Assembly (NCBI GenBank): GCA_964036045.1
Contig: OZ038387.1
Location: 19,308,794 to 19,372,793, forward strand
DNA: 64,000 bases
Source of the DNA: Eutreptiella sp. 'Long Island Sound 2002'
Taxonomy: Eukaryota; Euglenozoa; Euglenophyceae; Eutreptiales; Eutreptiaceae
Direction: 5' to 3'
A program made the translations under genes and the position numbers. This document shows positions 1 through 64,000 of this stretch, piece by piece; position 1 is the first letter of the stretch; each line of letters starts with the position of its first letter. A model generated the notes under the pieces. The model did no database searches. It worked only from the letters and a program-made list of their open reading frames with translations, and had not been told where the DNA came from.

Positions 1-97
1 TACTAATGTCCTAACAGTTCTAAACTAACTTTATATTTTTGGAGGTTACAAAGGGGGGGTGGAAGGGGCGCGAAGCACCCGAAGAAAATTTTTGCAC

Positions 98-250
98 AAA
101 GTCTGCTAATGTCCCAGGAAAAAGTCTCATAATGTCCCGAATAGTCCCAAACAGTGCCCATATAGAAAGGTCTCATAATGTCCCAAATGGCCAGCACCGA
201 AGTCTCGTAATGTCCCGAATGGCTTGATTTTGTCCGGGACATTATGGAGA
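98..250. repeat. Cluster of TAATGTCCC motifs with an inverted copy
   Basis: The motif TAATGTCCC occurs at about 108, 130, 176 and 206, usually after GTCTC. The inverse GGGACATTA follows at about 236. Clustered short motifs ending in an inverted copy resemble the subterminal region of a DNA transposon, but no partner end or target duplication is visible in the window. Confidence 0.4.
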
Positions 251-913
251 GTCGGCGGCTCCGCAACAAGTGCTTGGACAACAGCTGTTGTCCAACCCCT
301 TGTTGCTCCGCCACCTCCTCTCCCCCTTCTCCCTCTGCATGCTTTCTAGAGGGAGTAAGATGGACATTTTACTGTAAATCGCTTTACATTTGTGCCAATG
401 TCAATTTTAAAATTAGGAGAAACGGGCCGCGGAAATATACCCCTTGTGGTTATAAAGTTAAAACAGTGGGTATAAAGTTAAAACAGTATTAATGGTTTCC
501 CAAAGGGCTTTACTTAATACTTATTACTTTTTTCCTTTTTTCTTTTCTTTATCCATCTATATAGAGGCATCGTTACTTATGACTTATTTTTTTGTGGTCC
601 CCATTGTCCCTTACTTAATGTGACACGTACAAGCACAAAGACACAAACACAACAAAATATGGTCTCACCACAACCCCGCAGAGGAGTACGCTCTCTGTCG
701 CCGGCAGGTTATGCGATTGATGCTTGTCATCTCCCAGCCGACAATCTTCCTGTGCAACATATGAGACGTCATGTTTGCGGGGTGGTAAATGTCCTCACAA
801 TGAGCCTTGGTGCCTTAAAATTTTGAGGCTCTAATGGGACAATGCGTCGCAGAGTGTGAGTGAACCTCCCCAGCCATTTTCATGTCTTATCTTCATAGGA
901 GTGAAAGCGACCA

Positions 914-960
914 TGGGGGGGGGGGGAGGGGGAGGGGGGGGTCTCCTCCTATTCTCGGTC
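914..960. repeat. Poly-G / CTATTCTCG repeat, copy 1
   Basis: A long G tract leads into GTCTCCTCCTATTCTCG. The same arrangement recurs at 1575-1620, about 660 bp downstream in the same orientation. The function is unknown. Confidence 0.55.
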
Positions 961-1574
961 CTTTAGCCGGCCGGCTGGTGTAGACCTTGTCTTGCTTTGT
1001 GTTTGCATGCCACAGAAGCCCACATTGCACATGATATGCTAATGGAACAATTCTTTTTGAACAACATATGTTGCAAGTTGTTTGTCTCAAAAACAATAAG
1101 CGGAAGAAAACTCAACGGCTCAACGGCATATAGGTGCATCGGTACGATGTACAGACATCTATCAAGATAAATGTCCGAAAGCTACGGTACATGCCCAATG
1201 ACCGAACCTGCTTTGCACTTCTGCGGCCTTTCACTCAGCTTCTCATGAGTAGTATTGTGTGTTGACTGAAGAGTTGTGTTGGTGCTGAGCGTGCTCTTGT
1301 GAGTTGGACACTTTCATTGGAATTTCCAATTATCCAACATTCCATATCCAACATGTGGCCCGCTATCTTGGGCTATCACAATGGGAGATGGTGAGAAGTC
1401 GTGGTCCATTTGCCTTTGTGATTGCACCTACTATGCATGCATGTCCAATTGCATTGTGTTCCATCCGATTGCGTTGCTTGACATCCCTAGGATACGGTAA
1501 GCGTTTGTTCAATATTTTTGTCCACATGGGGCCTCGGCGCAATTCACCCCCCAGCCGCGGCTAGCCGTGTCTAG

Positions 1575-1620
1575 AGGGGGGGGGGGGAGGGGGGGGGTGG
1601 GTCTCCCCCTATTCTCGACC
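1575..1620. repeat. Poly-G / CTATTCTCG repeat, copy 2
   Basis: Second copy of the block at 914-960: a G tract, then GTCTCCCCCTATTCTCG. The two may be the ends of a short duplicated or deleted segment. Confidence 0.55.
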
Positions 1621-1975
1621 CACCAGCCACCAGCCACCATGGCTAGTTTCACCCCATAGCTTGCTTAACGTTGCCCCTTGATGAATTTGCATCGTAGTGA
1701 AGGAGAACACAGGTAAAATCGGTGATGGCCAACCTGCGAGTGTTTCTTGTTGCCCCTCGCGACTTTTCTTGCAACAAGCATGCGCCACCCACGCTGTGCA
1801 TGGGAAGTTGACACGTCGGTTGTTATCCCTCTCTCGATATTCGTCGGACACAACGCGTACAATTCTGCAACTGTCCCTGGCAATGGCGACCAATCCATTA
1901 CAACCAAACACGTCAACGGACATAGAAAAGCATATGCAAGCACATGCTTCCTACTTCCATCCCAATCTTCCATTC

Positions 1976-2047
1976 CTCGTGTTTTGAGCTTGCTCAAAAC
2001 GCTAGTTTAACTAATTACCTCTTCATTAGGCATTTGTCCGTTTTGAT
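1976..2047 (+). repeat. Split direct repeat A1 (left end of YR retroelement)
   Basis: A 72-bp block identical to 9389-9460. It begins CTCGTGTTTTGAGC and includes a small inverted repeat (GTTTTGAGC/GCTCAAAAC). The gag-like ORF starts 11 bp downstream, so this block also forms the 5' leader. Confidence 0.9.
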
Positions 2048-2058
2048 TTTGTTTTGTC

Positions 2059-2727
2059 ATGCATGCACCAAATAATATGCAAGAGGACATTGTCGTTGTT
2101 TCCGACGAGCCGAGTGTACCGACAGAGACGGCCAAGGAATTGGCTGAATTGAAGTTGATGCTTCGTAAACAAGATATGGAGATGGAGAGGCTCCGTAGTC
2201 AATTGGCGGCTGCCGAGATTGAGAACAAAAAGGAAGATGAGATTCCGGATTTGAGCTTGGAGGAGATAGAGAGATTTTTGAAGAAGGACCGGATTACGGT
2301 TTGGATGAAGGACGCGTCCGAGGTGCTCAAGAAGTATGTGACATCCGTGCCGAATCCAACGAGACCGTCGGACGTGGGCGGCAAGCAGGGACAACAATTA
2401 AGGGTTGGGGATGCGTTGGCATATAGGATGTGGAAGATTTTGATTGTCGCTCACACAGCCTACTTGAAGAGATACTCCGCAGGTGAGAAGTCGGGACCTA
2501 AGGGAAAGTCGGAGTCGTTTGAAGATTTGATGGCGGCCGGTGGCGATTCGTGGAGATACAAGAGTATCCAGTTCAAGAAGCGCGATGGGGTAGCCTATTG
2601 GTTGTCAAAGGCCGGAGATTGGATCCCGGTGGATGCGCAACCGGGTGAGGATTGCAGGAGGTGTGCGGCGGCTGGGAGGACGGAAAATCTCCGTCATTGG
2701 TGTTTCCGATGCCCTTTGTGGTCCTGA
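2059..2727 (+). CDS. Gag-like protein of the YR retroelement
   Basis: The ORF starts at the first ATG after repeat A1 and encodes 222 residues. An acidic, charged stretch with heptad-like leucines (about residues 22-60) suggests a coiled coil, as expected of a capsid-type protein that oligomerises. The C-terminus holds two CxxC pairs (about residues 200-220, CRRC and CFRC with an intervening HWC), possibly a nucleic-acid-binding zinc site. No enzyme motif is present. It ends in TGA at 2725-2727, and the same frame continues open into the YR ORF, so the two proteins are separated by one stop and a 26-codon gap. The assignment rests on position and domain character; I did not recognise a specific family. 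Confidence 0.65.
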   Translation: MHAPNNMQEDIVVVSDEPSVPTETAKELAELKLMLRKQDMEMERLRSQLAAAEIENKKEDEIPDLSLEEIERFLKKDRITVWMKDASEVLKKYVTSVPNPTRPSDVGGKQGQQLRVGDALAYRMWKILIVAHTAYLKRYSAGEKSGPKGKSESFEDLMAAGGDSWRYKSIQFKKRDGVAYWLSKAGDWIPVDAQPGEDCRRCAAAGRTENLRHWCFRCPLWS

Positions 2728-2805
2728 CGAGCCAATCCGTGGCGGTACCGAGATGCCGTCGCGGGAATTTATCCGCCCGGGGCGGAGAGGCCGACATTCC
2801 GTTGG

Positions 2806-4428
2806 ATGGCGATGGAATTTGAGTCGAGCCGACGCGAAGAGGAACCCACTAGCGTTGTGGGTGTTGCGATTCGGGGATGGAAACTTTCAACAACGGCGGG
2901 GTATCTATCCCACTTGCGACGGCTGGCGGACATTGAAGATGAGATCGGAGAGGAAGGCAATTTGCCAGAGGTATTGTCTCGAAAATTGGCCCGCCATGTC
3001 CAACATGGGGGTAGTGCAAGTGCAGCAAGAGGTATTATCTCTGCCGTGCGAGCGTGCGAGGATTTGCAGCTGGTCTCGGGGGTGGTTCAACCCATTCATT
3101 GGAGACTGGCAAAGGCTGGAGCTCAAGCGGGAGTGCAGGAGTATGCTAGTCCTGTATTGTTGCGGCATCTTGTGGAGAAGGCGGTTTCGAACGATGAACG
3201 GTCGGTGGTGGTCATGGCTTTGGTTTCTTATGTTTGTTTTTTACGAGTTGCAGAGGCGGCGAGTGTGCGGGTTGGCGATGTGCGTGACAGTGGCTATGTT
3301 GTTTTTTGGAACAGCAAAAATGGAGATGAGGGTTGGCTGCGGCGCCCTGTGCCTAAGTGGTTGCGGCCGTTTGTGGAGTAGATCTATGAATGGGCTGTCG
3401 AACGTGGGTGTGAGCGAGATGATTTGTTGTTTCCTGCGGGGGCTGCCTTTTTGGAGAAGACCCTCACAGACATCGTGTACGGCACCACGTGGGCAGGACA
3501 TCGTTGGCACTGTTTCAGACGCGGTGGGGCTGCGGCTTGTTGGAAGCGTGGTCCGTCCTTACCGCATTTTAAGTGTTGGGGTCGATGGGCCGCGACGGCC
3601 ACGGCTATGGCCTATGCATTGGGGTACAGAGATGAAGATGTTGTGTCACCTCTCTGCCTACCGCAGGTTTGGGATATGGCGCCTAGGGCGATGTTCGTTG
3701 ATCCGGAAGGAGTATGGGGTGACATCATGTTCGATGACAGGAGCCAGCAGAAGAACAAGCCGGTCTGGGGACGAGGCGAGAGGCGACGGGCGGCTCCAAG
3801 TATGGCGCGGGGCAAGCGGTTTGCAGGCGAGCCTAGGTCTGATGCGGCAGACTTGGGGAGTTCTTCGGACGAGTCCGACTCCGGTGTGTCCGCAGATGAG
3901 GAAGTTGGTCCACGGCCGGGTTTGCGGCAGGATGCGCGAGTTGTTTTGCAGGCAGGCACGAGAAGGAGTGAGCGATCAGGTTCGTCGGTGGGCCGTGGAG
4001 GCGACGGCGGGCGTCCGGGGAGTGATCCCGGGCCGTCGGTGCCCGCGGGGAGTGGAGAACGACATGCAGGTGGAGCTGGACGGCAGGAGAGGCGATCTTC
4101 CACGTCCCGCGGACTTGAGTTCAAATTCATAGCGCCACCCTCGGGAAGGTCAGCGGCGGAGCCTACAGCCGGGCCTTGGCGGTCGGCGAATGCGGCTGGC
4201 AGAGGAGGACGTGGAGTCAAAAGGTCGGTGGGTGGCAGAGCCCTTTCAGTACCACCAAGACGGCAGGGTCGCCCGCAGGTGGCGTTGGCGCAGAATTCGG
4301 AGAGGGGCCCGGCTGCCGACGTGGTGGCGAGAGCTGAGCGGCGTGGACGCCAGAGTGACGGAGAGTCCGGGCCGAGGAGAAAGCGATCCAGGACTGTACT
4401 CAGTAGTTCCGACAGGAGGGGGGGCTAG
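2806..4428 (+). CDS. Tyrosine recombinase of the YR retroelement, one in-frame TAG
   Basis: The protein catalyses integration of the circular DNA copy by strand exchange. The N-terminal 130 residues are helical and SAM-like. Box I follows, with catalytic Arg in FLRVAEA (about residue 147), then a box II of the DIRS type: HCFR followed by RGG at about 3508-3525, Trp in GRW at about 3586, and nucleophile Tyr in MAYAL at about 3612. A single TAG at 3379-3381 falls between box I and box II in an otherwise continuous frame, so the gene is either truncated by one substitution or read through. The last 250 residues are a basic Arg/Gly/Ser-rich tail. The tail overlaps the RT ORF by 239 bp in another frame and ends at TAG 4426, with TGA four codons later. 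The start is the first ATG in the frame after the gag stop. Confidence 0.85.
3379..3381 (+). other. In-frame TAG inside the tyrosine recombinase
   Basis: This is the only stop between the gag terminator and the end of the recombinase frame. Recombinase homology continues on both sides without a frame change: box I lies upstream, the HxxR, Trp and Tyr residues downstream. Confidence 0.85.
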
Positions 4429-6400
4429 CCGAGTCTTGGATGATGAGGGGGGGCGGGAGGTGGGGATTTCTGTGCCGGGGCTCGTCGGTGGTGTGGTGGG
4501 CACTGGTCCTGACCTTAGATTTAAGGGTGGGATTTTTTTGACTATCATGTCGGTTGTGACGCAGCATCTGGTGTGGTTGACAGCACGGTTAAAGTGTTCT
4601 GTCGCGTTGTTGGTACGCCGATTTTGGATTTTCTTGAATAGGATGGCCTGTGCGTGTGAGGATTTTCGGTTAGATGAGCCAATGGCGGTGTGTTTGATGG
4701 CGGTGCAGTGTTTGGCGCCTGGGGCGTGGGACTCCATTAACCATCTGTCAACTTCACCGAAACCGAAGAGGGCGTCCATTACACCCCAGGTCTTGCAAGC
4801 AGGCATTGGGGAGGTGGGGTGTTATAGGATCACAGAGGAGGAGTGGGATGAGGTGGTGCCGCCGGAGTTTTTGAATTTCATGCGCACGTTTGATCTGCGA
4901 AATTCTGTTGAGGGTAATGGGCGTGTGAGGGCGCCGGTTCGTGGGATTACCGATGCTATTAGGCAGACGGGTGTGTTGCATGATGAACCGATGTCTCTGT
5001 CGCCTACGTGCTTCCCGTTTGTGATTCCGAAGAACGAAATCAAGTGCTCTCTGATTTTAAGTTGTGTGGGGATTCACAAGGGGATGTATTTGAAGCCTCC
5101 TAAGTTTTCGCTGGCGTCGTGGGAAAACATTGGGCGGTGGATGGCGGAACAGGATCCGTCGGTGCAGTTGTACGGGACACACATTGACCTCACGAATGCA
5201 TATTGGTCGTTTCTCTTACCTCCGAAGGCACAACGAATCTTTCGTATTTACACGAGTCAGGACAGTGAATTGGTTTCTTTGGACCGGCTGCCTTTCGGGT
5301 GGGCTTTTTCACCTTTTTTGTGCCAAAATCTACTGGGCAGGGTGGTACAGGGTGCAGTGCCGGACGGCGTTTTCCTTGTCCACTATTTGGATGATTTTAT
5401 ATTATTATCAGCGAACAGAATGTTGTTGAGTATGACCACTGAAGAGGTCGCGGAGCGTATCCGACGGGCAAGATTTCTGGTTAGTTTGAAAAGTACACTG
5501 ACACCTGTGCAGGTTTTGAAGGCTTTGGGTAAAGTAGTTAATTTGAAGGAGAGACGTATTCAGGTGCAGCCCTTTGTTTTTCTGCAGTTGATTGTGGCTT
5601 GGATTAGGTTGGCAACTTGTGGATATAGCAAGAGGAGGTTGGATAGATTGCTAGGTACACTGCAGTGGCATTTGCGGCCCAGGAGGGGTTTTTCAGGTCT
5701 GTTGGCTGGGTCCCACGCTTGGTCTCGTTTTGGGCCAGAGACGGCGGCAACCACGCCTGTTAAGGTGCTTGAGGAACTGGCGTCTGCGATTGCGAGAATC
5801 GGCCAGAGCTGGCGCCCGATTTCTGCTGTTCGTATGCGCAGGGTGCGTCAGCTGGGTGGTTGGTGCTTGCAGGAAAGACAAGCTGTATTGGATGATTTAT
5901 TTGGCGCTGTGATTTTTGTAGATGCCGCTAAAGATGGAAGGTGTTATCGGGTAGGAGGCGTGTTGCCCTCGGTGCCTGCGGTGCGTACGTAGGTGTGTCC
6001 AGATGGCCCTTGTAATCAGCAGGTTGCGGAATTGATGGGCGTGGCGTGGGCGGTTCGGTTGGCGGTGCGGTTGGGTTGGAGGCTGGTGACAGTTTTTGCT
6101 GACAGTTTGGTTGGTATTGCGCAGGTCAGGGGATTGAGAGCGTCGTCTGGGCTGCGTACACAGTTGCGTGTGTTACGTGCTCTGACCTGGGTATTGCATA
6201 ATACAGGAATCCTAGTGAAATTGGTATGGGTGCCTTCTGTATTGCATCCAGCGGATCCGATGAGTAGGATAACAGTGGATTTTGGGGGCGAGGTTCATCA
6301 GGCAGAGATGGCGGCGTGGAGGCGCTGGGATGTGTTGCAAAGACATCCAGAATTGTGTTGGGTGCAGGGACTGTGTACCCTTCGTGAACCGGCCGCTTGA
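4190..6400 (+). CDS. Reverse transcriptase-RNase H of the YR retroelement, one in-frame TAG
   Basis: This is the polymerase of the element, copying its RNA and degrading the RNA strand. RT motif A is HIDLTNAYW (Asp at about 5185), motif B is PFGWAFSPFLCQ (about 5290-5325), and motif C is YLDDF (about 5384-5398). The spacing and the YLDD box are typical of DIRS-order RTs. RNase H follows with FVDAA (about 5914), Glu in QVAEL (about 6030), FADS (about 6096) and the DPMSR box (about 6255). A TAG at 5990-5992 splits RNase H between its first Asp and its Glu with no frame change. The native ORF probably stopped at TGA in the sequence now continuing at 9255; the last codons to 6400 come from the inserted DNA transposon. 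The N-terminus (about 130 residues) is basic and unassigned, and overlaps the recombinase tail. Confidence 0.88.
5990..5992 (+). other. In-frame TAG inside RNase H
   Basis: The stop separates the FVDAA part of the RNase H fold from the QVAEL, FADS and DPMSR parts in one uninterrupted frame. It is the only stop in the RT-RNase H ORF. Confidence 0.85.
6375..6389. repeat. Left terminal inverted repeat core of the 2.9-kb transposon
   Basis: 15 bp, exact reverse complement of 9241-9255. Confidence 0.8.
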
Positions 6401-6638
6401 ATCTGAGATTCACGGTACCGTGAATTTCACCTATTTTTGCTATGTTTTGCTTATATTCCTTTGGCTACTAGCACAACGGTCTTGTCCGGTCTGGATTTTT
6501 GTGCAAAGTGTGACTTTTGTGTGAAGGGTTGGGTCAGGGGTATTTGCATGTGGCGGATGTTGTGGTTTTGGTGTTTTTTGATGATTTAATGAAGGTTTAG
6601 AGTTTTGCATGTAGACTAGTTTGGCAGACCACAAGACC

Positions 6639-7240
6639 GGTCTTTGTACCAACTGAAACGAACTGGGCGGTCCGATCAGTTTGCGCAGCTCACCACACTT
6701 CACACAACATGCACATACGACACACCTACAGAGCGTGCACACACATACCACCTGCTCCGCATGTTGCATGGATGTTTCCCTAGGGTTCTCAGGGTATTAC
6801 AACACCTTAACATTGCATGATGGTCATGTAAATGTAGAGCCATTGTGACAGATCACCTTATGCAGTTCGTCCAGAGACCGGTCTGCACCGGTCCAGACCG
6901 GTCTCCGTGTCAACTAGTATGAACCGAGCGGCCCAACTACTTGGACAACCACACTGCAGTTTATGATGGTGCAGGTGTCTTGCAGTCTCCCTGCTTTGCC
7001 ATGCTTGTGTATGCATACGCAGTTTATGATGGTGCAGGTGTCTTGCAGTCTCCCTGCTTTGCCATGCTTGTGTATGCATACTCCCCAAAGGACCTTAGGC
7101 CACCATGATGGTTTAATAGGCTTTGTCGTGTAGCACAATCCGTTTATGACATTTCGCGCAGTTGGTACGCAGACTGGTCCGGACCGGTCCAGACCGGTCT
7201 TCATCTAAACTGAAATGAACGGGCCGGTCCGACCGGTTCG
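6639..7240. repeat. Three GACCGGTC-rich blocks
   Basis: Blocks at about 6639-6680, 6872-6935 and 7164-7240 share AGACCGGTCT, then an AACTGAAA(C/T)GAAC-like segment, then a GGGC(C/G)GTCCGA-like segment. The shared order suggests one duplicated module. The blocks bracket the 63-bp tandem repeat and stop just before an ORF. Confidence 0.6.
6956..7081. repeat. 63-bp tandem repeat, two copies
   Basis: Positions 6956-7018 and 7019-7081 are essentially identical, each starting GCAGTTTATGATGG. Confidence 0.9.
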
Positions 7241-7320
7241 TGCAGTTCTTGCAGTTTGTGCTTTTTTCTAGTGTTCAACATGTTTTTCCACCTTTTTGCT
7301 TTAGTTTCTTCCTTGCCATG

Positions 7321-7671
7321 CCTGTGGAAGGTCCCGGTCAAGCCCTCCCCCATGCCACCAAGGATGATAAGGTGGTCCCCCACGCCTTCAAGAACATCGA
7401 GAGAGGGCAATGGGTCGTTTTCTTGAAGAAGGGCTCGCACGGAGCCCGTTTCAGTGGGTTGGTGTCCAAGGTGGAAAAAGGGAAGGTGACACTCACAAAC
7501 ACCAAGGAATACACCGAAGACAAAAATGGAAACGTCAAGAGGCAACAAAACAAAGGGGATGTGGTGTTTGACGTTGAGACGGTTGTGGGGAGTTGGTGTC
7601 ACAATTTCTCGACGAAGAAATGTGATCACCGACCCCACTGGCTGATAACATTTCTTGGCCAAGAAATGTGA
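7321..7671 (+). CDS. Hypothetical protein fragment in the 2.9-kb transposon
   Basis: The ATG at 7321 opens 116 codons ending in TGA. Residues 25-95 look like a genuine small beta-rich domain (RGQWVVFLKK, SGLVSKVEKGKVTLTN), resembling a chromatin- or RNA-binding barrel, but I cannot name the family. The last 25 or so codons are read through the palindrome cluster that begins at about 7598, so the native C-terminus has probably been replaced by a repeat insertion. It may be the upstream part of the same gene as the PHD-finger ORF at 7773-8532. Confidence 0.4.
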   Translation, partial: PVEGPGQALPHATKDDKVVPHAFKNIERGQWVVFLKKGSHGARFSGLVSKVEKGKVTLTNTKEYTEDKNGNVKRQQNKGDVVFDVETVVGSWCHNFSTKKCDHRPHWLITFLGQEM

Positions 7672-7735
7672 CATGATAACATTTCTTGGCCAAGAAATGT
7701 GAGTAGATAACGTTTCTTGGCCAAGAAATGTTATC
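7598..7735. repeat. Palindrome cluster, left
   Basis: The first palindrome (7602-7626, TTTCTCGACGAAGAAA core) is followed by three with a TTTCTTGGCCAAGAAA core (about 7647, 7680 and 7710), most starting with GATAAC. The first 43 bp (7598-7640) are nearly the reverse complement of 8693-8736. Each core could form a hairpin or bind a dimeric protein. Confidence 0.85.
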
Positions 7736-7772
7736 ACTAGTTTGTTTCTCTCTTTTTGCCCGACGGGTGGTC

Positions 7773-8532
7773 ATGACAAAACTCGCGAATGCCAATGACA
7801 TCTCTTTGCATGATGCAGCAAAGCATGTTGGTGTGGTTGCGAGAACACTTGGTGTATATCACCGAAAGGGTAAGCAGGTGAAATCAAAAGCAGCAATGGT
7901 CTTGAGCAAACATCATGTGCCCCAATCCAAAGAGGAGGAAGAAATCAAAGCAAAACCATGCCCCAAACCGGAAGTCAAAGCGGAACCTTGCCCAAATCCA
8001 CAAAAGCAAGACTCACCCATCAAAGTGGAACCCGGTTCACCACCCAGAATGGACAATCGTCAACTTAGTACATATACTATCTCGGATGATGATTTGCTAA
8101 GCTCACATTCTTGCGATTTGTTGAATACTTCCGGTAGATGACGCAAATGAATATGAAGAGTTCCCCCCAACCCAATTGTCTGAAAAGGGGGATGTCTTTT
8201 CCTCACTTGCAGAAGGTCATGATGCATATCGTGAAGCAGCTTTTGCAGCCCCACCAAGTGAGGAGGGTGCAGCAAACAATCAAGTGTTTGAAGATATGCC
8301 TAACCCCTTCACAGGTGCACAGAAGCCTAAGAAGGCCCCATGTAGACCTAAGGTGGAACCAAGTATATGCTACATGTGTGATGAGGTGATCCCCCGAAAA
8401 CGCGACACCATTGCTCTTCATCCGGTGTCATGTGATGCATGCCGTGCAACCTACCACCTTCGGTGTGCGAAGTTGACTCGCGTGCCTCGGCATGGCTCAT
8501 GGATTTGCGAAAGCTGCACCATGAACCCGTAG
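7773..8532 (+). pseudogene. PHD-finger protein with a single frameshift
   Basis: Two frames join. 7773-8130 encodes a basic N-terminus followed by a Lys/Pro repeat (AKPCPKPEVKAEPCPNPQ) and an acidic Ser/Asp stretch. The +1 frame continues from about 8130 (VDDANEYEEFPPTQLSEKG) to 8532. The C-terminus is a PHD finger: CYMC (about 8369), CDAC, YHLRC and WICESC near 8515 give the C4HC3 ligand set. PHD fingers read histone tails, so this protein would act on chromatin in the nucleus. The ORF stops at TAG 8530-8532. A one-base shift near 8130 breaks it, unless a very short intron is used. It lies between the two palindrome clusters inside the DNA transposon, so it is likely captured host sequence. 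Confidence 0.65.
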
Positions 8533-8692
8533 TCCTTCCTTATTTATGGCTATGTGTAGTTGCCACGTGGTAGCCATTCCGCCTCCAGTTGTGCGGGGTG
8601 CCACATCAAACAATGACGTTTCGCAGCTCATTGACAATTGAATTGTTGATCCCTCTTGATGTTGATGTCTTGGAAATTTGGGTCTTGCCATG

Positions 8693-8835
8693 TGGGGTCG
8701 GTGATAACATTTCTTCGTCGAGAAATTGTGACACTTCGATAACGGATATAGAGAAACGTGACATGATAACGTTTCTTGGCCAAGAAATGTGGGGGCCCCT
8801 GCCCCTCACATTTCTTGGCCAAGAAACGTTATCAT
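8693..8835. repeat. Palindrome cluster, right
   Basis: Begins with a 43-bp block complementary to 7598-7640 (TTTCTTCGTCGAGAAA core). Two TTTCTTGGCCAAGAAA palindromes follow, separated by a GGGGCCCCTGCCCC spacer and flanked by GATAACG and CGTTATC, so the pair forms one larger palindrome (about 8765-8835). Confidence 0.85.
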
Positions 8836-9240
8836 GTCACGTTTCCTGTATAGTAACTTGGTGCCATCGTGTGGTTTTGTCGTGCTATCTTCGCCCAAAG
8901 TGAGATCCGACAAATGTGTGCAAATTAAAGGTTTGAAGTAGCCACATGGTTCAACACATTTGGTGTAATGAGATTCGCGTGAATGTGAAATTCACGCACC
9001 CAAATTCACGCATAAATTCACGGGTTTTGGCACCTCTCGTTTTGGGCGCGGTTTGGGCATGGTGGATGCTTTTGGGGCGGGACCTTCATTGGATGATGCG
9101 TAATGAAGCTGGGGGAAGAATTTTACCCCCTCAAATCCCTCAGAAGGATCCAATAATATGGCGTTTTCCCCCGAAAACCTCAAAATTTGGGTAAATTCAC
9201 GTGAAATTCACGCATTTATTCAAACGGCCACTTATCCCCT

Positions 9241-9255
9241 GTTCACGAAGGGTAC
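9241..9255. repeat. Right terminal inverted repeat core of the 2.9-kb transposon
   Basis: 15 bp, exact reverse complement of 6375-6389. Confidence 0.8.
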
Positions 9256-9321
9256 ATGAGCTACGTATGAAGATGCCCTGATTCGAGCCGCCGGTGAGAG
9301 ATGTTTGTCTGGTAGAGTTTT

Positions 9322-9388
9322 CCGGAGCGCTTGAGGCAAGCATTTGTGGCATTGAGCTGTCGTGTATTGTGCATGCACTAGGGTTAAA
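9322..9388 (+). repeat. Split direct repeat B1
   Basis: Matches 9869-9953 except for a 17-bp deletion bounded by GTC repeats and two substitutions. It abuts A2 without a gap, as required for the B1-A2 junction of PAT-like elements. Confidence 0.85.
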
Positions 9389-9460
9389 CTCGTGTTTTGA
9401 GCTTGCTCAAAACGCTAGTTTAACTAATTACCTCTTCATTAGGCATTTGTCCGTTTTGAT
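9389..9460 (+). repeat. Split direct repeat A2
   Basis: Identical over 72 bp to A1 at 1976-2047. Confidence 0.9.
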
Positions 9461-9868
9461 CCCCACCCCCCCCCCCCTGTCGACTGTTCATGAGGCGGGT
9501 GGGTATGCCGAAGCGGGTGAACGTGATACACTATGATGAAGACAGTAGTGGAAGGCACAGGAGCATCAGCAGCCCACTACCTACGGACGAGTCGGAGGGG
9601 AGGGGGAGAAGCGGATCCATGACCTGTCCCCACCCACCCACCCCCTGAGGCCACTGTGAGCAGGCCGTGAAGGGTGGTGTCGTTTTGTTTGCATGTATGA
9701 GATGTATGTTAGACAGTGCAATAGGTGTAGGCGTCGGCGAGAGGAGGCAGCGACCGCGGGTACAGAGTTCAGTGTGTGCGACTTGTGGTGGGGTCCCCTG
9801 CGGGGAGGCGGACGATGTGGCACCCTCAACGATGTATACTGTCCACTGCAGAGTGGTGACTGATTGGG

Positions 9869-9953
9869 CCGGAGTGCCTGAGGCAAGCATTTGTGGCATT
9901 GAGCTGTCGACTGCGTGAGGACGTCGTGTATTGTGCATGCACTAGGGTTAAAC
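9869..9953 (+). repeat. Split direct repeat B2 (right end of YR retroelement)
   Basis: Full-length counterpart of B1. It ends CTAGGGTTAAAC, where similarity to B1 stops, and so marks the right border of the element. Confidence 0.85.
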
Positions 9954-10388
9954 ATACGCCATGAGGAGCCATTTGCAAGACTGCCATGCATGAAAAAAAA
10001 ACCCCAATTGGCGATTTTATACGAATACCAATAATCACGCGACTTTGACCATTTTTTGGCTCATTTGGCCAAAATTCCCGAATTGACATTTTTGCATTGG
10101 GTTTGCTTTTGGTTGCTGCTTCAAGGTTTGGCAACCAAGTCGCAAAACCGAAGGGGCGCACGTTCATTGTAATTGTTGAACATTAGTTTAGTTTTTATCC
10201 CAAGGCCACCTGCTTGTAATCGAATCGAGTTTTGTCCCATTTTTCATAGAAATGTCAAATTTTGACGGCATGCCCTGCGCTTGCTGGGATGCATCCCCTG
10301 TGGCGGTCACCCTTGCGTCTCACTGTGGTAGCGAGGGTCCCGTTGTCTTCTTGGCCACTGACGGGCCAATTCCCGTCGGCCGCATGCG
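9954..10388. other. Unassigned AT-rich spacer
   Basis: Lies between the YR element and the LINE. It starts A/T-rich and turns GC-rich at about 10262. No gene or repeat was recognised. Confidence 0.5.
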
Positions 10389-10833
10389 TTGATCGGTGCT
10401 TGTGCCGCGGTGTCAGAGCTCAGGATTCCTGCGGGGGCCGGTGCGCACGAGGCGCACGCCGGGGGTCGGGTCGCGCCTCCCGGCGCACCACTCCCCTTCT
10501 GGCACCGCGCATTCGCGCACCGCTGCCCCCTGCACATGCCCCGTGGCAAACAGATGTTGGACCGGTTGGAGAACACAGAGCTGCCCCTGCTCGACGTCGC
10601 GATGCTATGGGACGGCAGCCAAACTCCCAGCGAGCCCCAGAAGCACCCGCTACGACGGTGTGGAGGACGACGACGAGTCCGAGCCTAAGAACGTGTCCCC
10701 TATGCACAGGCATGCGCAGCATCGCACGGATCCCTCCGCTGGATGTGGGCGTCCGTGGCAGGGCCGCCTGCAGAGACGCTGGACGGCCCTTGAGGACGGC
10801 CCTCCGGCACGCGGTCCGCATGGGTGGGTGTGA
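10389..10833 (+). other. Possible degraded coding sequence upstream of the LINE
   Basis: One frame reads plausibly to about 10650 (from the ATG at 10537: MPRGKQMLDRLENTELPLL), then another frame continues with an acidic run (YDGVEDDDESEPKNVSP). The pattern fits a frameshifted protein, perhaps the N-terminal part of LINE ORF1, but no domain is recognisable and the GC-rich composition favours spurious frames. Confidence 0.2.
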
Positions 10834-10970
10834 GTCTGAATGTGGCGTTTGGTAACCTGCCCACGCCACGGTCCCGGACCCAGCAGGGCAAGGGCCCCAA
10901 CATCAACAAAACATCAACAAGGGGCACCATGTGGCATCGGGCGGGACGAGGCGTCGACAGGCGTTGACAA

Positions 10971-11817
10971 GTGTGTGTCGCGTGCTCGGACCAGGTCTCC
11001 TGCCCCCTCACCCCTCACCCGGGCACTGTGGCCAAAACTGCAAGTTTTTCGAACCCCCCGCACTGTCCCCTTTCCAGACTTTCCAGTTCGCAGTTAGTCC
11101 CCGCAGAAGTCCACTCGTCGGATCGTACGGCGTTCTTGAAGTCAGCCGACGCAATCCTGACCAAGGCGACACCCTCGGTGAACTGGTTTGAGGTGGGAGC
11201 GCACATGCTCTTGGCCGGTATAGACCTTCCCGATAAGTGCGACGGATTTCAAGAAGTTACAGACGCCAAGTCCATGCGGCGAGCGGTAGCGCAAGTCGCA
11301 CAGCATGCGCACAGCAAGGTACAGTTCAGAGTGGTCCTCAAGGAGCTGCATGGCGGAGGCTGTCCCGCAAGGGATGGATGCGGAGCATGAGGAACCGACT
11401 GATGAGTTTGATCGCTTTTGGCAAAGTCCGCAAAAACGCGCAGCCCAGGCACCGGTGGCCGAGGCAGAGCGTAGTCCTCTCCCCACGAAGGAACGAACAA
11501 GCAGCGGGGACACGGTAGCGGAGACATTCACGGCCGTTCCGCAATCTCAAGTCAAGGACGGAGTGGTAGTGCGGCTGTTTTCGCTCACCAATACACACAC
11601 ATCTCGCAGGTACAGACAGGCAGTCCGGGATGTTTTCGGTGTTAGCTGTAACCTGGATGACTATCAGGTGAATAGAGGGTGGTACCACATACAAGTGCCA
11701 AAGGTGACAGTGCATGGGATGCAGCGTTCTAGGGCGTGGTGCGGAACCCCCCCAATTTTGGGTGTTGTTAATATGGTTGGAACCCGGAATTTCACATGTT
11801 ACATGGGTGCACTATGA
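10971..11817 (+). pseudogene. Candidate LINE ORF1, frameshifted
   Basis: The region 11110-11350 reads well in one frame (SVNWFEVGAHMLLAGIDLP, FQEVTDAKSMRRAVAQVAQ). From about 11340 a second frame continues (EHEEPTDEFDRFWQSPQKR, then VKDGVVVRLFSLTNTHTSRR) to TGA at 11815-11817. No RRM or zinc knuckle is clear. Its place directly upstream of the endonuclease-bearing ORF2 suggests an ORF1 nucleic-acid-binding protein that has decayed by one frameshift; the identity is inferred from position only. Confidence 0.35.
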
Positions 11818-11889
11818 TGCAACAATGTGCCTTCCATGTTTCGTTTGCTCGATATTGCCCGTTTTGCACTTTTTGCGATTTAATCTTTG

Positions 11890-11934
11890 TGTGCTCTAAC
11901 TAGTTGGAACGGGGTTAGAACAGGGTTAGAGCAC
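11890..11934. repeat. Short inverted repeat GTGCTCTAAC
   Basis: GTGCTCTAAC at 11890-11899 and its complement GTTAGAGCAC at 11925-11934 enclose 25 bp. They lie immediately before the GTTATCGCG array. Confidence 0.7.
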
Positions 11935-11935
11935 T

Positions 11936-12045
11936 AGTTATCGCGCGGGTTATCGCGCGATAACCTAGTTATCGCGGGGGTTATCGCGGGGGTTATCGCG
12001 CGATAACTACTTATCGCGCGAGTTATCGCGTAGGTTATCGCGCTT
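11936..12045. repeat. GTTATCGCG palindromic array
   Basis: Eight or so copies of GTTATCGCG or its complement CGCGATAAC occur in 110 bp, several as the full palindrome GTTATCGCGCGATAAC. This is a dense set of hairpin-forming or dimer-binding sites, possibly a transposon subterminal region. Confidence 0.85.
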
Positions 12046-12051
12046 CATTTT

Positions 12052-12426
12052 ATGTTTCCCCTTTTCGCTTTAGCTCTCAAAGCTTTCATATTCTTCGTAA
12101 TGGCCCTTGCTGCTGCCCACGCTTGGTGCGAGCACAATCAAAAGCTCTTTGGGGTCCGTCGCCTTGGCGGTCCTGAGGGGTTTACGATGGGTGATGCCAA
12201 TGTGAGGCGCCCTGTGGCGACCCGCTTTGAACATGGTGTGGACTTTGGACTCCTTGTCCATAAGTCCCCCTTCATGGCGGACAAGCGAGACCCCCTGGTT
12301 CTCAGCAACTACATCTTCGAGTTGCTAGAGGTAAATCAGGCGGCTGTTTGGTACGGACACCATAATGACTTTCAAGAGCCCGAGCGGGTTCACGCTCAAT
12401 GCGCGCACACACGACCAGCAGGGTGA
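12052..12426 (+). CDS. Hypothetical small ORF
   Basis: 124 codons starting just after the palindromic array. The first 25 residues are hydrophobic (FPLFALALKAFIFFVMALA), like a signal peptide or membrane segment, then soluble sequence (GGPEGFTMGDANVRRPVATRF). I do not recognise it. The last third overlaps another open frame leading toward LINE ORF2, so it may be a short exon or insert-borne fragment. Confidence 0.25.
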   Translation: MFPLFALALKAFIFFVMALAAAHAWCEHNQKLFGVRRLGGPEGFTMGDANVRRPVATRFEHGVDFGLLVHKSPFMADKRDPLVLSNYIFELLEVNQAAVWYGHHNDFQEPERVHAQCAHTRPAG

Positions 12427-12604
12427 GCCGTACAGGCAGTACAAAAGGCCCAGAAGCTCAGGCGACTGGGCAGACCAGTACGATCGCCCGGCAGACACAG
12501 GGAACAAGCAGGCGTATCCCATTTCCACAGGTCAAAGCGCGATGCCAGAGTACATGTCGTATCAAGCGCCATGGGGGGGCACGCACTGGCAGTCTTGGTA
12601 CTGA
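12365..12604 (+). CDS. Possible C-terminus of LINE ORF1
   Basis: A hydrophilic Gln/Tyr/Arg-rich 79-residue frame (QQGEPYRQYKRPRSSGDWAD) ends in TGA at 12602-12604. It is in the same frame as ORF2, which is open from 12605. Low-complexity, basic-aromatic sequence directly before ORF2 fits an ORF1 tail with stop-restart translation of ORF2; this is inferred from position only. Confidence 0.3.
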   Translation: MTFKSPSGFTLNARTHDQQGEPYRQYKRPRSSGDWADQYDRPADTGNKQAYPISTGQSAMPEYMSYQAPWGGTHWQSWY

Positions 12605-12742
12605 CTGCCGTATCTGCCGCACGGTTACTCAGTTGACCCCATCACGCACTGGGTTGTGTATCAGTGTGCGTGCACTGTGTCACGCAAGCACATAAAGAGT
12701 TTTTTGCAGTCCTGGTCGCGATTGGTGTTTCCCGAGTCCAGC

Positions 12743-14492
12743 ATGTTGCCACAAGTCTCCGGTACGAAGGAGGCACGCACCTGCTGGCAATGCGGTACCC
12801 TATGGCAGGCCGGGGGGCCTGCAGAATGTCCAGAGTGTGGCCTGCATGCGTGGTTTGAGGTGGACGGTGTGTCACTACCGCCGGTCCGTTGTGACCTAAG
12901 TTTCTTGCCGTCACACGTGATGTCAGTGTTAGAGAAGTTGCCCAGTCCAGTGTTTGTGTTTGTGCTGCACAGCCTGTCCAGGTGGGCGCGTTTGCTTCAG
13001 CGGCGCAGCTTGCGCTCAGTGCAGGATGGCAGGGCAAGGGTGTCTCCGCCAGTTTGGCATGCTGATGCCCTGTTGGTGCTGCACACAGAGCCTCCGGTGG
13101 GCGCTTACTCAGAGGGTTGCAAAGCCGTGAAGCCAGGGAGCCCCGAAGTCACAGCGTATCAATTTCTCGTGGGAACACAGCGGTGTCCTACTTGCTCCAG
13201 GGTTCGATGGTGCGACGTGCGTGTAGTGGGTCCAGTGTGTTCAAGCACGCCACGAGCAGTGTGCCTCTGCCGTGTCACGGGTGTGTCGTACATGCAAAAG
13301 TCGCTGGCAGCGGCGAGTAGTGTGTGTGTGCGTGATACATATGTCGGCCGTGTCGTACCTCTGTACTTAGTGACGCACTATGACTGTAGGAGGGAATGTC
13401 CAGACGCGCCCTGTCCTGAAGTACCAGGGTGGGCTGATCAATTCGTTTTACCAGCGCAGTCGCCCACTGAGGGATCTGCAGCGAGTCTGCGAGTCATGAC
13501 GCTCAATTGTGGCGGGGCTCAGGGTAAGTTAAGTGTCATGGTAGGGGTGGTACTCAGTCACGATCCAGATGTGGCGTTTTTACAAGAATGTTGGGACGCA
13601 GACATAGAGAGCCAGTTTGCGTTACGGATGTATGTAGTGTGTATGAGTGCAGTGCAAGGACCTGGTAAGGGCATGTGCGTGTTGGTGCATCGCCGGCTTT
13701 GGGCGCCAGAAATGCAGCAGAGTTGTGATGTGCTCATTGATGAACGGTCGTGGCTAGCGGTGCTGCTACACCGTGACACCAATGTCGTGACTCTGCTTGT
13801 GGATGTACATATGGATCCAGAGATCAATAGCACAGCGAAGGAGGAGATACTGAGTGCGGTGGGTGCCATGATTGACAGGGTGCGCCCGCACGAGGCAGTG
13901 GTATCGGGCGACTTCAATGTCCCCAGGAACAGCAAAAGTTTGGTAGAGAGAGTGGTGAGCAAATGGCACGCACTGAGTAAACCGCATATACCGTACGACA
14001 GAGGGGAGAATACCAACTATACGTCTTCAGGACACGCAACAGTGGCCACAGAGATAGATTATATCCTGGTCTCCAAGCACATAGGAGTGGCACAGAAGGG
14101 AGTGTACCCAGGGGTTTCGACGCACATGGCCCTCGTTTGTACCCTCACAGGTATGGGTTGTCAGCCGGTGACAGTGCAGAAGCGCTACAAACACCGAGTA
14201 ACAACAGAAGACCAAAAGCAGCGGGCGGCGCGGCTGCTGGCCTTCTCCTGGTGGTGGTTGGCAGGCACAGGGGCACATCCTGACGCTTGGGTGGCATGTT
14301 ACTGGAGCGTTGCTGATGGTATACTGCCCACGAGCTCGCATCGAGTCAGTGCCCGGGCAATTTTGGACAGGGAGAAGGGTTTAGTAAACAAGGGGGTTAC
14401 ACAGCGGGAGCTGCGTGCATGGCACGAGGAAGTGCAACAGCACCTGTATGTGCGTGGGGTGTATATGAACGATCAGGTGCTGAGTACGGTCA
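12743..14492 (+). CDS. LINE ORF2, 5' part: zinc ribbon and AP-type endonuclease
   Basis: First half of a non-LTR retrotransposon polyprotein, cut at 14492 by the giant transposon; the second half is at 42700-46031. The frame is open from 12605; the first ATG is 12743. A C2C2 zinc ribbon (CWQC and CPEC, near 12780-12840) lies at the start, with more CxxC pairs at about 13190. An endonuclease/exonuclease/phosphatase domain starts at about 13485 (VMTLNCGG) and shows the catalytic Glu in FLQECW (about 13585), GDFN (about 13908), EIDYIL (about 14051) and the final His in STHM (about 14120). This domain nicks target DNA to prime reverse transcription. All key residues are present, so the part looked intact when the insertion occurred. 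After 14492 the frame runs into transposon sequence. Confidence 0.88.
14485..14492 (+). repeat. Target-site duplication, left copy (TACGGTCA)
   Basis: The 8-bp TACGGTCA also occurs at 42692-42699, on the other side of the giant insertion. An 8-bp duplication is the hallmark length of the hAT superfamily. Confidence 0.92.
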
Positions 14493-14506
14493 CAGCTATG
14501 GGTATA
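14493..14506 (+). repeat. Left terminal inverted repeat of the giant hAT
   Basis: CAGCTATGGGTATA, exact complement of 42678-42691. The CAG start is typical of hAT ends. Confidence 0.92.
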
Positions 14507-14539
14507 GTAACCCAATGGGCTATCAGACTTCACACTTCA

Positions 14540-14862
14540 GACTTTTATGGACCATCCCCCCCAACCCCCAACACCCAAGCCCCCCATGATAGACCCCCCC
14601 CCCCCCCAATATGAGACTAGTGGACAAGTGGAAAATGGGAAAATATGGAACCTCGGAAAACGTTCAACATGGGGGAAAGCATAGTACCCCCCCCCCCCGG
14701 CCTGTTTCGAATCATAAAAGTGCCCCCCCCCCCCCACCAGACACATAGGAACTTCACTTCAGGAAAATGGGGATAAAAGGGCAGTACCCCCCCCCCACCC
14801 CCACAGAGACACGGGAACTTCACTTCAGGAAAATGGTGGGTTGGGGAAAATATGCCCGCATG
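14540..14862. repeat. Left subterminal repeat region
   Basis: Poly-C runs alternate with GGAACTTCACTTCAGGAAAA and GGGATAAAAG motifs. The same order occurs in reverse complement at about 42105-42520, giving the two transposon ends extended imperfect inverted symmetry. Confidence 0.8.
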
Positions 14863-14901
14863 TGTGCATGTCATTGTGTTTGCTCTCCTTTCGCTTGCAG
14901 C

Positions 14902-15018
14902 GGTAGGTAAGGTGAGTAAGCCCAGGAGGGGCCACCCCCTGGTAGAGTCATCATGTTTGAGATTGACATTGTGGTAGGTAAGGTGAGTAAGGCCAAGAGG
15001 GGCCACCCCCTGGTAGAG
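14902..15018. repeat. 70-bp tandem duplication
   Basis: GGTAGGTAAGGTGAGTAAG followed by GGGGCCACCCCCTGGTAGAG occurs at 14902-14948 and again at 14972-15018. Each copy contains GTAAG/GTGAGT donor-like sequence; no splicing is demonstrated. Confidence 0.85.
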
Positions 15019-16070
15019 TTATTGCGGCTATGTATCCTGTGCATTCACATCTCGCATTAAAGGGTAGGCCACGTGTGGTGCGCTCGGTAAACCCTTGTTT
15101 AGGTTACCCAGGGGCTCCGCCCTACGTTCTATAAGAGAACGGGCGGAGTTCCTTAAGCTTGCTTTCTTGGAAGGACCTGTTTTGGGACAGCGTATTATTT
15201 TCCACTCGAGGACCCGTATAATACGGCGAGGGTGGTTAGGTTCCTCAGCCCAAAACAGTGCCTGCATGTGAACCTCTCAGGTGGTGTAGGTCAGGGTGAT
15301 TGGTGCACTTTGCTGTCTTCGACAGCACAATTTTTTGCCCAGCAAAAAGGGCGCGGATCACACCAAAGAAATGGGGAACCACCGAAGAAGACGCCGAACG
15401 ACTCCGCCATGAACGACACGTACTCACGCTGCGCTGCAGTGCACTCCTTCCCTCCAAGCCCTGGCAGGGGTACGCGTAATGGCGTCCCTGTCAGGCCACA
15501 GCAGCTTAGCAGCGCTGTGTGTTGCTTGCTTCTCTCACAGGAAGGCCAGTAAGGCCTACGACCTCGTTGACAGCAGCACCAAGTAGCGTGTGCGTGTAGG
15601 AGTGGAAGGCCCGGATGACGTCATCCTTCGAAGGCTGGGTCCAAAGTAGGGTGTGTAGGACCTACAGTATGTGTGTCACTGTCCTGCCAGTTTCCTGGAA
15701 TTTTAACAGGGTTTTCGGTGGGCAGTGGCAGTGGTAGCCTAGGTTTTGGCCACACAGCAAACAGGCGTTTTCATGCCTCATAGCTTTTGGCCACCCCTCC
15801 CCTGTAGTAGGCAGGCAGGTAGGAAAAACCAATACCTTGGTGTTATCGCCGGGTATTCCCCCAAGCATTTTTGGTGCCAGCACAGAAATTGGGCACCTAG
15901 GGGCGGAGAGACCCGGGGCGTACCCCGTGGCACCGGTAAGACATCCGCCGGGTTCAGCAAGGGTGCAGACTTGGGTATAATTAGGACACCATTTCTGCAG
16001 CTTGCTCCAGGACCTCAGGCTAGCACACTGACACAGACATTCTGCTGTTGTTTCAATGTGATTATGTAGA
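15019..16070. other. Non-coding part of the giant hAT
   Basis: No frame resembles a protein. The stretch separates the left end from the first copies of the 88-bp repeat family. Nothing else was recognised. Confidence 0.5.
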
Positions 16071-16484
16071 ACACCCTGGAGGTGTTCAGGTTGTGTGTGG
16101 TCTAGGCCTTGGCGCCTACGACCATATACCCCTTCAGTGATGATGCTGCCAACAGCTGAGAAGGGGTTTTGACATGTTTGTTTCTGCATCCGATCAGAAT
16201 GTGCTCATTATGCAGAACATCCTTGAGGTGTTTTAGCTGTCTGTGGTCCAGGCCCTGGCGCCACAGACCCCTTCAATGAAGAATGCGCCGACAACAACTG
16301 AGAAGGGGTTCTGATTTCCTGGTATTTGACACGCTTAGCATGCAACACTGTGGTACAACGCTGTGGTACACCGCTCCCCAAAAAACCATGAATCCTCTTC
16401 TACACATAGGGCACTCTTTTGTTACCTACCTCCCCCTTGAGGCGAGGAAGTCTGTCTTGGGTCTAGACCACTGCGTCTCTGACC
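16071..16484 (+). repeat. Diverged 88-bp-family repeats, copies before the Pro-rich ORF
   Basis: Three spaced copies share a 25-nt core at 16099-16123, 16245-16269 and 16460-16484. In each, GGTC is at positions 1-4, (A/G)CC at 8-10, GCG at 14-16 and GACC at 22-25. The outer bases of the 16460 copy extend the pairing (TTGGGTC with GACCCAA). The last copy ends 52 bp before the ATG of the Pro-rich ORF. Confidence 0.7.
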
Positions 16485-16536
16485 CAAACATTGGAGTTGG
16501 GCCTGCCCCACCACCCGCTGCGCGCCGCAGTTTGCC

Positions 16537-17523
16537 ATGTCGTCTAGCCCCCTTAGCAAGGCCTCTTCCGTCCCCTCCAGCCCTTCGTTCCCGGAATGTG
16601 GTTGGGGGGATCTGCCGGAGCTATTGCGGTTTGGAGACCAACCCCCCTCGCCACCGTGGGACTCTGACGCTGAGAAGTGTCTCAGCGAACTGGCCTCGCC
16701 CCAGCCTCCATTGCCAACACCGCCCCCCTCTCCCCCTTCACCAGCAACCTCTCCAACGCCAGTAAGTCCTCCACCGAGACCCCACGTTACCTCAACCCCA
16801 TACCTGGTAGCCTTGGAAGCCGTGGAGGAGGCCCTGATGTGCACTGCCGTTCCACCGCCATCCCCCCCACAACCCCCCAAGTACGTACCCAAGGACCCCC
16901 CCACCCCCCCCAAACCCACTGTTCACGGGCCATACAGTGCCAAAACATTGCAGCTCATCTGGGAGAATCACGGCGGTGGGGTTCAGTATTTCGTGGACGG
17001 GGTGCTGAACCGCCGTGCGATGTACCGGTTTGCGGTTCAGCAGCCCAAGAAAAACCCCTTGCGGCTGTGGCAGGAGGGCATGCGAATTAGCCATTCGCAT
17101 TTCATTTCAAGGGACGAGGAGCATGCAGCAGTGGTGCTTGAAATCCTGTGTGCTACCCCAAAACCCCCCCGTATCCCCAAGCCGGCCCCACAACCTGTGC
17201 CTCGTCGGCCACTGCCCCCTCCACCAAGTGATCAGGTGACACTGACCCAGTATAGCAGGCACCGCCGCTCCTCCCTCCTCCCATTGGCTCCCGCCCCGAA
17301 GCGGCCGTGCCCCACCCCGCAGTACGGTTCATTGCTCCAGCGCCGTGCGTCTCAGTCCGCCCCCCGCCGGAGAGGCCGCAGTTTGGGTCATTGCTGCCTG
17401 CGCAGGCCCCCCCGCAACGTCCACAGACTTCGGCGAAACGTTCCAATTTCCAGCTCTTCGGCAAGTGTGCACCGGGCGTCTCTTACACATAGGGCACTCT
17501 TTTATTTCCAACCTCCCCCTTGA
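16537..17523 (+). CDS. Proline-rich hypothetical protein of the giant hAT
   Basis: The ATG at 16537 gives 328 residues ending in TGA. Residues 1-100 are Ser/Pro-rich and disordered. About 135-215 is the only folded-looking part (YSAKTLQLIWENHGGGVQYF, then a basic LRLWQEGMRISHSHFIS). The rest is Pro/Arg-rich, and its C-terminal codons run into the next copy of the repeat family. No family was recognised. The stretch around 130-215 could be a small DNA- or RNA-binding domain, but this is speculation. Because the ORF sits between two copies of the same repeat, it could be a passenger gene whose 5' region and 3' end derive from that repeat. Confidence 0.45.
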   Translation: MSSSPLSKASSVPSSPSFPECGWGDLPELLRFGDQPPSPPWDSDAEKCLSELASPQPPLPTPPPSPPSPATSPTPVSPPPRPHVTSTPYLVALEAVEEALMCTAVPPPSPPQPPKYVPKDPPTPPKPTVHGPYSAKTLQLIWENHGGGVQYFVDGVLNRRAMYRFAVQQPKKNPLRLWQEGMRISHSHFISRDEEHAAVVLEILCATPKPPRIPKPAPQPVPRRPLPPPPSDQVTLTQYSRHRRSSLLPLAPAPKRPCPTPQYGSLLQRRASQSAPRRRGRSLGHCCLRRPPRNVHRLRRNVPISSSSASVHRASLTHRALFYFQPPP

Positions 17524-17600
17524 GGCGAGGAAGTGCGTCTTGGGTCTAGACCGTTGCGTCTCTGACCTAGACATCTGAGTTCGGCCTGCCCCAACACCCA
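17480..17600 (+). repeat. Repeat-family copy matching 16399-16530
   Basis: The block from ACACATAGGGCACTCTTTT to GGCCTGCCCCA matches 16402-16512 closely, including the 25-nt core at 17543-17567. It leads straight into the 88-bp tandem array. Confidence 0.85.
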
Positions 17601-17615
17601 CGCGTTCATCTCTCA

Positions 17616-18034
17616 CCCACTGCGGGCCGCTGAGCCGCAGGAGTTCGCCCTTGGTCCCCGGCCACAGCGCCCCGACCAGGGTCGTCGTTCCCCTCCGTAC
17701 CCACCCACTGCGGGCCGCTGAGCCGCAGGAGTTCGCCCTCGGTCCCCGGCCACAGCGCCCCGACCAGGGTCGTCGTTCCCCTCCGTACCCACCCACTGCG
17801 GGCCGCTGAGCCGCAGGAGTTCGCCCTCGGTCCCCGGCCACAGCGCCCCGACCAGGGTCGTCGTTCCTCTCCGTACCCACCCATTGCGGGCCGCCGAGCC
17901 GCAGGAGTTCGCCCTCGGTCCCCGGCCACAGCGCCCCGACCAGGGTCGTCTTTCCACCCCCAACTCACCTACTGCAGGCCTCTGAGCCGCAGGAGTTCGC
18001 TCTCGGTCCCCGGCCACAGCGCCCCGACCCAGAC
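17616..18034 (+). repeat. 88-bp tandem array, left
   Basis: Units start at 17616, 17704, 17792, 17880 and 17968, an exact 88-bp period. Each contains GAGCCGCAGGAGTTCGC and the 25-nt core beginning GGTCCCCGGCC. 88 is not a multiple of 3, so open frames through it on either strand are spurious. The array ends a few bases before the helicase coding region. Confidence 0.92.
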
Positions 18035-18036
18035 AA

Positions 18037-21000
18037 CATGCCAAACGGAGGGCAAACACAGCCCATGGCCATTGGCAAGGCAAAGGCCCTCAGCACGGCA
18101 AAGGCAAAGGCCCACAGCAAGGCAAAGGCCCACAGCATGGCAAAGGGTATGGCCTTGCCCAAGGCAAAGGCCCTCAGCAAGGTAAAGGCCATGGCCCTTA
18201 GCAAGGCAAAGGGCATGGCCCTGCACAAGGCAAAGGCACACAGCAAGGCAAAGGGCATGGCCCTGCGCAAGGCAAAGGCCCCCAGCAAGGCACAGGCAAA
18301 GGCCAAGCCCATCCACAAGGCAAAGGCCATGGCCCCCCACCAGGCAAAGGTCAGCCCCCCCCACAAGGCACAGGCCAAGGCCCGCCGCAAGACAAAGGTC
18401 AGGCCCCACCACAAGGCACAGGCCAAGGCCCGCCGCAAGCCAAAGAGAAGGCCCGGACCTTTGCGGAAACCCTTGCCCACGTGGACTATGACATCGACAC
18501 GAACCCAGCCGATGGATTCACCACCCGTTGGGCTGATCGCGATGCGTATGTCCACAAGGCATCCTTGGTGCACACCGTGCATGAGATCGCCGCTGCCCGG
18601 AGGTGGGCATGGGACCAAGGTGCCCAGAGGGAGCTGTGCTTTGACAGGGTTGAGACGCCGAAGGAGGACAAGCATGGCAACATGGTCACGGTAATAGAAT
18701 GGTCTGCTGAGCTCGAAGTTTGGGGCAACTGCGAGCTGACCGATGGGGATCTCATCCATGGATGGGACATGAAGCGGGCAGATGTCGACACCCTTGACGT
18801 GGCACCAAACCCGGACTGGATTGGCAAGGTGCAAGGTGATGGCACCTCTGGTGACATGGTGACCATTGTTTGTGCGAACAAACCGCCCATCTTGCACATG
18901 CGCAGGTGGTGGTGCTGTGTCCTGCCTGACGAGGCAGCGTTCCGGTCGTTGCCCGAGGAGATACGGACGGGGGTGGCCTGCAACGAGTTGCTCAATGCCT
19001 CCCGGCAAGAACCACGGCTGTCTAACAGCCTCCCTGCCGAGGACCAGCAGATCCTGCGTCACCTTGTGGAGCATCATAACCTGAACCCCTCCCAAGCCTT
19101 GGCTGTCCGGCAATGTCTGGATGAGGGTGCTGTTGTCTCCTCCATGACTGGGGGGGGCGGCACGGGGAAGTGGGAGACCCTGGTGGCCTGCATCAAGGCA
19201 GTGATGTGGCAGCAGGGGCACTTCGACCCATGCATCCCGAATCCCAAGGCGCCAGATTCGATACACACTGGCAGGAAAGGGGGGGGGGACCAACCGACAA
19301 CCCCCCTGGGGCATGCATCTTGGTCACCGCCCCAGCAAACGCACATGTCGACAACCTGATGCTGCGGGTGATCCAATCGGCAGACCAGGATCTTGTCTTC
19401 TCAAAGGCGGTCCTGAAGGACCACCCCGTGCCCTGGATGCGGTTCCGAGCTGCAAGGGGCCGGACCCCCCCAGGTTTGGAGCCGTACAACCAAACAACAG
19501 TCCAAGAGACGTTGGCCAATCATCCGCACTTCAATGGCACATTGCAGTGTGCCCTCAACAGCTGCCCGGTTCTCTTTGCAACAGCTGGTATGGTCGCCAC
19601 ACGGCGGCCCAGTGGGTCTGGACTTGGCAGCTTTTGGGGCACAGCGCATGTTTTGTGGGGATGCCGGTCAACTGCGCCCATATAGTGCCATCACTCTTCT
19701 TGCAGCTGCAGCTGCAGCGAAAGCAGCTGCAGCGGAAGGGGATAAAAAGGGGAAAGGGGGCAAGGTGCCGGCTCAACATATTGCATGGCCGCAGTCCGAG
19801 CATTTTGCTAACCTCAATGTGCACCTTGACCAGGGACCAGGGATGCAGTATGGTGACTCGCAGCGCTTCGCCACAAGTAGTGTGTTGCAGTTTGTCCTGT
19901 ACCGTACAAGGTGTACTGCGTGTGTCCTAACCCAGCAATTCCGCATGGACGTGCCTTTGGCAACGGTGGTGCGTGGGCTGTTCACGGGGGGGTCCTTGGG
20001 CTGGTACCCCGCCTCGGCCCCACCATTACCCCCCGCGGTGTTGGCAGGGCAACGCATCCGCATAGTGAGCACAAACGATCCTGAGTGGAGATCAGAATTG
20101 ACACGGTACGGGATGTCGGGCGCCCGGGTGCAGATACTGAGAAGGGAGGTTGGCAGAGCATGGGAGAGCCTTGTCATGGACGAGGCCATGCGCAATCAGG
20201 GGAACACGAGCAAGGACGAGGCCTTGCTCGTGTTGCACTTTCTGGAGCATGCACACAGTGCAAATGTGTACCCCCCCAAGTCAGTGGCAATCGTCACCAC
20301 ACACTATGCGCAGATGCTATGGCTGCAGCACTGTGTGGGGGCGGCAGGGCGCCATATGCATGGGGACCAAGCATATGAGTGTGTGCAGATGATCGCCACC
20401 CTGGACCGGTACCAGGGTCTGCAGGCTGCGGTTGTCCTTGCCTCCCTGGTGTCCTCGGAGCCGGGGATCATGAAGGACGTGGTGCGGGCAAACACACTAA
20501 CCAGCAGGGCCCAATCGGAGCTGCATCTTTTCGGGGCCTTTCTCGGTTGGGAGAAGTCCCCCCTCACTGCGGGTTGGTTGAGTGGGCTGAGGGTGATGGC
20601 TGCCGAACTGCAAAATTTCCCTTCCCCAGACGACGTACAGAAGGTGCACCTCCTGGGGGTTATGTACCAACAGCCCACCCTTGCCAAAAAAGAGGTGGGC
20701 GTCATCTACAAGTTCAAGGGGGGGGGGTTGGGGGTGGTGGGGCAGTGGCTTTGGAAACCGTGGAGGAAGCATGCCAAAGCCCTTGACCCCTGGGGATTCT
20801 CCCCCCCCCAGAGTGACCAATTGTTGGACTGGGAGTGGATCATGGCCAACAAGAGGGTTGGGACACTGGAGATGCGGGTGCGCCTGGAAGTGGGGGACGT
20901 AGAACCAAAGCACCTCGGGGTGACCCTCCCCGATTTCACGGAGTGGGCATTGCCCTACATCCTCCTCAGGGATGAGGACACAGGTTGGGCAGGGTGGCAT

Positions 21001-21435
21001 GACATTGAGGGGTTGGAGAGAGTGTGCCACACACAGGATTTGGCGGACCACGAGCAAAGGCCGGTGCAGTTTCTGCTGACCAAGCCCTTCCGCGAGGCCC
21101 AAACCTATTCCCAGCCCCCCCGGTCATCTGGCTACCGCACTGTGTCTCTGCCTGTGTGGCAGGATGCCTACAAGCACGTGGACATGGTAGGCTTCCTGGG
21201 CGATGACTTCTGCACACCCTTGGGGGTGTATGTGGCGTCTTTGCTCCATGGGGTGAGAGAGTGTGAGGGGGGGCGCGATGTGTGTGCCCCACATGCTGTT
21301 CACCCCGGACATGCCCAGCACTGTGGTTGGAAGCCATTGCCGGATCGCGTGAAGCGGTATGTCCTTGGCATGGTCGCACCGGCAGAGAAGCCTACATTTT
21401 CACCTGGCATCCCTCTTTCGGTTCGGAAATCATGA
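18037..21435 (+). pseudogene. SF1 (UPF1-like) helicase, degraded
   Basis: An ATP-driven nucleic-acid unwinding protein by motif order. A Gly/Gln/Pro/Lys-rich repeat (to about 18450, with one TAG at 18199-18201) leads into a unique N-domain (18480-19130). Motif I is GGGGTGKW at about 19150, with Trp in place of the usual Thr/Ser. A G-run at about 19279-19288 shifts the frame. Motif Ia (ILVTAPANAHVDNL) follows at about 19318. The frame returns at about 19600, where the DEAxQ box (motif II) should lie but is absent. Motif III is FCGDAGQLRP (about 19656), then QQFRM (about 19935), motif V DRYQGLQAAVVLASL (about 20405) and motif VI TSRAQSELHLFG (about 20500). The C-terminal 300 residues are unassigned. 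It ends in TGA. The start is uncertain: the nearest ATG (18038) is in another frame. Two frame breaks and damaged ATPase motifs suggest an inactive gene, though introns or assembly errors at G-runs could mimic this. Confidence 0.7.
18199..18201 (+). other. In-frame TAG at a Gln position of the helicase N-terminal repeat
   Basis: Neighbouring repeat units read PQQGKG with CAG as the first Gln; this unit reads P-TAG-QGKG. A single C-to-T change explains it. The frame then stays open into the helicase. Confidence 0.6.
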
Positions 21436-21466
21436 CATGACCCTGGCTCTGTGGAACATTGGACAG

Positions 21467-21507
21467 CCTAACCCTAACCCTAACCCTAACCCTAACCCTA
21501 ACCCTAA
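21467..21507. repeat. Interstitial telomeric repeat (CCCTAA)n
   Basis: Almost seven perfect CCCTAA units lie just downstream of the helicase stop. They adjoin the conserved TCAAGACTGAATATTGGGAC border of the 1.15-kb repeat. Confidence 0.95.
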
Positions 21508-22664
21508 TCAAGACTGAATATTGGGACCGAGCTGGTGGGGGAGGGAACATTAGCTATGACTGGTGAAGGACATCAAGAATGATTCACACATTGATGGCCC
21601 TTCACAAAGTGAAATCAGCTTGCAAGTCAACCCCATCACCACGAGGCCCACTTTCAAGGCTTTTGTTGGACTTCTGAGGGGCCAAAATGCCCCAAAATGG
21701 GCTCAAAATGGGCTCATTTCACCCGTTTGTGCACCCCAAATGGTCTAGGATGATTTCCGGAAAAACGCGTTTTTGACCCATTCTTGACCCATTTCTGGTC
21801 CCAAAACAGCCTTTTTTCAAGGCATTTTGAGATTTTCGGAGGACCAAAATGGGCCACCACAAGCTCAAAATGGTCCAAAAACACTTGTTTTAGCGTCGCA
21901 CATGGTCTAGGATCATTTTTGAGAAAAGTCATCTTTTTGCCCCTACTGGACCCTAATGACCCATTTGGGCACCCACCTGTTTGGGCTTGAGCTTGCAGCT
22001 TGCCGCAGCCTACTGGGCTTGCGTACGAGGGTGTAGGCGTCCGTTTGGGCAATTCTAAGGGGTGGAAACCACAAAAAGTGGGGGGTTGCGGGTGGAGTAG
22101 GTGCCCTCAGAATCGCATTTTGAGCCATGTAGCCAAAGATATGGCCTAATCTTGGTTTGTGGCTGTCGGCATTTGAAGCTTCCGGGGGCCTTTTTGGGCC
22201 GTTTCCGGGACATGTACTGGTGTTAGAGGGCGGCAAAGAGCTCGTTGACATAGGGAAGTCAAGCCGCACGTGCAGAGTAGCCACCGTTTCCCTTCGTTTG
22301 GCCGTTTTGAATGTGTTCTAGGGCTTTTTAAGCCCAAAAATGGCTGTTTTTGGCCCTAAAGTGCAGTTTTTGAAAGCGAGGTCCGCCACTTGCAAATCCC
22401 GTTCCCGGCCGCCACCGTTGAGTTTCTTGCTCAAACTTTGTGTGATTGTACTTCACACCCATAGGTATCATCCACCAAAATTTCACCCGAATCTGAACCC
22501 CCACGACGGAGTTCTGATTTTTACCCATTTCGCGCGTGCTGCTGCTCGCTGCTTGCTGCTGCTTGCTGCTGCTTGCTGCTGCTGCTGCTAAACCTGGTAG
22601 GTCCACCCTAGACACTAAAAAGGGTTATAAAACCAAGACTGGTTCCACCAGCTCGGTGACCCCA
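21507..22664 (+). repeat. Telomere-linked 1.15-kb repeat, copy 1
   Basis: Starts TCAAGACTGAATATTGGGAC, followed by CGAGCTGGTGG, and ends with GGGTTATAAAACC and CCACCAGCTCGGT. The two ends carry a 13-bp inverted repeat (ACCGAGCTGGTGG). The body is non-coding, with (GCT)n tracts near the right end. It is bordered on the left by CCCTAA repeats and on the right by GACCCCAA, a decayed telomeric unit. Confidence 0.88.
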
Positions 22665-23815
22665 ATCAAGACTGAATATTGGGACCGAGCTGGTGGGGGA
22701 GGGAACATCACCTATGACTGGTGAGGGACATCAACAATGATTCACACATTGATGGCCATTGAGAAAGTGAAATCAGCTTGCAAGTGAACCCCATCACCAC
22801 AAGGCCCACTTTCAAGGCTTTTTGGACATCTGAGGGGCCAAAATTGCCCAAAATGGGTTCAAAATGGGCTCATAATGGGCTCATTTCACCCGTTTGCGCA
22901 CCCCAAATGGTCTAGGATGATTTTTGGAAAAATGCGTTTTTGACCCATTTTTGACCCACTTTAGGTCCCAAAACAGCCCATTTTCAAGGCATTTTGGGAT
23001 TTTCGGAGGACCAAAATGGGCCACCACAAGCTCAAAACGGTCCAAAAACACTCGTTTTACCTTGGCACGTGGTATAGGATCATTTTTGAGAAAAGTCATC
23101 TTTTTGCCCCTACTGGACCCTGTTGACCCATTTGGGCACCCACCTATTTGGGCTTGAGCTTGTAGCTTGCCGCAGCCTAGTGGGCCTAGGTATGGGGGTC
23201 TAGGCGTCCGTTTGGGCAATTTTGAGGGGTGGAAACCACAAAAAGTGGGGGGTTGCGGGTGGAGTAGGTGCCCTCGGAATCGCATTTTGAGCCATGTAGC
23301 CAAAGATATGGCGTGTTCTTGGTTTGTGGCTGTCGGCATTTGGAGGTTCTGGGGGCCTTTTTGGGCCGTTTCCGGGATGTATCATGGAGTTAGAGGGCCG
23401 CAAAGAGCTCGTTGACACGGGGAAGTCAAGCCGCACATAGAGTGTACCCACCGTTTCCCTTCGTTTGGCCGTTTTGAATGTGTTCCAGGGCTGTTTGGGC
23501 CCAAAAATGACTGTTTTTGGCCCTAAACTGCAGTTTTTGAAACTGAGGTCCGCCACTTGCGAATCCCGTTCCCGGCCGCCACCGTTGAGTTTCTTGCTCA
23601 AACTTTGTGTGATTGTACTTCACACCCATAGGTATCATCCATCAAAATTTCATCCGAATGTGAAGCACCACGACGGAGTTCTGATTTTTGCCCATGTCGC
23701 GCGTGCTGCTTGCTTGCTGCTTGCTTGCTGCTTGCTGCTTGCTTGCTAAACCTGGTAGGTCCACCCTAGACCCTAAAAAGGGTTATAAAACCAAGACTGG
23801 TTCCACCAGCTCGGT
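22665..23815 (+). repeat. Telomere-linked 1.15-kb repeat, copy 2
   Basis: About 90% or more similar to copy 1 throughout by eye, with the same borders and a GCTTGCTTGCT tract near its right end. It is followed directly by telomeric repeats at 23816-23838. Confidence 0.88.
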
Positions 23816-23838
23816 AACCCTAACCCTAACCCTAACCA
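23816..23838. repeat. Interstitial telomeric repeat (AACCCT)n
   Basis: AACCCTAACCCTAACCCTAA lies immediately after the second 1.15-kb copy, so the pair of copies is embedded in a telomeric tract. Confidence 0.93.
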
Positions 23839-23885
23839 AGTATGGCGCATGTGGAGGTGTGTGTGGGACATCGGACGTTGAGAAT

Positions 23886-24321
23886 GGATGGTACATGGAA
23901 TGTCATGGGTTGCCGGCCACAATCTCAGGGTCTCTATTGTCCACCTCTCGTCTATGTGCAGTGTTTGCTTCCGTGCTTCAGGGTGTCATGAACCAAGTCA
24001 GGGGCTCTACAGAAACCCCCCCCTCCTGCCCCGCTTCCTGACGTACCCAGGGTCCCCATGAGGTGACCCAAGTTGGTGTGATGTCCTTGCCTTGGCGCAA
24101 CGACTTGCACCCCTAGAACATAGACTTTGGATGGTACATGGAACGTCATGGGTTGCCGGCCACAATCTGAGGGTCTCTATTGTCCGCCCCTCGTCTAGGT
24201 GCAGTGTTTGCTTCCGTGCTTCAGGGTGTCATGAACCAAGTCAGGGGCTCTACAGAAACCCCCACCCCCCTGCCCCGCTTCGTGACGTACCCAGGGTCCC
24301 CATGAGGTGACCCAAGTTGGT
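23886..24321. repeat. 243-bp tandem duplication
   Basis: The block from GGATGGTACATGG to GAGGTGACCCAAGTTGG occurs at 23886-24077 and 24129-24320. The copies differ by a few substitutions and a C-run length change. No clear protein frame; stops interrupt all frames. Confidence 0.88.
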
Positions 24322-24988
24322 CATGTTTGAGTGCCCGTGATACCGTCTGCCCTAGTGGCTGTGATGTGCTGAGATCCTGACGGCGCCAGGCGGGAAGCCC
24401 AGTTGCCTGACTACACTCCCAGCGGTCCGCCACTGTCAGTCCCAGTGTGAGCCTACCGACTTGCAGACGCACTTGCAGTCGGGTGGCGACCTCCGGTGTC
24501 CTGACCTCGGTCAGTCTGCCTGGGAAACTGGTGGTTTGAGGAGTCGACGCCTCCGCCCAGACTGCATGGGGACTCCCCCATGCATGGCCTTCGTGGTAAT
24601 GGGGCGAGGGAAAAGACGGCCTTGATGCCCGATCCCTTATGGAGGAGCTCGTTCGGCTTTACCACTCTGGACTCGCGTCGTGGATATGGACATGGTGCGC
24701 CCAAGGAAGGACCCGTGGGGACTCTCCCCCAGCCTGCGGCCTTGGGAAGCCTGGGGTAGCCTGATGGATCTTTGTGGTCGCTTTCGACCTGTGGGACCAC
24801 CTCGGTCGTCGTGTGACGCCTATGTTGGCCGTGTATGCCACTGCCACTGTGGTAGTGACCGTCGCAGCCGGCACCCGGTGCGCCTGGTATGGGTTAACGG
24901 GTCCTTTGGATGCCAAACAATCGCCGCCAGGACCCGGGACGTGATACTTCATACTATACATGCAGTTACTAACAACTACAGCACCATA
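24322..24988. other. Unassigned segment before the large minisatellite
   Basis: GC-rich single-copy sequence with no long conserved frame. A short frame at 24790-24950 (CHCGSDRRSRHPVRLVWVNG) has a protein-like look but is too short to assign. Confidence 0.4.
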
Positions 24989-27900
24989 CCTCCGTGAATT
25001 GGTTATGCCCCTCCGTGAATTATTTGATGCCTCCGTGAATTATTTATGCCCCTCCGTGAATTATTTCACCCCTCCGTGAATTATTTACGCCCCTCCGTGA
25101 ATTATTTCACCCCTCCGTGAATTATTTATGCCCCTCCGTGAATTATTTGATGCCTCCGTGAATTATTTACGCCCCTCCGTGAATTATTTCACCCCTCCGT
25201 GAATTATTTACGCCCCTCCGTGAATTATTTGATGCCTCCGTGAATTATTTACGCCCCTCCATGAATTATTTGATGCCTCCGTGAATTATTTACGCCCCTC
25301 CGTGAATTATTTGAGGCCTCCGTGAATTATTTATGCCCCTCCGTGAATTATTTGATGCCTCCGTGAATTATTTACGCCCCTCCGTGAATTAATTTACCCC
25401 TCCGTGAATTATTTATGCCCCTCCGTGAATTATTTGGGCCCTCCGTGAATTATTTACGCCCCTCCGTGAATTATTTCACCCCTCCGTGAATCATTTATGC
25501 CCCTCCGTGAATTATTTCACCCCTCCGTGAATTATTTATGCCCCTCCGTGAATTATTTGGGCCCTCCGTGAATTATTTACGCCCCTCCGTGAATTATTTC
25601 ACCCCTCCGTGAATTATTTACGCCCCTCCGTGAATTATTTCACCCCTCCGTGAATTATTTATGCCCCTCCGTGAATTATTTCACCCCTCCGTGAATTATT
25701 TATGCCCCTCCGTGAATTATTTGATGCCTCCGTGAATTATTTATGCCCCTCCGTGAATTATTTGGGCCCTCCGTGAATTATTTACGACCCTCCGTGAATT
25801 TTTTCACCCCTCCGTGAATTATTTATGCCCCTCCGTGAATTATTTGATGCCTCCGTGAATTATTTACGCCCCTCCGTGAATTATTTGATGCCTCCGTGAA
25901 TTATTTACGCCCCTCCGTGAATTTTTTGGGCCCTCCGTGAATTATTTACGCCCCTCCGTGAATTATTTCACCCCTCCGTGAATTATTTATGCCCCTCCGT
26001 GAATTATTTGATGCCTCCGTGAATTATTTACGCCCCTCCGTGAATTATTTCACCCCTCCGTGAATTATTTACGCCCCTCCGTGAATTATTTGATGCCTCC
26101 GTGAATTATTTACGCCCCTCCGTGAATTATTTGATGCCTCCGTGAATTATTTACGCCCCTCCGTGAATTATTTGATGCCTCCGTGAATTATTTACGCCCC
26201 TCCGTGAATTAATTTACCCCTCCGTGAATTATTTATGCCCCTCCGTGAATTATTTGGGCCCTCCGTGAATTATTTACGCCCCTCCGTGAATTATTTCACC
26301 CCTCCGTGAATTATTTACGCCCCTCCGTGAATTTTTTGGGCCCTCCGTGAATTATTTATGCCCCTCCGTGAATTATTTGATGCCTCCGTGAATTATTTAC
26401 GCCCCTCTGTGAATTTTTTGGGCCCTCCGTGAATTATTTACGCCCCTCCGTGAATTATTTCGGCCCTCCGTGAATTATTTATGCCCCTCCGTGAATTATT
26501 TGATGCCTCCGTGAATTATTTGTGCCCCTCCGTGAATTATTTCACCCCTCCGTGAATTATTTACGCCCCTCCGTGAATTTTTTACGCCCCTCCGTGACTT
26601 TATTTATGCCCCTCCGTGAATTATTTCACCCCTCCGTGAATTATTTATGCCCCTCCGTGAATTATTTGATGCCTCCGTGAATTATTCATGCCCCTCCGTG
26701 AATTATTTGGGCCCTCCGTGAATTATTTACGCCCCTCCGTGAATTATTTCACCCCTCCGTGAATTATTTATGTCCCTCCGTGAATTATTTGATGCCTCCG
26801 TGAATTATTTACGCCCCTCCGTGAATTATTTGATGCCTCCGTGAATTATTTACGCCCCTCTGTGAATTTTTTGGGCCCTCCGTGAATTATTTACGCCCCT
26901 CCGTGAATTATTTCGGCCCTCCGTGAATTATTTATGCCCCTCCGTGAATTATTTGATGCCTCCGTGAATTATTTGTGCCCCTCCGTGAATTATTTCACCC
27001 CTCCGTGAATTATTTACGCCCCTCCGTGAATTATTTCACCCCTCCGTGAATTATTTATGCCCCTCCGTGAATTATTTGATGCCTCCGTGAATTATTTACG
27101 CCCCTCGGTGAATTATTTCACCCCTCCGTGAATTATTTACGCCCCTCCGTGAATTATTTGATGCCTCCGTGAATTATTTGCGCCCCTCCATGAATTATTT
27201 GATGCCTCCGTGAATTATTTACGCCCCTCCGTGAATTATTTGAGCCCTCCGTGAATTATTTATGCCCCTCGGTGAATTATTTGATGCCTCCGTGAATTAT
27301 TTACGCCCCTCCGTGAATTAATTTACCCCTCCGTGAATTATTTATGCCCCTCCGTGAATTATTTGGGCCCTCCGTGAATTAGTTACGCCCCTCCGTGAAT
27401 TATTTCACCCCTCCGTGAATTATTTACGCCCCTCCGTGAATTATTTGGGCCCTCCGTGAATTATTTACGCCCCTCCGTGAATTATTTCACCCCTCCGTGA
27501 ATTATTTATGCCCCTCGGTGAATTATTTCACCCCTCCGTGAATTATTTATGCCCCTCCGTGAATTATTTGATGCCTCCGTGAATTATTTATGCCCCTCCG
27601 TGAATTATTTGGGCCCTCCGTGAATCCTTTACGCCCCTCCGTGAATTATTTCACCCCTCCGTGAATTATTTATGCCCCTCCGTGAATTATTTGATGCCTC
27701 CGTGAATCTTTTACGCCCCTCCGTGAATTAATTGATGCCTCCGTGAATTATTTACGCCCCTCCGTGAATTATTTGATGCCTCCGTGAATTATTTACGCCC
27801 CTCCGTGAATTATTTCACCCCTCCGTGAATTATTTACGCCCCGCCGTGAATTATTTGGGCCCTCCGTGAATTATTTACGCCCGTCCGTGAATTATTTCAC

Positions 27901-30900
27901 CCCTCCGTGAATTATTTATGCCCCTCCGTGAATTATTTCACCCCTCCGTGAATTATTTTTTGCCCCTCCGTGAATTATTTGATGCCTCTGTGAATTATTT
28001 ATGCCCCTCCGTGAATTATTTGGGCCCTCCGTGAATTATTTACGCCCCTCCGTGAATTATTTCACCCCTCCGTGAATTATTTATGCCCCTCCGTGAATTA
28101 TTTGATGCCTCCGTGAATTATTTACGCCCCTCCGTGAATTATTTGATGCCTCCATGAATTATTTACGCCCCTCCGTGAATTTTTTGGGCCCTCCGTGAAT
28201 TATTTACGCCCCTCCGTGAATTATTTCGGCCCTCCGTGAATTATTTATGCCCCTCCGTGAATTATTTGATGCCTCCGTGAATTATTTATGCCCCTCCGTG
28301 AATTATTTCACCCCTCCGTGAATTATTTACGCCCCTCCGTGAATTATTTCACCCCTCCGTGAATTATTTATGCCCCTCCGTGAATTATTTGATGCCTCCG
28401 TGAATTATTTATGCCCCTCCGTGAATCATTTGATGCCTCCGTGCATCATTTGGGCCCTCCGTGAATTATTTACGCCCCTCCGTGAATTATTTCACCCCTC
28501 CGTGAATTATTTACGCCCCTCCGTGAATTTTTTCACCCCTCCGTGAATTATTTATGCCCCTCCGTGAATTATTTAATGCCTCCGTGAATTATTTATGCCC
28601 CTGTGTGAATTATTTGATGCCTCCGTGAATTATTTACGCCCCTCCGTGAATTATTTGATGCCTCCGTGAATTATTTACGCCCCTCCGTGAACTATTTGGG
28701 CCCTCCGTGAATTATTTACGCCCCTCCGTGAATTATTTCACCCCTCCGTGAATTATTTCACCCCTCCGTGAATTATTTGATGCCTTCGTGAATTATTTAT
28801 ACCCCTCCGTGAATTATTTCACCCCTCCGTGAATTTTTTCACCCCTCCGTGTATTATTTATGCCCCTCCGTGAATTATTTCACCCCTCCGTGAATTATTT
28901 ACGCCCCTCCGTGAATTATTTCACCCCTCCGTGAATCATTTATGCCCCTCCGTGAATTCTTTGATGCCTCCGTGAATTATTTACGCCCCTCCGTGAATTA
29001 TTTGATGCCTCCATGAATTATTTACGCCCCTCGGTGAATTATTTGATGCCTCCGTGAATTATTTACGCCCCTCCGTGAATTATTTGATGCCTCCGTGAAT
29101 TATTTACGCCCCTCCGTGAATTATTTCACCCCTCCGTGAATTATTTATGCCCCTCCGTGAATTATTTGATGCCTCCGTGAATTATTCATGCCCCTCCGTG
29201 AATTATTTGGGCCCTCCGTGAATTATTTACGCCCCTCCGTGAATTATTTCACCCCTCCGTGAATTATTTATGTCCCTCCGTGAATTATTTGATGCCTCCG
29301 TGAATTATTTACGCCCCTCCGTGAATTATTTGATGCCTCCGTGAATTATTTACGCCCCTCTGTGAATTTTTTGGGCCCTCCGTGAATTATTTACGCCCCT
29401 CCGTAAATTATTTCGGCCCTCCGTGAATTATTTATGCCCCTCCGTGAATTATTTGATGCCTCCGTGAATTATTTGTGCCCCTCCGTGAATTATTTCACCC
29501 CTCCGTGAATTATTTACGCCCCTCCGTGAATTATTTCACCCCTCCGTGAATTATTTATGCCCCTCCGTGAATTATTTGATGCCTCCGTGAATTATTTACG
29601 CCCCTCCGTGAATTCTTTCACCCCTCCGTGAATTATTTACGCCCCTCCGTGAATTATTTGATGCCTCCGTGAATTATTTGCGCCCCTCCATGAATTATTT
29701 GATGCCTCCGTGAATTATTTACGCCCCTCCGTGAATTATTTGAGCCCTCCGTGAATTATTTATGCCCCTCGGTGAATTATTTGATGCCTCCGTGAATTAT
29801 TTACGCCCCTCCGTGAATTAATTTACCCCTCCGTGAATTATTTATGCCCCTCCGTGAATTATTTGGGCCCTCCGTGAATTAGTTACGCCCCTCCGTGAAT
29901 TATTTCACCCCTCCGTGAATTATTTACGCCCCTCCGTGAATTATTTGGGCCCTCCGTGAATTATTTACGCCCCTCCGTGAATTATTTCACCCCTCCGTGA
30001 ATTATTTATGCCCCTCGGTGAATTATTTCACCCCTCCGTGAATTATTTATGCCCCTCCGTGAATTATTTGATGCCTCCGTGAATTATTTATGCCCCTCCG
30101 TGAATTATTTGGGCCCTCCGTGAATCCTTTACGCCCCTCCGTGAATTATTTCACCCCTCCGTGAATTATTTATGCCCCTCCGTGAATTATTTGATGCCTC
30201 CGTGAATCTTTTACGCCCCTCCGTGAATTAATTGATGCCTCCGTGAATTATTTACGCCCCTCCGTGAATTATTTGATGCCTCCGTGAATTATTTACGCCC
30301 CTCCGTGAATTATTTCACCCCTCCGTGAATTATTTACGCCCCGCCGTGAATTATTTGGGCCCTCCGTGAATTATTTACGCCCGTCCGTGAATTATTTCAC
30401 CCCTCCGTGAATTATTTATGCCCCTCCGTGAATTATTTCACCCCTCCGTGAATTATTTTTTGCCCCTCCGTGAATTATTTGATGCCTCTGTGAATTATTT
30501 ATGCCCCTCCGTGAATTATTTGGGCCCTCCGTGAATTATTTACGCCCCTCCGTGAATTATTTCACCCCTCCGTGAATTATTTATGCCCCTCCGTGAATTA
30601 TTTGATGCCTCCGTGAATTATTTACGCCCCTCCGTGAATTATTTGATGCCTCCATGAATTATTTACGCCCCTCCGTGAATTTTTTGGGCCCTCCGTGAAT
30701 TATTTACGCCCCTCCGTGAATTATTTCGGCCCTCCGTGAATTATTTATGCCCCTCCGTGAATTATTTGATGCCTCCGTGAATTATTTATGCCCCTCCGTG
30801 AATTATTTCACCCCTCCGTGAATTATTTACGCCCCTCCGTGAATTATTTCACCCCTCCGTGAATTATTTATGCCCCTCCGTGAATTATTTGATGCCTCCG

Positions 30901-33900
30901 TGAATTATTTATGCCCCTCCGTGAATCATTTGATGCCTCCGTGCATCATTTGGGCCCTCCGTGAATTATTTACGCCCCTCCGTGAATTATTTCACCCCTC
31001 CGTGAATTATTTACGCCCCTCCGTGAATTTTTTCACCCCTCCGTGAATTATTTATGCCCCTCCGTGAATTATTTAATGCCTCCGTGAATTATTTATGCCC
31101 CTGTGTGAATTATTTGATGCCTCCGTGAATTATTTACGCCCCTCCGTGAATTATTTGATGCCTCCGTGAATTATTTACGCCCCTCCGTGAACTATTTGGG
31201 CCCTCCGTGAATTATTTACGCCCCTCCGTGAATTATTTCACCCCTCCGTGAATTATTTCACCCCTCCGTGAATTATTTGATGCCTTCGTGAATTATTTAT
31301 ACCCCTCCGTGAATTATTTCACCCCTCCGTGAATTTTTTCACCCCTCCGTGTATTATTTATGCCCCTCCGTGAATTATTTCACCCCTCCGTGAATTATTT
31401 ACGCCCCTCCGTGAATTATTTCACCCCTCCGTGAATCATTTATGCCCCTCCGTGAATTCTTTGATGCCTCCGTGAATTATTTACGCCCCTCCGTGAATTA
31501 TTTGATGCCTCCATGAATTATTTACGCCCCTCGGTGAATTATTTGATGCCTCCGTGAATTATTTACGCCCCTCCGTGAATTATTTGATGCCTCCGTGAAT
31601 TATTTACGCCCCTCCGTGAATTATTTCACCCCTCCGTGAATTATTTATGCCCCTCCGTGAATTATTTGATGCCTCCGTGAATTATTCATGCCCCTCCGTG
31701 AATTATTTGGGCCCTCCGTGAATTATTTACGCCCCTCCGTGAATTATTTCACCCCTCCGTGAATTATTTATGTCCCTCCGTGAATTATTTGATGCCTCCG
31801 TGAATTATTTACGCCCCTCCGTGAATTATTTGATGCCTCCGTGAATTATTTACGCCCCTCTGTGAATTTTTTGGGCCCTCCGTGAATTATTTACGCCCCT
31901 CCGTGAATTATTTCGGCCCTCCGTGAATTATTTATGCCCCTCCGTGAATTATTTGATGCCTCCGTGAATTATTTGTGCCCCTCCGTGAATTATTTCACCC
32001 CTCCGTGAATTATTTACGCCCCTCCGTGAATTATTTCACCCCTCCGTGAATTATTTATGCCCCTCCGTGAATTATTTGATGCCTCCGTGAATTATTTACG
32101 CCCCTCCGTGAATTCTTTCACCCCTCCGTGAATTATTTACGCCCCTCCGTGAATTATTTGATGCCTCCGTGAATTATTTGCGCCCCTCCATGAATTATTT
32201 GATGCCTCCGTGAATTATTTACGCCCCTCCGTGAATTATTTGAGCCCTCCGTGAATTATTTATGCCCCTCGGTGAATTATTTGATGCCTCCGTGAATTAT
32301 TTACGCCCCTCCGTGAATTAATTTACCCCTCCGTGAATTATTTATGCCCCTCCGTGAATTATTTGGGCCCTCCGTGAATTAGTTACGCCCCTCCGTGAAT
32401 TATTTCACCCCTCCGTGAATTATTTACGCCCCTCCGTGAATTATTTGGGCCCTCCGTGAATTATTTACGCCCCTCCGTGAATTATTTCACCCCTCCGTGA
32501 ATTATTTATGCCCCTCGGTGAATTATTTCACCCCTCCGTGAATTATTTATGCCCCTCCGTGAATTATTTGATGCCTCCGTGAATTATTTATGCCCCTCCG
32601 TGAATTATTTGGGCCCTCCGTGAATCCTTTACGCCCCTCCGTGAATTATTTCACCCCTCCGTGAATTATTTATGCCCCTCCGTGAATTATTTGATGCCTC
32701 CGTGAATCTTTTACGCCCCTCCGTGAATTAATTGATGCCTCCGTGAATTATTTACGCCCCTCCGTGAATTATTTGATGCCTCCGTGAATTATTTACGCCC
32801 CTCCGTGAATTATTTCACCCCTCCGTGAATTATTTACGCCCCGCCGTGAATTATTTGGGCCCTCCGTGAATTATTTACGCCCGTCCGTGAATTATTTCAC
32901 CCCTCCGTGAATTATTTATGCCCCTCCGTGAATTATTTCACCCCTCCGTGAATTATTTTTTGCCCCTCCGTGAATTATTTGATGCCTCTGTGAATTATTT
33001 ATGCCCCTCCGTGAATTATTTGGGCCCTCCGTGAATTATTTACGCCCCTCCGTGAATTATTTCACCCCTCCGTGAATTATTTATGCCCCTCCGTGAATTA
33101 TTTGATGCCTCCGTGAATTATTTACGCCCCTCCGTGAATTATTTGATGCCTCCATGAATTATTTACGCCCCTCCGTGAATTTTTTGGGCCCTCCGTGAAT
33201 TATTTACGCCCCTCCGTGAATTATTTCGGCCCTCCGTGAATTATTTATGCCCCTCCGTGAATTATTTGATGCCTCCGTGAATTATTTATGCCCCTCCGTG
33301 AATTATTTCACCCCTCCGTGAATTATTTACGCCCCTCCGTGAACTATTTCACCCCTCCGTGAATTATTTATGCCCCTCCGTGAATTATTTGATGCCTCCG
33401 TGAATTATTTATGCCCCTCCGTGAATCATTTGATGCCTCCGTGCATCATTTGGGCCCTCCGTGAATTATTTACGCCCCTCCGTGAATTATTTCACCCCTC
33501 CGTGAATTATTTACGCCCCTCCGTGAATTTTTTCACCCCTCCGTGAATTATTTATGCCCCTCCGTGAATTATTTAATGCCTCCGTGAATTATCTATGCCC
33601 CTGTGTGAATTATTTGATGCCTCCGTGAATTATTTACGCCCCTCCGTGAATTATTTGATGCCTCCGTGAATTATTTACGCCCCTCCGTGAACTATTTGGG
33701 CCCTCCGTGAATTATTTACGCCCCTCCGTGAATTATTTCACCCCTCCGTGAATTATTTCACCCCTCCGTGAATTATTTGATGCCTTCGTGAATTATTTAT
33801 ACCCCTCCGTGAATTATTTCACCCCTCCGTGAATTTTTTCACCCCTCCGTGTATTATTTATGCCCCTCCGTGAATTATTTCACCCCTCCGTGAATTATTT

Positions 33901-36900
33901 ACGCCCCTCCGTGAATTATTTCACCCCTCCGTGAATCATTTATGCCCCTCCGTGAATTCTTTGATGCCTCCGTGAATTATTTACGCCCCTCCGTGAATTA
34001 TTTGATGCCTCCATGAATTATTTACGCCCCTCGCTGAATTATTTGATGCCTCCGTGAATTATTTACGCCCCTCCGTGAATTATTTGATGCCTCCGTGAAT
34101 TATTTACGCCCCTCGGTGAATTATTTGATGCCTCCGTGAATTATTTACGCCCCTCCGTGAATTATTTGGGCCCTCCATGAATTATTTACGCCCCTCCGTG
34201 AATTATTTGATGCCTCCGTGAATTATTTATGCCCCTCCGTGAATTATTTCACCCCTCCGTGAATTATTTACGCCCCTCCGTGAATTATTTGGGCCCTCCG
34301 TGAATTATTTACGCCCCTCCGTGAATTATTTGGGCCCTCCGTGAATTATTTACGCCCCTCCGTGAATTATTTCACCCCTCCGTGAACTATTTACGCCCCT
34401 CCGTGAATTATTTGGGCCCTCCGTGAATTATTTACGCCCCTCCGTGAATTATTCCGACCCTCCGTGAATTATTTACGCCCCTCCGTGAATTATTTGATGC
34501 CTCGGTGAATCATTTATGCCCCTCCGTGAATTATTTGATGCCTCCGTGAATTATTTACGCCCCTCCGTGAATTATTTGATGCCTCCGTGAATTATTTACG
34601 CCCCTCCGTGAATTTTTCCGGCCCTCCGTGAATTATTTATGCCCCTCCGTGAATTATTTGATGCGCCCGTGAATTATTTATGCCCCTCCGTGAATTATTT
34701 CACCCCTTCGTGAATTATTTACGCCCCTCCGTGAATTCTTTCACCCCTCCGTGAATTATTTACGCCCCTCCGTGAATTTTTTGATGCCTCCGTGAATTAC
34801 TTACGCCCCTCCGTGAATTATTTGATGCGTCCGTGAATTATTTACGCCCCTCCGTGCATTATTTGGGCCCTCCGTGAATTATTTACGCCCCTCCGTGAAT
34901 TATTTGGGCCCTCCGTGAATTATTTACGCCCCTCCGTGAATTATTTCACCCCTCCGTGAATTATTTATGCCCCTCCGTGAATTATTTGATGCCTCCGTGA
35001 ATCATTTACGCCCCTCCGTGAATTATTTCACCCCTCCGTGAATTATTTACGCCCCTCCGTGAATTTTTTGGGCCCTCCGTGAATTATTTACGCCCCTCCG
35101 TGAATTATTTCACCCCTCCGTGTTTTTTCTTACGCCCCTCCGTGAATTATTTGGGCCCTCCGTGAATTATTTACGCCCCTCCGTGAATTATTTGGGCCCT
35201 CCGTGGATTATTTACGCCCCTCCGTGAATTTTTTCACCCCTCCGTGAATTATTTATGCCCCTCCATTAATTATTTGATGCCTCCGTGAATTATTTACGCC
35301 CCTCCGTGACGTATTTCACCCATCCGTGAATTATTTACGCCCCTCCGTGAATTTTTTGGGCCCTCCGTGAATTATTTACGCTCCTCCGTGAATTATTTCA
35401 CCCCTCCGTGAATTAATTATGCCCCTCCGTGAATTATTTGATGCCTCCGTGAATTATTTACGCCCCTCCGTGAATTATTTCACCCCTCCGTGAAATTTTT
35501 ACGCCCCTCCGTGAATTATTTGATGCCTCCGTGAATTATTTATGCCCCTCCGTGAATTATTTCACCCCTCCGTGAATTATTTACGCCCCTCCGTAATTTA
35601 TTTCACCCCTCCGTGAATTATTTATGCCCCTCCGTGAATTCTTTGATGCCTCCGTGAATTATTTACGCCCCTCCGTGAATTATTTGATGCCTCCGTGAAT
35701 TATTTACGCCCCTCCGTGAATTATTTGATGCCTCCGTGAATTTTTTACGCCACTCCGTGAATTATTTGATGCCTCCGTGAATTATTTACGCCCCTCGGTG
35801 AATTATTTGATGCCTCCGTGAATTATTTACGCCCCTCGGTGAATTATTTGGGCCCTCCGTGAATTATTTACGCCCCTCCGTGAATTATTTGGGCCCTCCG
35901 TGAATTATTTCCGCCCCTCCGTGAATTATTTGATGCCTCCGTGAATTATTTACGCCCCTCCGTGAATTATTTCACCCCTCCGTGAATTATTAATGCCCCT
36001 CTGTGAATTATTTCACCCCTCCGTGAATTATTTACGCCCCTCCGTGAATTATTTCACCCCTCCGTGATATATATACGCCCCTCCGTGAATTATTTGGGCC
36101 CTCCGTGAATTACTTACGCCCCTCCGTGAATTATTTGGGCCCTCCGTGAATTATTTACGCCCCTCCGTGAATTATTTCACCCCTCCGTGAATTAGTTATG
36201 CCCCTCCGTGAATTATTTCACCCCTCCGTGAATTATTTACGCCCCTCTGTGAATTATTTCACCCCTCCGTGAATTATTTATGCCCCTCCGTGAATTATTT
36301 GGGCCCTCCGTGAATTATTTACGCCCCTCCGTGAATTATTTGGGCCCTCCGTGAATTATTTACGCCCCTCCGTGAATTATTTCACCCCTCCGTGAATTAT
36401 TTACGCCCCTCCGTGATTTATTTGAGGCCTCCGTGAATTATTTATGCCCCTCCGTGAATTATTTGATGCCTCCGTGAATTATTTACTCCCCTCCTTGAAT
36501 TATTTGGGCCCTCCGTGAATTATTTACGCCCCTCCGTGATTTTTTTCGGCCCTCTGTGAATTATTTATGCCCCTCCGTGAATTATTTATGCCCCTCCGTG
36601 AATTATTTCACCCGTCCGTGAATTATTTACGCCCCTTCGTGAATTATTTCACCCCTCCGTGAATTATTTACGCCCCTCCATGAATTATTTGATGCCTCCG
36701 TGAATTATTTACGCCCCTCCGTGAATTATTTGATGCGTCCGTGAATTATTTACGCCCCTCCGTGAATTATTTGGGCCCTCCGTGAATTATTTACGCCCCT
36801 CCGTGAATTAGTTGGCCCCTCCGTGAATTATTTACGCCCCTCCGTGAATTATTTCACCCCTCCGTGAATTATTTATGCCCCTCCGTGAATTATTTGATGC

Positions 36901-37646
36901 CTCCGTGAATTATTTACGCCCCTCCGTGAATTATTTCACCCCTCCGTGAATTATTTACGCCCCTCCGTGAATTTTTTGGGCCCTCCGTGAATTATTTAAG
37001 CCCCTCCGTGAATTATTTCACCCCTCCGTGAATTATTTGCGCCCCTCCGTGAATTATTTGGGCCCTTCGTGAATTATTTACGCCCCTCCGTGAATTATTT
37101 GGGCCCTCCGTGAATTATTTACGCCCCTCTGTGAATTATTTCACCCCTCCGTGAATTATTTATGCCCCTCCGTGAATTATTTGATGCCTCCGTGAATTAT
37201 TTACGCCCCTCCGTGAATTCTTTCACCCCTCCGTGATTTTTTTATGCCCCTCCGTGAATTATTTGGGCCCTCCGTGAATTATTTACGCCCCTCCGTGAAT
37301 TATTTCACCCCTCCGTGAATTAATTATGCCCCTCCGTGAATTATTTGATGCCTCCGCGAATTATTTACGCCCCTCCGTGAATTATTTCACCCCTCCGTGA
37401 ATTATTTGATGCCTCCGTGAATTATTTATGCCCCTCCGTGAATTATTTCACCCCTCCGTGAATTATTTACGCCCCTCCGTGAATTATTTGATGCCTCCGT
37501 GAATTATTTACGCCCCTCCGTGAATTATTTGATGCCTCCGTGAATTATTTACGCCCCTCCGTGAATTATTTGATGCCTCCGTGAATTATTTACGCCCCTC
37601 CGTGAATTATTTGACCCCTCCGTGAAATATTTTACCCCTCTTCGTG
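24989..37646 (+). repeat. 12.7-kb minisatellite, CCTCCGTGAATTATTT unit of 19-22 bp
   Basis: Roughly 600 units share the core CCTCCGTGAATTATTT and differ in a 3-6 base linker (ACGCC, ATGCC, CACC, GATG, GGGC). ACG/ATG linkers tend to alternate with CAC/GATG/GGG ones, so a dimeric period of about 40 bp is common. Each unit contains stop codons on both strands, so it is non-coding. The central part (26601-34100) is three copies of a 2,500-bp higher-order unit. The array starts and ends abruptly inside the giant hAT. Confidence 0.97.
26601..34100 (+). repeat. 2,500-bp higher-order repeat, three copies
   Basis: Rare variants recur at exact 2,500-bp spacing. A CCATGAATT unit is at 27181, 29681 and 32181; a TGTCCCTCC unit at 26771, 29271 and 31771; a GAATTCTTT unit at 28951, 31451 and 33951. 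The borders are at about 26601, 29101, 31601 and 34100. Differences between copies are a handful of single bases (for example 29404, 33344 and 33593). Confidence 0.93.
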
Positions 37647-37740
37647 CAGACTTTGTTACGACCTTTCTGCCACTAACTTCACCACTCAGGTGAAGAAGTT
37701 GTCTGTGGTCTTGACCATAGCGTCTACGACCCAGATACCT
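37647..37740 (+). repeat. 88-bp-family copy, right side
   Basis: The first copy after the minisatellite, with the 25-nt core at 37707-37731 (GGTCTTGACC, then GCG, then GACC). It is diverged from the tandem units that follow. Confidence 0.75.
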
Positions 37741-37754
37741 GTACCTCACCTGTG

Positions 37755-38270
37755 CTAGCCTGTGAGCGGCAGGAGTTGCCCCTTGGTCTCTGGCTGCAGC
37801 GCCTCAACCAGGGGCATCCCGCATCCCCCAACCCACCTACTGCTTGCCCTTGAGCCACAGAAGTTGGCCCTTGGTCCCTGGCCACAGCGCCGCGACCACG
37901 GTCATTAGCCGTCCCCCCACCCACACACTGCAGGCCACCGAGCCGCAGGACTTGGCCATTGGTCCTTGGCCGCCGCGCCTCGACCTCGGTCGTCGTCCAT
38001 ACCCCACCACAACCACTGCAGGCCGCCGAGCCGCAGGAGTTCGCCCTTGGTCCTTGGCCGCCGCGCCTCGACCTCGGTCGTCGTCCATACCCCACCACAA
38101 CCACTGCAGGCCGCCGAGCCGCAGGAGTTCGCCCTTGGTCCTTGGCCGCCGCGCCTCGACCTCGGTCATCGTCCATCCCTCACCCCTCCCCAGCTACTGC
38201 TAGCCCTTGAGGCGCAGAAGTCTGCCCTTGGTCCCCGGCCGTTGCGCCTCGACCAGGGTCTACGTTCATA
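37755..38270 (+). repeat. 88-bp tandem array, right
   Basis: About six units of the same family as 17616-18034. The best-preserved pair starts at 38013 and 38101, an 88-bp period. Each has GAGCCGCAGGAG or GAGGCGCAGAAG, then the GGTC-GCG-GACC core. It lies upstream of the transposase-side ORFs, as the left array lies upstream of the helicase. Confidence 0.9.
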
Positions 38271-38458
38271 CCACGCGGTGGCATCAAGTGGGCCCGCGCA
38301 GGAACCCAAGGAGGAAGCAGCCTACCACTTCGAGTATCGGGGTCCGGGACCAGATTGTCCTCCTGAGTTGTGGTCACCAACAAGTGCCCATCGAACTGCA
38401 CCTTGTGGACCACGCAAGAGGCCACAACCTTTAACCGTGCTGAGGCAGCCTCCTACAA

Positions 38459-40039
38459 ATGGCCCAGCATCCTGAATGGCCCCCATGGGACACCATGGAA
38501 GCTGCCCAGATGAAAATGGGATTCCGTCTAGCCCTCGGCGAGGCAGGGTGGCATGCCCCACCAGAACAGGAGGCCATCTATTATAGGAAGTTGGCAATGT
38601 ACATGGCGACATGTTCCCTTGATGTCGTCCATACCCATGGACTTGCAGCACTCTGCCGCCTGATGTACAGCCAAGAGGGCAGTCCAAAGTGCACGCGGGA
38701 GGATGGAGGTGTTGTTGTGGAGTACCAGAAGGTAGCCCCAGGCCTCTGGGACCGGATAAAAAAGTATGAGCAAGGCCGTGGGAAAGTGGGGAGTCGACGA
38801 GGGGCCATTGGTGGACACCCCATGAGCGTTAGCAAAGTTGCTTGGCTAGAGGCATGGAATGACATTGTGTATGCCTTGCCACTTGTGGACTCATGGCCTT
38901 TCTGGAGAGGGGAGACCAAGTACCCCACACCCACTGTGGAGAGGATGTATGTGGAGAAAGTACGGAGAGTACCCTTGGGCACAATGCAGTACTTTTGGCC
39001 ACAGGCAGCAAGTGCAGCACGGCCATTCACAAGTGATTTGGTGGCATCTGTGAGCCGCCGGAACTCACTGTTGCCGGCCAACGGGGAGGGATCGAAAGCA
39101 CAGGGGACCCCAGGATCCGGGGGTGGTCGACAAAGAGTGTCAGCGCCAGCCGGTGGCACAGGTCCCACTGGCCAGGGGACCCCTGGATCCGGGGGTAGTC
39201 GACGGAGCTCCCTGTTGCCCGAAAGCTCAACGTCCACTTGCAGTCCCGGACCTCAACCCAGCGTCCCACCCAATCCAGCACCTATGATGGTGCGGCTGAC
39301 GAGACAGCAACAGTTCGACCAAGCACTGATGACAACGTGCCATGGCATTGCCCGGTGTGTCCGCATTGCGATGCAAGGCTTGGGGGAGCAACGGCGGGAG
39401 CCCCTGTCAGAGGAGAGCCTGGTGGCTGCCTATACGGTGGGACGCCACTTTGCAGAGTCAATGCGGATTCCCATGCAAGAGAGTAGCGATGTGATACTGA
39501 GGTGCACCCCTTTCAGCCCCGAGGTACCCTGCAACCACTTGGGATACCTGCATGCTGGTGTCCGTGTGGTGAATAATGCATGGACACATGATGTAGGGGA
39601 GGAGGCCATGGAGCTTCTATTGGAAGCCATGGCAGACGCTGGGGTGCAACCCCCCCCCCCCCCAGGACCCCCGAGACCTGACCAAGATCCCCCCAGAGGC
39701 GATCCAAGCCAGTCCGACGTCCCAGCCTGTGCGCTGCGACTCGGATCCCAAGATGCATCTGTCGGTGTCCCTGATGACAACGGTACGCCCAACGATGCAT
39801 GTGCTATGCACCTGGAAGGGGGCACAAAGGAGGCCATAGGCACAGCTGGCACCCTTGGTGAAGCACAGCAACCCCCCCCCCCACCCCCCCCTGCCTCCAC
39901 TCCTATGACTGCTGGTGGGCTCAGAAGGTTGTGGCTTTTGCGGTGGATGGTGCCTCTAACCTTGGTGTGCGTGGTGCCACTGCAAGGCAAGCTGTTGATG
40001 TGTCGGCAATGGAGCACAATGTGTTTGCCATGCTTGTGA
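38459..40039 (+). CDS. Hypothetical protein, possible N-terminal part of the hAT transposase
   Basis: 526 codons starting with GTG or ATG near 38459-38476. Residues 1-190 look like a globular domain (PEQEAIYYRKLAMYMATCSL, WLEAWNDIVYALPLVDSWPF). A Gly/Ser-rich linker follows (200-280), then a second helical domain (290-400) and a Pro/Asp-rich tail. No BED zinc finger is visible. The frame crosses two long C-runs (39648-39662 and 39871-39889); at the second, coding potential passes to the next frame, where the transposase core begins. The simplest reading is one transposase gene with a C-run slippage or assembly error; alternatively this is a separate upstream protein. Confidence 0.5.
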   Translation: MAQHPEWPPWDTMEAAQMKMGFRLALGEAGWHAPPEQEAIYYRKLAMYMATCSLDVVHTHGLAALCRLMYSQEGSPKCTREDGGVVVEYQKVAPGLWDRIKKYEQGRGKVGSRRGAIGGHPMSVSKVAWLEAWNDIVYALPLVDSWPFWRGETKYPTPTVERMYVEKVRRVPLGTMQYFWPQAASAARPFTSDLVASVSRRNSLLPANGEGSKAQGTPGSGGGRQRVSAPAGGTGPTGQGTPGSGGSRRSSLLPESSTSTCSPGPQPSVPPNPAPMMVRLTRQQQFDQALMTTCHGIARCVRIAMQGLGEQRREPLSEESLVAAYTVGRHFAESMRIPMQESSDVILRCTPFSPEVPCNHLGYLHAGVRVVNNAWTHDVGEEAMELLLEAMADAGVQPPPPPGPPRPDQDPPRGDPSQSDVPACALRLGSQDASVGVPDDNGTPNDACAMHLEGGTKEAIGTAGTLGEAQQPPPPPPPASTPMTAGGLRRLWLLRWMVPLTLVCVVPLQGKLLMCRQWSTMCLPCL

Positions 40040-42015
40040 AGTGGCTATCCTTGCTAACCCCCTTGGGTGAGCCATGCCATGTGGTCCAGCGCAAGCTAGG
40101 CCTTGCCTTGGAGGCTGCCGGCCAAGTGCATGCTGACTACCTGGCAGCTGTGGGTCGCCAACGTGCATTGTACAACGGTGCGCGCCAGTAGAAGGACCTC
40201 GAGAGGTGTGTCCAAGAGAACACCAGACCAGATACACGCAGCGGGTTGCGTTTGATCCCTGCTAGTCACCGTATCCGGTGGTCCGAGGCAAATGCCCGTC
40301 GCAACAAGGTGTTCTTGGCCAATGTGCCATGGGTGGCGAGGCATTTGGATTCCAAAACGCACCTCACCACCAAGGAGGAGGATGTGTGGGAGGATTGCCA
40401 TGATGCAGGTTTGCTGTCATGGGCAGTGGTATATGGGGACATACTACATGGTACGCGCAGCTTCAACAACGTTGCACAGTTGCATGCACCAACAGGTGCC
40501 CACTTGACCAAGGCAACCGAAATGTTACAGGCACGGGTGGAAAAGGTGGCGAGGGAGGAGGGGCCAGGGTGGACTCAATTCAAAGAGCAAACTGTGACAG
40601 GTGCATGGCATGGCGTTGAATTGGTCCGGTTTGATGCCGATGGCCAGAGGTGCACAACCAGCCCCCCTTTTCCAGCCACATAGGCACGGGCAGTCACAGA
40701 CACACTGCTTGCTGGCATCAGGGAGGGACAGGGTACCATTGACCCCCGGGGTGTTCTTGAGTGTGCTGTGTTGCTTGACCACGGCCGTTGGCTCGCTCTA
40801 CCAACGGCTGATCGAGCCACATTTGGAGTGGATCTGCTGAAGCAGTTCATGGGCACACACCATGCTGAACTGGCAGCTGCGCATGTTAATGCTGCTCGTG
40901 CATTGGAAGAGTGGGAATCCTTCAAGGAGCATGTCGTTCGGACCTTCGCCAAGACCCCCATGTCCCGGATGTGGGAGGCCTTGACGCCGGAGCGGGAGCA
41001 TGTCCAATGGGTGAATGTTTGGCGTGTTTTGGCATTGCTGCGCACATATTGCCCTGCTGAGGCTGCTGTTGAGCGTGCCATTTCGTTGCGTGGGAGGTTC
41101 ACCAACAGTATGCATGATATGGAGGACACACATGTCCTTAGCATGTGCATGGCTTTGCATTGTAATCTGCCACCTTTGCGGCAGTGGGCGAAGGGGCAGG
41201 GTGTCGAGGTAGCCAGCAAGCTGGCAGCCAATGCACGCTTCGATGTGCGTCCCTGGCATAGGGTTTCGCATCGCATTGATCCACGTACATTAGTGGAAGC
41301 GGCCATGTTGCAGTGCCTGGAAGGGGAGGCTGCAGTGGTAGACGATGGTGACATTTTGCCATCTTTTGGGGGGTCGGAAGTGCCACTGGCTTGTCAAGGC
41401 GCAACACGCAGACGCACTGACCGACAAGCCCCGTCTGAGCACACTGAGGGCACTTTGGTCGAACCAGATGGTAGTCCTGCTCAGCATGGTGGCAACCATG
41501 ACTTCTTCACTTTCCGAAGGGGCATGGACTGTGCAATGTGCAGGCAATCTGTGCACATCTGGTGCAACACATGTCTGGTTTGCCATGCATGCTTCGTCAA
41601 GGATCCAAAACCGTGTGGTGAGGCAGTGGTGCAGGTTGTGGATGATGCAGCTGAGGCTGCTGAAAATAATAGTGAAGAGGAGGCAGTGGAACCACGGAAG
41701 TCCGACCCAAAGCGTGCCTTGGCCCGTGCACAGGCCAAGTTGGCATGTGCTGCAAAATCAGGCACATTGCGTGACTGGACACGCGCTCGCATCTGTGATT
41801 GCTTGGCAAGCATGGGTGTGAAGGTGCCAAATAGCAAGACCCGGGGAGAAGCCCGAGAACTTGCTATGCAAGAGGTGTTGCCTTTGCTAGCCCAGATGGA
41901 CTGTGACTGGGTCCCCCCAACGGATCGTGTTACCCGTTCTGCTGCACCTCCCAGCAGCTCACAACCATGTTCCCAAGTGCCGGTGGATGACATGGACGGA
42001 TTCATTGATGAATGA
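39892..42015 (+). CDS. hAT-type transposase core, two in-frame TAGs
   Basis: The enzyme that would cut and rejoin the element. One frame stays open from the C-run to TGA at 42013-42015, except for TAG at 40189-40191 and 40681-40683. Family features in order: WSEANARR (RW element), LSWAVVYGDILHGTRSFNNV, then LLDHGRW (equivalent of the LDPR segment, about 40768), FGVDLLKQF, ALEEWESFKEHV (about 40905), and the C-terminal dimerisation signature YCPAEAAVERAISLRGRFTN with MALHCN (about 41050-41165). A Cys-rich cluster follows (CAMC, CNTC, CHAC; about 41530-41620), then an acidic/basic tail. ZNF862-like hATs show similar C-termini. The gene lies next to the right end, and the 8-bp target duplication agrees with this family. 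Confidence 0.78.
40189..40191 (+). other. In-frame TAG in the transposase, first
   Basis: Sits in ...NGARQ-TAG-KDLERC... with the frame continuing on both sides. Confidence 0.8.
40681..40683 (+). other. In-frame TAG in the transposase, second
   Basis: Sits in ...PFPAT-TAG-ARAVTDTLL... with the hAT LDPR-like segment 30 residues downstream in the same frame. Confidence 0.8.
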
Positions 42016-42104
42016 CAGTGGTGGGGTTGCAGTGGTATTGTGCTTTTGCATGCCTGCTGTGCCAATCCCCATGTTCTCCTTCTCTGCAGGTCCATTCATA
42101 CATT

Positions 42105-42677
42105 AGCAAGCATCAGTACGGTTTTCCCATTTCCCTTTGTTTTCCCTTTTTCCACATTTTCCCCAACGCCCCATTTTTCAAGAGGTATGTGTTTTTTTTT
42201 TGGGGCAGGGAGGGGGGGGGTGGGTACTTGTGCCACATTGTTCCCAGAATTGCCTTTTCCGGATTTTCAAACCCCCTTTTTTCCCCAACCCAACCCATCA
42301 TTTTCTTGAACTGTGTGGTTGTGTGTTTTTTTTGGGGGGGGGGGGGGGCTTGTATGAGACTTTTTCCAGTTTTCCCTTGTCCACATTTTCCATTCCAACC
42401 TATTTTCCCCAACGCACCATTTTACCGAGGTGAAGTGCCTGTGTGTCTGTGGGGGGTGGGGTATTGCACTTTTATCCCCATTTTCCTTTGAAGTTGCTAT
42501 GTGTCTTGGGGGGGGGGGGTCTGCACTGCTGTAACCATTTTCTTGAACTCAAGTTCCTGTGTGTGGTGTGTGTGTGGGGGGGGGGGGGGGGGCACTTGTA
42601 TCAGACTTTTACTTGGATGTGCTCTAATGGCGGGTCCGCAACCCGACATGCCAAATCAGACTTCAGACTTCAGACTT
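42105..42677. repeat. Right subterminal repeat region
   Basis: Long G runs alternate with TTTTCCCCAAC, TTTATCCCCATTTTCC and GAAGTTGC(T)ATGTGTCT motifs, which are complementary to the left subterminal region 14540-14862. A CAGACTTCAGACTT motif at about 42658 matches 14524 in direct orientation. Confidence 0.8.
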
Positions 42678-42691
42678 TATACCCATAGCTG
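42678..42691 (-). repeat. Right terminal inverted repeat of the giant hAT
   Basis: TATACCCATAGCTG, exact complement of 14493-14506. Confidence 0.92.
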
Positions 42692-42699
42692 TACGGTCA
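42692..42699 (+). repeat. Target-site duplication, right copy (TACGGTCA)
   Basis: Identical to 14485-14492. LINE coding sequence resumes at 42700. Confidence 0.92.
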
Positions 42700-45600
42700 G
42701 TATCACGTCACACACCACGCGGGCCATACAGCCCACGACCAAAGCGCCACGTCCTTACCCACAACTCAAGTCCCGCGCAGATCAGCGACAGGAGGTGCAG
42801 GAAGCGCTGCGCACTGAAGCAAGTCAGTTGGAGTTTTATCATATAACACGCGGGCAGTCAGTCAACGTGTCTGTTTTGGTGCATGCGGCTCAGCCGGGGA
42901 AGCAGTTAGCCGCGTGGGACGAACCAAATTTTGACACCATCTTGCGCCTGCGCGCGTTGGGTCTTCCCACCAATCCCGCCGACGCACAGTCACAGCTTGC
43001 GGTCCTGCCGCGGGCCCCACAAATCAATGCGTATACTCTGAGAGGGGCACTAGACAGGGGTGGGTCAGACGCCACGTCACGAGACGAAATACCGGTGAGC
43101 TTACTGGCAGCCATGCCGCACACAGGTGACAAGGCCTTGTATACATATACACAGCGGCTGCGCCAGTATCCAGAAGCCATTTCCAACCAGATTCTGCAGC
43201 TTGGTATATATAAATCAGGCCTCCCGCACCTTTTTCAGTCGTACCGTCCAATCAAATTGGCGTCCGCAGCGAATTCCATGCAGGCAGGTATAGTACAACA
43301 CGACGTGAATTTTCGGGCGGAGGCGGACGGATCATGGGCGGGGAACACGTTTTCATATCGCAAAGGGCTGAGCCCTCAATATCTGGCACTTGCAGCGAGA
43401 GCAATAGTTTGTGTCGCCCTGTCCGAAGGGGGGGAGGTGCACATAGTCGAGGGTGACGAGTCAGGTGCTTTTGACATGCCGATCAGGGAGGATGTCGCCA
43501 AATGTGGTGCCCACTGGCCCACACAGTGTGCCTACGGGGAGTGGGCAGCGGATTTTTACGGCCGGCAGAAGGTCCGGTTATGGACAGTGCAGGGGTTGGC
43601 ACCGCCGGTCGTGCCACAGTTAGGTTTCTCACAAGGATGCAGGCTGGCAGCTACAGCGTACCTGGAGTATGGTAAGTACAGGACCAGGGGTCTGCAGTAC
43701 CTGGGTGATTGCTGGTGGGTGCGGGGAGTCAGTCTGAGTGAGGTGGTGTTTAGTGACGATAGAAGGTGGTTCGGCAGAACAACAGAGGAAGCCACGCGTT
43801 TGGCCACAGTGGCCCATGTGCTGTCGCAAGACGCGTGCGCCCCAAGCAACCAAGCTAAAATGCAGTACACCCGTCTGCAGCTGGCGCCATCAGGTATTAT
43901 ACAGCGGACGCGCCATGTCATATACGTTCACGGCATGCCTGTGGAGTCAGCACAGAGTGTCCCCGAGGTTGTAGGCATAACACTGGAGCCCCACACAGCA
44001 CCGCCACAGTTGCTGAGCCGCGTGGTCAAGAGTGCACGCCGTCTGCAGTACTTTATCACCAAGTACCAGCCGAATTTTTTACTGGCTGTGCGCTCGGTCA
44101 TAGCGTATCTGGTGTCGCGTGTTGATTACGTGGCTAAAGGGACCTGGCTGCCAGCACAGGTGCTGCACGACTCACAGGTGCAGGTGAACCATTTGTATCG
44201 GCGCATCCTGGCCATGCCAGCCGACACGCCCCTGGTGATCTTGCACACTCCGGTGGTGTTTGGGGGATGGGGTTGTCCGCAGATCGCCACGCGTGAGGCC
44301 TTGAATTTCGTGCAGGGGTATCTGTCCGCCATCGATAGTCGCAGCTCGCTGGCTCAGACAGTGTTGCGGGAACAGGCCACATGTCCGATGCCTTTGCGGC
44401 AGGGAGATTATGAGCAGTTCGTGGCTTGCTGCACTGAGCACGGCGTCGTCATACGGACGGTGTCGGAGCTTGCGCAGGGCTCCACTCCCCCAGTCCTGCG
44501 GGCAACACTTCTACAGGCGGACGCGCTGTATGTTACGACGGACGCGGGTCGAGACGTCCCTGACGGTCTGTTACAGCCAGAATTCGCAGGGGTCGGCATA
44601 GTAGTCACAGACGGAATAGAGTGCCAGGAATTCAGTTTCGGTGTGGTGGCCGCTGCTGTGTCATCGTCTGCACTTGAGTGGCTGGCGAAACTTCTTGCCA
44701 TGTTGCTGCTGCAACACTGCAGAGGTGAGCTGTACATGTTCTGTGATAATGCGCCAGTGCAGGTGTCCGCACATAGTACCATAGTTACCACGCAAAGTTG
44801 GGTAGATCGACTGGCCAGGAAGGTGCTGCAGCTCCCTGTGTTCAGCAAAGTCCGCGAGTGTTGGTTGCCAGCGCAGCATGACACACATGATCAGGGTCAG
44901 GCGGCAAGGTGGCAGGCGCAGTCGGACGCACTGGCCACATTTGGCAAGTCCCACCCATCAGCCGTGCCTTTGCCCTGGTCATTACTGCTGTCCTGCGAAG
45001 CGGACGTGTTGATTCCTTTTTTTCAAGATCGGTGCGTGTTTCATCGAGCGCGGTTCCTGTCAGCGCTCTACTCAGTAGCTGTAGCACGCGCATCTCCCAT
45101 GGCAGACATGGTCCGGCGTCTGGACATAAACACTGACCACTGGGTCGCTGTATGTGAGTCTCATCAGATTACGCTGCAGCAGCACATACAGGCAGCGTAT
45201 TTGCGCAGCATCGCGTATCTGCCGCGCATGTACTTCGACACACCGCCATGCCGGTTCTGTCACCTGGAGTCCGGTAATGAGGGGTCGCACGTGGACGACT
45301 GCTCGCAGTTGTACGTGCGTGCGTGTGCCACCTTTGCACAGGTGGCTGAGACATTCACCGCGGGTGTTCGGGGTAATCAGCAGGCCCAGTGGGATCTGCA
45401 CGTCAGAGTCATGGTGAGCCACAGCGAGTACTGGTGCATGCTGGTGCCCGACTCGCGAGTGCATTTTTTCCAGCACGACGCGTCACGCCACAGCGAGGCA
45501 CAGGTCCTGATTCTGACCTGGTCTGGCCTGTCGTGGGTGAAGTACAGGCACAGAACCGACCACAGATACATTTCTGCAGCGGTAGTGCGAAGCCTTGTGT

Positions 45601-46031
45601 GTCAGGTGCTGTCAGGTATGGAACGCGGTCAAGACAATGTGCCCGGGGTACGCTGGCCCTTGAAGGTGCCTGACGGGCAGCACAGTCCTTATAGTCCGCT
45701 GTCTGTCGCACCAGCAGAGGTTCCCTTGCTTGCACAGCAAGTATTAGCTTGGCTGCTTCGATGGGATCCACGTCTGCGCTACACGCACACACGGCCTATG
45801 CACGTGTTTCTTCCCATTCACAACAGGAGTCACGGACCTCTAATGTACCATGTTACAGCTTGTACTCCCTTTTGCTGTCATCGTCAAGAGAGACCACAAT
45901 TACAGCGCCTAGTGGTAGTCTGCACCTGCCTTGGTCAGGCTCCAGAACAATGGAACGTGGTGCAGGCGGGGGTCGGATGGACAGTGTTCGCTGACTCGAG
46001 ATATTCCACGGCGCCGTTAGCGGGTTATTGA
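42700..46031 (+). CDS. LINE ORF2, 3' part: reverse transcriptase, RNase H, zinc knuckle
   Basis: Second half of the protein begun at 12743; the two halves together would be about 1,693 residues. RT motifs: SYRPIKLASA (about 43240), motif A GDESGAFDM (about 43451), motif B GFSQGCRLAA (about 43625), motif C VVFSDD (about 43746). The thumb follows, then RNase H with TTDAG (about 44536), SALEWLAKLL (Glu, about 44668), FCDNA (about 44738) and HDQGQAARWQAQSDALA (about 44886). A C-terminal CxxC-His-Cys knuckle (CRFCHLE to DDC, about 45249-45300) and about 240 further residues end at TGA 46029-46031. All catalytic residues are present. APE endonuclease plus RNase H places it near I/Tad-type LINEs. 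The sequence from about 42500 to 42699 that is open in this frame belongs to the transposon end. Confidence 0.88.
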
Positions 46032-47460
46032 CTGGTTCCGCTGCTCGTGTCTTGTGCAGGGTAGGGGCAGGGAGCAACACGTAGAAGGGGGAGAGTGCAC
46101 AACGCCCCCGATCGGCCGCCCCTACGCCCGGGCATACCAAACCAAACCAAACCCATTTTCGCAATACCCCATTACCCACGTGTCCCACTGTAGCCCCCCC
46201 ACAGTCCCGTGTATCCCCCCGGCTGACGGGATACGCGCTGATTGAAAGTCTGCTCCTTTCCGCCTCCCCTTCACCAGGGGGCCTCGTAGCCGTAGTGCAT
46301 GACCTTCCCCACGGCCCCGGCCTGCGCCTGCGGACCGTATGAGCGAACGGTACCTGGACCAGGCAATCGCCGTAGGAAGCAGGGCAAGCCCCGCCACAGG
46401 AGGTTGGGGGGGGGGAGGGGGGGCTGTGGAAAGGAATGGTGGGCCAGGCAAGAGAAGGAACCTCCAACAAAACCGGGGTGGGCAGAACCAAGGACGACGG
46501 CGCGGTCACAGTGCAGCGTAAATCACCGGGACACCATGCGGAGCAGGGCACCTGGGGCTCACGCAAATGGAAACACAGAGAGGCAGGTTGTGGACGGCCT
46601 GAGGACGGAGGTGTGTGGACAGCAAAAACAGTCAAACGAACCCCGCAACAACCAGCACAACCCCAGTACGCCAACTACTGGGCGCCGCTGACGCGCAAAC
46701 GGCACATCCTGCCACATCCAGCACAGCCCCAGCACACCAACCACTGGGCTCCACGAACGCGGAAACGACACCAGCAGGAGCACCGGCCGCAGCGGCCGAC
46801 AGAAAGCAGCGACCCGACGCAACATGCGAAGGGAAGAAGAGGGGACTGTCCAGGGCCCCTTAAAGAAACAACAACCAGACGGAATGGAATGGAATGGAAT
46901 CACACAGGGGGGCGCCCAACCCCCTCTGATCGGCCCACCCCCCCCCCCCACCAGGGAAGATGTCATCGGTGTGTCCTCTTGCCTGTCCATATCTCTTTCC
47001 TCTAACTTTTCTTGTACTACAGCCCCCCCCCCCCCACCCCCACCCCCCACCCCCCGTTCCCCTGCTGGACTGCCCCATGGCCCTGCAGTGCTGCTCCACC
47101 TCCCCCCTCTGGCGCAGGGTGCACGCAGGGCAGCCTCAATTGGTGATTGATTCCAAGCGCCCAAAGAAGGCCAACGTTTTGGTGGAGGCGCTCCGCAAAA
47201 CAAGGCCTGAGTTTGGCCCCATGTGGCTGGAAGGTGTGGCGCACGCGTCGCGGGTGCAGAAGTCCCTCTCTCTCTCTCCGTCTTTCTCTCTCTGTGCCCC
47301 AGGCCTGTGCTTCGGGCCCCAGGCCTGTGCTTCGGGGTGGTGGTGGTGGTGGTGGTGGCGGGGGGTCGTCACCCCCCCTCCCCATCTCTTAGCCTTTATG
47401 GCACCCCCCCCGCGCGCGCATCTCCGGGAGCATCTGTCTACCCCGCTGCCGGCCGTTCCC
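46032..47460. other. Probable LINE 3' region, non-coding
   Basis: No conserved frame. The stretch has a CCAAACCAAACCAAA run (46136), a repeated CAACTACTGGGC / CAACCACTGGGC block (46671 and 46739), a GGAAT triplet repeat (46882), C-rich runs, a CT-rich run (47266-47300) and a GGT microsatellite (47336-47362). The LINE's 3' end is expected here, but no poly-A or target duplication is visible. Confidence 0.4.
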
Positions 47461-48730
47461 AAGTGACATGTCACCGGTTTGTAACTGCCAGATTTTGCCG
47501 CCCAACCGTTTTTCCAAGTGACCGGTCTATCCCAGCAACCGCTTTGTGTTAGGGGGGGGGGGATTTCGTCTGGGGACAATTTCGGCCGTGAAAATGTCGA
47601 GAGGGGAAAATTTCGGCACACCTCCAATTTTGGTGCGGGGTCATCAGACGCGGGAAACTTCAACACCCCCAACTGTCAACCAATGCGGCTTTTTTTTTCA
47701 CTGGAATCAAGCTCACAAACATCCTCGACGACGACCAATTTCTCACTCCCAAGCGAGCAAGACGAACAGACGTGACGAACAGACGGGCTGCCAACAACAG
47801 CGCACCAATACCTGGCTACCTACGAGGATGCACAAGGACCAGGAAGTACCCCGGATTGCGCAGGAAAATTTCGTGGGGACAATTTCGGCACCAAACTGAA
47901 AATCAAAATTGTCCCCTCACGAACCCCCCCCCCCCCATCCTGTACGTCTTGAGGCACTCCACCCGCCTCCCTCCCATTCGAGCGCAGGTCTGCCAAGCGC
48001 CCACGTGCGTCCTATGCCCCCGGCGCGAACCCCCTTTTTCCGACAACACACTGCTGCCCATCGTCGGCAACAGCCCCCTTGCCAGGCTCGCCTTCGGCGC
48101 ACAGCACCGGGAGCCCCATGGAAAGCGCCGGCAAATGTTTTGCCGCCCCCTCTCACTGACTACTGTTGAACATTGGAATGCGCGTCTCCGAACAAAGCCT
48201 ACCACACCGCCCCGCCGTGCGGCGGGTTGGGACGTGCGGTCTCCCAAGGGCCCGCACCCCGAGGACGACCCCACCCCCGCCGGGATGGTAGCGGGGGCGG
48301 GATCCGCACCATCGCCTGCACAGCAGCTCATGGCGATGGCGATGACGCAAACAGCGGGTGGGCTGCCCTGCGACGCACAGTCCACCAGGGGTCACACCAG
48401 GAGTCTGTGCACAGCGCAAAATCTTCACGCCCCCCCCCCCCGCCTCCCCCGTTGGGACCGGCCAATTGGATCTCGGTGGGTTTGGTCTCACAGGCCGCAC
48501 TTCTGCAGAAACCAGTCGCCGTCCCCGACCGCCGTCTGGAGTTTGGTTTGGTTTGTGAAGCCCCGGCGTTTGGTACCGCTCACCGCCCGCTGGCACTTGT
48601 GCACGCCCATGTGCGTGCCATCGGTACGCCCGACTGGGGGCGTCGTCGTCGACTCTTGCTTCCTTCGGTAGCTTCTGGGGCGCTTAACAAAGAACAAATA
48701 GCCCCGCCACCAGAATTGAGCTTTTAGCCC
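47461..48730. other. Unassigned repeat-rich segment
   Basis: Contains related GGGGACAATTTCGGC blocks at 47572 and 47875 and a GAAAATTTCG motif at 47606 and 47862, suggesting the two sides of a small element. GC-rich open frames on both strands show no recognisable domain. Confidence 0.35.
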
Positions 48731-48863
48731 GTTTGCCGTGTGCAGGCTCCCGTTTTGCGATGTACAAGTGGTGCCAAGGTCGAAGGCTGTCTCAAGGCTG
48801 TGTCGAGGGGTGTCAGCCCTGCATTAAGCTGCCTTTAGCACTGCTCCATTCCTTCTGCGCGTC

Positions 48864-49283
48864 ATGCCTCGCATCGACGCTCTCTGTTCTGCAGAGGAGA
48901 TGGAACGGCACCGCCTCTTCTCCGACTCGCCCCCGCACAAGAACTTCCACAGCCCTGGAGGAAAGGGCAGGGCATCCCCTTCGCATGCCGAACGGCGGGC
49001 AGCACCTCCAGCCACAACCCTCCGAAGAACCGCAGACTGCTTCACGTATTGGTCTCTGTGCCCCCCTTCCGCTGCGCCTTTTCGTGCCCCTCGCCCAGCC
49101 CAACGTCGCCTAACAGTCACCTTTTCGATTTTTCTGCAGCGGCCCATTGGTCGATTCGGAGCGTTTGGGGCTCTGTGCGTGTCCGATGTGTGTCCTGTGT
49201 CTGCCTTCCGCATGCCCTGTGCACGCCACAGGGCATGCGCATGGCACATACTCGACGGCACACACAGGGCGTGTGCAGGGTGA
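48864..49283 (+). other. Doubtful ORF
   Basis: 139 codons from an ATG; the first 35 residues (MPRIDALCSAEEMERHRLF) look plausible, the rest is compositionally odd. It could be a short exon. No family was recognised. Confidence 0.15.
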
Positions 49284-49327
49284 GCGGTGTGCACGCCCAC
49301 TGTGCACGCACAGGGCGTGCACAGGAT
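49206..49327. repeat. GCACAGGGC(A/G)TGC motif cluster, left of the 21-bp array
   Basis: Several copies of ACAGGGC(A/G)TG, some inverted (GCATGCCCTGTGCACG at 49210, complement ACAGGGCATGC at 49229), end in GCACAGGGCGTGCACAGG. The same motif reappears on the far side of the array at 50232-50275. Confidence 0.7.
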
Positions 49328-49544
49328 GGTCAGAGGGGAGGGGGATATTTGTCCTGAAGGGGAGTTCAAGGGGGGATACAGGGATGGTCTGTGTGGGGAG
49401 GGTGATGCAATGGTTAGTGAGAAGGGGATACGGTGAGTGGTCATACAGGGATAGTGAGGATACAGGGATGGTGTGTGGGGGGGGGGGGGTCGGGGATCCA
49501 AGGCTTAATGGGAAGGAGATACGGTCATAGCGAGTGGTCATACG

Positions 49545-50138
49545 GGGGGATACAGGGATAGTGAGGGGGGATACAGGGATAGTGAGGGGGAATACAGGGA
49601 TAGTGAGGGGGGATACAGGGATAGTGAGGGGGGATACAGGGATAGTGAGGGGGAATACAGGGATAGTGAGGGGGGATACAGGGATAGTGAGGGGGGATAC
49701 AGGGATAGTGGGGGGGATACAGGGATAGTGAGGGGGAATACAGGGATAGTGAGGGGGGATACAGGGATAGTGAGGGGGGATACAGGGATAGTGAGGGGGG
49801 ATACAGGGATAGTGAGGGGGGATACAGGGATAGTGAGGGGGGATACAGGGATAGTGAGGGGGAATACAGGGATAGTGAGGGGGGATACAGGGATAGTGAG
49901 GGGGGATACAGGGATAGTGAGGGGGGATACAGGGATAGTGAGGGGGGATACAGGGATAGTGAGGGGGGATACAGGGATAGTGAGGGGGTATACAGGGATA
50001 GTGAGGGGGAATACAGGGATAGTGAGGGGGGATACAGGGATAGTGAGGGGGTATACAGGGATAGTGAGGGGGAATACAGGGGTAGTGAGGGGGGATACAG
50101 GGATAGTGAGGGCGGATACAGGGATAGTGAGGGGGGAC
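49545..50138 (+). repeat. 21-bp minisatellite, about 28 copies
   Basis: The unit is GGGGGGATACAGGGATAGTGA with occasional A or T in the G run. 21 is a multiple of 3 and most frames lack stops, which creates long artificial ORFs on both strands. Degenerate units extend left to about 49366. Confidence 0.95.
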
Positions 50139-52900
50139 ACAAGTGTTGTGGCAGAGGGTCACACACCAATCCACACACAACCGGGGCAGGCACGTACATG
50201 CGTGGTGAAGTATGATGGCACGTTCGGGACGTGCACAGGGCATACCGATGGGACGCACAGGGCATGCACAGGATCATACCGATGGCGATGTCTTCGTCGG
50301 CCGCCATACGTTATCTGGTGCGTGAGGCTCTCTACCTCCTTCTACGCTGTTCACACCGCAGTATCGGCTCGGGAAAATCAAGACCTGTCTGCCTCTCAGC
50401 GCATCAAGATGAGCTCGGCGGCGACCCCTTTGTATTATGACCTACCCCAAGCCGGAGGTTTGCTTGTACCCCCACATCGGCACTAACAGTAAGGGCACTA
50501 GTCCGGCTGCTTCACGCAGAGAAAAAATGCTGACGACAGAAGGTTGTTGTTGGGCTGAGGATGCAAATTCCGATCTGGTTGTAACCATGGCCAGGTCTGG
50601 ATGTGTTTCTGTGATTTGTGTGCCATCTTGACTTGCTTGGGCATGACCGCCCCCAAAGCCCATGAAAAGCGTGACAGTGTGACAAGTCTCAGTCGCATGG
50701 AATGCACACACCGGATTGTGCTCTCTTATACATCGTCGTGCGTGTGCCGAAGACTTTGTGCTATCCAGGCCCGCCTTTGTGGAACATCAAGGTGTATCGA
50801 TGCCCCGAAAGTCAAGGCTTTTATCGCAAATGTGCATCTCACCTTTTACGGCTTCGTGAGTGTATTTGAGTTAGTGATGATGGGACCGGAGGGTAAGGGC
50901 TGGATGTCAGCAGGTTGCTTGTCATTTTGGATGCCGTGACGCGATGGGCACGTGCTACAAAGTACTGGGATGATTCCGCTCAGGCGGTAAATGTTGGTTG
51001 GTGCTACGGAAGACCGGGATCCCAAGCGGTGCCCCACATAACGACCCAACCGCTCTGCGGCAAAAGAGCCGCTGGAGCAAGGGAATAGACACACCTGGGA
51101 ACAATGCGGACCGGCTGGCGGTGTTTTGCTGCCTGGTGAGAAGCTAGGGAGGGCCATTGGTGACACGAGGTCATTTCAATGAGAAGTGAATGGTTGAATC
51201 CGGGATAGTTTGCGGTCTGACGTAGCGGACGTCATTGGCAAGTCTGGACTTGACACACCAGCCAAGGAAGTGGGGCAGGATGCCGAAGGACTTGTAGGAA
51301 CGCACGTTGCCATCATGTCGGTGGGGGTAGGGGGAGGGGGGCGGTCCCCTAATCCTTTTCCACCAGGAAGCTCGGAGGGTCGCGAAAAAGCAACCAGTTT
51401 TTGAAATCAGGGCCCGGATTTCGTGTCAGATGTTGGATTGTTGTGATTATTGCAGTGATTGGGCCAGTCTGATCATCAAACCAGCACCGTCCCCCGCGCT
51501 GGCACGCGGTTTGTTCCATTTGATGAGCCTTGGCCGAGACAGTCCGCCTTCTCACGGCCTCCCGTTTGCACAGCAGCACGTGTTCCGAGTGCGTGCATGC
51601 GTCAGTATGGGCGTCTCCTCTGTATTGACAGTGCACCGCAGCCGGCCCACAAGTATCTTCCCCAAGGATTGCAACCGCGGCAGCAACAGTGGCGGGGTCA
51701 CCAGCAGCACTGATGAGCCCCCTATCCAAGGTGTGCCCTGCTGCGAGGGGGTGGAGAACGGATCTGGTCATCTTCAGACCCGCCCTCCAATGCGGTGCCC
51801 TCCCCCACCCCGAGAAACACAATGTCGACAGACTCATCCTGAAACCCCGAACCAGCGCGGACACCCAGCAGTACCACACACTGACGCAGCTTCATGGCAC
51901 CGCCCCCCCGGCAGCTTCCTGGAGCAGAGCGAACCATCAATTGAATTTATTGGACGCAGGACCCTGAACAACACTTGTTTCTGGTCATGCTGCAACTTCG
52001 GCAAATCGCTGGTGCGCGCAGTCTGAGCATGACCGGATTCGGGTCCCCAGGTGGCCCTCACAACTGCCTGTTTCCAGGAGGGCTGCGGGGTGCCGAACTG
52101 ACCCCACGCATCCTGCACCATGTCTGTATGAATCCCATTGAGATCCTGAGGCTGGACCAACTCTGCACGACCAACTCTGTGCCTCCAGTACAAACCACGG
52201 GCCAATGCCGCGTATCGCACACCCCTCCCCCCCCCCCCCGATCGTCAATGGTGCCCTGACTTGGATGCCAGAGTCCTCCTTGGTCACGAGTGCAAGACCG
52301 GAGAGCGCTGAGCACCATATGGTCCCCATTACAAGCTGGTTTCGGAGAGCAGACCAGGAGCCGACACAAAGTGCCGCTGGTGCTTTGGCGTAGTGGGCAG
52401 GCCCCATGAGCGGAAGGCTGTCCAGGGGCACAAAGGGGTTTTGGGGGTGTATTGAGGTGGCCCAGGGGATAGGTAGGGTTGTGCGGGGTCAAGCAAGGCT
52501 GTGCAGGAATGTCCAAGGCTTTGGCTGAGATAGATTTCCCCCGTGTCCCTCCGGGTTTGTGCGGTGAATACTCCAACTGGGGACCAGTTTGGTTGATGCA
52601 ATGCCCCCGCAGTCTCTCGCCCTCTGGGGGCAAGGGATTGATGGGGGCCTTGGTCGTCGATGCACAGCAACTAGTGGTTCGCCGTTGATCGCACTGAGGG
52701 CTGCAAAAACAGTTGTTGTGTGTGAGATTGTGTCTGAGAGATCGCAGTTTCTTGGGGCGTCGAGTTTTCTTGGCGGGGGCAGCCCACGGCACACCCGATT
52801 GGATTTGCAGTTGCTGCGCCCGACCGCCATCACTGATGCACTTTTGAGCCGTTGTAACGTATCTGAGACATTTTTGTGTCTGCTGCGGTGAGACTTGGTG
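50139..52900. other. No gene recognised
   Basis: Mixed-composition sequence. Open frames of 60-240 codons occur on both strands (for example minus 51349-51879 and 52058-52792), but they overlap each other and none shows a domain. Exons with introns could be hidden here. Confidence 0.4.
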
Positions 52901-55430
52901 CCCCCAAATGCAGTTTGAGGTCCTTTGGCATCTTGTTCAGTCAGGAGGTGCCAGGGCATATGGGGCTGCGGTCCAACCGCACAAGCCCAACGTCCCCAAA
53001 AGGGTGACCCCGTCTTCCCCCACACATGCCATGGGCTCAACGCCCATTGGCAAGCCGTTTGCACTTGACAAGTTCAAGTCTTTGCTTTTATTGGCAAAGG
53101 CCTCTCAGCTGCGAAGACCCCTGCCCCTGGGGTCAGAGGGGGTGTGGGCCACGCTCGGTTTGGAATGCAAACGGACGTGGGTACGTGGCCGAGCAATGGA
53201 TGTGGGGTGGCCTGCCATTGGTGCAGCGCGCGCGCACGCGCGTTGGGAAGGGCAGCAGCAACGAGTCCGCCCGCGGCGCGTGCTGTCACACGCCGCCTCC
53301 TCAAGTGCCCGACCCTCCTGTTTGGGATGGCCCGCTGATGGCACGCTCTCCGTTGGTGCGCTGCAGCCCCCACACAGAACGACAAGAAGGACGACAAACC
53401 GGCCCGGCGCCGACTGCTGCTGGACACCTCGGCCATGCCTCACCCCACCACCTCTGCCTCGCCCGAGAGGTCCTGTGGCCATGATGAGAGGCAGAGCCCT
53501 GTTCCCGGAGCGCACCCCAGCAGCACCACAAGTGTCAGGTGTGCCTGCCCCGCCCACCCCCCGGCGGTGCCCCAAGGGCCCTTGGCCCCAAGGCGGTTCT
53601 GCGCACGGGGGCACACCGCCTGCGTTGGGGTACATCCAACAAAATGGGACGGCAAATGCGGATTCGGCAGTCGATTGTTGTTGGTCAAGGGCTGGGGGGC
53701 AGGCCATTGTGCGACCGGCAGGAACCCTTTTTGCACACTTCTGCCCCCAAACGGCACTCAGCTCCCTCGTGAGCGGCGGTCGCATAGTACATGGCGATGG
53801 GCCGCACCCCAGTGGCCACTGGCCCTTGGTCAAGGATCAGCCCCACCCCTAATTTTCAGAAGTTTCAGGATTTCCGTGCTCGAGTCAGAGTATTCTCGTC
53901 CAGGTCGGTTCGTCCCCTTGAAAAAACCTGCCCCCAGTGCTTTCGGGTCAACTGCGGTCCGAGACTTTTGGTGAAAGTCTCGATCGCGCTCTGAGGACCC
54001 AACAACGACTGATTTGGACGCGAGAGCCGCCCTCGTGCGGTACCGTGGCATCCAGCCATGACGTTGCATACGGATGAGGATGCGATCAGTGTCGCAACCC
54101 GGTCACCTTAAGCGCTCCCGACAGTTGACCGGCAAAAGTCGGCGGATGGGGGAGACCATCGACCGGCCAACAAACAAAGGGGGGCTCTCAAAGGAGTAGT
54201 GCATCGCCGTTGGAGTCCTGCTGGTTGGCCTTGTGCAGAGGGCAGGGCCTGACGCGGCGCGCGGTGCGGCCATCTGGGCCATGTCTGTGGGAACAAGGCG
54301 GGCATTCACGCGTCTCTCGTTGTTGATGCCCCTTCACATGTTTTTTTTTTGGGGGGAAAGGGCACACGCCCATCAAGGCCCCGGTCACGGGCGCATGAGA
54401 GTGTGAGCTGCGGCGTCGGGGAGGGCGTGGCTCTGCATCCCGACCCCTTGCACCGCGGGTAACACGGAGCACGGCAGAGGGACGGGCGGTGTCGGATGCG
54501 AGGCTGTCCCATGAGCCCCGCATGAACCCCGCAGATGATCCTGCGGATGGTCCTGCCCGAAAACCCGGCGTTGCCCGGGGGAGGCGTGGCGGGGGCCCCG
54601 GGGCGCGGGCGGTGCAGGGCCCGCCCCCTGGGCGGTCAGACCACGCCGGGGACGGTAGCGACCATTGTGTGTGGCATCGGCGCACAAGCCATGTGCCCGT
54701 GCACCCGCGCTCTTGTGCTCAGGTCCAAGGAGCCGTTGTGGGAGGGTTGGGACTCGCTCTCCCTGAACCAGCAGGGGAGGATCCACAGCAAGGATTGGCA
54801 GGTCCCGCGCCCTGTGGTGCCGGCACGTTGCAACCCCTCTCCTCGCCGTGCCGAACATGCCCTGTGATGTGAAACAGACGTCGGAGCTGGTCAGCCCCCC
54901 CCCCCCCCCCGCAAGGGACGCTTTAGAAGAGGAGTTGTATGGAGGCCTGCCAGGGCTGGGGGGGGGGGGCACATGGCACACACCAGGATGCGGGCTGTGC
55001 AGAGTGGGCTGCAGAGGTGCATGTGCCTGCCAGGTTGACCGGGCGGTTTCTCGTGGTTTTTTGTTCAAAACAAAGGTCCATTCCAAACCGCCGTGGGTTG
55101 GCCGTTGGCTCAGAATGGCCTTCATTATCCTCCAAGTCATGCCAATTCAAGGCCCCACTGCGTCTTTTCTTTGTGCAGGCAGACTACCGGATGGCCCCCG
55201 TTTTGCTTTATTCCCTGGCGCCCAGCGGACCCCCTCCCCCTGAAGTCAGGGGTGTTGAGAACCGGGGCTAGAACCCCCCCCCCCCATGTGTGTGCTACCC
55301 CTGCCCCCCCCCCCCCCCCCCCGCCTCCGGCCAATAGTTAGTTGCCAAAGGTGCCGGCCTCAAGAGTCCATGGGTGCCAAAGGTGCCCGATGCTCCATGG
55401 GCACCAAATGCGCCCAAAGGAAATTTTTGT
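52901..55430. other. GC-rich segment, no gene recognised
   Basis: The longest plus frame (52908-53852, 314 codons) is Pro/Arg/Gly-rich, and an opposing minus frame covers the same bases, which points to compositional openness rather than coding. C-runs are at 54896-54910 and 55307-55322. Confidence 0.4.
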
Positions 55431-55590
55431 CCACTTTGCACCCCAACACTATCCTTAAACCCAACCTTGACTCTGACGCCCACCCCAACTCTAAGCCTAG
55501 TAGTAATTGTACCCCTACCCCTAACCCCTAGCCCTAACCCCAACCCTAGCCCTATCAAGACTGAATATTGGGACCAAGCTGGCAGGTTGT
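55431..55590. repeat. Degenerate telomeric tract joined to the 1.15-kb repeat border
   Basis: Decayed CCCTAA-like units (ACCCCTAACCCCTAGCCCTAA and variants) run to 55552 and are followed at once by ATCAAGACTGAATATTGGGA, then CCAAGCTGG. This is the same junction as at 21507. Similarity to the 1.15-kb repeat fades soon after. Confidence 0.85.
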
Positions 55591-56346
55591 TGGTGGGGAA
55601 GCCGGTGCGGAAGGTGGGAAACGCGGCACGCAATAGCGGAAAATTCAGGAACGTTGATGTATGAAAATACAATTGATAGTTTGAGTGCGGACACCACCAA
55701 CCAACACAAAAAAAAGCACCCAAGGAGGGGGGGAAAGGGGGGGGGGGGGCTCACAGAGACAAAATCACGCAAAACAATATCATTGGAAAACCATGCACCA
55801 AAATCGATGGGATGGCGGGGCCATCAAAAAGGAGTTATCCATTGCGATGCAACTCACATGCCGCCAACTCTCCGTGCCTTGGAATTTGTTTCACTGATGA
55901 ATTTTGGAGAGCTCACCTTGTGTTGTGGTGGTTCAAGCAAAGGGCCAATGGAACGTTGAGGAGGCATGAAGTTGGGGGTCTGAAAACATCTTGCATGTCT
56001 CAACACATCGTAGAGGCAAGGCTTGGGGGGCGCTTGTGGAGAAAAGAAAGGAGACATTGGGAGGACAAGCCTGTTCAACTAAAACACTACACTCCTAGGA
56101 ATTGGTGCCACTTGACTGGAGACTTTAACACTCCAAGGTGGGTTCCACCTGGTTGTGTGCGTGCATGCCTGTATGCCTTGTAACTCCTTCATTGTGCCTT
56201 CCAACGTGTGCCTACCTTCACTTGCTCTTTGTGTCTCATGTATCTCATGTGCCTTGCTTTTGCCTTTTGCTTTGCTCATCCAATTCTAGCTCCTTCTTGA
56301 GCACCGCTTGAAGACTTGGGCTACTGAGTTGGGTTTACCGTGTCGA
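55591..56346. other. Unassigned segment
   Basis: A poly-A and poly-G stretch (55706-55750), then sequence with short open frames only. Nothing recognised. Confidence 0.35.
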
Positions 56347-56912
56347 GGTTTTACAACCCTTCTTAGGGTCCACGGTGAGCAACACATTTTAGCAGCAGCA
56401 GGAGCAGCAGCAGCAACAAGCAGACGGTTAGAAATTCTTTGTGCGGACCGTGGCTCAAAACCGGCATCTGAGTAGCTCAAAATGACCATCCAGCTAATGC
56501 GCATCACCTGCAACCAAATTTGTGCCGTTTCGAGCCATCTAGCCCGTTTTATGACCGATTTAGTGTCCAAAAATGGCCGTCTTCAGCTTGTTTTTGGGAC
56601 GATCATTGTGAAAGTTCAGGTTGATCGCCGGTGTGTCAAGTAAGCGTCTCCAATGAGGGCTGTTCTTCTTCCATAGCAATTGGGCCATCAAATGATTGCA
56701 AATGGGTGTTCAGTGCGGCATATTCCATGCCATGGTGCCACACGGTGGTCTGTTTTGAGGTGAAAATGAGCCGTTGTTGAGCTGTTTGTCTGGACGATCA
56801 TCCTGAAAGTCCATGATAATATCCAACGCTACACGTTCTTCATCCATGGCGATATGCTATGCAATGAACAAGATTAGGACCCAGCTCGGTCCTAGTCGTA
56901 GTCTTGATAGGA
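56347..56912 (-). repeat. Divergent inverted copy of the telomere-linked repeat
   Basis: Read on the minus strand, it begins ATCAAGACT, then AGGACCGAGCTGGG (56908-56880), and ends in a poly-Gln-like GCT tract and GTGGACCCTAAGAAGGGTTG (about 56374-56350). These match the order of both ends and the GCT tract of the 1.15-kb repeat. The interior is shorter and strongly diverged. Confidence 0.6.
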
Positions 56913-57069
56913 CCTTGTCCACATTCCAAAGCAAATTGTTGTGCGGTTAGTGGGGCAACTAGTGCCGTACCCGTTTGGAGAAGCCTAGCCTGCATGCTTA
57001 AAGCGATTCCTCCTAAAATCGTGTAAGCTTCGCGAAATACACGGGGAGGGGGGGGCACCACGGCTAAGG

Positions 57070-57450
57070 CGAAGGTTTACACTCCTTTGTTCTGTGCAAT
57101 ACATGCAAGACGAAACAGACGCCGGTCCACTCGGGGCCCCGCAGCAATTTTCGTAGTGCCGCTGGTCGAGTTCAAAGTCCTTCATCTCAAGGGATACACA
57201 CTGTCCGAAGGGAGGGCGGGTGGGACCCTCCATTTCAATTATGAAAATCGACTAAACGAGAACAGAAATCGTAGGCATGCTGCATATATGCACAGACAAC
57301 GGCAGCTCCAGGGAACACATCAAACTTCAGTTTCAACGGAAACTATAGTTTACACCTTTTTCTTTTCTGCAATGTATGCAAGACAAAACAAATGCCAGTC
57401 CACTCCGGGCCCTATTACGAGAGGAAAGGATTTTCTTCACAGCCCTAGAG
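57070..57450. repeat. Diverged direct repeat, about 270 bp apart
   Basis: 57075-57145 (GTTTACACTCCTTTGTTCTG, then CAATACATGCAAGAC and CCACTCGGGGCCC) and 57348-57415 (GTTTACACC, CAATGTATGCAAGAC, CCACTCCGGGCCC) share the same order of motifs. Confidence 0.7.
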
Positions 57451-59130
57451 CAGAAACCATAGACCGAACATGTTTTCGAAGCATAAACCGACGTGCTGCG
57501 CGTGCACCCAGCCAAAACTCGGCCAGGTAGTCTCCTGGCGCCTGTACTGTATATAAGCGGACAGGGGCAAGCATGACTGGCACACGTGTCAAACCAAAGC
57601 GCTAATCACTACGCCCTTTGGCAAAAAACAGAGGAAACAAGCCGCTGCGGGACATGGCTCTGGCACCCCCCACCCCGGCTCGGAGAAAACGGAGGCATCC
57701 TCCTTTGTCGCACCCATCATGCCCCGTCAACAGCCAAAAGGCCAGAGGGGCAATCACGATTGTCACGTGGCGCACTAACCCACGGGAAAGGGGCCAGTGC
57801 AAAGAAGTCCTGAAAGGGAGAGGGGGACGGGTGCCATTGCCAATACTTCTCACGGGCAGACCCCAAGCAAGATCTCACCGAGTCAAAATTGTGGACCCTG
57901 CAGCGTGGATCCGCTGGACAACCAAAAGGGCTATAAAAACCCGCAATGGGAATCTTAAACCAACGACGAAGCCAGCACAGGGCATGCAGTATACGTTGCT
58001 GGCTAGAACAAAAAAAAGCACCTCTGTCCCTGTATTTGGTATCGTGCCACCGTACTATCACTACCTACACATACCCGGGGCCACTTCATGTACGTCGCCA
58101 GACGAACCCCCTGCATGCAGCCCCATAACTCCGCTGCTTGCAAGGTACTCCCCTAGCGGGGGCACTGAAACACGCGCACGCCCCCGGACGGCAGATACAA
58201 CCCAACACAATAAGCGTCAGCAAACAAAACCTAGGCGCTCCAGCAGGTTGGGGTACCGTTGACAGGTTGGGTTTTTTTTGCCTGCTCTGGTCTGGTTTCA
58301 GACAGACTGCACCGCACCCCTACCCCCGTTACTCCAACATATGGGCATATGAGGGTCAAGTCATTCAGGTGGATTTGTTGCATTTGATGTGTAGAAGACA
58401 TGTGCAACATGGGTCCCCTCAAGACCCCAATATGTTGAAGACTTTGACCAATAACTACCTTGGACACCCGGGTGATGCCTGGTGCAACTTGCAGTATCAA
58501 CCTCACCAGAGTGCAAGAAATCAAAGATGGCAAAATTTCTCAAACAGGCTGTCAAGTTGGGACATGAGACCACAATATTTGGATTCAGCACGTCAAAACG
58601 CATCCACTTATCTCCTTTCACTTTCTTCTGACTCCACAATATGTCGGACCACCCACGGGGACATCTATGAGTTGGTTCGGCCTCGGTACTCAAAAATATG
58701 GTCACCTATCCCCCCTTTACCCATACATTTCTGAAACAGCCTTTTCTCACAGATTTCAAAAAGTATACACATACCCCCCCCCTTACGCAACGAAATTTTG
58801 GTGCATTGGACGAAAAATTGAGAAAACTGAAAAAGTGCGAATTTGCTCTGTGTTGGCACCTAACGGATGTCCCAGAGAGATATGCTACCTTGCTTCGTCC
58901 TTATGCATGGATGCCTGCAACTTGATTATGGAGGGGGCGTCCTTGTACGGAGGGAGAGGGTTGGGGGACGGGATGGGGCTATGTTTTGGGGGGTTGATTT
59001 TTTTCTTTTGCCTGTTTCATTGCCAACCCCCCCCCCCCCCCACAGGGACCATCACTCTTCAGGTTTTGTGCAGATGGTTTGGGTTGGGGTTACAGTGAAA
59101 CCGAGCCGGGCAACTTGCAAGGATGAAGTA
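57451..59130. other. Unassigned segment with a 198-codon frame
   Basis: A plus frame at 58138-58734 has low G/C bias and a plausible hydrophilic composition (GHPGDAWCNLQYQPHQSARN) with a repeated Y-S-N/K-I-W motif, but no known domain. It might be an exon or a transposon remnant. Confidence 0.25.
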
Positions 59131-61400
59131 TAGTAAGATGTGGTGGGGAGTGGACCTAGAGAAGACGGTTGCAGCATTACGAGCATTTTGCAGTGTTCGT
59201 GGGGACCACCCACCCATTCCACCCATTTACAGGGGGTTGGGGGGGGGGGGGCGCTCTCTTACGGAACGGAGTGGTTTGGGGCGGGACGGGATGCCCCTCC
59301 CCCTTCGCCATATTCAAGTTGGAGCTGGCCCATCCTGATGCACCCTGATGCTCTTATGCCCCCTCATGACCGCATCTCATGCTTGGATGCACGCGGATGC
59401 ACTCGTCCACACCCTGTCTACCTTCATGCACCTGCACGTGCATTGATGCGCCCTCACCCACCCCCATGCACCTTCATGCACCTTCGTGTGCCTTCGTGCA
59501 TCCCGGTGCTTATTCACGAGCCTTCGTAGCAGTGTGTGCCATCAAGACCCGTGTGTCTCTGGCCCGCAAAGCGGCTCGGCGGTCAGTTACCTCATGTCTA
59601 AGCTCCCCGGCGTATCCAAATTGCTCACATTTGGCCGGTCACATTTTTCTGTCATCTCGGAAGCATCAGCCCCCACGACAATCTTCGGTGCTTGTCTCCT
59701 GTGCAGTTGCCCCTCTGCCCCTGCCCCCCCCCCTTCGAATTGTTTGTTGTCCACAACCTGCCGTATTGCATCCATGGCCCCCTGCGTCTCCCGGTCTGGG
59801 GCTCGTGTTGCTCGTTGGTTCCCCCCTTTCCCCCGCTTTCCCCCACGTGCATCAGTGGTCGCATGAGTCATGAGGAATGGGTTTGATATAGCCCGCCCTC
59901 GAATGCCCCTTTTTGTTGCTTTTCCACAGCACACCCCTTGCGGGGGTTGGCCATAAGCCGCTGGTGGGTGCCGTCTAGGCCTCGTTGGTGGACCGTCAAC
60001 CGCCGTCGGTTAATTGCCAACTCCTGTTTGTGATCGGCCATCCACCGTCCAGCAGTCTGGATGTTGCGCTCGAAGATTTGCAGTGTATTTTACCGCCATC
60101 GTGTTTCCCTTCGGAAAGAATCAGATCAGACATTCCTGGGCCCAGGCCTGTGCTGATTTTTTCCCCCAAGGAGGATCTCTCCCCCATTCAACCCCACCCC
60201 TCGCCTTTAAGGTGCGTCAAAAGTGGGCTTTTGTGCACCGTAGAATTTTCCTGCTGTTTGACGGGCACTGGCCCGGTGTGTGGGTGTGTGGCAAGGCGTG
60301 TTTGGCAAGATGGGCTTAGGGACTTTCTCACTCCATCCAGGCACTCATGGAAAGGTTCTTGAAGGTCAAACCCAATGTCAATTTGCCCCCCCACCCCACC
60401 CCACCCCCACCCCCACCCCCACCAATATATACACATCGCTTGTAGTAGCCATCCTCTGTTTCCGGTATGAAGACCACTATACCAGCAGCAAAAGTGCAAC
60501 TGTAAACAATGTGGCACAAAAGGCTGCTGCGCATCTTTTGGGTGCAGCAGTCCAGTTCACAAAGTTGTGCCCTTATCGTCAAGGCTATGCAGCAACAGAC
60601 TTTTGAGGTGCACACTGTCCCTCACATGTTCAAGCACACATGTGCTGCCATCCTCATCAGCATCCCCAGGATTTCTCTCCTAAGGGTGAGGTACGGTGTT
60701 TGGCTGCCGTTCAAGGAAAGTTTCCTTAGAAACCCTCCTCAGGCATGCAGGCCCCGGCACAGCACTGACAACAGCCCCTACCACCCCAAAACGGCCGTGC
60801 CTTCAACATCCTGCCACCCTCAACAGACCCCACAGTGTGTGTCTGTCAAATTCTTCAGATTCAGATTCTAGTGCAGATTCTATCTCCAATTTTGATCCAA
60901 TTCTGTACTGCATGTGATTTGAGCACGACCGCAAGGAGGAGGGTCCCCATTCTCTGACCCCCCCCCCCCTTTTACTCCCACGCCCAAGTAAACCCTGGGA
61001 CCATTGACCTTGCTGTGGTGTGGGGGCCCGAATGGCGTCAGGCCATTGTTTAAAACTCAGAGAAGGGGGTTTCGGCAGCTGGAGGGGGCTCCGTCTGCTT
61101 AAAGTTGCCCAACACACAGCGCCCAGGGGGGGCCTGGTTGCCTCAAGTTGCCCGACTCCTCTCCTCTTCCAACCCTCTCCCCTTCTCTTCTCGACACCCT
61201 GGTGCCCTGTTTGCCCTGTAGCGCCCGCAGTGTGTTGCCCCTAGCTGAGTCGCCCTATGGGAGTAGCCTGGGGGAGTAGGATGGGGTGCTGCAGAGCAAA
61301 AATGAGGCACCCAGACAGGATGTGTGTACATTTGAAGATCCCTCCCTCCCTCCCTCACTCCTCTCACGTGCCTGTCGGCACCCAGCGGGAGCCTTTCAAG
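59131..61400. other. C/T-rich segment, no gene recognised
   Basis: Short repeats of CATGCACC(T/C) (about 59425-59500), a CCCCAC run (60391-60421) and TCC tracts. Upstream exons of the REJ-like gene could lie here, but none can be identified by eye. Confidence 0.35.
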
Positions 61401-61410
61401 TTGCCCTGAC

Positions 61411-61605
61411 GTTCTACGGCAGTCCTGGGGGGGGGCTGCTTAATGTTGCCCACCATAAGCTGACGGGCTCTATCACTCAACAGCCTTAAATCCCGTTGAT
61501 CAGCTGAGTGCGAAGTTGCCCAGAATGTTCTATGGCAGTCCTGTGGGGGGGGGGGGGGTTAAGTTGCCCACCATAAGCTGACGGGTTACGTGCTCTAGTT
61601 CACAA
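61411..61605. repeat. About 115-bp imperfect duplication
   Basis: GTTCTACGGCAGTCCTGGGG to GTTGCCCACCATAAGCTGACGGG at 61410-61468 recurs at 61528-61587, each around a G run. Confidence 0.85.
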
Positions 61606-61648
61606 GAGCCTGAATGGCGAAGGCATGAGCAAGCAAGCGCCTTTCTGA

Positions 61649-64000
61649 GCGTTTATTTTTTTTCAAAAGCCCTAACCTTGCCTTTGCAAGCTACCCCTGG
61701 TAGGGACATTGAGCAGCCAGAGCTTCATGCCTGGGTCCCAGGGAGCCGCCCCCCGCAATGCTCAAACCATCCATCCATCCAACCCCCCCTTTGCACTGCC
61801 GGGACACCATCTGCTGCGTTCCGAACCCCCGCTCTGTCGCAGCACTGGCAGTCCAACGCCCGAGCGGACCCGCAGCAGCACTTTCGACGGCACCCCCTCG
61901 AAGCTCGGGCCTGACACACAAAGTGCAGCGGTCGCAGAAACGCTGAGCTGCACAGTCTCCCCCTCCGTCACGCTCTTCGACCCCGGAACCCCCTCCCTCC
62001 CGCCGGACGCGACCCCCAGCAACCGCACCCTCACCGCCTCCTACGTCCCCACGCTGTCCGCCCTCACTGCCTCGAATACCAGTGCCCCGACCCTGACCCT
62101 GGCCCTGCGCGCAAGCCCCTCACTCTCGGACGTCCCGTCTTGGACCGTGACCACCGATTTCACTGAGAGCCCCCTCGCAGTCACGCAAAGCCGCGTCCCA
62201 CACACGCAGACCGCCCGCTCCACCCCCACGGCCTCTGAGGTCCCCCGTACCTTCAGCTCGGACCCAAGCAGCACTTCGTCCCCTGCGGACAGCCGGTCCT
62301 GGGCGCCCTCAGACTCCCTCACGCCATCCCTCTTCAACACCGTCTCCCTCCCCCGCAGCAGCAGCGCATCGCCGGAGCCCACGCCCACGGACTCTGTTGT
62401 GTGCGTGGTCAGCGCCCGCATCGCCCCCCCCCCGTTCCCGCATCCCGACGAGACCCTGTGGCTGCATGCGGGCTACGCGGCGGAGCCGCCGGAGTGCGAC
62501 CCCCCGGACCGTGTGGAGTACGCGTGGGAGTGCGAGCGGCGCGTGGCCGGGCAGCGCGCGGGCGGGGCCTGCGGCGTGGCCCTCGACCGCAACGCGCCGG
62601 TCGTAGCGCTGGCGGGGGGCAGTCTGGCGCTCGGGAGCACGTACCACTTCACGCTGACGGTGTCCCTCGTGAAGGGGGTTCGGCGCGCGAGCGCAACGGC
62701 GCAGGTCTCCATTGAGCCGCAGCTGCCGGCGATGGTGGCGGACCTGCAGCCCCTCGGGCGGCTGGTGGACGTGCGGGCCCGGCAGGCGGTGATCCTCAAC
62801 GCATCCCTGTCCCATGACCCGATCGGGGGGCCGGGCGACGCGTACACGTTCCGGTGGAGCGCGTGCCGCGTGGCCCCCGACGGCGCGTGCGCGACGCCAG
62901 ACCCGGACCCGTTCCGGGACCTGCGCGGCCGGACGGGCGAGGCCGTGCGGGTCGTCCTCGGGCCGCACGTCCCCGTCGCGTGGCAGACATGGCGCTTCAG
63001 CGTCGTGTACGCGCAGGCGCGGCGCGCGCCGCGGCGCTCCGCGGAGGCCCGCGTGGAGCTGGAGTTCGTGACGGAGCCGGTGTACCGCGTGGCGGCGGCG
63101 GTGGAGGCCCGGCTGGACCCCGACCAACCCGCCGTTGTGGCCGCCCGTGTGACATACGGGGGCGAGCCCGTGCCCAGCGGGGCATTGCGGGTGGCGTGGC
63201 TCAGTCCCACGCTGGACCTGCGGGGCCTTAGCGCCTCCGGCGTCACGGACCGCCTCTCCCTCGCCGTCCCCGCCGCCGCGCTCGCAGGCCCGGACCCGCA
63301 CACCGTCACGCTGACGGTCGCGCAGGGCGCCGTCCAGCAGCTCCCGGTGCTGCTGCGCCCGCGCCGGCCCCCCGCCCTCGCCGCCCCGCCGCCCCCGCAG
63401 TGCGCGCGGTTCCTGCGGGTCAGCGCCGCGGATGCGGTGCTGGTGCCCGGGAGCACTGTGCAGTTGGCGCTGTGCTACGGGGCGTTCCAGAGCCCCGCGG
63501 GGCTCTACCCGCTGGAGTACCGTCTGGCGGTGGTGTACCACGGCGCGGAATACCCCATCGCCGCCCCCATCCCCTCCGGCCGCCGCGTCCTGGGGCCCAA
63601 CGGCGCGGCCGTCGTGTGGCGCGTTCCGATGCTCCCGATCCTCAACTCTGAGCCCCTGACCACGCTCCGCTTTGTCGCGTGGGTGTATGACAGCGCCGGC
63701 GTCGGGCGGAGATTTGAGGACGCGGCCATTGCGCGGCTGCTGAGGCTGGACCGCTACATCAGCGGCCCAATGGTGGTTGCGGAGGTCGAGAGGTCGCTTG
63801 CCGACGCCGTGCCGGGGGAGCGCGCCGTCAGCGACATCGCGCGCGCCGCGGTGCTGCTGGCGGAGGCGGGGGCGGGCGTCCCGGACGACGTCGTCGCGCG
63901 GCTGGCGCAGCACGGCCTCGCGCGGGTCGCCGCGCAGCCCGACAGCGCCTTTGCAGACGTGCAGCAGCGGAGGGTCCTCGGGCACGCGGTTCGGGGGCTG
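61649..64000 (+). CDS. PKD/REJ-like protein, partial (runs off the right edge)
   Basis: One frame is open from 61649, after TGA at 61646-61648, to the window end: about 784 codons without a stop. A pyrimidine tract and TTTGCAAG at about 61690 could be a 3' splice site; otherwise the first ATG is 61727. The first 220 residues are Ser/Thr/Pro-rich, like an extracellular stalk. From about 62400 the sequence shows repeating beta-sandwich features: YAWEC (about 62516) and FRWSAC (about 62849), each followed by YHFTLTVS- or WRFSVVYA-like strands. This is the W-x-C and strand pattern of PKD/REJ modules in polycystin-family and egg-jelly-receptor-like proteins. The segment from 63400 continues beta-rich and ends in helices. 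Such proteins are usually membrane-anchored; no membrane segment lies within the window. GC content is very high. Confidence 0.6.

Follow-up and report, generated by a model that had tools for sequence, protein, structure and literature searches.

The 64,000-nucleotide stretch of the Eutreptiella sp. 'Long Island Sound 2002' genome analysed here, which we call the window, contains a LINE ORF2 whose two halves lie far apart, and the question that it raises is whether a single mobile element separates them and, if so, what kind of transposon this is. In our reading, the intervening DNA is very probably a decayed, non-autonomous member of a family of giant hAT-like DNA transposons, inserted into ORF2 by cut-and-paste transposition with duplication of 8 bp. 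The features concerned are listed below in window coordinates.

12605..14492, plus strand: 5' part of the interrupted LINE ORF2, with an AP-like endonuclease domain at ~13496-14113 (PF03372)
14485..14492, no strand: left target-site duplication TACGGTCA
14493..14506, plus strand: left terminal inverted repeat, 14 bp, the end seen at 40 scored genome sites
14524..14544, plus strand: CAGACTT subterminal repeats of the left end, two copies (three in other left ends examined)
16483..17520, plus strand: ORF-A, proline-rich, no known domain (Pfam; copy comparison)
17614..18029, plus strand: 88-bp tandem repeat, left array
18202..21432, plus strand: SF1 helicase-like gene, broken (AAA_12 match)
21501..23823, plus strand: block of ~1.16 kb in two tandem copies, missing from the 32-kb and 19-kb copies and present in copy L042
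24989..37632, plus strand: 41-bp satellite array of ~308 units, in which a higher-order repeat of 2,500 bp recurs in near-identical form
37764..38260, plus strand: right array of the 88-bp tandem repeat, akin to the left one
38444..39911, plus strand: ORF-C fragment (704-aa frame in the 32-kb copy)
39912..42012, plus strand: hAT-like transposase, C-terminal 700 codons with two in-frame TAG stops (comparison with other copies)
42657..42677, plus strand: CAGACTT subterminal repeats of the right end, three copies, in the same orientation as at the left end
42678..42691, minus strand: right terminal inverted repeat, 14 bp, the end seen at 40 scored genome sites
42692..42699, no strand: right target-site duplication TACGGTCA
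42700..46028, plus strand: 3' part of the LINE ORF2, its RT/RNase H read from motifs only

Insertion boundaries and the interrupted LINE

The element spans window positions 14493-42691, that is, 28,199 bp between the target-site duplications. An initial reading of the sequence (the original prediction) had claimed perfect 14-bp inverted ends and identical 8-bp flanks, and both pairs were found: the terminal inverted repeat (TIR) CAGCTATGGGTATA occurs as a perfect pair at 14493-14506 on the plus strand and 42678-42691 on the minus strand, and an exact 8-bp duplication, TACGGTCA, lies on both sides at 14485-14492 and 42692-42699. With up to two mismatches allowed, no further CAGCTATGGGTATA site was detected elsewhere in the 64-kb window; the chance expectation for the TIR in the window is 0.23, and two or more sites arose in 0 of 100 shuffles. 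Scans of the window with Rfam (gathering thresholds) and for tRNAs returned nothing.

Joining 12605-14492 to 42700-46031 yields a single frame of 1,739 codons whose only stop is terminal. Counted from its first methionine (residue 47), this frame has 1,693 codons, in agreement with the predicted length of about 1,693 codons after excision. An endonuclease had been assigned to the left half and RT-RNase H to the right; the former was identified by Pfam (Exo_endo_phos, PF03372, E = 1.3e-11), and the latter stands as a reading of both domains by eye, Pfam having matched no RVT or RNase H profile in the right half.

The joined 400-bp LINE sequence was used as an empty-site query against the genome, and every candidate was scored. 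The junction is spanned by 14 of the 19 matches, which include the window's own two halves and a copy of the left half located on the same contig, 100,104 bp upstream. All six paralogous LINE copies that were fetched (L055-L060) carry exactly one TACGGTCA at the site and read through it, and the longest frame crosses the junction in five of them, the exception being the rearranged L060. Because these paralogues read through with one TACGGTCA, the LINE was continuous at this site before the insertion. The uninterrupted LINE, proposed as a check, is thus present elsewhere in the genome, and the claim of a single insertion is upheld by the ends, the duplication, the restored frame and the single TACGGTCA in six of six paralogues. 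Viral contigs scanned with the LINE gave one trivial 27-residue match only.

The left LINE/element junction occurs a second time (L061, G000:C10:19222882-19224381), 100,104 bp upstream of its counterpart in the window, and the two are 99.7% identical over 1,500 bases; a right LINE flank matching at 100% turned up just once. The second junction could stem from a large tandem duplication whose breakpoint lies within the element, from recombination of one element copy with another, or from duplication in the assembly.

An assembly chimera of two LINE halves would give the same overall arrangement. The window alone could not rule against it, and the near-identical left junction on the same contig speaks in its favour; against it stand the exact target-site duplication and TIRs, the continuity of the frame and the many other copies with the same ends, which leave the chimera with a negligible probability. 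We therefore retain a genuine insertion as our reading.

Three further regions of the window were recorded outside the element. At 2047-5992, an RVT_1 match (E = 2.1e-11) follows frames that appear tyrosine-recombinase-like by eye, and this region possibly represents a DIRS-type element. Positions 49544-50141 consist of a 21-bp minisatellite (28 copies, 96%), and a G+C-rich (~75%) open frame at 61676-64000 leaves the window, with a REJ match of 24.5 that lies just below the 25-bit cut-off.

Copies of the family across the genome

The genome searched comprised 2,280,300,865 bases in 2,205 contigs. The 65-bp left end retrieved 761 candidates, the best 40 of which were scored at 98-100%, and the 92-bp right end retrieved 650, the best 40 of which were scored at 97-100%; these 40 left and 40 right ends are the best of longer lists and are not a copy number. 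Other copies bounded by the same ends, the second check that had been proposed, were accordingly found at many sites, among the 40 left and 40 right ends scored. Flanks differ among the 30 right-end copies except in L019 and L020; a few others share diverged repeats. L019 and L020 lie ~94 kb apart on C7 in opposite orientation, with the same right-hand duplication sequence and flanks 99.7% identical over 1,500 bases, and are an inverted segmental duplication carrying the element. At L038, one element copy is nested in another copy of the same family, and GGGGGGGG adjoins its right end.

Five left-end copies (L040-L044) were read 8-10 kb inward, and three of them were traced to the right end. 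The copy on C4 (L040, L052, L053 and L054; the 32-kb copy) measures 32,260 bp, with TIRs of 14/14, an 8/8 duplication, GGATGGCA, and 14.2 kb of satellite. One copy on C3 (L043 and L049; the 13.8-kb copy) measures 13,802 bp, with an 8/8 duplication, CTGCATCC, and ~1.4 kb of satellite. The second C3 copy (L044, L050 and L051; the 19-kb copy) measures 19,000 bp, with a right TIR of 13/14, a duplication of 7/8 and ~0.9 kb of satellite. Across the four end-to-end copies, the window's included, the duplication is 8/8 in three and 7/8 in one. Insertion was precise, with an 8-bp duplication, in the LINE and likewise at the unrelated sites of the other copies.

Large size is a family trait, because three further end-to-end copies have the lengths given above. 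The claim that the element is far larger than usual hATs is therefore borne out and holds for the family, the 32,260-bp copy having an exact duplication of its own. A small ordinary hAT enlarged in the window copy alone, through nested insertions and satellite expansion, would account for 12.6 kb being satellite with near-identical 2.5-kb blocks and for a 2.3-kb duplicated block that the 32-kb copy does not have. The other copies argue against such growth: in four of the five inward-read copies (L040, L042, L043 and L044) the left end is followed by ORF-A and by some or all of the helicase region, in the same order, L041 sharing with the others only the left end and the ORF-A region; the 32-kb copy keeps this arrangement of parts and has ~18 kb of non-satellite DNA; the opposite 14-bp end is absent within 1.5 kb inward in all 38 end loci (8 left, 30 right); and complete copies sharing the architecture are found elsewhere. 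We regard enlargement in the window copy alone as very improbable, and treat the element as a member of a giant family.

Much of the variation in element size is owed to the length of the 41-bp satellite (~1-14 kb), which is 12.6 kb in the window and 14.2, ~1.4 and ~0.9 kb in the other three end-to-end copies. Shifted by 2,500 bp, the window array matches itself at 99-100% identity over roughly 4.75 kb (blocks in 26740-33990), which suggests either very recent in-place expansion or an assembly effect.

Transposase and cargo genes

The original prediction had placed a hAT-type transposase inside the element. A transposase is present, as judged by its key residues; it is truncated in the window and goes without profile recognition. 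The window copy lacks ~834 N-terminal transposase codons, with 4.0 kb of the 32-kb copy missing at the junction 39911/39912, and the first catalytic Asp is therefore gone. This deletion and the two in-frame stops make the window copy defective; that state, the 12.6-kb satellite array and the broken helicase-like gene had escaped the initial reading. Reading the two TAG codons under an alternative genetic code was considered and rejected, because TAG is absent from the interior of the 1,739-codon LINE frame and the transposase frame of two other copies is open at that place.

Four more copies (L045-L048) were examined over the 5.5 kb inside their right ends. The transposase frame is open in two of the eight copies read, extending from stop to stop over 1,534 codons in L046 and 1,530 codons in the 13.8-kb copy. 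The remaining frames are interrupted by an internal stop (L045), a single-base deletion (L047), a single-base deletion and a stop near the start (L048), several stops and indels (the 19-kb copy) and a frame change (the 32-kb copy). Between the two open frames, pN/pS is 0.38; it lies between 0.41 and 1.42 for other pairs, and a comparison of 25 pooled right-end loci with L046, two of them badly aligned, gave 0.58. Beside their right ends, two of the 30 right-end loci (L025 and L030) show no alignment with the transposase end. At E up to 10, nothing in Pfam matched the full 1,534-codon transposase, which drew one irrelevant match (E = 0.21) in a PDB sequence search; Pfam and PDB searches with the window's transposase reading gave nothing useful, and viral contigs scanned with the transposase gave no match.

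The compared part of ORF-A (16525-17520) contains no stop in six of six copies, L041 covering 773 of its 996 bases, and the five other copies differ from the window by small indels. Its pN/pS is 0.47-0.82.

The helicase-like gene is disrupted in each of the five copies that extend over it (the window, L040, L042, and the 13.8-kb and 19-kb copies); L041, read over 8 kb, ends short of it. In the window, the Walker A part lies in frame 1, the motif Ia part in frame 3 and the C-terminal part in frame 1, and ~75 bp that form the motif II region in another copy are missing at 19607/19608. AAA_12 matches the window gene above its cut-off (E = 2.4e-10), AAA_11 (E = 3.8e-4) and AAA_30 (E = 0.002) fall below theirs, and AAA_11 reaches E = 3.2e-6 in another copy. 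Helicase-like motifs include the Walker A sequence GGAGTGKS in the 13.8-kb copy and FVDESS in L040. We take the AAA_11 and AAA_12 models to be tied to UPF1, and the gene is presumably of UPF1 type. A PDB sequence search with the helicase-like pieces gave no match, and viral contigs scanned with the gene gave no confirmed match. Its pN/pS is 0.73-1.51 in the N-terminal part and 0.42-0.86 in the C-terminal part. Introns may offer an alternative to breakage; the gene is best seen as decaying cargo.

By eye only, the C-terminal part of ORF-C resembles an OTU-type cysteine protease, and Pfam gave no match for ORF-C. The 13.8-kb copy has an arrangement, GACFFYATALSLH...GGHY, that looks OTU-like by eye, and the Cys is lost in the 32-kb copy.

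Superfamily assignment and relation to known systems

The hAT traits found at the element's borders are the 8-bp duplication, a short TIR starting with CAG at both ends, and CAGACTT subterminal repeats inside both ends; the direct, not inverted, orientation of these repeats counts against a hAT reading. In the L046 transposase, D774, D846, R956-W957 and E1221 correspond in order to the key residues of hATs; they were picked by eye and then compared with the published list. Their spacings of 72, 110 and 265 compare with 68, 70 and 254 in Hermes and 66, 96 and 256 in plant numbering, as computed from residue numbers in PMC6027215, and the D846-R956 spacing exceeds its Hermes counterpart. Placed with no gaps allowed, the C-terminal block of Hermes (PDB 8EDG) attains its top score where E572 faces E1221, a score reached by 77 of 2000 shuffles for a 43-residue part and by 463 of 2000 for all 63 residues; the score of a gapped local alignment of this block is reached by 243 of 500 shuffles and is not above them. 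Pfam did not match the C-terminal hAT dimerisation block PF05699 in the transposase. The C-x2-H pair, which is highly conserved in hATs and lies outside the five essential residues (PMC6027215), was not found in L046, where C889 and H890 are adjacent. A Cys-rich sequence, MCICCSW, occurs at transposase residue 572, with no Pfam BED match. The duplications weakly follow the pattern nTnnnnAn, with T2 in 17 and A7 in 13 of 37, a set that includes the duplicated pair L019/L020. A single-sequence fold of the 616-residue window fragment had a pLDDT of 36.8 and was unusable. The missing Pfam match and C-x2-H pair, the long D846-R956 spacing, the shuffle results and the weak target pattern speak against a hAT. 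By its ends, duplication and key residues the element is hAT-like, and its membership of the superfamily is probable.

The element could instead be a giant DNA transposon from a different superfamily that makes 8-bp duplications (KDZ/Zisupton-like or P-element-like), and it would then work in the same way with a different transposase. Both 8-bp target-site duplications and large size are known for KDZ, 8-bp duplications are known for P elements, and no hAT profile matched; against this, R-W and E-R-x-x-S occur in the order expected of a hAT, and no non-hAT transposase profile matched either. A Pfam search at E up to 10 matched no KDZ transposase profile, which says little because hAT profiles were also without a match. 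We consider another superfamily unlikely, and continue with the hAT-like reading.

Under the hAT-like reading, full-length transposase from other copies would recognise the TIRs and the CAGACTT subterminal repeats and would cut through a D-D-E RNase H-like site, and the excised molecule of 14-32 kb would then integrate elsewhere through a stagger of 8 bp. The window copy would be mobile only in trans, if at all, using transposase from open copies. The helicase-like gene would be a passenger or a former accessory gene that is now decaying, and the 41-bp satellite would expand and contract within each copy after insertion, by slippage or unequal exchange, producing much of the size. More tentatively, and as a possibility that we do not yet favour, the family may constitute an undescribed giant autonomous hAT-like lineage of ~32 kb, with a transposase of ~1.53 thousand codons, originally an SF1 helicase and an OTU-like gene, and its own satellite seeding kilobase arrays at perhaps hundreds of sites in the 2.3-Gb genome.

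If the hAT assignment is true, the size of hAT-type elements with exact 8-bp duplications rises to at least 32 kb, a superfamily otherwise associated with small, simple elements gains a helicase- and satellite-carrying design, and satellite DNA gains a natural route by which it could reach many chromosomal sites. The high identity of the copies allows direct measurement of their history, of the loss of cargo and of the growth of the satellite in place.

Among known systems, KDZ (Kyakuja-Dileera-Zisupton) elements resemble the family in their 8-bp target-site duplications and large size, and differ from it in that the family has the hAT-type R-W and E-R-x-x-S and matches no Pfam transposase profile of any kind. 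Helitrons and AcademH are transposons with helicase genes, and the family is like them in carrying a helicase gene within a DNA transposon; unlike theirs, its helicase matches AAA_11/AAA_12 and is broken in every copy read there, and its ends and target-site duplication are of hAT type. No report of a giant or helicase-bearing hAT was recognised by title in searches, several of them narrow, of the open-licence PMC literature, a sample that is not proof of absence. With the hAT superfamily (Hermes, Ac, and Gulliver of Chlamydomonas), the family shares CAG ends, a short TIR, an 8-bp target-site duplication and subterminal repeats, together with the D-D-(RW)-E residues, whose order is the same and whose spacing is roughly similar (list from PMC6027215). 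It departs from hATs in matching no profile, in having C889-H890 in place of C-x2-H, and in carrying a helicase-like gene and a long internal satellite. Hermes, as described in PMC10368747, has a transposase of 612 aa, an 8-bp target nTnnnnAn and subterminal repeats, and the frame found here runs to ~1.53 thousand codons. In size, the family reaches 28-32 kb, compared with 7,144 bp for the Gulliver consensus, the longest hAT consensus in the plant and algal set of PMC6027215.
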